Shown here piece by piece: positions 1-27,844 of a stretch of DNA of 27,844 nucleotides. Position 1 is the first letter of the stretch. Every line of letters begins with the position of its first letter. A program made the translations under genes and the position numbers. The notes under the pieces were generated by a model. That model worked only from the letters and a program-made list of their open reading frames with translations. It did no database searches and was not told the origin of the DNA. The DNA comes from a virus. Where the stretch lies: positions 1 to 27,844 of IMG/VR virus record IMGVR_UViG_3300007609_000074, one strand, 5' to 3'.

Positions 1-1
1 A

Positions 2-169
2 GAACAGCTTAGTGCCTCTGATGCTACTTTGCTAGATGAACTAGGCAGTCGCAATGCAATGAGCATTTCTGAACTGCTTTGGACGCACGATCGTAAAGCA
101 GCGCTGCATCTACTACACGCACTACAAGCGGTACAAGCTGACGAACTCAACAAAGAGGTTACGTGGTGA
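2..169 (+). CDS. C-terminal end of an unidentified phage protein (partial)
   Basis: An open frame enters from the left edge and ends at TGA 167-169, giving 55 residues that finish in ELNKEVTW. The visible part is helical, rich in Leu, Ala and charged residues (for example ELLWTHDRKAALHLLHAL), with no motif I recognise. The stop overlaps the GTG start of the next gene, so the two are probably translationally coupled. The start and any catalytic domain lie outside the window. Base composition is AT-rich like the main phage genome, unlike the block that starts near 320. Confidence 0.6.
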   Translation, partial: EQLSASDATLLDELGSRNAMSISELLWTHDRKAALHLLHALQAVQADELNKEVTW

Positions 170-318
170 ACTCAGTGCTATTTGCTTTTATGGCTATTAT
201 TTTCTTACTTATGTCAGGCGCATTATATTGCAGTGGGTCTATTACTGAAGCAACAACTTCACTGTTTTTTGGAGTCATTGCTGCATGTATAGCTTGTAGT
301 AGAGGGTATGAAGATTGA
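166..318 (+). CDS. Small membrane protein, two predicted membrane segments (50 aa)
   Basis: A GTG-start frame gives a 50-residue protein. Residues about 4-22 (VLFAFMAIIFLLMSGALY) and 31-45 (TSLFFGVIAACIACS) are hydrophobic, separated by a short polar turn, so a two-pass membrane microprotein is likely. GTG at 166 overlaps the previous stop (GTGA), and an AAAGAGG-like ribosome-binding site lies 8-14 bases upstream. The stop overlaps an ATG at 318 (TGATG). The shape would fit a holin-like or superinfection-type membrane peptide, but nothing in the sequence proves either. Confidence 0.55.
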   Translation: MNSVLFAFMAIIFLLMSGALYCSGSITEATTSLFFGVIAACIACSRGYED

Positions 319-380
319 TGCAAAATACGAGCATACTGTTCGAGAACGGCATCCACGCACAGAAGCGAAGGAGACGAGAG

Positions 381-854
381 ATGAATGACCTTCAAAAACT
401 AATAGATGATGCGCGTTTGGCCGCAAAATGTCTGTGCGATGAAGGCTCCTTTGAGACTGGTCAGGCTATCTTGGAAGATTGCGCCGACCGCCTCGCGGAA
501 TTGCAGGGTGAGCGAGACACTCTTGTTGCGGCGGCTTACGAGGACGCGGCGAAAATCTGCACGGGTTGTACGGATCGGCCTGCGCCTATCCCTGCCTCAA
601 AATTCAGAAGGATGGAAATAGGGCTTCAGTTTGCACACACGCAACTGGCTCTCGCATGGAATGACGCCGACAAAATCCGCGCCCGCACCTCAGACGACGC
701 CAAGGCCGCGCTGGAGCAGGTAAAGCGTGAGGCACATGAGGAGGCGATTAAGGAAGTGGCGAGGCACGTTTCCGATTTGCCAGAAATCAATGCAACACGG
801 GTTGCACTAAATATCCTCGCCCTGATCGAGAAGGACAAGACCGATGAAAGTTGA
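381..854 (+). CDS. Hypothetical helical protein (157 aa)
   Basis: The protein starts MNDLQKLIDDARLAAKC and is almost entirely helix-forming and charged, with coiled-coil-like stretches near residues 45-65 and 90-130. I chose ATG 381 because AAGGAG sits eight bases upstream in the leader style repeated before several neighbours. An in-frame ATG at 318, overlapping the previous stop, is the alternative and would add 21 residues. It is the first gene of the GC-richer block. Similar Glu/Ala-rich proteins are common in alphaproteobacterial phages; no function is assigned. Confidence 0.65.
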   Translation: MNDLQKLIDDARLAAKCLCDEGSFETGQAILEDCADRLAELQGERDTLVAAAYEDAAKICTGCTDRPAPIPASKFRRMEIGLQFAHTQLALAWNDADKIRARTSDDAKAALEQVKREAHEEAIKEVARHVSDLPEINATRVALNILALIEKDKTDES

Positions 855-921
855 CGTAAAATACGCAATCCCGTTTGTTCTGGCGTTTGCCCTGCTGGCA
901 GCGCAGGAAAGGAGAGAGTGA
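844..921 (+). CDS. Possible 25-aa single-pass membrane peptide
   Basis: ATG 844 lies inside the end of the previous gene and TGA 919-921 overlaps the next ATG (TGATG). The peptide has a short polar start (MKVDVKY), a hydrophobic core (AIPFVLAFALLAA) and a charged tail (QERRE), a typical single membrane-span layout. The AAGGAGAGAG that encodes its tail is also the ribosome-binding site of the next gene. It could be a translated leader or a real micropeptide; length alone gives little statistical support. Confidence 0.4.
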   Translation: MKVDVKYAIPFVLAFALLAAQERRE

Positions 922-1109
922 TGAGTGACGATCTGGAAGGCGACCTTGAATGTACGTGTGACATTGGCCCCTTTGCATCATGCCCGGTGTGTCGCACGAG
1001 AAACATATCCTTGCCGCCGACAAAACCTAAGCGGCGATTTGTTAGGCAAAACGCAGACGCAGAGTTGGAGCAGCGCATTGCTGAAATCAAAGCTGGATAC
1101 ATGAAATAA
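921..1109 (+). CDS. Small Cys-rich, possibly zinc-binding protein (62 aa)
   Basis: The 62-residue protein MSDDLEGDLECTCDIGP... has cysteines at about 11, 13, 20 and 23 (CTCDIGPFASCPVC), which could form a zinc-ribbon knuckle, followed by a basic stretch (PKRRFVRQN) and a helical end. ATG 921 is preceded by AGGAGAGAG at good spacing. It overlaps the upstream micropeptide by one base. The knuckle plus basic tail suggests nucleic-acid or protein binding, but no named family is recognised. Confidence 0.65.
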   Translation: MSDDLEGDLECTCDIGPFASCPVCRTRNISLPPTKPKRRFVRQNADAELEQRIAEIKAGYMK

Positions 1110-1156
1110 GAGATTGCGGACGACACCCCCGCACAAAAACAAAGGAGATGAGAGAG

Positions 1157-1348
1157 ATGAAACAGATCACCGACCTACGCTGGCACACCTGCACAAAAGA
1201 CGATCCGTGGCGCGAAGACATGGGAAAGCGCGGCATTCACCCTGACGCAAAGGAAGGCAGTCAACATGATGGCTATCCAGGCGGCGACATTGTCAAGTGG
1301 GAATGCCCAAACTGCGGCGTTCACTGGCGGGAAGAATTACCTCAATAG
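1157..1348 (+). CDS. Small zinc-ribbon-like protein (63 aa)
   Basis: Starts MKQITDLRWHTC and contains one clear CxxC (CPNCG, near residue 53) plus an earlier lone Cys and several His/Trp, so metal binding is possible. Two in-frame ATGs exist (1148 and 1157). I chose 1157 because the AAAGGAG at 1141 is only one base from the first ATG but about nine from the second. The leader is nearly identical to the one before 1431. Family unknown; such WECPNCG proteins recur in alphaproteobacterial phages. Confidence 0.6.
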   Translation: MKQITDLRWHTCTKDDPWREDMGKRGIHPDAKEGSQHDGYPGGDIVKWECPNCGVHWREELPQ

Positions 1349-1430
1349 AAGGACCAGTTCGCCGCATGGGGCGAAGAGGCGGAAGGGCCATGCAGACCAC
1401 CCTCGCACGGAAACAAAGGAGATGAGAGAG

Positions 1431-1730
1431 ATGAGTGACGACTATACCTATCTAACGCTATGTCTTAAGAAAGGCATTGCTGATGAAAGTATGCAGAGAG
1501 ACGCCGCTTATCTACTCGTGGAACTGGAGGACTTAGTAAACCATTTTCACAACATTGCTCTTGCCAAAACTAAGAAAAAAATGGAAGCAGAGGCCAAGCT
1601 GGCGAAAGCGGTGAAAATCATCGTAAATTACGCAGAAGTATATGACCACGAAAACGGTGAAATAGAAGATCGCGCGCATTGCTTGTTCTGGGGGTGCGTT
1701 AGGGAAATTGAAGAACTGGAAAAAATATAA
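1431..1730 (+). CDS. Hypothetical helical protein (99 aa)
   Basis: The frame starting MSDDYTYLTLCLKKG is predicted to be mostly helix, with a lysine-rich amphipathic segment (AKTKKKMEAEAKLAKAVKII) that may be coiled coil. ATG 1431 follows the repeated AAAGGAGATGAGAGAG leader. An upstream in-frame extension exists but lacks a ribosome-binding site. The stop overlaps the next start (TAATG), implying coupled translation with the Ala-repeat gene. No function recognised. Confidence 0.65.
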   Translation: MSDDYTYLTLCLKKGIADESMQRDAAYLLVELEDLVNHFHNIALAKTKKKMEAEAKLAKAVKIIVNYAEVYDHENGEIEDRAHCLFWGCVREIEELEKI

Positions 1731-2497
1731 TGACTACTTATACTCTTGAAATCCGCGAGAAGCTGGAGCGATACCTTGCAACACACACACTGCCAAAAGG
1801 CATAGGAAGCAAGGAAGGCGCGTGTTCCATTGCCGCTATCAACCTCGCCATTTCTGGTAAGTTTACAGATGATATTCCAGACTGCATGTCCGTGGTTCTT
1901 GGCATAGCTACGATTACCCTGCAAGACGCCATGCCCGACGACATGCGTAACTCTGCGCGATACAAGGCGTGGCTTCCAACGGCAGTCGGAACTGGGCGCA
2001 ATCAAGAGCGTGAGCGTCTTGGCGTCCTGATGGATTGGATGTGGGGCACTGCACTGCCTCAGCTGCAGCCCATTGCCGATGAAAAAGGCTTTGGCGGTGA
2101 GTGGCGGGTGATGTGTAAGGAGCGAACTGAAAAAGCCGCCCGTGCCGCTGCCCGTGCTGCCACCGAAGCTGCAACTGAAGCCGCCCGTGCTGCCACCGAA
2201 GCCACCGATGCCGCCCATGCTGCCACCCGTGCTGCCGCCCGTGCTGCCACTGAAGCCGCTCGTTTTGCTGCCGATGCTGCCAACGAAGCCACCGAAGCCG
2301 CTCGTGCCGCCTCTCGTTTTGTCGCTCGTGCCGCCTCTCGTTTTGTCGCTCGTGCCGCCTATGCCGCCGCCTATGCCACCTATGCCATCCGTGCCGCCGC
2401 CGAGGTCGCCCGTGTCTCAAGCGATGCCGATTTTTGGAAAAGCGCTGACCCCATCGGCATTCTGGAACGCATGACAAAGCTGGAGTACAAGACATGA
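1730..2497 (+). CDS. Phage protein with long Ala-rich helical repeat tail (255 aa)
   Basis: Residues 1-130 form a conserved-looking domain (LPKGIGSKEGACSIAAINLAISG, then DAMPDDMRNSARYKAWLP) that I recall from alphaproteobacterial phages without a known function. From about residue 132 to 225 the protein is a low-complexity helix of AARAATEA-like units, changing to AASRFVARAA and AAYAAAYATY, before a normal end (DADFWKSADPIGILERMTKLEY). The matching DNA is a degenerate GCCGCCCGTGCT-type repeat, so length may vary by slippage. It overlaps both neighbours by 1-4 bases. Confidence 0.75.
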   Translation: MTTYTLEIREKLERYLATHTLPKGIGSKEGACSIAAINLAISGKFTDDIPDCMSVVLGIATITLQDAMPDDMRNSARYKAWLPTAVGTGRNQERERLGVLMDWMWGTALPQLQPIADEKGFGGEWRVMCKERTEKAARAAARAATEAATEAARAATEATDAAHAATRAAARAATEAARFAADAANEATEAARAASRFVARAASRFVARAAYAAAYATYAIRAAAEVARVSSDADFWKSADPIGILERMTKLEYKT

Positions 2498-2913
2498 GCG
2501 ATTTAACAAACATCACAACGCCGATTGGCCTGCTTAGACAGCTGGACCCGGAAACAGCGGAAGCACTGATTGCGCATGGCGGGCCTTATGAATGCTTCGG
2601 TCATTGTAATGAGTGGACACCCAAGTACCATGAAGGTTGGTATCCTAACGCCGTCTACCGCGTAGCAAAACCCAAGCCCACTCCGCTTATCGTTCATTAC
2701 TGGGGCGCACTGGCAGATCATATTGTTGCGGTCACACGGGATGAAGATGGCAGTGTTTGGATGCATGATGCAAAACCGTATGCGGGAAATAAGAGTTGGA
2801 AAGTCTTGAACTCTGGGTACATTGCAAGTGGTATTTCCACAAAAATCATCGACCCAGGAACTTGTGACTGGCGAGAGGCAATCGCCATCCGTTCAAGGAT
2901 AGAGAATGGTTAA
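2494..2913 (+). CDS. Hypothetical phage protein (139 aa)
   Basis: Starts MSDLTNITTPIGLLRQLDPETAEALIAHGGPYE and overlaps the previous stop as ATGA, so it is probably coupled to the Ala-repeat gene. It is soluble with many aromatics (WTPKYHEGWYPNAVYRV), a pattern seen in proteins that carry user-interface-like 'WYPNAVYR' blocks in alphaproteobacterial phages. No catalytic motif is evident. The next gene starts 43 bases downstream after its own weak ribosome-binding site. Confidence 0.65.
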   Translation: MSDLTNITTPIGLLRQLDPETAEALIAHGGPYECFGHCNEWTPKYHEGWYPNAVYRVAKPKPTPLIVHYWGALADHIVAVTRDEDGSVWMHDAKPYAGNKSWKVLNSGYIASGISTKIIDPGTCDWREAIAIRSRIENG

Positions 2914-2956
2914 TCAGCTTGATCAAAAAATACGTATCAGAAGTGGAGTTTGAAGC

Positions 2957-3574
2957 ATGAAAATTGAAGAAGGCAAATACTACCGCACCCGCGATGGCCG
3001 TAAGGTCGGGCCGATGCAAATCAAACCCACCCATTCCAAGCTTTGTGGAGAGCAGGGCAGCATTCTTTCGATTTGGTATGTGGCCACCGGCAGAGCAAAC
3101 AGTCTCCGCGAAACCCCCAACGACCTCGTAGCCGAATGGATTGACGAGCCAAAGAAATGGGCAGACATGACGCCACAAGAGCGAGAAGCGTTTCAAAGCA
3201 AGGATACCACCTTGACCATTGAGCCGAAACTATGGCGCGACATGACGCCCGAGGAAAAGGGCGCTCTGCTTTTGGCGCATCATGAGGGGAAGGTGATTGA
3301 GTTCTGCCGCCCAAGGGGCACACCTGACTGTCCGGCGCCTGTCTGGACGGCGCAGCGTCCCATTTGGACCGACGAACTCGCCTATCGCGTCCGCCCGGAG
3401 CGGGAAACGGTGGAATTGGTTGGAGCCGATTTTGGGAAGGGCGCATCAGTGATTTGGCGTTTTTCTCAAAGAGGTTTCTACGGAAAGACAGACCACCGCA
3501 TCATCTTCGAAATCGTAGACGGCGAACCGGACTGCGCGTCGATCCGCATGGAAAAAATCACAAAGCATTATTAA
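2957..3574 (+). CDS. Hypothetical phage protein with duplicated WxDMTPxE motif (205 aa)
   Basis: The N-terminus (EEGKYYRTRDGRKVGPM) resembles a short beta module found in many phage hypotheticals. Two copies of a similar motif follow: KKWADMTPQEREAF near residue 71 and KLWRDMTPEEKGALL near 94. The rest includes VWTAQRPIWTDELAYRVRPE, again like modules in the upstream gene (YPNAVYRV). It is the last gene of the GC-richer block; non-coding DNA follows. Role unknown. Confidence 0.65.
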   Translation: MKIEEGKYYRTRDGRKVGPMQIKPTHSKLCGEQGSILSIWYVATGRANSLRETPNDLVAEWIDEPKKWADMTPQEREAFQSKDTTLTIEPKLWRDMTPEEKGALLLAHHEGKVIEFCRPRGTPDCPAPVWTAQRPIWTDELAYRVRPERETVELVGADFGKGASVIWRFSQRGFYGKTDHRIIFEIVDGEPDCASIRMEKITKHY

Positions 3575-4515
3575 CACCGTCTATCATATGTGTTAGAAAA
3601 TAGGCATTGCCCTGATGATACAGGTATGTTAGTATTAGTTCACGCCGTAAAAAAAAGTGACAGCGATCACGGCGCTAACACAAGCTGTTCAAAAGCTAAT
3701 CAAGCCCTCTCTCCAAGCGTTCAACACTGCATACGGAGTATGAGCTGCGGTGCACATCGTGCTATAACGCGGAGAGCGCTGTGCACGTAGTGCGCTGCAA
3801 TATTGAGTAGCACAGCACGTAGTGCTATAACGCGTATGCAGTGATGAACGCGATCTTTTGCACGCGGAGCGTGCGTGCTGCTGTAACGTATGGCTGAAAG
3901 CCATTCGTAACGCTGACATGTAGTCTCATGCTTCATTTCACCACGCGCCACGTAGTGGCACAGCGCTGGCCAACGGCAGCAATTAAAATTTTGATGTAGC
4001 TGATTTTTTTGGGTGCACAATGAAAATTTTACCTTTTTTAGTATTTTTTAATCATTTCTTATTATAAACACAAGAAACCCGCTAGGCATACGCCATAGCG
4101 AATTTTTTTATGCGTTGCGCCACTGCGTGGCACAGCTATCGCACGCAGTGCGACAGCTAGGCAGTCTCTATACGTGCTACATAGGCATTTTCATAGTGTT
4201 GTCTACAATGTGCAGCAGAATTCACATTTGGTTAAATAGATGCCTGCCTGCATAGTAATAGTTTCTATTAGTGAGTGTGTGTTAGATGAATAAATGCTTA
4301 TGCTATATTTTTTCATGCTGTATACCTTTGTTTAGTTGATAATAGCACATACGTAACCATTCAGCAAATGTTATATTGATTTTCGTGCTATATCGTTATG
4401 CCACGAAGTGGCACAGCGTGGGGTAGCTAACACTTTACATAGACTTGACAACTGACAGAATGTACTTTCAATTCACACTTGACAATGGTATAGGCTTTGC
4501 ACTATGCTACTGGCG
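3575..4515 (+). other. Non-coding, hairpin-rich region (about 0.94 kb)
   Basis: I see no convincing gene here. Open frames across it are Cys/Arg/His-rich or Ser-rich by-products of the repeats and lack ribosome-binding sites. It holds at least eight short perfect hairpins, mostly with three-base loops: 3783-3793, 3815-3825, 3860-3874, 3890-3904, 3947-3959, 4119-4131, 4139-4153 and 4400-4412. Several are followed by ACAGC. A terminator-like hairpin lies at 4080-4109 and a strong rightward promoter at the right end. Confidence 0.6.
4080..4109 (+). terminator. Intrinsic terminator (rightward)
   Basis: CGCTAGGC and GCCATAGCG form a stem with one bulged A around a four-base loop, followed by AATTTTTTT. 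It would stop rightward transcription leaving the 1-3574 gene block. Confidence 0.55.
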
Positions 4516-4523
4516 CTAATCGC
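4440..4523 (+). promoter_or_regulatory. Strong rightward sigma70-type promoter, left copy of a flanking pair
   Basis: TTGACA at 4479-4484, an 18-base spacer and TATGCT at 4503-4508, followed by ACTGGCGC near the expected start. A second TTGAC lies 38 bases upstream (TAGACTTGAC at 4440). The same layout recurs at 4882-4965. It points rightward, into the antisense strand of the two leftward membrane genes, and its start site coincides with the stop codon of the 4516 gene. Confidence 0.6.
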
Positions 4524-4695
4524 TATCTGTATAACATTCTATGACCCATAGAATAATAAGCATTGGCCACATCATTCCTATCATAAGACCCATAAATAAT
4601 GCAATGCCAGGAGATTTTCCTCCTTCTACTATAAAGCCTATAATAGTAATCGGTAATGCTAGTATCAAACCAATAGTTATGTACAGATTGATCAT
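4516..4695 (-). CDS. Two-pass membrane microprotein B (59 aa)
   Basis: Protein MINLYITIGLILALPITIIGF... has two hydrophobic spans (about 4-22 and 31-53) joined by a short charged loop (VEGGKSPG) and a polar end (ECYTDSD). I prefer the ATG at 4695 because it overlaps the stop of the upstream gene (ATGA); an ATG three codons earlier is possible. It forms a coupled pair with 4692-4871. Two-pass, ~60-residue coupled pairs resemble holin/antiholin or membrane-stress peptides, but that is conjecture. Confidence 0.6.
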   Translation of the reverse strand: MINLYITIGLILALPITIIGFIVEGGKSPGIALFMGLMIGMMWPMLIILWVIECYTDSD

Positions 4696-4871
4696 ACTTC
4701 CCATTCATCTCCAAATATTGCATGTATTATGCAAGCTAACGGTAGTATAGCTGCTACCGGCAATGCAATTAACATTGCATGCTGCATATCTGCTTGCCCA
4801 CCACTAGCTATGTACATATATTGTACTATTAATGCTACTAGCATAAGATAAGCTACTAATAATAGATTCAT
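4692..4871 (-). CDS. Two-pass membrane microprotein A (59 aa)
   Basis: Frame MNLLLVAYLMLVALIVQYMYIASGG... runs 59 codons, with hydrophobic segments at about 2-20 and 33-51 and a short acidic tail (GDEWEV). An AAGGAAAA site precedes the ATG. Its TGA overlaps the next gene's ATG, a clear coupling signal. The pair sits alone in otherwise non-coding DNA and is bracketed by two copies of the same promoter-like repeat, so the whole 4440-4965 stretch may be a cassette. Confidence 0.6.
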   Translation of the reverse strand: MNLLLVAYLMLVALIVQYMYIASGGQADMQHAMLIALPVAAILPLACIIHAIFGDEWEV

Positions 4872-5360
4872 TTGTTTTCCTTAGACTTGACGTTGTGGTG
4901 CATGCACTGCAGTTTTACCCTTGACTATGGTATAGGTTTGGCACTATAATACTGGCGCTAAGCGCATTGTACACAATTGTAGGTTGTGTACTGGTGCAAT
5001 GTTTTCAATTCTTTAGCGCATACACTACTAAGTCATTGACTATGCACTCAAATACACGCACACCCGTAGATTTTCGACTTTGCACTTGCGCTGGCGCGCA
5101 CGCGCTGATTCAATTGCTGCAGTGCTGCAACAAATGCAACGTTTTCATGCACTTAGCGGTGCGTGCGCATACACTTACAATGCATTGATACTACATCATA
5201 AATTCACTTCGACCTTGCACTTCGGTTTTCGACTTTGTACTGGCGCTGACTGCGTGTCAGCGCTGCTGAGGGGTGGTCAAAAGCTCAATGATTTCAATGG
5301 CTTAGCGCACCGCAGAATGTGGCTTTGAGTGGACTGTTGCCAGCAAATATTGCGTGTTTT
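4872..5360 (+). other. Non-coding region with promoter-like and hairpin repeats
   Basis: No gene is supported; frames present have no ribosome-binding site and odd composition. It contains a strong rightward promoter (4921-4950), two TTTTCGACTTTG...CTGGCGC elements (5071-5097 and 5226-5246), an 8-bp stem hairpin right after the second (5243-5263), and a degenerate 42-bp dyad at 5146-5187 (CATGCACTTAG ... ACAATGCATTG, centre TGCGCA). Confidence 0.55.
4882..4965 (+). promoter_or_regulatory. Strong rightward sigma70 promoter, right copy of a flanking pair
   Basis: TTGACT at 4921-4926, 18-base spacer, perfect TATAAT at 4945-4950, then ACTGGCGCTAAGCGC. TAGACTTGAC lies 38 bases upstream of the -35 region, as in the 4440-4523 copy. 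No gene follows for over 500 bases, so any product would be a non-coding RNA or a leader. Confidence 0.65.
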
Positions 5361-5452
5361 CAATGGCTTAGCGGTGGCGGCGCCTACAGCACTACGTGCT
5401 TGATTTTATTGGCTTTTTTTCTCTTGCATGTATGGCTGTGCTGTGCGATAAA
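5361..5452 (+). promoter_or_regulatory. Dyad-linked promoter module, rightward (for 5478)
   Basis: The 42-bp dyad is at 5361-5402 (CAATGGCTTAG, 20 bp with central GGCGCC, CTACGTGCTTG). A 21-nt linker follows, then -35 TTGCAT 5424-5429, a 17-bp spacer and -10 GATAAA 5447-5452. This is the only copy of the module facing right, and the gene behind it is also reversed, so module and gene travel as a unit. Confidence 0.75.
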
Positions 5453-5477
5453 AGGTCATCAACAATAGGAGATGACA

Positions 5478-5678
5478 ATGGACGCTATCGACCTTTACAA
5501 CTCAGTAACTAGTCGTGTGGAAGAACAACGAGTATTTGAAGCTGAAGATGGGCAGCATTTTCAGTATGAAACTGACGCTGCTGTTTACAATTTGATGTGC
5601 CTGGCTCGGCTTGATACATCAATTGCAATGCGCGATGTTGCCGAAGCAGTGCGCATGATTTCTGGAACTTATAAGTAG
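5478..5678 (+). CDS. Small early-type hypothetical protein (66 aa)
   Basis: Protein MDAIDLYNSVTSRVEEQRVFEAEDGQHFQYETDAAVYNLM... is soluble, acidic and mostly helical; no family recognised. AGGAG ends six bases before ATG 5478; an ATG two codons earlier (5472) is too close to it. It is the only rightward gene inside the leftward array and has its own dyad-linked promoter. It converges with the helix-turn-helix gene at 5794, with an orphan dyad and a terminator between them. Confidence 0.65.
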   Translation: MDAIDLYNSVTSRVEEQRVFEAEDGQHFQYETDAAVYNLMCLARLDTSIAMRDVAEAVRMISGTYK

Positions 5679-5694
5679 AAAAACTAAGCGTTAT

Positions 5695-5736
5695 CAATGA
5701 GATAGCGCTTAGCGCGCCCCCGGCCCTAAGTGCTTG
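5695..5736. repeat. Orphan 42-bp dyad between convergent genes
   Basis: CAATGAGATAG, 20 bp centred on CGCGCC, then CTAAGTGCTTG. It has the exact 11+20+11 geometry but no -35/-10 at the usual distance on either side. Confidence 0.65.
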
Positions 5737-5757
5737 TTTATAAACACTTTTTTCAGG
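5728..5757 (+). terminator. Intrinsic terminator (rightward)
   Basis: AAGTG and CACTT bracket a loop containing TTTATAAA and are followed by TTTTTT. It begins inside the right arm of the dyad at 5695-5736 and would end transcription of the 5478 gene. Confidence 0.5.
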
Positions 5758-5793
5758 TTGGTTAGGGGGCGAGTGATCCCGCCCCCTGCATCT

Positions 5794-6147
5794 TTAGGCT
5801 GCCTCGTCAACCTCGCTTTCGCTTTCAACCTCAGCGGGAGTAAACGCTGTAATCAGCGCAGAGATAGCCGCCTTTGTAGCACCCATCAGGCCGTCAACCG
5901 GAAAATCGACCAGAGCTTCCAGTTCGGTGAGCAGTTCCTTTTTGGTCGGACCCTCAACCTTGGGTTGCTTGATCGGCTTTTCAGCGGCCACATAGACGCC
6001 CTCGCGGACCAGCTTGGACCGGACGCTGCGCACGCTGCGGCCAAGAGCCTCAGCGATTTCGTCCATACCCTCGTTGCCGAGTTGTTCATACATTTCGACC
6101 GCCTGCGCGACCATTGCTTCGGTGTAGTTCACTTTACGTTCAGCCAT
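5794..6147 (-). CDS. Helix-turn-helix protein, paralog 1 (117 aa)
   Basis: Residues about 8-52 (YTEAMVAQAVEMYEQLGNEGMDEIAEALGRSVRSVRSKLVREGVY) read as a helix-turn-helix DNA-binding unit with the recognition helix at SVRSVRSKLVREG. A Lys/Pro linker (AEKPIKQPKVEGPTKKELLTELEAL) and an acidic tail follow. It is a clear paralog of 10357-10761. AAGGAG precedes ATG 6147. Its promoter has the unusual extra half-site at 6234. DNA binding is inferred from the motif; a role as regulator of the dyad modules is my hypothesis. Confidence 0.75.
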   Translation of the reverse strand: MAERKVNYTEAMVAQAVEMYEQLGNEGMDEIAEALGRSVRSVRSKLVREGVYVAAEKPIKQPKVEGPTKKELLTELEALVDFPVDGLMGATKAAISALITAFTPAEVESESEVDEAA

Positions 6148-6183
6148 GTTGATCTCCTTATCTGGCTTGTTTCTGATAAATTA

Positions 6184-6319
6184 TTTATACGATAAAAATC
6201 AGCTGTCAGCAAGAGAAAAGAATCCTTTAGTTACAACCACTTAGTCATTATTTGCAGTCTAATTCTCTGTTTATTTTCAAGCGCTTAGCCCGCGGGGCGC
6301 CGGGGTGGTTAACCCCTTG
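6184..6319 (-). promoter_or_regulatory. Extended dyad promoter module (for 5794)
   Basis: -10 TATAAA (6184-6189), 17-bp spacer, -35 TTGCTG (6207-6212), 21-nt linker, then only a half-site CAACCACTTAG (6234-6244). The full dyad is 44 bp farther at 6278-6319 (centre GGCGCC). The -10 reads TATAAATAA, also close to a T4-type late promoter. Confidence 0.7.
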
Positions 6320-6320
6320 T

Positions 6321-6527
6321 TTATACTGCATGAATTTCGATGATGGTGGCGTCATAATACGCTTTCAGCGTTTCAACCACCTGCTCCCAGCTATCAAAAG
6401 TAAAGTCTGGGCTATCAGGATTGCCATTGCACCAAACACCGTCATGCTCTTCATCTTCACAGACAAGTTCAAAGTTGCTATCATCTTCCAGCTTGCCATA
6501 GCATTCAACGCCATCAATCTTTTTCAT
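6321..6527 (-). CDS. Small acidic hypothetical protein (68 aa)
   Basis: MKKIDGVECYGKLEDDSNFELVCEDEEHDGVWCNGNPDSPDFTFDSW... is strongly acidic with three Cys, and has the look of a small beta protein. AAGGAG precedes ATG 6527. Its stop is two bases from the edge of the dyad at 6278-6319, an extreme packing typical of this array. Very acidic small early proteins can mimic DNA or bind host enzymes; there is no direct evidence for that here. Confidence 0.65.
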   Translation of the reverse strand: MKKIDGVECYGKLEDDSNFELVCEDEEHDGVWCNGNPDSPDFTFDSWEQVVETLKAYYDATIIEIHAV

Positions 6528-6549
6528 TTGCTTCTCCTTCTGTTAATGT

Positions 6550-6641
6550 TTTATCTCACATTTACGCGCAGCATACAAGCGAAAAGTTTTGTTTAAGTTC
6601 AACGTGTTAGCTACCTAGGCGCTGCGGCACCTAAGTGCCTG
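6550..6641 (-). promoter_or_regulatory. Dyad-linked promoter module (for 6321)
   Basis: -10 GATAAA (6550-6555), 17-bp spacer, -35 TTGTAT (6573-6578), 21-nt linker, dyad 6600-6641 (CAACGTGTTAG ... CTAAGTGCCTG, centre GGCGCT). The stop codon of the 6631 gene lies inside the right arm of the dyad. Confidence 0.75.
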
Positions 6642-6647
6642 TTTTTT
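6626..6647 (+). terminator. Rightward terminator inside dyad
   Basis: GGCAC-CTAA-GTGCC, TG, then TTTTTT. It uses the right arm of the dyad at 6600-6641. Confidence 0.5.
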
Positions 6648-6897
6648 CTAGGTATTCGTGAAACGGAATTGAAACTCCCCTGTAGGGCATGTGCACATCC
6701 TCCAGCTTTTCAGGCAGATCTCCCCGATTATCCAACCAGTTGAGGCAACAGTCATAGCGACCAAAATATTCAATTACGGTATGCTCTACCAGTTTTAGAA
6801 GATCATTCCAGTCGATATTATGGCCTTGATAGACTAGCACATCGTCCTGATAAATGCCCATCCACGTATCGCCAAAAATTCCAGTATATATAGCCAT
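6631..6897 (-). CDS. Hypothetical protein (88 aa)
   Basis: MAIYTGIFGDTWMGIYQDDVLVYQGHNIDWNDLLKLVEHTVIEYFGRYDCCLNWLDNRG... is a soluble alpha/beta protein that I do not recognise. AAAGGAAAA precedes ATG 6897. A 106-nt structured RNA lies between its promoter and its start, so the mRNA would begin with that structure. Its last codons and TAG are encoded in the arm of the neighbouring dyad. Confidence 0.6.
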   Translation of the reverse strand: MAIYTGIFGDTWMGIYQDDVLVYQGHNIDWNDLLKLVEHTVIEYFGRYDCCLNWLDNRGDLPEKLEDVHMPYRGVSIPFHEYLEKTGT

Positions 6898-6917
6898 GCT
6901 GTTTTCCTTTGTTTATG

Positions 6918-7023
6918 TCGACAGGGGCGAGACTCGCGAACCCTCTACTTGATGCTGGCAACCTTTGGCCATTAGGGTGTCAGAGGTGGCGGAAGCCGGT
7001 GCTGCCTCGTATCTCCCTGTCGA
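6918..7023 (-). ncRNA. Cloverleaf-like structured RNA / degenerate tRNA-like element
   Basis: On the minus strand a 9-bp closing helix (TCGACAGGG with CCCTGTCGA) encloses about 88 nt that can form three internal hairpins: GAGG...CCTC, TGGC...GCCA and GCGA-GTC-TCGC. GGGTTCGCGAGTC resembles a tRNA T-arm with two extra bases. The predicted transcription start of the 7030 promoter falls at its 5' end. No normal D arm or anticodon arm could be found, so a functional tRNA is doubtful; it may be a tRNA relic or a 5'-leader RNA. Confidence 0.4.
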
Positions 7024-7029
7024 TAATTA

Positions 7030-7122
7030 TTTATAACATATAAAATAACCTATCAGCAAGCACAAAATGTCTTTTGCTTTCAGTTATTTAGCGTTGGGGG
7101 CGCCGGGGTGGTTAACCCCTTG
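7030..7122 (-). promoter_or_regulatory. Dyad-linked promoter module (for RNA 6918 and gene 6631)
   Basis: -10 TATAAA (7030-7035; spacer 18 in this register), -35 TTGCTG (7054-7059), 21-nt linker, dyad 7081-7122 (CAGTTATTTAG ... TTAACCCCTTG, centre GGCGCC). Rightward, GGGGT-loop-ACCCC then TTGTTTTT is terminator-like. Confidence 0.7.
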
Positions 7123-7128
7123 TTTTTG

Positions 7129-7551
7129 TTATATTTCTTCAACAGGTAGGCGATCCCATTTATAGAAACGGCTTCCCGAGATTTTAAGGATAGGGCTTTC
7201 TGTGCATTTATTATGTTGCAGCAGTGATTTAACCTCTCTAAGCACACTTTTAGCTTGTCGAAAAGTAATTGCAAAAACCTCAGTCTGGCCACTATTCATC
7301 TTGAAACCTTCTTTAGATGCGGGGTCTTGAAAGTTTCCGGAAAGGACAACATCATATGCACGCCCACCTTTATTTTCTGCCAACATTTGCGCAATTGTCT
7401 CAGCATCAGAGTCTTCTACCTCAATGCTTGCCATACGCAGCCGGTCTGATTTTAGAAAACCGATTTGTTTTGCCCGAGCTTGCACGTTGCCTCGCGTGAC
7501 ACCAATTTTGGTAATCCCAAAACCTTCATAACTTATCGCATAGAGTTTCAT
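7129..7551 (-). CDS. Hypothetical protein, possibly GIY-YIG/T5orf172-like (140 aa)
   Basis: The N-terminus MKLYAISYEGFGITKIGVTRGNVQARAKQIG resembles the start of T5orf172/MUG113-type GIY-YIG domains (short beta strand, KIGVT, then an Arg in RxKQ). The later catalytic Glu of a GIY-YIG nuclease is not clear to me, so the match is tentative. A second half (EVFAITFRQAKSVLREVKSLL) is alpha/beta. AAAGGA precedes ATG 7551. If correct it would cut or bind DNA; otherwise unknown. Confidence 0.6.
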   Translation of the reverse strand: MKLYAISYEGFGITKIGVTRGNVQARAKQIGFLKSDRLRMASIEVEDSDAETIAQMLAENKGGRAYDVVLSGNFQDPASKEGFKMNSGQTEVFAITFRQAKSVLREVKSLLQHNKCTESPILKISGSRFYKWDRLPVEEI

Positions 7552-7578
7552 GGCTCATTCCTTTGTTGCGTTAAGTTA

Positions 7579-7670
7579 TTTATAGGTTATTTTGTCCTGC
7601 GCTGCAATAGGTAAATTTCCTTTATTATCAAGCGCTTAGAACGTGTAGCGCCGCCCCTGCTAAGTGCTTG
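7579..7670 (-). promoter_or_regulatory. Dyad-linked promoter module (for 7129)
   Basis: -10 TATAAA (7579-7584, reads TATAAATAA), spacer 17, -35 TTGCAG (7602-7607), linker 21, dyad 7629-7670 (CAAGCGCTTAG ... CTAAGTGCTTG, centre AGCGCC). Confidence 0.75.
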
Positions 7671-7687
7671 ACTTAGCAGGGTTTTTT
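7655..7687 (+). terminator. Strong rightward intrinsic terminator
   Basis: CCCTGCTAAG, seven-base loop, CTTAGCAGGG, TTTTTT: a perfect 10-bp stem. The left strand of the stem contains the right arm of the dyad. It faces against the genes on either side. Confidence 0.75.
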
Positions 7688-8016
7688 CAAACAGATTGTT
7701 GTTGCAGTATTTCTAAATCTTTTTGGCAAAGACATACGCGGGAGACAAGCGAAAGTGTTTGAAGAATGCGTATTTGTTTTTTGCAATAGCGTTCAGCATC
7801 TTTAGCGCGTATGGCCCGTATATCTTCTTTAAACCCCGTAAGGAAATTATTTGCTGCCCACATCCGCGAATACCACGGAAGTGCATTTATTGCCTCTTCT
7901 TCTTGTTGTCTAAGCGCTTCGGCTTTTTTCTCGTAAGCCTGCCGCTCTTCACGATAACGTTGTTCAGCTATTTTAAACGCTTCTAACGCTTGTGGTTGTC
8001 TGATAGAGGTTTTCAT
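7687..8016 (-). CDS. Hypothetical helical protein (109 aa)
   Basis: I start at ATG 8016 (MKTSIRQPQALEAFKIAEQRYREERQAYEKK...) because AAGGAGATG lies just upstream; frames reaching back to 8091 cross the promoter. Residues 10-50 are a charged coiled-coil-like helix, then NALPWYSRMWAANNFLTGF and another basic helix. No family recognised. Its stop is immediately next to the T-run of the terminator at 7655-7687. Confidence 0.6.
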   Translation of the reverse strand: MKTSIRQPQALEAFKIAEQRYREERQAYEKKAEALRQQEEEAINALPWYSRMWAANNFLTGFKEDIRAIRAKDAERYCKKQIRILQTLSLVSRVCLCQKDLEILQQQSV

Positions 8017-8038
8017 AAGCATCTCCTTCGTTTGATTA

Positions 8039-8130
8039 TGTATCGCACACCTGTGCGAGGCAATCAAGATAAAAAAATTGTACCTTTTCAAGCGCTTAGA
8101 ACGTGTAGCGCCGCCCCTGCTAAGTGCTTG
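8039..8130 (-). promoter_or_regulatory. Dyad-linked promoter module (for 7687)
   Basis: -10 GATACA (8039-8044), spacer 17, -35 TTGATT (8062-8067), linker 21, dyad 8089-8130. Dyad plus terminator are identical over 59 bp to those at 7629-7687. Confidence 0.75.
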
Positions 8131-8147
8131 ACTTAGCAGGGTTTTTT
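8115..8147 (+). terminator. Strong rightward intrinsic terminator
   Basis: Same perfect CCCTGCTAAG/CTTAGCAGGG stem and TTTTTT as at 7655-7687; it abuts the stop codon of the 8148 gene. Confidence 0.75.
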
Positions 8148-8588
8148 CTAGTTGAGTGCTGCTACTGAACGGGCCAGATGCCGATTATGATGCAAATTCA
8201 TTGCCAGCATGGTTCCCATCAACAGATCGTCAGTATCAAGCCACGTCCAGAGCGGGTGATGCGTAAATGCAACATCGCTAATGCCGTTAGGCGAGATGCT
8301 TTTGCAGCGACCTACCGCATACACCGGCTTGCCTACTCCGTAGGCCATACCAATCTCAACCAACGCACCGCGCTGTTCTTCCTCAAAATCCTCGCTGTAG
8401 AGAAGCACAAAGTCGCTTTGCGTCACATCTTCAAGGCAAAGCTGCCAAAGATCGCCTTTGCGGTTCTGCACAAAATCGCTGTCATTGTCCAGATCAATCC
8501 AACGTGCTTGAACCGGAAGGCCGAGCGTGTCGCGCAGATTTTGGAATTTTGGGGCGTGCCAAACTTTACCGGCTGTATAGAATTTCAT
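8148..8588 (-). CDS. Nucleoside 2-deoxyribosyltransferase-like protein (146 aa)
   Basis: The N-terminus MKFYTAGKVWHAPKFQNLRDTL, a middle CLEDVTQSDFVLLYSEDFEEEQRGALVEIGMAYGVGKPVYAVG and the size match the nucleoside deoxyribosyltransferase family. In that family the Glu in the GxxxEIGxA helix (E78 here) is the nucleophile and D54/D59 lie in the base-binding strand. These enzymes swap bases on deoxynucleosides for nucleotide salvage; related folds also hydrolyse nucleotide signals. Phage use for salvage or anti-defence is inference. AAAGGA precedes ATG 8588. Confidence 0.7.
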   Translation of the reverse strand: MKFYTAGKVWHAPKFQNLRDTLGLPVQARWIDLDNDSDFVQNRKGDLWQLCLEDVTQSDFVLLYSEDFEEEQRGALVEIGMAYGVGKPVYAVGRCKSISPNGISDVAFTHHPLWTWLDTDDLLMGTMLAMNLHHNRHLARSVAALN

Positions 8589-8616
8589 ATCGTGTTCCTT
8601 TCGTTGCTGTTAAACT

Positions 8617-8708
8617 CTTATCGCATACTTAGACAGGTGTTGCAAGCAAAAAGAACTGTTCTAAATCAATAGCTTAACCGCCGAGGCGCCTAGGCACCTA
8701 AGTGCCTG
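8617..8708 (-). promoter_or_regulatory. Dyad-linked promoter module (for 8148)
   Basis: -10 GATAAG (8617-8622), spacer 17, -35 TTGCAA (8640-8645), linker 21, dyad 8667-8708 (CAATAGCTTAA ... CTAAGTGCCTG, centre GGCGCC). Its linker is nearly identical to that of the module at 14552. Confidence 0.75.
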
Positions 8709-8711
8709 AAT

Positions 8712-8915
8712 TTATTCTATTAATTCAACGCTCTCCAACCCGACGTAGCAATCATCAATCAAGCGCTGAAAATAGCTTTCAAAACAAGCCGAGTCTTCGT
8801 CAGCAGCCATTGCATGTAAGGTATCATTATTATGCAACCAACGAATAGCTGCGTCTTCAGTTGAGAAGATTAGGCGTTCTTGTCCAATATCCCATTCGCA
8901 CCAGACACGTTTCAT
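8712..8915 (-). CDS. Hypothetical protein (67 aa)
   Basis: MKRVWCEWDIGQERLIFSTEDAAIRWLHNNDTLHAMAADEDSACFESYFQRLIDDCYVGLESVELIE is small and acidic, with a strand-helix-helix look. The ATG overlaps the TGA of the upstream gene, and the Glu-coding GAGGAGG run at that gene's end serves as ribosome-binding site, so the two are coupled. Function unknown. Confidence 0.65.
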   Translation of the reverse strand: MKRVWCEWDIGQERLIFSTEDAAIRWLHNNDTLHAMAADEDSACFESYFQRLIDDCYVGLESVELIE

Positions 8916-9169
8916 GCCTCTTCCTCCTCTTCTAAATCTTCATAGCAGCGCCAGCAATAGTATTCGCCATTTTCTACGTATTCCATACTATCAATAGTAA
9001 AATTCCAACCACAGCAATCACAGTTCCCAATCTCTTTATATACTTCGTCCTGAACCTGTTGTTGTTCTTCAGGTGTTAGCGCTTCGTATTCCTCGTTCCA
9101 CGCAATGTGAAACGTGCCGTCGCTGTATTCAATAATTTCGTCGGCGATTAGGTTAAGTTTATCATTCAT
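8912..9169 (-). CDS. Acidic zinc-ribbon protein (85 aa)
   Basis: The protein has a polar N-terminal half (EYSDGTFHIAWNEEYEALTPEEQQQVQDEVYKE), then CDCCGWNF near residue 50 and CWRCYED near residue 73, two CxxC knuckles forming a probable zinc ribbon, and a poly-Glu end (LEEEEEA). GAAAGGA precedes ATG 9169. It is the first gene of a two-gene unit. Zinc ribbons of this type usually mediate protein or nucleic-acid contacts; the target is unknown. Confidence 0.7.
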   Translation of the reverse strand: MNDKLNLIADEIIEYSDGTFHIAWNEEYEALTPEEQQQVQDEVYKEIGNCDCCGWNFTIDSMEYVENGEYYCWRCYEDLEEEEEA

Positions 9170-9191
9170 CTGCTTTCCTTTCTGTTATCTC

Positions 9192-9283
9192 CTTATAGCC
9201 CATCCGTGCGAGGCAATCAAGTATAAAATGTCCTTTGCTTTCAAGCGCTTAGCGCAGACAGCGCCCCGCCCGCTAACCGCTTG
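9192..9283 (-). promoter_or_regulatory. Dyad-linked promoter module (for 8912-8712 unit)
   Basis: -10 TATAAG (9192-9197), spacer 17, -35 TTGATT (9215-9220), linker 21, dyad 9242-9283 (CAAGCGCTTAGC ... GCTAACCGCTTG, centre AGCGCC). Confidence 0.75.
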
Positions 9284-9331
9284 TTTTTATTGAGTTTTTT
9301 GGCGAGGACCGAAGCCCTCGCCAGATCGCCT

Positions 9332-10036
9332 TTAAGCTGCAAGCGGAACCTTGCCGTCAACACCAAGGCGAGTGTTGATTTTTTGCCACACCGCACCGGC
9401 AAACTCACGCGGCGAGTGCACAACCGGAAGGCGTTTCTTGCGGCTCAGGGCACGGCAAAGGATATCGCCCTCGATCAAAACATCGGACCAAGCGATGTGC
9501 CGCTCTACAAACTCAGGTTGCATAAACTCAAACTTGTATGCGCTTTCTGCACTCGTGCTATAGTAGCGGCCCGAGGCCGATGCCGGGGCGTTATAATGTT
9601 TCGGCACGCTTTGCCCCCAGTAATCCCAAATGTCCAGCAGTTCAACCGGGCGTTGCATCCACCGCTGGCTTGCATCGCCAGAAATCTTTTGGATTGTTTC
9701 CGGCAGATATTTGAAATCAAAGGCTGCATTGTATGCGCACGCAATCACGCGGTGCCCTGCATCTTGCAGTTGTGCAATCTGCCCGTTATATTCTTCCCGC
9801 ACCTCAAAAATGCTGGCCGGTTCAATCAGATGCGAATAAGCGTCATCAAAATAGTGGCCCAGCTTTTCCTTGAAAAACGGAACATCAAGCTTGAACGCTT
9901 CACGGATAACATACGATCCGCGACCATACTCCCGCCCGCGCTTATCGTGAATTTTCCAAGCAATATCGAACGCGATGCGCTTTTTGAGAGTGGTTTCAAT
10001 ATCAGTAGTGACGAACAGGGTGGGTTTCTTAGCCAT
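9332..10036 (-). CDS. DnaQ-like 3'-5' exonuclease (DEDDh type, 234 aa)
   Basis: Three exonuclease motifs are visible: TTDIETT with D12/E14, NAAFDFKYL with D107, and HIAWSDVLIEGDIL with H180 and D185 (HxAxxD). These are the four acidic metal ligands and the general-base histidine of the DEDDh/RNase T-DnaQ superfamily, which removes nucleotides from 3' ends. Length fits a stand-alone phage exonuclease. The last 45 residues (SRKKRLPVVHSPREFAG) are extra. AAAGGAAA precedes ATG 10036. Likely roles are host DNA breakdown or proofreading/recombination; the substrate cannot be told from sequence. Confidence 0.85.
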   Translation of the reverse strand: MAKKPTLFVTTDIETTLKKRIAFDIAWKIHDKRGREYGRGSYVIREAFKLDVPFFKEKLGHYFDDAYSHLIEPASIFEVREEYNGQIAQLQDAGHRVIACAYNAAFDFKYLPETIQKISGDASQRWMQRPVELLDIWDYWGQSVPKHYNAPASASGRYYSTSAESAYKFEFMQPEFVERHIAWSDVLIEGDILCRALSRKKRLPVVHSPREFAGAVWQKINTRLGVDGKVPLAA

Positions 10037-10072
10037 TGCAGTGTTTCCTTTTGTCTGCGTTTCCTTAAGACT

Positions 10073-10208
10073 GTTATGCCATGCGCGGAGGGTGTTTGCA
10101 AGAAAAAAGAATGCAGTAAAAACAAAGGCTTAGCAGAAAAATGGGGTGTAAAAAAGCATTTATTTTCAAGGGCTTAGCGCCCGGGGCGCCTCCGGCCCTA
10201 AACCATTG
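10073..10208 (-). promoter_or_regulatory. Extended dyad promoter module (for 9332)
   Basis: -10 CATAAC (10073-10078), spacer 17, -35 TTGCAA (10096-10101), linker 21, half-site CAAAGGCTTAG (10123-10133), then the full dyad 44 bp farther at 10167-10208 (CAAGGGCTTAG ... CTAAACCATTG, centre GGCGCC). Confidence 0.7.
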
Positions 10209-10225
10209 ATATGGTTAGCTTTTTT
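10198..10225 (+). terminator. Rightward intrinsic terminator overlapping dyad
   Basis: CTAAACCAT / ATGGTTAG stem with one bulge, then GC and TTTTTT. It shares the right arm of the 10167-10208 dyad. Confidence 0.55.
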
Positions 10226-10231
10226 AGGGTT

Positions 10232-10323
10232 GACCCGCTGCGGACTCGAACCGCAATCTAACCGCTCGCCAACGGTTCTAGGTTAAGGCGATTCCCCTAG
10301 ACACGATGCACCTTGCGCGGGCC
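10232..10323 (-). tRNA. tRNA-like element (intact acceptor and T arm, anomalous anticodon region)
   Basis: On the minus strand a 7-bp acceptor (GGCCCGC with GCGGGTC, one G-U) and a canonical T arm (TGCGG-TTCGAGT-CCGCA) are clear. A hairpin AACCG-loop-CGGTT sits where a long variable arm belongs, suggesting a Ser/Leu/Tyr-class shape. The 92-nt length fits, but I cannot draw a normal D arm or a 5-bp/7-nt anticodon arm, so no anticodon is given. CCA is not encoded. It lies 33 nt downstream of the 10357 gene and could be co-transcribed and processed, or be a decayed tRNA. Confidence 0.5.
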
Positions 10324-10356
10324 ATAGTGGCAGGGCCTTGCAGCCCCGCCTAATTT

Positions 10357-10761
10357 TTAGGCGGCTTCGTCAACCGCAGTTTCAGCAACGTCCCAGCCTT
10401 CGGGCGTGGCATCGCCTTCGGCGTCTGCCGGATCAGCGGCAACGCTTTCTGCGCCTTCATCCCGCAGGTGGTCGATCAGAGCAGCGATTGCCGCTTTGGT
10501 TGCGCCCATGAAGCCTTCAACCGCAAAGGGTGCGAGTTCTTCAAGCTCGCGCAGCATTTCCTTTTTGGTCGGGCCTTCCGGCTTGACCTGTTTCACCGGC
10601 TTTTCCGGTGCCTGATAGACGCCTTCGCGCACCAGCTTGGACCGGACAGAGCGGACCGACTTGCCAATGCTTTCAGCAATGGTTTCAACGTCCGTGCCGG
10701 ACTCATACTGTTCCACGATAGCGGCGGTAAGTTCGGGGGTGTAGTTGGGTTGTGCAGCCAT
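10357..10761 (-). CDS. Helix-turn-helix protein, paralog 2 (134 aa)
   Basis: Residues about 6-52 (YTPELTAAIVEQYESGTDVETIAESIGKSVRSVRSKLVREGVY) form a helix-turn-helix unit nearly matching that of 5794-6147 (shared SVRSVRSKLVREGVYxAxEKPxKQ, GPTKKExLxELE, GATKAAIxALI). The C-terminal acidic tail is longer. AGGAG precedes ATG 10761. Like its paralog it is driven by the extended promoter with an extra half-site, which would suit autoregulation. It is GC-richer than its neighbours. Confidence 0.75.
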   Translation of the reverse strand: MAAQPNYTPELTAAIVEQYESGTDVETIAESIGKSVRSVRSKLVREGVYQAPEKPVKQVKPEGPTKKEMLRELEELAPFAVEGFMGATKAAIAALIDHLRDEGAESVAADPADAEGDATPEGWDVAETAVDEAA

Positions 10762-10796
10762 TTTGTTCTCCTATGTCTGACTGTTTCTGATAAGTC

Positions 10797-10932
10797 TTTA
10801 TCACATAAAACAAAGCATCGAGCAAGAGAAAAGAATGCAGCGAATACAAGGACTTAGGGTTTATTTCCAGATTAAAAAAGCGTTTATTATCAAGTGCTTA
10901 GCGAGCGGGGCGCTGCCCCCGCTATGCTATTG
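10797..10932 (-). promoter_or_regulatory. Extended dyad promoter module (for 10357)
   Basis: -10 GATAAA (10797-10802), spacer 17, -35 TTGCTC (10820-10825), linker 21, half-site CAAGGACTTAG (10847-10857), full dyad 44 bp farther at 10891-10932 (CAAGTGCTTAG ... CTATGCTATTG, centre GGCGCT). Confidence 0.7.
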
Positions 10933-10949
10933 ACATAGCAGGGTTTTTT
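10916..10949 (+). terminator. Rightward intrinsic terminator overlapping dyad
   Basis: CCCCGCTATG, loop, CATAGCAGGG (one mismatch), TTTTTT. It abuts the stop codon of the 10950 gene. Confidence 0.65.
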
Positions 10950-11123
10950 CTAGGTGTATTCGTAGAAACCGCTTTGTTCAAGGCAGATTTCAGCACCTTC
11001 TTTTGGGCTAAGCCCATCATCATAAGCATCGCGGCTCAGCCAATCGGGCAAACAGTCTACCGACAACCCACACTCAGCCGTTACGATAACATTTACAGCC
11101 TGCATCCATTGTTCATACGTCAT
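10950..11123 (-). CDS. Small hypothetical protein (57 aa)
   Basis: MTYEQWMQAVNVIVTAECGLSVDCLPDWLSRDAYDDGLSPKEGAEICLEQSGFYEYT is a compact acidic protein. The CGLSVDxLPD...YDDGLSPKEGA pattern feels like a small family common in phages and proteobacteria, but I cannot name it. GGAGAAACC precedes ATG 11123. It is the last gene of a three-gene unit starting at 11332. Confidence 0.65.
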   Translation of the reverse strand: MTYEQWMQAVNVIVTAECGLSVDCLPDWLSRDAYDDGLSPKEGAEICLEQSGFYEYT

Positions 11124-11133
11124 TGGTTTCTCC

Positions 11134-11232
11134 TTAACTAAAAGTGATGTAGTGGTGCGCCATTAGCGCTAGCCCTGCGATTACGCTGACAATAATCAGC
11201 GCAGTCTCAAACGTTTCAGTTCCTCGTTTCAT
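11134..11232 (-). CDS. Membrane micropeptide (32 aa)
   Basis: MKRGTETFETALIIVSVIAGLALMAHHYITFS has a basic/polar start and one hydrophobic span (ALIIVSVIAGLALMA). GGAG lies seven bases before ATG 11232. The gene overlaps the end of the upstream gene by 17 bases. A short length limits certainty, but the start signal and gene packing support it. Confidence 0.5.
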   Translation of the reverse strand: MKRGTETFETALIIVSVIAGLALMAHHYITFS

Positions 11233-11332
11233 TGGCAATCTCCTTTTCTACTGCGCGAATAGCTTCTAGAACGCGGTCATCATGGTCCATATCGTATTGT
11301 TTTCTCAGATCGTCTAGCAGGGCATAAAGCAT
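11216..11332 (-). CDS. Small charged helical protein (38 aa)
   Basis: MLYALLDDLRKQYDMDHDDRVLEAIRAVEKEIANETRN is predicted as two amphipathic helices. A strong AAAGGAGGTG precedes ATG 11332, and the dyad-linked promoter at 11355 lies directly upstream, which is the best evidence that it is real. First gene of the 11332-10950 unit. Confidence 0.55.
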   Translation of the reverse strand: MLYALLDDLRKQYDMDHDDRVLEAIRAVEKEIANETRN

Positions 11333-11354
11333 TAACACCTCCTTTTGTTAATTG

Positions 11355-11446
11355 TTTATCACATATTTCTTTAGACTACGCAAGGCAAAAGAATGTAGTA
11401 AAATCAAGACGTTAACGCGTCGGGCGCCGGGGTGATTAACCCCTTG
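11355..11446 (-). promoter_or_regulatory. Dyad-linked promoter module (for 11332-10950 unit)
   Basis: -10 GATAAA (11355-11360), spacer 17, -35 TTGCGT (11378-11383), linker 21, dyad 11405-11446 (CAAGACGTTAAC ... ATTAACCCCTTG, centre GGCGCC). Confidence 0.75.
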
Positions 11447-11452
11447 TTTTTA

Positions 11453-11650
11453 TTAGCTTAATCCCCATGCTGCAAAGCCTGCGACTACCGCATTGGTTGT
11501 AAGAAGCCAACCATCGCCTTGTTTGACTGAGTGAATAATCCATGCCACGCACGCGGCAAGCCCAATAACCATAGCAAGTTTTACGCTATATCCAAATGAA
11601 AGCGCAGCCATTTGAACAATTACGCCCAGCGTTCCTATCATTCCAAACAT
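11453..11650 (-). CDS. Small three-pass membrane protein (65 aa)
   Basis: MFGMIGTLGVIVQMAALSFGYSVKLAMVIGLAACVAWIIHSVKQGDGWLLTTNAVVAGFAAWGLS has three hydrophobic segments (about 2-20, 25-42, 49-64). The spacing loosely recalls three-helix half-transporter units, but no diagnostic motif allows a name. It starts one base after the stop of the 11652 gene, so they share one mRNA. Confidence 0.6.
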   Translation of the reverse strand: MFGMIGTLGVIVQMAALSFGYSVKLAMVIGLAACVAWIIHSVKQGDGWLLTTNAVVAGFAAWGLS

Positions 11651-11651
11651 G

Positions 11652-11858
11652 TTAGCCCTCGATCATTGCAGTTGAGTTGCCCGTAAGCGAGCGCGGAAAA
11701 TGCACTACCGCAGCAGTTGATGGGTGCGCGCAGTTTTCAACGCGGCACGGGTATGTGTGCGGGGCAGGCTGATTTCCATGCTCTGCCCAAAGGTTGATAC
11801 CACATACTGCGCATTTACCGCAAGGCATCATTTCACGATATTTCAGTTTTTTTGCCAT
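11652..11858 (-). CDS. Small zinc-ribbon protein (68 aa)
   Basis: MAKKLKYREMMPCGKCAVCGINLWAEHG... has CGKCAVCG near residue 13 and later Cys (PCRVENC), giving a probable zinc ribbon with a basic N-terminus. GAAAGGAAA precedes ATG 11858. First gene of a two-gene unit with the membrane protein at 11453. Function unknown. Confidence 0.65.
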   Translation of the reverse strand: MAKKLKYREMMPCGKCAVCGINLWAEHGNQPAPHTYPCRVENCAHPSTAAVVHFPRSLTGNSTAMIEG

Positions 11859-11882
11859 CAGCTTTCCTTTCGTTGTTAATTG

Positions 11883-11974
11883 TTTATCGCATATAATCAG
11901 GGTTGTTGCAAGCGAAAAGAATGACGCGTTTTCAATGGGTTAGAAGCCGGGGCGCCGGGGCCTCCAACCCCTTG
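11883..11974 (-). promoter_or_regulatory. Dyad-linked promoter module (for 11652-11453 unit)
   Basis: -10 GATAAA (11883-11888), spacer 17, -35 TTGCAA (11906-11911), linker 21, dyad 11933-11974 (CAATGGGTTAG ... CCAACCCCTTG, centre GGCGCC). The arms have co-varied: GGGTT pairs with AACCC. Confidence 0.75.
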
Positions 11975-11984
11975 TTTTTGTTGC

Positions 11985-12233
11985 CTAAAACCAGACCATG
12001 TCGCGGCGCCAACTATCCCGCATATCGCGATAAGTCTCTGGAATGCCTTGCGCAAAGACTCCGAAGACGGTCACCGCAATAAACCACACCCAAGAAAGTG
12101 GATGAAGCATACGCAAATGCTGTTTTGCCTGTCCGTAGTCGTCTTTGCGCCACGCAATCATTCCTAGTGCGTTAAAAATACGCAGCAACCACATACGTTT
12201 TAGCTTGCGAGCCTTGCTTTCTGAGTATCTCAT
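11985..12233 (-). CDS. Basic membrane-associated protein (82 aa)
   Basis: A very basic N-terminus (MRYSESKARKLKRMWLLRIFNALGMIAWRK) is followed by one hydrophobic span (LSWVWFIAVTVFGVFA) and an Arg/Asp-rich end. The ATG overlaps the upstream stop (ATGA), so it is coupled to 12230-12355; GGAG lies inside that gene. Probably inner-membrane; role unknown. Confidence 0.6.
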   Translation of the reverse strand: MRYSESKARKLKRMWLLRIFNALGMIAWRKDDYGQAKQHLRMLHPLSWVWFIAVTVFGVFAQGIPETYRDMRDSWRRDMVWF

Positions 12234-12355
12234 TCAATAGTCTCCAGCGCTGCCGCAGTTGATCCACTCGACTTATAGTCAAAGTCGATGAACTCTTGCA
12301 AAAATAGGTGATTGAGGAAACTGACGTATTCGTGATATTCCCATCCATCTTTCAT
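12230..12355 (-). CDS. Small hypothetical protein (41 aa)
   Basis: I start at ATG 12355 (MKDGWEYHEYVSFLNHLFLQEFIDFDYKSSG...) because AAAGGAG precedes it. A longer frame to 12430 would run back through the promoter. The product is aromatic and acidic. It is the first gene of a two-gene unit with 11985. Confidence 0.5.
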   Translation of the reverse strand: MKDGWEYHEYVSFLNHLFLQEFIDFDYKSSGSTAAALETIE

Positions 12356-12377
12356 AGTATTCTCCTTTTGATAAGCC

Positions 12378-12469
12378 TTTATCTCATATTGTTTCGCTTG
12401 CTGCAAGATAAAAGTTTCTTTAGTTATCAAGCTCTTAAGAGTTATGGCGCCGGGGTGGTTAACCCCTTG
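12378..12469 (-). promoter_or_regulatory. Dyad-linked promoter module (for 12230-11985 unit)
   Basis: -10 GATAAA (12378-12383), spacer 17, -35 TTGCAG (12401-12406), linker 21, dyad 12428-12469 (CAAGCTCTTAAG ... GTTAACCCCTTG, centre GGCGCC). Confidence 0.75.
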
Positions 12470-12472
12470 TGT

Positions 12473-12634
12473 TTATTGATCTTTTAGAGTCTCTTTTATT
12501 TGTTTTCTCACCCACTGCTTCACACGACGCTTGATTGTGCGATCATGTGATTTACGATTTTTAGGGCTAGGACCGCAACAAACACAATTGCGACCTCCTG
12601 GGCCGTAATGTGAGAAGGTTTGTGTCTCTTTCAT
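12473..12634 (-). CDS. Small basic Cys-containing protein (53 aa)
   Basis: MKETQTFSHYGPGGRNCVCCGPSPKNRKSHDRTIKRRVKQWVRKQIKETLKDQ has one CVCC knuckle and a strongly basic second half, suggesting nucleic-acid binding. GGAAAGG precedes ATG 12634, which overlaps the upstream TGA (ATGA). The stop is three bases from the dyad at 12428-12469. No family recognised. Confidence 0.6.
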   Translation of the reverse strand: MKETQTFSHYGPGGRNCVCCGPSPKNRKSHDRTIKRRVKQWVRKQIKETLKDQ

Positions 12635-12792
12635 CGTACCTTTCCTTGTTCAACCCAGTGCATCAGCAGTATCTTGATATCTTCAAGCGTATCACACGAC
12701 AGCACCTCGTTATATAGGCGCTGTTCATTTATCAATGAACGAACCTGTGCAGGCGTATACCCTAATTTACGTCCTTGCTGTATCACGCTCAT
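12631..12792 (-). CDS. Small hypothetical protein (53 aa)
   Basis: MSVIQQGRKLGYTPAQVRSLINEQRLYNEVLSCDTLEDIKILLMHWVEQGKVR is a helical protein; RKLGYTPAQVRSLI could be a small helix-turn-helix-like segment but is too short to be sure. GGAAAG precedes ATG 12792. First gene of a coupled pair with 12473. Confidence 0.6.
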   Translation of the reverse strand: MSVIQQGRKLGYTPAQVRSLINEQRLYNEVLSCDTLEDIKILLMHWVEQGKVR

Positions 12793-12817
12793 TAGTCTTT
12801 CCTTTTGTTGTTAAACT

Positions 12818-12909
12818 CTTATCTCATATCCATGCGAAGCAATCAAGTAAAAACAATTGTTGATTATCAAGCGTTTAGGGCGCTGGGCGCCCAGACTAGT
12901 AACGTATTG
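12818..12909 (-). promoter_or_regulatory. Dyad-linked promoter module (for 12631-12473 unit)
   Basis: -10 GATAAG (12818-12823), spacer 17, -35 TTGATT (12841-12846), linker 21, dyad 12868-12909 (CAAGCGTTTAG ... GTAACGTATTG, centre GGCGCC). Confidence 0.75.
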
Positions 12910-12927
12910 ATAATGCACGTTTTTTTG
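12902..12927 (+). terminator. Possible rightward terminator overlapping dyad
   Basis: ACGTATT-GAT-AATGCACGT with a GC bulge, followed by seven T. Weaker than the 7655 and 8115 copies. Confidence 0.4.
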
Positions 12928-12971
12928 TGTTTACTTTCGAACTTCGCTTCCCGACTTTGCACCGGCGCAGG

Positions 12972-13118
12972 CTACGCCTCGCGCTTGAGGCGGTTCAGCC
13001 GTGCGACATATTTGTTGTGCAACCTAATCCATACTTTGCGTTCTGCCGGATTATTACTCGCCTCTACGTTGTCACGTGCCAGTTTTATACGTGCTAGAAG
13101 TTGTTCTCGCTCATTCAT
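12972..13118 (-). CDS. Small basic helical protein (48 aa)
   Basis: MNEREQLLARIKLARDNVEASNNPAERKVWIRLHNKYVARLNRLKREA is a charged, helical, probably nucleic-acid-associated peptide. ATG 13118 overlaps the end of the upstream gene by eight bases, with GAGGA upstream. The TAG stop sits in the loop of a short hairpin (AGGC-TAC-GCCT on the plus strand). Last of a three-gene coupled unit. Confidence 0.55.
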   Translation of the reverse strand: MNEREQLLARIKLARDNVEASNNPAERKVWIRLHNKYVARLNRLKREA

Positions 13119-13248
13119 AACATCCTCGCTTCAACTTCGATTTGTCACGCGCACGTTGAGCTTTTGCACTCTTCACATGTGCACCTTGTTTTTTTACAAC
13201 TAGATGTTGCACAAATGGATCGCGGGGTTTTGGCGTTTTGCGTTTCAT
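13111..13248 (-). CDS. Highly basic phage microprotein (45 aa)
   Basis: MKRKTPKPRDPFVQHLVVKKQGAHVKSAKAQRARDKSKLKRGCYE matches a pattern I know from many phages (NPFV...KGGAHxKxxKAxRRxxK), always short and very basic, of unknown function and probably nucleic-acid binding. ATG 13248 overlaps the upstream TGA (ATGA). The recurrent sequence pattern makes this a real gene despite its size. Confidence 0.7.
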   Translation of the reverse strand: MKRKTPKPRDPFVQHLVVKKQGAHVKSAKAQRARDKSKLKRGCYE

Positions 13249-13436
13249 TCTCGCACCTCCTTTATTGATACAATTTCCAGCACGTTACCGTTTTCGTCTT
13301 CCCACAGATCGCCGTGCAAGGTTGTAAAAGTGTCCACCGCGTCAACTAAATTCTTACCATAGATGGCCTGTTCATACATAGCCACGATTTCGTTGTGCTT
13401 AACATTGACAGCTTTCCAGATAAAATAAAAGGTCAT
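13245..13436 (-). CDS. Hypothetical protein (63 aa)
   Basis: I start at ATG 13436 (MTFYFIWKAVNVKHNEIVAMYEQAIYGKNLVDAVDTFTTLHGDLWEDENGNVLEIVSIKEV), preceded by AAGGAG; the longer frame reads into the promoter. It looks like a small strand-helix-strand protein. First gene of the unit 13436-12972. Unnamed. Confidence 0.65.
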   Translation of the reverse strand: MTFYFIWKAVNVKHNEIVAMYEQAIYGKNLVDAVDTFTTLHGDLWEDENGNVLEIVSIKEVRE

Positions 13437-13464
13437 GGCGTGTGCTCCTTGCTGCGATGAATCT

Positions 13465-13557
13465 GTTATCGCATATCCATGCGAGCGAGTCAAGCAAGAA
13501 AAAAGTGTTTATTTTCAAGGGCTTGCCAGCGCGGGGGCCGCGGCACCTAAGTGCCTG
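13465..13557 (-). promoter_or_regulatory. Dyad-linked promoter module (for 13436-12972 unit)
   Basis: -10 GATAAC (13465-13470), spacer 17, -35 TTGACT (13488-13493), dyad 13516-13557 (CAAGGGCTTGC ... CTAAGTGCCTG, centre GGGGCC, the least symmetric copy). The linker is 22 nt here, the only departure from 21. Confidence 0.65.
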
Positions 13558-13575
13558 ATATTGCAGGCTTTTTCA
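13553..13575 (+). terminator. Rightward terminator overlapping dyad
   Basis: GCCTG-ATATTG-CAGGC followed by TTTTT. It overlaps the stop of the HAD gene. Confidence 0.5.
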
Positions 13576-14046
13576 AGCCTGCAACCGTTGGTTGACCTTG
13601 TGAGCGTTGAGACACGTCAGACCCATACGGCGCATCTCTGCAATCACAGGGCGAGCATCATCAAACATGTATTTCGGCAGGTTGCGAAACTGTTTGAGAT
13701 TGAATAGGCGAGACAAGCCGCGCCGCTTCAACTCTGGGTCGCGCATTGTTTTTTCTGCCTCAGTAAACCGAGCGATAATTTTGTGAGCGTGCAACCCATG
13801 CTTGTCCAGAAACTCCTGATCGAAGTCAGCCCACGTGCGAGCCGTGCAAACGATCACATAGGTTTCGGATAGGTCAAGCGACCGCCAAAATTCAGCCAGC
13901 GGCAGCAAACCGTCGAGCATAGTGTTTTCGCGGGTTTTCATGCTCAGGTAGAGCGGCAGGTTCAACGTCCCGTCAGGATTGTTGGGCGTGCGATGGGCGC
14001 TATCGACAACCGTTTCATCCAGATCAAAAATAACGATGCGTTTCAT
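13573..14046 (-). CDS. HAD-superfamily phosphatase (157 aa)
   Basis: Motif I is IVIFDLDETVVDS with D8 as nucleophile and D10 as acid/base, motif II is VIVCTART with T68, and motif IV is YMFDDARPV with D129/D130. This is the layout of small phage HAD phosphatases and of the 3'-phosphatase half of phage polynucleotide kinases, though no kinase domain is present. It probably removes phosphate from nucleic-acid ends or a nucleotide, in the cytoplasm. AAGGAGG precedes ATG 14046. Substrate is inference. Confidence 0.8.
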   Translation of the reverse strand: MKRIVIFDLDETVVDSAHRTPNNPDGTLNLPLYLSMKTRENTMLDGLLPLAEFWRSLDLSETYVIVCTARTWADFDQEFLDKHGLHAHKIIARFTEAEKTMRDPELKRRGLSRLFNLKQFRNLPKYMFDDARPVIAEMRRMGLTCLNAHKVNQRLQA

Positions 14047-14072
14047 GTGTGAGCCTCCTTAGCTGTTAAGCC

Positions 14073-14164
14073 TTTATCGCATATAAAAAGCAGGAATGCA
14101 ATAGGAAAATTTTGTTTGTTTTCAGTGGGTTAGCGCCCGGGGCGCCCCCCTACATAACCGCTTG
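14073..14164 (-). promoter_or_regulatory. Dyad-linked promoter module (for HAD gene)
   Basis: -10 GATAAA (14073-14078), spacer 17, -35 TTGCAT (14096-14101), linker 21, dyad 14123-14164 (CAGTGGGTTAG ... ATAACCGCTTG, centre GGCGCC). Confidence 0.75.
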
Positions 14165-14182
14165 ATTATGCAGGGTTTTTTC
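14148..14182 (+). terminator. Rightward terminator overlapping dyad
   Basis: CCCTaCATAA, loop, TTATGcAGGG, then TTTTTT; the stem has one mismatch. Confidence 0.55.
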
Positions 14183-14184
14183 TG

Positions 14185-14523
14185 TCAGATAAGTCTGAGA
14201 ATTGGTTTTCCAAAAATATCCAAGTGCGGGTTATAGTCAGAACTTGGACCCATTACCGTTTCAACGTCGGGGTGCCCTTTTATAACCGCGATAGCTTCTA
14301 GCGTATCAGCAAAGTTTTGAATGTCTTCTTCATCGCTGCTATCAATGAAAGCTTCTTCCAGCATCTCAGCAGCAGGTAAGAGCAAAAACTTGTCAAGTTC
14401 GTCTCCGTAGATATGCTCTTCATGGTGCATAAATTCGTGGGTAAATATTTCGTTTGTCTCGCTATCACGAAAGATTAGTGTGAAAGCATTGTTCTTGATC
14501 GGTCCATTGATATTTGCAGCCAT
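14185..14523 (-). CDS. Acidic hypothetical protein (112 aa)
   Basis: MAANINGPIKNNAFTLIFRDSETNEIFTHEFMHHEEHIYGDELDKF... is strongly acidic (ALEEAFIDSSDEEDIQNFADTLEAI). A HEFMH string is present but I do not regard it as a protease site without support for a third ligand. ATAGGAC precedes ATG 14523. It is a single-gene unit with its own module. Function unknown. Confidence 0.65.
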   Translation of the reverse strand: MAANINGPIKNNAFTLIFRDSETNEIFTHEFMHHEEHIYGDELDKFLLLPAAEMLEEAFIDSSDEEDIQNFADTLEAIAVIKGHPDVETVMGPSSDYNPHLDIFGKPILRLI

Positions 14524-14551
14524 TTGTTTGTCCTATCGTTGCTGTTATCCC

Positions 14552-14643
14552 CTTATCGCATATCCATGCGAAGCAATCAAGTAAAAAGAACTGTTCTAAA
14601 TCAATAGCTTAGCTGCCGGGGCGCCTCCGCGCCTAACTGCTTG
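14552..14643 (-). promoter_or_regulatory. Dyad-linked promoter module (for 14185)
   Basis: -10 GATAAG (14552-14557), spacer 17, -35 TTGATT (14575-14580), linker 21, dyad 14602-14643 (CAATAGCTTAG ... CTAACTGCTTG, centre GGCGCC). Confidence 0.75.
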
Positions 14644-14647
14644 AGAC

Positions 14648-15103
14648 TTAACGATAAAATATGTGTTTATCAAGAGTCAGCACGTGTTCAAAGGCCTCAG
14701 CCCAATATGGATGAACATAAACCGCATGATAGTGAGTTGCTCCTAGTGAAAAGTCTTCTCCCACTGCATACCAGCGTATAGCGGTGCTAGCTAAGCGTTG
14801 CGCACGAGCCCAAGCATCTGCCTCTTTAGGAGTATCTGACGCACCATCACAAAACCAGCTAAATTGACAACGGTGACGAATGATTTTTCCTGTGCTATCT
14901 CGTTTTGCTTGTTTTACAACGCTACAGATGTTATTGGGAAAGCGTGGCGAGGCAACGCGATTAAGAGTTACATGCGCAACCGCTATTTGGGCCTCTTCAC
15001 TTTCACCCCGCGCCTCGTGGTAGATGTTGAGTGCAAGGCAGTGTTGTTCGCTGGCAGCAGCGCCACCAGCGAACAAAGCGAGAATAAATGCAAGCGTTTT
15101 CAT
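14648..15103 (-). CDS. Secreted SleB-type cell-wall hydrolase (151 aa)
   Basis: A signal peptide is visible (MKTLAFILALFAGGAAASEQ), then LALNIYHEARGESEEAQIAVAHVTLNRVASPRFPNNICSVVKQ and CQFSWFCDG, the hallmark segments of the SleB/Hydrolase_2 family, with the Glu of HEARGE as likely catalytic acid. These enzymes cut peptidoglycan glycan strands. I start at ATG 15103, which overlaps the upstream stop as ATGA and gives a clean signal; the longer frame (to 15142) would bury it. Export suggests a lysin or wall-remodelling enzyme acting from the periplasm. Confidence 0.85.
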   Translation of the reverse strand: MKTLAFILALFAGGAAASEQHCLALNIYHEARGESEEAQIAVAHVTLNRVASPRFPNNICSVVKQAKRDSTGKIIRHRCQFSWFCDGASDTPKEADAWARAQRLASTAIRWYAVGEDFSLGATHYHAVYVHPYWAEAFEHVLTLDKHIFYR

Positions 15104-15282
15104 GCGAACTGCCTTGCAGCATTGGAAATAGGCGTTGCCCAAATATCAGCAGGCTTGATACCACGAATAAGAGCATCTACCCGAGCACGGGCAATGCCTT
15201 CTGCCGCAACACCGCTCCACGTGAACGCACGAGAGATATTGCCATATTCATCCTCGACCCAGATAACAAAACGTCCAATCAT
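15100..15282 (-). CDS. Small hypothetical protein coupled to hydrolase (60 aa)
   Basis: Starts MIGRFVIWVEDEYGNISRAFTWSGVAAEGIARARVDALIRGIKPADIWATPIS; a strong AAAGGAGG precedes ATG 15282. The strand-rich beginning (RFVIWVEDEYGNIS) and a helix follow; no family recognised. Its TGA overlaps the hydrolase ATG, so it may set hydrolase translation level. Longer frames to 15363 cross the promoter. Confidence 0.65.
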   Translation of the reverse strand: MIGRFVIWVEDEYGNISRAFTWSGVAAEGIARARVDALIRGIKPADIWATPISNAARQFA

Positions 15283-15306
15283 AGTAGATCCTCCTTTTGA
15301 TAAATA

Positions 15307-15398
15307 TTTATCGCATATTTTTAAGCGCTGGGCAAGAACAAAATGTCTTTTGTTTGTAGACACTTAGCCACCAGGGCGCCGCCTTAGCTATCTCTTTG
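15307..15398 (-). promoter_or_regulatory. Dyad-linked promoter module (for 15282-14648 unit)
   Basis: -10 GATAAA (15307-15312), spacer 17, -35 TTGCCC (15330-15335), linker 21, dyad 15357-15398 (TAGACACTTAG ... CTATCTCTTTG, centre GGCGCC). Confidence 0.7.
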
Positions 15399-15414
15399 AT
15401 AACTAAGGCTTTTT
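15381..15414 (+). terminator. Rightward intrinsic terminator overlapping dyad
   Basis: GCCTTAG ... CTAAGGC with inner TATC/GATA pairing, followed by TTTTT. Confidence 0.65.
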
Positions 15415-15585
15415 ATGTGTTGCATTTCTAAAAGTTCTGCTGCTACTGCCAGAGAACTTGCTTAACCTGTTAGGTCGAGTCTCGTATCTTATTAGTCATT
15501 ATATTATCCACGCGCTAAGTTTGTTCCTAAGTTTTAATTAAGGGTGTATATTAGGGGCCGTCTCTGATACTATTCATGGTAAACC

Positions 15586-15723
15586 TTACGATTGAGAGCT
15601 GCTGATACTCCAGTGACGCTTGCCATCGCGATCACGGTAGCTGACGAGGTTGGGAGCACGATTGCGTCCTGCCTTGACAGGGTGAGTGCTGCGCTTGCTG
15701 GAACCTTTTTTGCTTTTTGCCAT
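15586..15723 (-). CDS. Highly basic small protein (45 aa)
   Basis: MAKSKKGSSKRSTHPVKAGRNRAPNLVSYRDRDGKRHWSISSSQS begins at ATG 15723 directly after AAGGAGG and downstream of a full dyad-linked promoter. A longer overlapping frame (15570-15803) runs through the promoter, lacks a ribosome-binding site and gives an odd Ala/Thr-rich product, so I prefer this one. Lys/Arg-rich start suggests nucleic-acid binding. About 170 bases to its left (15415-15585) hold no gene I can support. Confidence 0.6.
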   Translation of the reverse strand: MAKSKKGSSKRSTHPVKAGRNRAPNLVSYRDRDGKRHWSISSSQS

Positions 15724-15750
15724 TGTGGCCTCCTTCGTTGCTGATAACTC

Positions 15751-15842
15751 TTTATCGCATAGTATTTTGCTTGCTGCAAGTAAAAAGAATCGTTATAAAT
15801 CAAGGCGTTAACCGCCGGGGCGCTGCACGTGATAACTCATTG
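15751..15842 (-). promoter_or_regulatory. Dyad-linked promoter module (for 15586)
   Basis: -10 GATAAA (15751-15756), spacer 17, -35 TTGCAG (15774-15779), linker 21, dyad 15801-15842 (CAAGGCGTTAAC ... GATAACTCATTG, centre GGCGCT). Rightmost complete module. Confidence 0.75.
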
Positions 15843-15860
15843 ATACTAAAGCGAATTTAC

Positions 15861-15984
15861 TTTCGACTCTAGACTTTCAACTATCAACTGGCACAATCAA
15901 AGGTTAATCGACATTCGACTTCCGACTTTCGACTATCGACTGGCGCCTGGGCGCAACCCAGGCGTGTGCCCCGCTTCGGGGCAC
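15861..15984 (+). repeat. TTTCGAC...CTGGCGC repeats and strong hairpins
   Basis: Two elements, 15861-15893 and 15914-15947, built from TTCGACT units and ending CTGGCAC/CTGGCGC, resemble decayed versions of the rightward promoters at 4479 and 4921. Next come CCTGGG-CGCAA-CCCAGG and GTGCCCCG-CTT-CGGGGCAC (15966-15984). No gene is seen here. Confidence 0.55.
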
Positions 15985-15996
15985 AACCTACGCGTG

Positions 15997-16329
15997 TCAC
16001 CTCAGCTTGCGAAGGCGTTTCGCGGTATCCGCGAGAAACGCGTTGGCCATAACCTTATGGTTGTGTGCCCATACCTCTTCCGACGTGTTTGCAACTCTAA
16101 CGGGAAAAGTCCAGTCGCGCCCGCCTTTAGCCACATTGCAAGCTTTGCAAAGGCATTGCAGATTGTCCAGATCGGTTGTGCCGCCGTTGCTTTCTGCAAT
16201 CGCGTGATCCGCGTCCAGAAACGGCGCATATGCAGCCGAACCACCGAACCCGCACGCGCGGCAGATATAATTGTCACGGGCCAGAACCTTATCCCGCTTT
16301 GCCTTAGTGATCGTTGCCTTGCGTGCCAT
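15997..16329 (-). CDS. HNH endonuclease 1 (110 aa)
   Basis: Cys pairs RDNYICRACGF (C23/C26) and CLCKAC (C61/C64) frame DADHAIAESNGGTTDLDNLQCLCKACN, the classic HNH core (D41-H42, N56) with a structural zinc. Such enzymes nick or cut DNA. I start at ATG 16329 after GGAGG; a frame to 16356 lacks a site. It could be a free-standing homing nuclease or act in packaging; location next to another HNH gene and no nearby large terminase favours the first. Confidence 0.85.
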   Translation of the reverse strand: MARKATITKAKRDKVLARDNYICRACGFGGSAAYAPFLDADHAIAESNGGTTDLDNLQCLCKACNVAKGGRDWTFPVRVANTSEEVWAHNHKVMANAFLADTAKRLRKLR

Positions 16330-16354
16330 GTGAGCCTCCGTTGCTGATACATTC

Positions 16355-16383
16355 AATATAGGCGCGATTGCCTAGACTTACAA
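16355..16383 (-). promoter_or_regulatory. TATATT-type promoter (for HNH 1)
   Basis: -35 TTGTAA (16378-16383), 17-bp spacer, -10 TATATT (16355-16360). No dyad is attached, unlike the array to the left. Confidence 0.65.
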
Positions 16384-16417
16384 GACTTTTCTCGCAAAAA
16401 ATAAATCTTTTTTGCCC

Positions 16418-16450
16418 TTGACACGCCCACTAAATTCGTTAAAATGGCGC
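16418..16450 (+). promoter_or_regulatory. Rightward promoter with GGCGC start, antisense to 16475
   Basis: TTGACA (16418-16423), 16-bp spacer, TAAAAT (16440-16445), then GGCGCG. It lies between two leftward genes and would transcribe the opposite strand of the 16475 gene. Confidence 0.55.
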
Positions 16451-16474
16451 GTCACAACTCTAGGGTGAGTGGGC

Positions 16475-16714
16475 TTACGCCCACCCAACCTTTGCGAGAA
16501 ACTCGCTGTCAATGTTGATTTCAACCGGAATAGCTTGGCGACGGATGCTTTCGCCTGCAAGCTGCACGTTGGCGGACAGATCGTCGCGCTCGATCAGCGA
16601 CGCAATTTTCTTGCGCGGAATCCAGAGCGGTTTCATGTCAGCCGTCAGCGGGCGTTGCACAAAAGCAACAGCGGCTTCAGTTTCGCGGGCGATGTAACCG
16701 GTGATCGTGGTCAT
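16475..16714 (-). CDS. Hypothetical protein, paralog A (79 aa)
   Basis: MTTITGYIARETEAAVAFVQRPLTADMKPLWIPRKKIASLIERDDLSANVQLAGESIRRQAIPVEINIDSEFLAKVGWA is about half identical to 17223-17468 (shared ITGYIARETxxAxAxVxxPL, KPLWxPxxK, LAGESIRRQ, PxEIxI). The strand-rich layout suggests a small beta barrel; the family is unknown to me. AAAGGAAC precedes ATG 16714. Its stop UAA lies in a GUAA loop closed by GTGGGC/GCCCAC. Confidence 0.7.
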   Translation of the reverse strand: MTTITGYIARETEAAVAFVQRPLTADMKPLWIPRKKIASLIERDDLSANVQLAGESIRRQAIPVEINIDSEFLAKVGWA

Positions 16715-16747
16715 GGCAAGGTTCCTTTCCTGTCTGCCTATACATAG

Positions 16748-16776
16748 AATATAGGGATAAACGTCGGAGACTTCAA
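16748..16776 (-). promoter_or_regulatory. TATATT-type promoter (for 16475)
   Basis: -35 TTGAAG (16771-16776), 17-bp spacer, -10 TATATT (16748-16753); no dyad. Confidence 0.6.
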
Positions 16777-16809
16777 TAGAAAAAAGCGTAAAAAAACGAA
16801 AAAGATTGC

Positions 16810-16915
16810 TTGACGTTCTAACCTACTTCCATTATACTGGCGCGTTTACACGCTTAAGGCGTGTGCGCTTTGACCAGCACAACCTAAGGTTGAGCTGGCG
16901 CCTGCGGCGCTAAAA
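16810..16915 (+). promoter_or_regulatory. Rightward promoter followed by hairpin-rich leader
   Basis: TTGACG (16810-16815), 17-bp spacer, TATACT (16833-16838), GGCGCG at the start. The first ~75 nt form hairpins CACGC-TTAAG-GCGTG, CCAGC..AACCTAAGGTT..GCTGG and GCGCC-TGC-GGCGC. No rightward gene follows, so an antisense or structured RNA is possible. Confidence 0.5.
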
Positions 16916-16927
16916 AGCGTGTGATTT

Positions 16928-16969
16928 CAAAGGCTTAGAGTGTGCGGCGCCGACCCCTCTAACCCTTTG
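16928..16969. repeat. Orphan 42-bp dyad with near-perfect arms
   Basis: CAAAGGCTTAGAG and CTCTAACCCTTTG flank a centre GGCGCC at the exact 11+20+11 spacing. No -35/-10 lies at the usual distance. Confidence 0.65.
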
Positions 16970-16980
16970 ATTTAATTGAT

Positions 16981-17154
16981 TTATCCTAGCTTGTAAGCGA
17001 TTGCGGTAATAAGCACAATAACGGCAACACAACCTACAAAGCCAGCGGCAACACCGGCAGCGCCATGATCTGCTAGAAACATTGCAATGCGTAGCAGCGT
17101 CATAAGAATTGCACCGATTGTTTCTACATAGATTTCCCAGATTGCTTGCATCAT
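16981..17154 (-). CDS. Membrane microprotein (57 aa)
   Basis: MMQAIWEIYVETIGAILMTLLRIAMFLADHGAAGVAAGFVGCVAVIVLITAIAYKLG has two hydrophobic segments (about 11-27 and 33-54) with a short hinge (LADHGAA). AGGA lies 8-11 bases before ATG 17154. Its stop is 12 bases from the orphan dyad. Holin-like in size but without proof. Confidence 0.55.
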   Translation of the reverse strand: MMQAIWEIYVETIGAILMTLLRIAMFLADHGAAGVAAGFVGCVAVIVLITAIAYKLG

Positions 17155-17190
17155 CGTTTTTTTCCTGTTTCGAGTTTCGACTTTTAACTA

Positions 17191-17214
17191 GAGGCGGGGA
17201 ATGCTCCCCGCCTC
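17191..17214. repeat. Perfect 10-bp stem hairpin
   Basis: GAGGCGGGGA-ATGC-TCCCCGCCTC. It abuts the stop-codon hairpin of the 17223 gene. Leftward, only TAGTTAAAAG follows, so it is not a textbook terminator; it may protect the mRNA end. Confidence 0.6.
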
Positions 17215-17222
17215 GGGGCGGC

Positions 17223-17468
17223 TCACGCCACCCCCACCTTGGCGGCAAACGCCGCGCAGATCTCGATCTCGGCGGGCGTAGTCTGGCGGCGGATGCTCTC
17301 GCCTGCCAGTTGAACCGTTGCACCAAGTGTATCGCGTTCGATCAGGTTCACAACCTTAGAGTGAGGAACCCAGAGGGGCTTCTGTTCACCGTCGAGGGGC
17401 AGCGTGACAAGCGCAATGGCTTTGTCTGTTTCGCGGGCGATGTAACCAGAGAGAGTGATCGTGTTCAT
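17223..17468 (-). CDS. Hypothetical protein, paralog B (81 aa)
   Basis: MNTITLSGYIARETDKAIALVTLPLDGEQKPLWVPHSKVVNLIERDTLGATVQLAGESIRRQTTPAEIEICAAFAAKVGVA is the paralog of 16475-16714 and shares its ribosome-binding leader (GAAAGGAACC). I start at ATG 17468; a frame to 17552 crosses the promoter. The stop UGA lies in a GUGA loop closed by the 8-bp stem 17215-17234. Confidence 0.7.
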   Translation of the reverse strand: MNTITLSGYIARETDKAIALVTLPLDGEQKPLWVPHSKVVNLIERDTLGATVQLAGESIRRQTTPAEIEICAAFAAKVGVA

Positions 17469-17500
17469 GGCAGGGTTCCTTTCCTGTTGCCTATGCTTAG

Positions 17501-17529
17501 ACCTTACAGGTCTTTGCGGCAGGCTGCAA
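17501..17529 (-). promoter_or_regulatory. Promoter (for 17223)
   Basis: -35 TTGCAG (17524-17529), 17-bp spacer, -10 TAAGGT (17501-17506); no dyad. Confidence 0.5.
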
Positions 17530-17584
17530 GAAAAAAATACGCGTCTAGGCAAAAAAAGTTTTCCGTGTTAGCGCATTTTCTGGG

Positions 17585-17680
17585 TTGACCTCGACCTAGC
17601 GTCTGTGCTAAAATTCTGGCGCGTGCTCCCGCTTAGGTTGTATGCAGGCGATACGCACAACCTAACATTGAACGAAAAAA
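17585..17680 (+). promoter_or_regulatory. Rightward promoter and hairpin leader upstream of HNH 2
   Basis: TTGACC (17585-17590), 18-bp spacer, TAAAAT (17609-17614), then TCTGGCGCG. A hairpin AGGTTGT...ACAACCT follows. Confidence 0.55.
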
Positions 17681-17703
17681 TATAAAAAAGCGCGTTTAAC
17701 CCC

Positions 17704-17732
17704 TTGCAAAGCGCCCCGGCTGCGACTATATT
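17704..17732 (+). promoter_or_regulatory. TATATT-type promoter (for HNH 2)
   Basis: TTGCAA (17704-17709), 17-bp spacer, TATATT (17727-17732), with ATG 24 bases later. Same type as the HNH 1 promoter but on the other strand. Confidence 0.65.
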
Positions 17733-17756
17733 AGGTGTATAGCAACGGAGGCCACA

Positions 17757-18134
17757 ATGCCCAAACTGACCATCTCTCGCGAAATCAAAAACACGGTCCG
17801 CTCCACCTATACGGGTTGCGTATGCTGCGGCACTTGGGACGCTTTTGATACGGGCCACGTGGTAGCAGAAGCGCGTGGCGGGTCACTTGATCTGGTCAAC
17901 CTGCGGTTGATGTGTGACCGCTGCAACGGTGCTCTGCGCAGCGCCAACGCTGAGTTTGCCACCTACGCGACACCAAACGATGGTGCTCGCGCAGCGGTTG
18001 AAACTAACCGGGCGGTATGGTTTGCTTACTGCGATGCGGCGATTGCTTATTGGAACGCACAAGATAAAGTTGAACGCGGAAAGGTTGAGCGCAATCCCTA
18101 CCGCAAGCCCAAACCCTACCGTGCCCCTCTCTAA
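17757..18134 (+). CDS. HNH endonuclease 2 (125 aa)
   Basis: CVCCG (C21/C24), FDTGHVVAEARGGSLDLVNLRLMCDRCN with H34, N48 and C53/C56 make a compact HNH nuclease core. A helical C-terminal part with basic tail (GKVERNPYRKPKPYRAPL) follows. Start ATG 17757 after CGGAGG, the same leader as HNH 1. The TAA stop lies in the loop of a 7-bp hairpin (18121-18142). It probably nicks DNA; homing or packaging roles cannot be separated from sequence. Confidence 0.8.
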   Translation: MPKLTISREIKNTVRSTYTGCVCCGTWDAFDTGHVVAEARGGSLDLVNLRLMCDRCNGALRSANAEFATYATPNDGARAAVETNRAVWFAYCDAAIAYWNAQDKVERGKVERNPYRKPKPYRAPL

Positions 18135-18302
18135 GGGGGCACAACCTATAGGGGCGGTTAGCAGGACTATGCAACCTACGGTTGCGCGGCGCACACCCAC
18201 AGAGCCTCGACCAATAAATTTTTAAAAATTTTAGGGAGACATCATTAACCTTTTAAAGGTTTTTACCCCTCCCGCTATTGAACTACGTTCAAACTTATAT
18301 AT

Positions 18303-18331
18303 TTGACTTTTAATTCTGCAGTATGTATACT
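18303..18331 (+). promoter_or_regulatory. Promoter of the structural gene block
   Basis: TTGACT (18303-18308), 17-bp spacer, TATACT (18326-18331), in a gene-free AT-rich gap; the first structural gene starts at 18390. Confidence 0.65.
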
Positions 18332-18389
18332 AGAATTAAGTTGTGCTAGTGATATTTGCACTAATATTAATCTTTAGGCGATATTTGTT

Positions 18390-18788
18390 ATGACAAAACG
18401 TAATGAAATACTTAATAGTTTGGTTGAGGCTCTCGGCATTATCGCTCCGTGTTTTCGCAACTATCGCTATTTAAATGATGTTAATGATTTTCCGAGCATT
18501 TGTATAGGCGGAACCCCATTAGTAGATTATACACATTATGGAGCTGGACAGCGTCTGCTCACTATGCAACAATTAATAAGAGGATATGTGCTAACTGCAG
18601 AAGAAGACTCTATTGATGATAGTGAAGAACTGGCTAGGCTTATAGAAGTTGCAGTAGATGACTTTGCTAAAAGCGTTGACGGTGTTTACAGCGCTCGTGT
18701 TACACAAATAAGTACTGATGAAGGATTGCTAAGCCCTTATGGAGTGTGCGACGTGCAAATTGAGATAAGCTATGAGCAAACGAACTGA
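18390..18788 (+). CDS. Probable tail/neck-type structural protein, paralog 1 (132 aa)
   Basis: MTKRNEILNSLVEALGIIAPCFRNYRYLNDVNDFPSICIGGTPLVDYTHYGAGQRLLTMQQLIRGYVLTAEEDSIDDSEELARLIEVAVDDF...TDEGLLSPYGVCDVQIEISYEQTN has the alpha/beta pattern and length of small tail-terminator or neck proteins. It is a tandem paralog of the next gene (shared LxxVNDFPxICxxxxxxxxxHYGxxxRL and STDEGLLxPxGxxDxxxxxxYE). First gene of the rightward block and overlaps the next by 17 bases. Confidence 0.7.
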   Translation: MTKRNEILNSLVEALGIIAPCFRNYRYLNDVNDFPSICIGGTPLVDYTHYGAGQRLLTMQQLIRGYVLTAEEDSIDDSEELARLIEVAVDDFAKSVDGVYSARVTQISTDEGLLSPYGVCDVQIEISYEQTN

Positions 18789-19176
18789 TATTATACGTGC
18801 TCTTATTAATCATTTAGTTGATAGTGGCGTTGTATTGAGCGGCAATATAACTCGCAGGCTGGCATTCTTGCATGAAGTAAATGATTTTCCTGCTATATGC
18901 CTTACAGCACGCAGCGAAACACGGTTTCACTATGGTGATAATGCTAGGTTAGGGCAGCTTGCTGTTGATATACGTGCTTATACGTACGACTCAGATGCTA
19001 TCTCTGCAGCAGAGCTATACGCTAGACGTATTGAGCAGTCTATAGATGCATTTAGCGCGTATGATTTGCAGTTGCACGAAGCTCGTATCCTCTCTGTTCG
19101 TACAGATGAAGGACTTTTTGAGCCGCACGGCATTATAGACATGACCCTACAATTAACATACGAGGTAAAGGTATGA
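18772..19176 (+). CDS. Probable tail/neck-type structural protein, paralog 2 (134 aa)
   Basis: MSKRTDIIRALINHLVDSGVVLSGNITRRLAFLHEVNDFPAICLTARSETRFHYGDNARLGQLAVDIRAYTY... shares the full layout of 18390-18788, so the pair arose by tandem duplication. In tailed phages such ~130-residue proteins commonly sit at the head-tail joint or tail end; that placement is inference. The stop overlaps the terminase start (ATGA). Confidence 0.7.
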   Translation: MSKRTDIIRALINHLVDSGVVLSGNITRRLAFLHEVNDFPAICLTARSETRFHYGDNARLGQLAVDIRAYTYDSDAISAAELYARRIEQSIDAFSAYDLQLHEARILSVRTDEGLFEPHGIIDMTLQLTYEVKV

Positions 19177-19604
19177 ACCCAATAACAACAGTAGACGCTC
19201 TTAACGAAACTCTAGAGTCTCCTCCGCTTGATCCTGTGCTGCTAGCTGTAGCAAATGACTATTTAAGCGGTAAGTCAATAGATGAAATAGCTGGAGATTA
19301 TGGCATATCTACAGATCGAGTAACTAGCGTGCTTGAAAAGCGTGAAGTAAAAGCTTATGTAGATTCAGTGTTTGCTACACAAGGGTACCTTAACCGTGTC
19401 AAACGTATGCAAATTATTAACGCAGTGATTGATCAAAAAATGACTGAAGCACTTGAAACAGGAATATACTCTAAAAAAGATTTACTTGATTGGATGAAGC
19501 ATCTCAACGAAGTTGAGGCTACAGTAAAGCCTAAAGAGCGTGGCCCTGCAGTTGCCGTACAGATAAATAACTATGACAAGCTAATGAAAGATTTACTTGA
19601 ATGA
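19173..19604 (+). CDS. Terminase small subunit, T4 gp16-like (143 aa)
   Basis: A helix-turn-helix (SGKSIDEIAGDYGISTDRVTSVLEK, about 33-56) is followed by a long helical middle (YLNRVKRMQIINAVIDQKMTEALETGIYSKKDLLDWMKHLNEVEATVKPKERGPAVAVQINNYDKLMKDLLE). The YSKKDLLDWxK and VQINNYDKLMKDLL segments match what I recall of cyanophage/T4-like gp16. The small subunit recognises phage DNA and feeds it to the large ATPase/nuclease, which is not in the window. Both ends overlap neighbours by four bases. Confidence 0.7.
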   Translation: MNPITTVDALNETLESPPLDPVLLAVANDYLSGKSIDEIAGDYGISTDRVTSVLEKREVKAYVDSVFATQGYLNRVKRMQIINAVIDQKMTEALETGIYSKKDLLDWMKHLNEVEATVKPKERGPAVAVQINNYDKLMKDLLE

Positions 19605-19939
19605 GTAAACAACCTCGCGATGATGCTAACGCACCTATTCCAGTACTAGCACTTCGTCCAGGAGGCGGCCAACAAATTGCTGTAGATGCTAGCTCTGCAC
19701 GTAGTGCAGCAGTGCATCCTAGCGTTAGAGTAGTGACACTGTATTCTAGCGTTGATGCGTTCATTGAAATCGGTGATGAAGATGTAATCGCTAGTACAGC
19801 TACTTCTCATTTTTTGCCTGCTGGACTGCCTTATGATATTTCGCTTGGTGCAGAAACCAGACCTTCTGACAACCCAAGATACGTAGCGTGCATCGCTCTA
19901 AGTGAAGCGGGGACTTTATATTTAAGCGAGCGTGATTAA
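19601..19939 (+). CDS. Probable small virion protein (112 aa)
   Basis: MSKQPRDDANAPIPVLALRPGGGQQIAVDASSARSAAVHPSVRVVTLYSSVDAFIEIGDEDVIASTATSHFLPAGLPYDISLG... is beta-rich with the 'V..Y.S.DAFI.IGDEDVxASTxTSHFLPAG' pattern found in small phage decoration or head/tail-fibre attachment proteins. I do not assign a named function. The stop overlaps the next start (TAATG). Confidence 0.6.
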   Translation: MSKQPRDDANAPIPVLALRPGGGQQIAVDASSARSAAVHPSVRVVTLYSSVDAFIEIGDEDVIASTATSHFLPAGLPYDISLGAETRPSDNPRYVACIALSEAGTLYLSERD

Positions 19940-20175
19940 TGAGTTTAGGCGTATTTAAGTTCGGTCTGTCAGTAACCACTAAACAACGCCGTGCAGCAAT
20001 ACGCGCTGAAGATTCTCGTTATTTTGATTTTTTATGTACTGAAGCCGGAGAACCACTATTAGCCGAGAATGGTGATCATTTAGGATTAGAACAATTTATT
20101 CCAGTCCTACTTGTAGATGACAACGGAAATATAATATTAACAGAAAGCGGCGATGCTATTGACATTCGTTTATAG
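19939..20175 (+). CDS. Small structural-block protein (78 aa)
   Basis: MSLGVFKFGLSVTTKQRRAAIRAEDSRYFDFLCTEAGEPLLAENGDHLGLEQFIPVLLVDDNGNIILTESGDAIDIRL ends in beta repeats (EPLLAENGDHLGLE / NIILTESGDAIDI) typical of small phage tip or adhesin adaptors. Translation is probably coupled to 19601. Function unknown. Confidence 0.6.
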   Translation: MSLGVFKFGLSVTTKQRRAAIRAEDSRYFDFLCTEAGEPLLAENGDHLGLEQFIPVLLVDDNGNIILTESGDAIDIRL

Positions 20176-20187
20176 CTGGAGAAATAA

Positions 20188-20916
20188 ATGGCCAATGTAA
20201 AAATTACAGCATTATCAGAGCTTTTTGCCAATACGTTAAGCAGCGTAGACGTTGTTCCTATAGTAGATATAAGTGCTAACGAAACAAAACGAATTAAGCT
20301 TTCTGCTGCCATTAATGAAGTAGCTGCAGCAAACGACTATGTAACGTATAGTAACTTAAGCAGTAGTATACAAGAAGTTGACTCTGCATTAGTAGACTTT
20401 GCTGCTTACTCTAATAATGCTTTTGCTAGTAATGATGGTATTGTAGGTGTAGAAACTCGCCGTGCTGATAATACTTTTTATAGCTATAACACTCATAGCG
20501 TAAGCACTAGCGCTAATGTTATTTCTACAGCTAACTCTAACCTGGGCGCTATAACATTTCCTTGGGCTACTACATTTACAAACACAGTTAATCTTGGAAA
20601 CTTTGAGCTTGAGCAAACTCTTACACCTAATGTGTCTATTTCAGGATCAACAATTTTTTCCAGAAATAAAAATATTTTTAATAGTGCCAAGCTTATTGTA
20701 AATATCAAAGATTTAACTTATGGACAGCATCAGGCATCTGAGATACTATTAGTACACGATACGTCTACTATAAATCTAACTGAATACGCAATAGTACATA
20801 CAAGTACTAATCCTATAGCCACTTTTTCTGCAGATTTCAACGGAGATAATGTCGAATTAACTGTATCAGCAGAGAGTAGCGACAACACGATTACTGTATT
20901 ACAGTTTATAAATTAA
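20188..20916 (+). CDS. Fibre-type structural protein (242 aa)
   Basis: N-terminus MANVKITALSELFANTLSSVDVVPIVDISANETKRIKLSAAINEVAA resembles the attachment domain of many phage fibre proteins. Middle residues are Ser/Asn-rich (SNNAFASNDG). The last ~105 residues (LIVNIKDLTYGQHQASEILLVHDTSTINLTEYAIVHTS...ATFSADFNGDNVELTV) are homologous to the end of the next gene, so this is a shared domain. GGAG precedes ATG 20188. Likely virion surface. Confidence 0.7.
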   Translation: MANVKITALSELFANTLSSVDVVPIVDISANETKRIKLSAAINEVAAANDYVTYSNLSSSIQEVDSALVDFAAYSNNAFASNDGIVGVETRRADNTFYSYNTHSVSTSANVISTANSNLGAITFPWATTFTNTVNLGNFELEQTLTPNVSISGSTIFSRNKNIFNSAKLIVNIKDLTYGQHQASEILLVHDTSTINLTEYAIVHTSTNPIATFSADFNGDNVELTVSAESSDNTITVLQFIN

Positions 20917-20926
20917 GGAATATATA

Positions 20927-21994
20927 ATGGCTCAAAAAGATTTTAAAGTTAAAAAAGGATTAATAGTAGGAGGTAATATAACCTCTGGTACAGGAGGTTT
21001 TGTTTTTGATTACACAGCAAACTCCTTAAGCGTTGCTGGGGACACTGTAGCCCTTACTACTGAGCTTAACCAAGTACAAGACAATGTAGCTTCTATTATT
21101 GCTGAAGGTTCTGCCTCTATAGTACAAGACAATTTAAATATTGCAGTATCAAACGTTATTTCTAATACTAATACCGTTTCTTCTAACGTTAGTTCGCTTG
21201 AAACTTCTGTAAATACTATATTTGCTAATGTTAACGCAGTACAAGACAATGTAGCGAGCGTTTCTAGCGATCTTGTTTCTTTCGGTACTTTTGCTAATTC
21301 TACTTTTACCACTAACACACATATAGATACTAAAATAGCTGAAGTGGTTAACGGCTCTCCTGAGCTTTTAAACACTTTAAACGAGCTAGCTAACGCAATT
21401 GGTGATGACCCTAATTTTGCTGCTACCTTATCTACTCAGATTGGCTCATTAGAGTCTAACGTAACTGCAATCGACACTAGATCAACAGCTAATATAAATA
21501 CCGTTTCTTCTAACGTTAGTTCGCTTGAAACTTCTGTAAATACTATAGTTGCTAATGTTAACGCAGTACAAGACAATGTATCAAGCATTAGCGATGGGTC
21601 TACCGCATTTACGGGTGCGGTAACTTTTAATGATAATATCTCTGCTGACCGAGCAATATTAAATACGCAACTACAGCTAGGCTCAAATGTTAGCAGTGGA
21701 GTTGGTAGTGGTTCTACTACAGTATTTACTTTTCCTGGGGCTACCTATAGAGGGGTAGAGTTATTGATGATGGTGCAAGATGTGACCAACTCAGAATATC
21801 AGCTATCTAAGATTTTAGTAATTCACGATGGTGGTAGCGTTTATACTACAGAATACGGTGTTATACATACAGGCTCTTCTGATTTAGCTACCTTTAGCGC
21901 TGCTATAGATGGTTCTGACGTTGTAACAATATCTTCTGCTGGAGGAAGTGCTAATAAAAAGATAACAGTTGCGTCTCATTATTTAATACAGTGA
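20927..21994 (+). CDS. Fibre-type structural protein with coiled-coil repeats (355 aa)
   Basis: MAQKDFKVKKGLIVGGNITSGTGG is a common fibre start in cyanophage-like myoviruses. Residues ~45-225 are trimeric-coiled-coil-like repeats (VSSNVSSLETSVNTIxANVNAVQDNVxS), encoded by a direct DNA repeat (21171-21253 and 21498-21580). The C-terminal ~110 residues match those of 20188-20916. Role in the tail fibre or its support is inference. Confidence 0.75.
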   Translation: MAQKDFKVKKGLIVGGNITSGTGGFVFDYTANSLSVAGDTVALTTELNQVQDNVASIIAEGSASIVQDNLNIAVSNVISNTNTVSSNVSSLETSVNTIFANVNAVQDNVASVSSDLVSFGTFANSTFTTNTHIDTKIAEVVNGSPELLNTLNELANAIGDDPNFAATLSTQIGSLESNVTAIDTRSTANINTVSSNVSSLETSVNTIVANVNAVQDNVSSISDGSTAFTGAVTFNDNISADRAILNTQLQLGSNVSSGVGSGSTTVFTFPGATYRGVELLMMVQDVTNSEYQLSKILVIHDGGSVYTTEYGVIHTGSSDLATFSAAIDGSDVVTISSAGGSANKKITVASHYLIQ

Positions 21995-22017
21995 GGCTTA
22001 GCTAATTAAAATAAAAA

Positions 22018-22028
22018 GTATATAAATG
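22018..22028 (+). promoter_or_regulatory. Possible T4-type late promoter
   Basis: GTATATAAATG lies in the 47-base gap before the large fibre gene and resembles the T4 late consensus TATAAATA. A short match in AT-rich DNA, so weak. Confidence 0.25.
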
Positions 22029-22041
22029 GGGACAGTGAACC

Positions 22042-24675
22042 GTGACAGAAAAACAATTTAAAACAAAACTAGGCGTTTCTACGCCAGCTGTAACTTTTTA
22101 TTCTTCTTTATCAAACTCTTCTATTGATATATCTTACGAAGAAAGTAATAACTTGTTACTTTCTGGCGCTATTACTACTACAGGTAATATTACTGCTCCG
22201 AGACTAGAAGGGTCTGCTGATACGCTAACAACAGCCCGTAATATTGCTCTTACAGGAGCTATTACAGGTAATGTTGATTTTAATGGTTCTCAAAATGTCA
22301 GCCTAACTACTACTGCCAATAGTAGTCCTACCCTTACTCTAGCAGGCGACCTAACAGGTAGTGCTACATTTACAAATCTTGGTAACACTACTCTAACAGC
22401 ATCTGTTCAGGACAACTCTCATAATCACGTAATTAGTAACATAGACGGGCTACAAACAGCGCTAGACCAAAAGTTAAGTACTACAGGTAAGGCTGCAGAC
22501 GCAGAACTACTTGATGGTAGTAACAGTAGTAGTTTTTTACGTAGTGACGAATCTGGCACATTAAACGGCTCGTTAAGCATTGCTAATGGACTGGCCGTAG
22601 ATACTGATACCTTATATGCAGATTCAATTAGTAATCGGGTAGGAATTGGTACTGACGTTCCTCTATCCCCGCTTCATATTGAAGGTAGCTTCAACTCGGG
22701 CTTCTTTCTAAATGATACTGGCGGCACAAACGCTGACATGATTATGTCTGATACTGGCGGGTCCAACCGTATCAGGTGCTCTGGCGGGGGGTACGCCGTA
22801 TACGTAGGTGGTGATGCTGCAAGTAGTGACGCTGCTAATAGTGTTCAAGCGTTCCGCGTTATATCCAACGGCGACATAGACTTTATCGAAGACGATGGGG
22901 TTACTGTCGGTGCACGATTTGATGCTTCTAGCGGTAACTTAGGTATAGGTACTTTTAACCCGGCTCAAAAACTTCATGTTGAGGATAGTGCTGATCTTAG
23001 CGTAAACTTTCGGTCTACTGGCGGTAATACAAACTTATTTTTACGTGCACAAGATGCTGGGTTTAGCCAAATGTTTTTTGGTGACACTACTGCGTTCAAC
23101 GCAGGGTTTATTCAGTACGCACACACTAATGATTCCTTTATTTACCGTAACGGTGGGGGGTCCCACCGCTTTCAGGTTTCTGCTACTGAAGTCATGCGCA
23201 TCGACAGCACAGGTAACGTCGGTATCGGAACAAGTTCGCCTGTTATTCAACTTGACCAACTTGGTGATTCTCTTATGCACCGAATTAGGTCAACCACTTC
23301 TACCAGCGCCTATGCTAGATACGAAGGCACTTCTGGAATTATGGCTGTAGGCATACTTGGTGGGCTTGGTTATGTTGGGACAACGGACGCATCAGATCTA
23401 AGACTGCTTACAAATAGCAGTGAAGTCATGCGCATCGACAGCAGTGGCAACGTAGGTATCGGAACAAGTAATCCCGCTCATCTCCTTACTGTTGGTGAAG
23501 ATGGGGGCAGCAATCCCGGTGAAATTTCACTCGGCAGAGGTGGCGTTGAGTCAGCTAGTATTTACTGGACGCGCGTTGGAACAAACGACGCTGAAATTAC
23601 ATATACCGCTGACGAAGACTTAGTTATAAAAAATGCCTTCAATGGGGGGGCTGTTGAGTACACTAACAACAACGGAAATCATATTTTTAATACCGGCGCA
23701 AGTGGTTCGACCGAAGCCATGCGCATCGACAGCAGTGGTAATGTTGGTATTGGAACCTCAACCCCCGGTCAAAGCCTAGACGTAGCTGGGAATATTCGTC
23801 TTAGCGGACAATCAACAGACTCTCAATATCTACTAGTGGGTTCTGGAAGGACAGGTAATGGTTTCAGTTATATCGACCTCGTAGGTGATACAACCTATCC
23901 AGCTTATGGTCTTCGTGTAATTAGGAATAACGGCGGGCCGAATACTCTGAGCCGGATTCAGCACAGAGGTACTGGTGCCTTACAGATTATGGCGCAGGAC
24001 GCGGGCAATATAGTGCTTATGACTGATGCCTCTGAGCGTATGCGCGTAACCAGCACAGGTGACGTAGGTATCGGAACAAGTACCCCGGCACACCAGCTTG
24101 AAGTGGAAAACTCCACGGGCAGTGCGATCATCGCCGCCACGTCCAGTACGTCCGGCACGTCTCAAATCCGTATGGGTGATACCGCCAATACCGGCTCGGG
24201 ACGTGTAGAGTATGATAACAGTACTAACACTATGAAGTTATGTACTAGTGGCAGTGAAAGATTTAATATTTCAAGTGCAGGTATCGTTACTATATCAGGA
24301 GGAAGTCTTGTACTGAACGGTACAGGAAGAATTCAAGGCATTGATACAGTCACAGATTCTACTGATGCGGCAAGTAAAGGCTACGTTGATTCAAGAGCTG
24401 GCTCGCTAGATGTTAACATAATATCTTCTAATACTACAGCTGTTTCTGGTAATCATTATTACATTAGTGCTGCTGGAGTACAGCTGACACTGCCTTCAAG
24501 CCCTTCTGTAGGTGATAGAGTAGGCGTGTCTGAGATTGCTGGAGATACTACAAGTTCAATTCTTAGAAACGGGAATAATATAATGGGCCTCAGTGAGGAC
24601 TTAACAATTGATACAGCATATTTTGTAACAATATTAACATATATAGACGCCAGCAATGGCTGGGCATTTTCATAA
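22042..24675 (+). CDS. Large tail-fibre/adhesin protein (877 aa)
   Basis: Starts at GTG 22042 with GGGGA upstream. N-terminus MTEKQFKTKLGVSTPAVTFYSSL is the attachment part. From about residue 205 to 720 at least six modules end in [ED]xMRIDSSGNVGIGTSxPxxxL, a beta repeat common in phage fibres and bacterial shufflon-type adhesins. The last part (DAASKGYVDSRAGS, then QLTLPSSPSVGDRVGVSEIAGD) is another beta module. No S74 chaperone is visible. The centre (about 22650-24200) is GC-richer than its flanks. Likely receptor-binding. Confidence 0.85.
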   Translation: MTEKQFKTKLGVSTPAVTFYSSLSNSSIDISYEESNNLLLSGAITTTGNITAPRLEGSADTLTTARNIALTGAITGNVDFNGSQNVSLTTTANSSPTLTLAGDLTGSATFTNLGNTTLTASVQDNSHNHVISNIDGLQTALDQKLSTTGKAADAELLDGSNSSSFLRSDESGTLNGSLSIANGLAVDTDTLYADSISNRVGIGTDVPLSPLHIEGSFNSGFFLNDTGGTNADMIMSDTGGSNRIRCSGGGYAVYVGGDAASSDAANSVQAFRVISNGDIDFIEDDGVTVGARFDASSGNLGIGTFNPAQKLHVEDSADLSVNFRSTGGNTNLFLRAQDAGFSQMFFGDTTAFNAGFIQYAHTNDSFIYRNGGGSHRFQVSATEVMRIDSTGNVGIGTSSPVIQLDQLGDSLMHRIRSTTSTSAYARYEGTSGIMAVGILGGLGYVGTTDASDLRLLTNSSEVMRIDSSGNVGIGTSNPAHLLTVGEDGGSNPGEISLGRGGVESASIYWTRVGTNDAEITYTADEDLVIKNAFNGGAVEYTNNNGNHIFNTGASGSTEAMRIDSSGNVGIGTSTPGQSLDVAGNIRLSGQSTDSQYLLVGSGRTGNGFSYIDLVGDTTYPAYGLRVIRNNGGPNTLSRIQHRGTGALQIMAQDAGNIVLMTDASERMRVTSTGDVGIGTSTPAHQLEVENSTGSAIIAATSSTSGTSQIRMGDTANTGSGRVEYDNSTNTMKLCTSGSERFNISSAGIVTISGGSLVLNGTGRIQGIDTVTDSTDAASKGYVDSRAGSLDVNIISSNTTAVSGNHYYISAAGVQLTLPSSPSVGDRVGVSEIAGDTTSSILRNGNNIMGLSEDLTIDTAYFVTILTYIDASNGWAFS

Positions 24676-24687
24676 GGAGATATTAAA

Positions 24688-25365
24688 ATGGCAACTACGA
24701 GTAGTTTCTTTGGGGGCGGTGGTGGAGGCTCTTTTCTTCCTACTAAACTTGATTCTATTACAGTAGTCAATGGACAGGGTACGTATAATCTTACATCTTT
24801 AGCTAGTGCTTATACTCCATCATCAATCAATGCTCTGCTAGTTTCATTAAATGGTGTTACCCAGTCTCCTGGAGATGCATTTACTATTAGTGGTTCAACC
24901 ATCACATTTATTCCTGCTCCTGTAACAGGTGATGTAATTGATTTTATTATTGACCTAGGTGCGGCTGTAGAAACTGTTTCTACAACAGAGACTGATACAT
25001 TAAACACTGTAACCACTCGAGGTTCAGCTACTACAAATGAGATTACCGTAGGTGGTGTTACAAGCACCGGTAAATATGTAGAAGCAGTGGGAACTCTCAG
25101 TGGGTCTACACCATCGTTGACAGCAACTAACGGAACTATTGTTACATGGACACTACCTGGTAACTCTACTCCAACTGACGGCTTATCAAGTGGTGAATTC
25201 CTAACACTTCACATTGATAACTCTGCTGCTGCAACTATTACGTGGCCTACAATTCAATGGACGCGGGGAACTGCACCAGAATTGAGTACAGGTAACATCA
25301 ATGTGGTGCATGTCTGGAAAGTTGGAACAAATCTATATGGTGCTGCGCTTGGAGAACTTGTATAA
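24688..25365 (+). CDS. Fibre/adhesin-type protein (225 aa)
   Basis: Begins MATTSSFFGGGGGGSFLPTKLDSITVVNGQGTYNLTSLASAYTPSSINALLVSLNGVTQSPGDAFTISGSTITFIPAPVTGDVIDFIIDLG, a beta module recurrent in phage tail and fibre proteins, then a Thr-rich beta region with ATITWPTIQWTRGTAPELS near the end. AGGAG precedes ATG 24688. One-base overlap with the next gene (TAATG). Virion surface is likely; receptor unknown. Confidence 0.75.
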   Translation: MATTSSFFGGGGGGSFLPTKLDSITVVNGQGTYNLTSLASAYTPSSINALLVSLNGVTQSPGDAFTISGSTITFIPAPVTGDVIDFIIDLGAAVETVSTTETDTLNTVTTRGSATTNEITVGGVTSTGKYVEAVGTLSGSTPSLTATNGTIVTWTLPGNSTPTDGLSSGEFLTLHIDNSAAATITWPTIQWTRGTAPELSTGNINVVHVWKVGTNLYGAALGELV

Positions 25366-25940
25366 TGAGACAATGGATGTTAGCCAGTGCAAGCGGAGAA
25401 CTTTTTAACCCCGAAGAAGGTTTGACTCTTACGAGTACAACTGCCGCTTTTGATGAATTTGATTTACCTGGGGGCGAAACTGATGCGGTTTTTGCCGGAG
25501 AAATAACATTTCCGAACCCATTAGCTGCAGGAGTATTGTTTGAAATCGGTGGTAGTGGTCAAGGGTCATATCTTGGTATACTATCAGACAACACCAGTTT
25601 TGTTATACGGGCCGGTGATGGTGGTTCAGATAACGGAGTAACCGACGCAGGTAAAGCAGAAGCTATTTTTAATGCCACAGAGTTTGCTGGCCGATCAGGA
25701 ACAATAGTGTGGGAATTTAGGGTTGACGGTAGAGCTACACTGTGGTTTAACGGTGAAATTATAGCGCAAGATACAGCCGCTAATGGATCCTTTGAGAATA
25801 ATCAATACGCCGGTGGAGATGACGGCGGATGGGGTACTTCAAACGGTAGTATTGCAGGAAATGGTTCTTCTGAAAATTGGCAAGGATCGTTGCTGTCCGG
25901 CATGAGATTTTATCAAGGTCAAAATGTGATAGGTGTATAA
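25365..25940 (+). CDS. Lectin-like (ConA/LamG-type) tail protein (191 aa)
   Basis: The middle (DAVFAGEITFPNPLAAGVLFEIGGSGQGSYLGILSDNTSFVIRAGDGGSD ... GTIVWEFRVDGRATLWFNGEIIAQDTA ... SLLSGMRFYQGQN) follows the strand pattern of concanavalin/laminin-G jelly rolls, which bind glycans. Carbohydrate binding is inferred from fold only. It is overlapped on both sides by TAATG junctions, inside the receptor-binding cluster. Confidence 0.65.
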   Translation: MRQWMLASASGELFNPEEGLTLTSTTAAFDEFDLPGGETDAVFAGEITFPNPLAAGVLFEIGGSGQGSYLGILSDNTSFVIRAGDGGSDNGVTDAGKAEAIFNATEFAGRSGTIVWEFRVDGRATLWFNGEIIAQDTAANGSFENNQYAGGDDGGWGTSNGSIAGNGSSENWQGSLLSGMRFYQGQNVIGV

Positions 25941-26524
25941 TGAGTACTGACGTAAATTTATCTAACGAAAATATTATTGCTAACTCAATAACATCAACGG
26001 GCACTGTTACTGCAAGTACGTTTTCAGGTGATGGCTCTCAACTTACGAATGTTACCGTAAATCCTCCCAGCACGTTTTCAGCCTTGGCATATCTTTCAGC
26101 GGATAGTACTGTTAATGATTCAATTTCCTTTGTCCAAAAAAATATATTTCCTTCAACTGCTGGAGGATTAGAACTCAATATTGGAGGATTCACATGTTCC
26201 ACGTCTGGAATTGTCGTTCCAAGCGATGGTGTTTATATAGTTGGCGCAAATACAAGATTTAACACTGGTGTTCAACGTGCCGCCGTGGCTATTACTTTTA
26301 CTGTAAATGGTGCAAGCCAAGCTTCAGAATTACAAGGTGTTCCAAGTTATATACGTAACGGCAGTGGGCATGAAGATTCTTCATCAGTTCTAACTGGAGT
26401 ACTAAATTTGGTCACCGGCGATGAAATAGGGTTGGCATTTTCTCAATACTCTGCAAGTGGAACAGTTAATTTAGTGGCTACAGGATCGGATACCAGTCAC
26501 TTATTCATCTATAGGATATCTTAA
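25940..26524 (+). CDS. C1q-like tail protein, copy 1 (194 aa)
   Basis: I start at ATG 25940, which overlaps the previous stop (TAATG); a frame from 25877 lies inside the previous gene. N-terminal module: MSTDVNLSNENIIANSITSTGTVTASTFSGDGSQLTNV. The C-terminal ~140 residues (FSALAYLSADSTVNDSISFVQKNIFP...GVYIVGANTRF...GDEIGLAFSQYSAS...HLFIYRIS) match the TNF/C1q jelly-roll pattern. Part of a three-gene tandem. Likely trimeric receptor-binding head. Confidence 0.7.
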   Translation: MSTDVNLSNENIIANSITSTGTVTASTFSGDGSQLTNVTVNPPSTFSALAYLSADSTVNDSISFVQKNIFPSTAGGLELNIGGFTCSTSGIVVPSDGVYIVGANTRFNTGVQRAAVAITFTVNGASQASELQGVPSYIRNGSGHEDSSSVLTGVLNLVTGDEIGLAFSQYSASGTVNLVATGSDTSHLFIYRIS

Positions 26525-27087
26525 TGGCTACTGATATTGAATTAATAAATGACGACGTAAGTGTTAATGATGCTGAGGTAGTTACTTCAATAACAGCTCC
26601 TTCGTTTTCTGGTGATGGGTCAGGTATAACAAATCTTCCAGGAGGATCTTTTGGAATTTTTGTCTGTAAAACTGATTTAAATGACTTGCCAAATGTAAAT
26701 TTAACACCTTATACCAATATATCACCATTTAAACCAACACTTGATCTAATTTATAATGACGGTGGATTTACTTCATCTGTTAGTGGAATAGTCGTACCAG
26801 AAAATGGTATATATCTTTGTATGGTTAATTTTAAAATATTTTCAAACGATCAAAGACCAGCACCGGCAATAAAATTTACTATTAATGGGACTCAGCAAGC
26901 AGAGACTGGGGCGACTGGATATATTCGTAACCTTAGTAATCATTCTGGATCTTCACTTCATTTAGATACGGTGTATAACTTAACTGCTGGTGATGAAATT
27001 GGTTTAGCAACAGGCGTATTAGGCTCTTCTGGAACTGTTTCTTTGCAGGGTGATAACAGTTCTGTTTCAATTTTTAGGATAGGTTAA
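26524..27087 (+). CDS. C1q-like tail protein, copy 2 (187 aa)
   Basis: MATDIELINDDVSVNDAEVVTSITAPSFSGDGSGITNLPGG shares the N-terminal GDGSxxTNL module with its neighbours. The C-terminal half (GGFTSSVSGIVVPENGIYLCMVNFKIF...FTINGTQQAETGATGYIRNLSNHSGSS...NLTAGDEIGLATGVLGSSGTVSL...SIFRIG) is the C1q-like fold. The start overlaps the previous stop. Divergence concentrated in loops would fit receptor adaptation. Confidence 0.7.
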   Translation: MATDIELINDDVSVNDAEVVTSITAPSFSGDGSGITNLPGGSFGIFVCKTDLNDLPNVNLTPYTNISPFKPTLDLIYNDGGFTSSVSGIVVPENGIYLCMVNFKIFSNDQRPAPAIKFTINGTQQAETGATGYIRNLSNHSGSSLHLDTVYNLTAGDEIGLATGVLGSSGTVSLQGDNSSVSIFRIG

Positions 27088-27668
27088 TGGCAGAAAGAAC
27101 ACTTTTAAATCTCGTCAATGATAATATTGACGTAAATACGCTAACTGCAGCAGGAAATATATCCGGCTCATTGGTCGGTGATGGATCCAGTTTAACCAAC
27201 CTTGTGTTATCAGCTGCGAATGCTCATACAAGAGCATCGCTGTTTTCGGATAGCACCATTAACGGATCTACAACTTTTACTTCTAAAAATGTATTTCCTG
27301 TCACTGGATCTTTATCTGTTAACACTGGAGGATACACATCTTCTTCTTCAGGTATTGTTGTTCCTGCAGATGGATATTATTTGATTTTTACAGCAATTAG
27401 ACAAGATAGCACTGTTCAAAGATCTAGTGTACAAATAGCCTTTACAATAAATGGAACAGCGCAAGCAGAAATAGGAAGTTCTGGTTACATAAGGAGCGGT
27501 AGCGGGCACAACGAATCGTCAGTGCATCTTTCTACAATATATAATTTAACAGCAGGTGATGAAATAGGACTTGCTTTTAGAAGAGACCCTGATGGAAATC
27601 AGGGCAACACCGGAACAGTTAATTTAATTGGAACCAGTCAGGTTTCAATATATCATATAAGAGCATAG
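27087..27668 (+). CDS. C1q-like tail protein, copy 3 (193 aa)
   Basis: MAERTLLNLVNDNIDVNTLTAAGNISGSLVGDGSSLTNLVLS then a C1q-like domain (GGYTSSSSGIVVPADGYYLIFTAIRQD...FTINGTAQAEIGSSGYIRSGSGHNESSVHLSTIYNLTAGDEIGLAFRRDPDGNQGNTGTVNLIG...SIYHIRA). Third tandem copy, most similar to copies 1 and 2 in the YIRxGSGHxxSS and LTAGDEIGLA blocks. One-base overlap with copy 2. Confidence 0.7.
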   Translation: MAERTLLNLVNDNIDVNTLTAAGNISGSLVGDGSSLTNLVLSAANAHTRASLFSDSTINGSTTFTSKNVFPVTGSLSVNTGGYTSSSSGIVVPADGYYLIFTAIRQDSTVQRSSVQIAFTINGTAQAEIGSSGYIRSGSGHNESSVHLSTIYNLTAGDEIGLAFRRDPDGNQGNTGTVNLIGTSQVSIYHIRA

Positions 27669-27677
27669 GAGAAAAAT

Positions 27678-27844
27678 ATGTTTGTTAAAGTCACAAACGG
27701 CAACGCAGTAAAATACACACTGGGTTTACTACGCCGCGAAAATCCAAACGTAAGTTTTCCGAAGGAAATTCCGGAGGAGACACTAACAGAATATGGAGTA
27801 TATCCATGTAATGATACACCACAGCCATCATATAACACTGTCAC
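27678..27844 (+). CDS. Unidentified phage protein, truncated by window end
   Basis: ATG 27678 follows AGGAGAAAAAT. The 55 visible codons give MFVKVTNGNAVKYTLGLLRRENPNVSFPKEIPEETLTEYGVYPCNDTPQPSYNTV. The start VKVTNGxxxxYTxGxLRRxNPNxSFPxxIPxxxLxxYxVY is a pattern I know from proteins next to tail-fibre genes in marine phages, possibly a fibre-assembly or tail-tip protein. The end lies outside the window. Confidence 0.65.
   Translation, partial: MFVKVTNGNAVKYTLGLLRRENPNVSFPKEIPEETLTEYGVYPCNDTPQPSYNTV

Follow-up and report, generated by a model that had tools for sequence, protein, structure and literature searches.

The question raised by this locus is what a 42-bp dyad does when it recurs in front of one small gene after another at nearly the same distance from the promoter. 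Within the window, the 27,844-nt stretch of viral DNA analysed here, 20 copies of the dyad lie in 5361-15842, and 19 of them drive a sigma70-type promoter, all on the minus strand except that at 5361 (+). A sequence-only reading had proposed a promoter module repeated 19 times, and all 19 were located. The linker from dyad to -35 is 21 nt in 15 of these and 22 nt in one (13516); in the other three (6278, 10167, 10891), an extra half-site starts 44 bp past the proximal half-site and is followed by 21 nt to the -35 (44 + 21 = 65), which confirms the spacing given in that reading. Its 17-bp spacer between -35 and -10 holds in 18 of the 19 modules and is 18 nt at 7081, and its GGCGCC-like central hexamer is exactly GGCGCC in 12 of the 17 window copies scored, AGCGCC or GGCGCT in 4 and GGCCCC in 1. 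With three mismatches allowed, the dyad pattern occurs at 22 places in the window and the reversed-pattern control at none. The dyads 7629-7670 and 8089-8130 are identical; copies differ at most unconstrained bases. The features are listed below, with integration host factor (IHF) sites and promoters as predicted and with the genes that each promoter is placed to drive.

5344-5452, plus strand: module 1, inverted IHF pair, dyad 5361-5402, 21-nt linker, -35 TTGCAT, 17 nt, -10 GATAAA; drives ORF 5472-5678 (plus)
5695-5736, no strand: promoterless dyad between convergent genes
5794-6147, minus strand: D5-like HTH protein, paralogue 1, candidate phage-encoded partner
6184-6336, minus strand: module 2, dyad 6278-6319, third IHF half-site 6234-6244, 21 nt, -35 TTGCTG, -10 TATAAA; drives D5-like HTH gene 5794-6147 (minus)
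6550-6658, minus strand: module 3, dyad 6600-6641, -35 TTGTAT, -10 GATAAA; drives ORF 6321-6527 (minus)
7030-7139, minus strand: module 4, dyad 7081-7122, -35 TTGCTG, 18-nt spacer, -10 TATAAA; drives ORF 6631-6897 (minus)
7579-7687, minus strand: module 5, dyad 7629-7670, -35 TTGCAG, -10 TATAAA; drives ORF 7129-7551 (minus)
8039-8147, minus strand: module 6, dyad 8089-8130, -35 TTGATT, -10 GATACA; drives ORF ending at 7687 (minus)
8617-8725, minus strand: module 7, dyad 8667-8708, -35 TTGCAA, -10 GATAAG; drives ORF 8148-8588 (minus)
9192-9300, minus strand: module 8, dyad 9242-9283, -35 TTGATT, -10 TATAAG; drives ORF 8912-9169 (minus)
10073-10225, minus strand: module 9, dyad 10167-10208, third IHF half-site 10123-10133, 21 nt, -35 TTGCAA, -10 CATAAC; drives ORF 9332-10036 (minus)
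10357-10761, minus strand: D5-like HTH protein, paralogue 2
10797-10949, minus strand: module 10, dyad 10891-10932, third IHF half-site 10847-10857, 21 nt, -35 TTGCTC, -10 GATAAA; drives D5-like HTH gene 10357-10761 (minus)
11355-11463, minus strand: module 11, dyad 11405-11446, -35 TTGCGT, -10 GATAAA
11883-11991, minus strand: module 12, dyad 11933-11974, -35 TTGCAA, -10 GATAAA; drives ORF 11652-11858 (minus)
12378-12486, minus strand: module 13, dyad 12428-12469, -35 TTGCAG, -10 GATAAA
12818-12926, minus strand: module 14, dyad 12868-12909, both IHF cores perfect, -35 TTGATT, -10 GATAAG; drives ORF 12631-12792 (minus)
13465-13574, minus strand: module 15, dyad 13516-13557 degenerate, GGCC centre, 22-nt linker, -35 TTGACT, -10 GATAAC
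14073-14181, minus strand: module 16, dyad 14123-14164, -35 TTGCAT, -10 GATAAA; drives PNKP-like phosphatase gene 13573-14046 (minus)
14552-14660, minus strand: module 17, dyad 14602-14643, -35 TTGATT, -10 GATAAG; drives ORF 14185-14523 (minus)
15307-15415, minus strand: module 18, dyad 15357-15398, proximal half degenerate, -35 TTGCCC, -10 GATAAA
15751-15859, minus strand: module 19, dyad 15801-15842, both IHF cores perfect, -35 TTGCAG, -10 GATAAA
16928-16969, no strand: further exact dyad outside 5361-15842, no convincing promoter at 21/22 nt

By examining the half-sites together with their flanks, the likely identity of the dyad may be elucidated. Each half-site with its flank matches the IHF consensus WATCAANNNNTTR. 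Among 116 oriented copies, the match is perfect at 49 distal and 55 proximal sites and has one mismatch at a further 52 distal and 45 proximal sites, giving 101/116 distal and 100/116 proximal half-sites with 0-1 mismatch; the W-A-T flank of the consensus lies outside the search pattern and is independent of site finding. Perfect matches number 12 in the 5.3-16 kb part of the window, where shuffles give 0.5; the window as a whole has 16, of which 13 fall inside dyads. In addition, both flanks of the 116 oriented copies are enriched in A at positions -17 to -12, counted from the C of CAA; the tract is apparent in most window copies, and the lambda H' IHF site carries AAAAAA at the same offset. 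Strong IHF sites are known to have an A-tract to the left of the consensus, within a 35-bp site that is bent by 160 degrees (PMC8421141). Judged by its sequence, the dyad is a pair of predicted IHF-type sites, inverted relative to each other and separated by a GC-rich core, and this arrangement would explain both the fixed ends and the free nnnn positions. The consensus and the A-tract in each half-site had been missed before, and the earlier interpretation as a whole is only partly supported. The conservation of the GC core is not explained by IHF. No HU/IHF gene (PF00216) was found in 22 contigs, so IHF would have to be supplied by the host, where we assume it to be present.

The same module is found on more than 20 other IMG/VR contigs and recurs at most genes across diverged phages. 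The small terminase, together with the TerL of one relative, matches T5-like phages; a T4-like phage is thereby ruled out, and the carriers are a group of uncultured T5-like phages. Across 173 promoter modules of relatives, the dyad measures 42 bp in 158, 43 bp in 9 and 41 bp in 6, and it is 40 bp in a sister lineage; the length once described as invariant is nearly fixed but, with 40-43 bp seen, not a universal rule. The linker is 21 nt in 74 and 22 nt in 69 of the 173 modules, with the background at about 4 copies for each position and a minor class at 41/42 nt; in the sister lineage, of the 10 promoters on two contigs, nine have 31 nt and one has 41 nt. These classes are steps of one helical turn, and the extra half-sites preserve the 21-nt distance to the -35. 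Consequently, the case for helical phasing becomes stronger, and the earlier idea of a DNA element for protein binding, always on the same helical face relative to RNA polymerase, is supported. The GC-rich core is lineage-specific (GGCGCC, CCCGGG). GCGC-centred patterns of 40 and 44 bp were absent from viral contigs; a 43-bp pattern (8+9) was found on 5 contigs, with genuine module clusters in 3. None of six cultured T5-like or related phage records contained the element, blastn of one module against phages gave chance matches only, and the two stretches matched in cellular genomes had neither IHF flanks nor promoter context.

Based on the results presented above, the modules are probably host-IHF-dependent, helically phased sigma70-type promoters, in which initiation would most likely be stimulated by bending; IHF occupancy, bending, activation and any factor on the GC core are what we infer. 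In the proposed order, an A-tract, the core WATCAANNNNTTAG, the GC-rich core, CTAANNNNTTGATW and a T-tract would precede the promoter. Once loaded at the proximal site, IHF would occupy roughly -40 to -75 and introduce a sharp bend beside the -35, and another bend, three helical turns more distant, would come from the second IHF in mirror orientation. With its phase fixed (21/22, 31 or 41/42 nt), the DNA folded upstream would stay on the same face of RNA polymerase and most likely stimulate initiation, as IHF does at other phage promoters. The GC-rich core, lying roughly between the two expected footprints, may be a stiff spacer or be recognised by a phage factor, for instance a D5-like HTH protein. 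A stem-loop also occupies the outer arm; in many copies it is terminator-like and faces away from the promoter, and it would separate neighbouring units.

The position of the proximal A-tract, 4-8 nt upstream of the -35, is that of an UP element, where the alpha-CTD makes contact, so that IHF, as a competitor of RNA polymerase, could act as a repressor. By covering the A/T-rich linker, IHF might then mainly repress these promoters or keep them shut until or after some phase of infection or, acting topologically, pin plectonemes and insulate the units, which are numerous and closely spaced; IHF is reported to be able to pin plectonemes and partition DNA into domains (PMC9519438). We regard repression or insulation as the main role as unlikely, since a fixed helical phase with extra phased sites is more typical of activation and repressors normally overlap the -35 or -10.

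The two HTH proteins of the window are paralogues of one D5-like family, which matches phrog_323 ('D5-like transcriptional regulator') and is the most widespread gene family of the contigs (22 groups, often with 2-3 paralogues); a fold search with the HTH model returned only Myb/homeodomain-like matches of low significance (E above 0.2). Modules in front of HTH genes are more often of the triple-site type (9/13 versus 10/160 otherwise, some contig pairs being near-copies). Both its spread and this enrichment speak for a family that binds the half-sites itself, with the IHF likeness a coincidence. On the other hand, the core, the NNNN gap, the W-A-T flank and the A-tract offset all fit IHF, and 36 of 57 further HTH-family contigs lack a 20-bp-centre dyad in the stretch examined (some have an 18-bp type), which makes such binding a quite improbable explanation. 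It is IHF that the half-sites match, although D5-like proteins may bind the module region. The small size of the module genes and the D5-like genes among them point to early expression.

The symmetry could also be the by-product of an element whose main action is at the RNA level, an intergenic stem-loop or terminator cassette resembling T4 PeSL. Arm-arm covariation, as previously claimed, did not hold: complementarity of the nnnn positions was 1.56 versus 1.51 in shuffled copies, 165 of 500 shuffles were as high, and the inner 8+8 bases showed no covariation. The symmetry is thus at the DNA level and not that of an RNA hairpin, and an RNA palindrome or cruciform is ruled out. The promoter-distal arm does covary as a hairpin with its own outer flank (z -11 antisense, -14.6 sense), and many of these hairpins are stems of 10-13 bp adjoining A/T runs, as expected of an RNA element, but the proximal arm does not (z -0.6), and a strong distal hairpin is absent (MFE above -6) in about 40% of oriented copies. 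Strong stems have 36 G-U pairs in the sense and 19 in the antisense strand; this lean towards the RNA account is partly forced by the IHF consensus, and no strand conclusion is drawn. The T-run of the outer-arm hairpin is directed away from the promoter, with no U-run 3' of the hairpin in the sense direction, so it would not terminate the transcript of the upstream gene; the close likeness to T4 PeSL once suggested is therefore lost. At the promoterless dyad 5695-5736, the left arm folds into a hairpin, and its minus-strand T-run could terminate the 5794-6147 transcript. An antisense sigma70 promoter in the linker, feeding an outward terminator, was dropped because no consistent -10 was apparent by eye. 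We consider a primarily RNA-level role very improbable; the proposal that the module upstream of many small genes is more than a promoter plus stem-loop is upheld.

A mobile or selfish repeat (CREE- or MITE-like) carrying promoters by chance is hardly credible: the copies are many, with two identical (7629 and 8089), and combine IHF sites and inverted symmetry as in Neisseria CREE (PMC2649163), but they diverge at most unconstrained bases, are phase-locked to promoter and gene start, occur at most genes across diverged phages, and showed no terminal repeats or target duplications in an unsystematic look.

Among relatives, the -35/-10 spacer contains YGAKTCG in 37 of 110 modules, and 42 of 45 occurrences of YGAKTCG/GANTC begin at spacer position 9 or 10. 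YGAKTCG/GANTC is common to these spacers and to the GcrA/CcrM-dependent promoters of Alphaproteobacteria, but is absent from the 15 window modules tested (YGAKTCG in 0 of 15), and GANTC is depleted in the window (0.39x). Methylated YGAKTCG has been proposed as a requirement for GcrA activation (PMC7987155). The signal suggests Alphaproteobacteria as hosts of some relatives. A wider scenario is tentative, and we would not bet on it: a clade of T5-like phages would have adopted a double-IHF 'staple' as the standard for a block of promoters, with two mirror-image IHF bends on either side of a lineage-specific GC palindrome and the whole phase-locked to RNA polymerase; a phage factor that co-evolves with the palindrome, perhaps the D5-like HTH proteins, would recognise it, and some lineages would tie the same promoters to the host GcrA/CcrM cell-cycle methylation switch.

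If the IHF-dependent reading is true, these phages need a nucleoid protein of the host for their transcription. Nearly all small genes of one block lie under the module, which suggests that this part of transcription is organised around a protein that shapes the host chromosome. The same module at 21/22, 31 and 41/42 nt would be a natural experiment on bending phase relative to RNA polymerase, and the GANTC variants in relatives would couple transcription of the phage to the cell cycle of its host.

Phage promoters with IHF upstream are already known: IHF stimulates lambda pL and the phage Mu early promoters, sigma70 promoters of early phage genes that likewise have an IHF site on their upstream side. 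Those systems have one or few sites per genome, whereas here an inverted pair with a GC core stands at about 19 promoters in fixed helical phase; in the open-licence literature, we found no phage described as carrying such an inverted IHF pair, in constant helical register, at almost all genes of a region. In the Mu record, a perfect IHF consensus lies some 34 nt ahead of a candidate -35 of the early promoter; the stretch of the lambda pL region examined had no IHF match at 0-1 mismatch, so lambda pL was not used as a geometric yardstick. The lambda attP H' site has the core and A-tract offset in common with the module, but it is a recombination site without an inverted pair. The Correia repeat enclosed element (CREE) of Neisseria combines inverted symmetry, a promoter and an IHF site in one repeat (PMC2649163). 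CREE is IS-like, mostly 104-108 or 153-157 bp, with the IHF site in the long form only, whereas the core here is 42 bp long and its register to the promoter is fixed. The T4 PeSL (promoter early stem-loop) cassettes are repeats that place a promoter and a stem-loop between small phage genes; here, the symmetry resides in DNA and is built of predicted protein sites, with the hairpin T-run pointing away from the promoter. Finally, E. coli BIMEs (RIB/RIP) are intergenic palindromes with an IHF site, mostly at 3' ends and with one IHF site between REP palindromes, whereas the present module lies upstream of promoters and has a predicted IHF site on either side of a GC palindrome.

The promoter layout proposed in the sequence-only reading was seen at 19 promoters between positions 5361 and 15842, a stretch of small genes lying mostly on the minus strand. 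The order is a 42-bp dyad, 21 nt, a TTG-type -35 element, 17 nt (18 nt in one module) and a GATAAA or TATAAA -10 element, often preceded by TGC. The linker between the dyad and the -35 element is 21 nt in fifteen modules and 22 nt in one; in the other three, an extra (third) half-site starts 44 bp past the proximal, promoter-near one and lies 21 nt from the -35 element. With up to three mismatches allowed, the dyad pattern occurs at 22 places in the window, and the reversed pattern, used as a control, at none. Two dyads are located apart from these modules:

5695: twentieth dyad, between convergent genes, without a promoter
16928: additional dyad, beyond the 5361-15842 range

The 27,844-base record is from an uncultured virus whose small terminase is similar to those of T5-like phages, and the large terminase of one element-carrying relative is approximately 40% identical to Demerecviridae large terminases. 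The block includes the following genes:

13573-14046, minus strand: PNKP-like phosphatase domain gene (HAD_PNKP; phrog_415 polynucleotide kinase), common to 21 contig groups
14648-15142, minus strand: cell wall hydrolase, SleB-like Hydrolase_2 (E 5e-23), inside the small-gene block

In an alignment of 116 oriented dyad copies, conservation extends past the 42 bp, giving AWAT-CAAnnnnTTAG and its mirror CTAAnnnnTTG-ATWT. Judged by sequence, both sides of the dyad are the IHF consensus WATCAANNNNTTR, and the variable nnnn of the arms thus corresponds to the NNNN of that consensus. The flanking W, A and T bases, which were absent from the search pattern that found the dyads, are all matched (3/3) at 55 distal sites and 62 proximal ones. 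Perfect consensus matches number 12 within 5.3-16 kb of the window, compared with 0.5 in shuffled sequence, and 13 of the 16 across the whole window fall in dyads. IHF is described as wrapping 35 bp of DNA with the consensus on the right, and most strong sites also have an A-tract on the left (PMC8421141). Both sides of the dyad show an excess of A at -17 to -12 from the C of CAA, and the H' IHF site in the lambda record carries AAAAAA at exactly these positions. It is highly probable that the half-site binder is IHF. Searching 22 contigs for HU/IHF family genes gave none, so the IHF would have to be that of the host.

The covariation between arms claimed in the earlier reading did not hold: nnnn complementarity is 1.56 versus 1.51 in shuffles, 165 of 500 of which score as high, and the inner bases of the two arms likewise do not covary. 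Stem-loop covariation does exist between the promoter-distal arm and the flank outside it (z -11.0 as antisense RNA and -14.6 as sense RNA); it is absent from the proximal side (z -0.6). In many copies, the IHF A-tract places T after the stem on the strand that leads away from the promoter. The covarying stem and these T bases suggest that the outer IHF site doubles either as a terminator-like hairpin against gene-side transcription or as a stem-loop in the 3'-region of the upstream gene. G-U pairs lean toward the sense strand (36 versus 19), a bias partly forced by the IHF consensus itself.

Scanning the exact dyad pattern against IMG/VR gave 27 stretches in about 20 contigs, most of which hold 5-23 copies each when mismatches are allowed, grouped within roughly 5-15 kb in long contigs. 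GCGC-centred patterns of 40 or 44 bp in total matched no viral contig, and a 43-bp version matched five, with real clusters in three. Across 173 promoter modules, the dyad measures 42 bp in 158, 43 in 9 and 41 in 6, and the linker 21 nt in 74, 22 in 69, 20 in 12, 23 in 10 and 24 in 8. The 42-bp lineage also shows a small secondary linker peak at 42 nt. Among contigs sharing the window's family of D5-like helix-turn-helix (HTH) genes, a sister lineage was found whose dyads have 18-bp centres and total 40 bp; in two of its contigs, L057 and L071, the linker is 31 nt in 9 of 10 promoters and 41 nt in the remaining one. The linker values 21/22, 31 and 41/42 differ by steps of about one helical turn. 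L122, a relative with a D5-like HTH gene, also has inverted IHF-like pairs (3906-7650), in this case around a 14-bp centre.

Most likely, host IHF would sit on the proximal site beside the -35 element, at about -40 to -75, and bend the DNA there; together with the second, inverted IHF, it would fold the upstream DNA toward RNA polymerase in a fixed orientation. A serious alternative is that IHF competes with alpha-CTD at these promoters, because the proximal A-tract falls at the UP-element position. Activation is somewhat favoured over repression and, taken together, the reading of the modules as phase-locked promoters with double IHF sites is considered likely.

In the window lineage, the hexamer at the centre of the dyad usually reads GGCGCC; part of another group has GGCCCC, and the sister lineage has CCCGGG or a similar sequence. 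With IHF sites of approximately 35 bp, this GC core would lie roughly between the two expected footprints, and it may act as a stiff spacer, or a phage factor specific to the lineage may bind there. For such a factor, the obvious candidate is the HTH family, encoded in the window as follows:

5794-6147, minus strand: D5-like HTH paralogue with a near-invariant VRSVRSKLVREGVY motif
10357-10761, minus strand: D5-like HTH paralogue with the same motif

Present in 22 groups, often as two or three paralogues, this family is more widespread than any other in these contigs, and it matches phrog_323 'transcriptional regulator, D5-like' (E about 2e-5). The protein model shows a confident helical fold (pLDDT 86) with no close match among solved structures. 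Promoters ahead of HTH genes carry a third IHF site more often than the others do (9 of 13 versus 10 of 160, p = 1.7e-7, a value made too small by near-copy contigs); the window and its relatives L005, L006, L017, L031 and L038 each have at least one such case.

In some relatives, GANTC lies within the spacer or -10 element (45 of 110 modules, versus 5.3 in shuffled spacers), starting at spacer position 9 or 10 in 42 of the 45 occurrences. YGAKTCG, an extended motif described at alphaproteobacterial promoters that are activated by GcrA and methylated by CcrM (PMC7987155), is matched in 37 of the 110. The contigs with GANTC at a fixed spacer position are L009, L010, L014, L016, L019 and L032, and in GANTC-module contigs GANTC is mostly enriched 1.5-2.1 fold sequence-wide; in the window and some other contigs, it occurs in no module and is depleted overall (0.3-0.4 fold). 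This pattern hints at CcrM-bearing hosts for some relatives.

A second class of conserved promoter consists of TTGAC-N16/18-TATAAT and then TGGCGC, the latter at the predicted start; its layout is the same in L006, L020, L023, L025, L028, L032, L038, L040 and L042. Its window copies are:

4479-4516, 4921-4958, 16418-16450, 16810-16843 and 17585-17622, plus strand: second promoter class

GGCGC is common to this class and the dyad core. In addition, TTTCGACTTT-like runs ending in ACTGGCGC are found on the plus strand near the block ends (about 5085-5245, 12935-12965 and 15858-15945) and look like another repeat family.

Lambda pL and the Mu early promoter are known cases of IHF sites lying upstream of early phage promoters, and the Mu site is present in the Mu record. 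The Neisseria CREE resembles the present module in joining promoters, symmetry and IHF in one element (PMC2649163). The element is absent from six cultured T5-like or related phages examined, and a search of the open-licence literature yielded no account of a phage region in which nearly every promoter has an inverted IHF pair.
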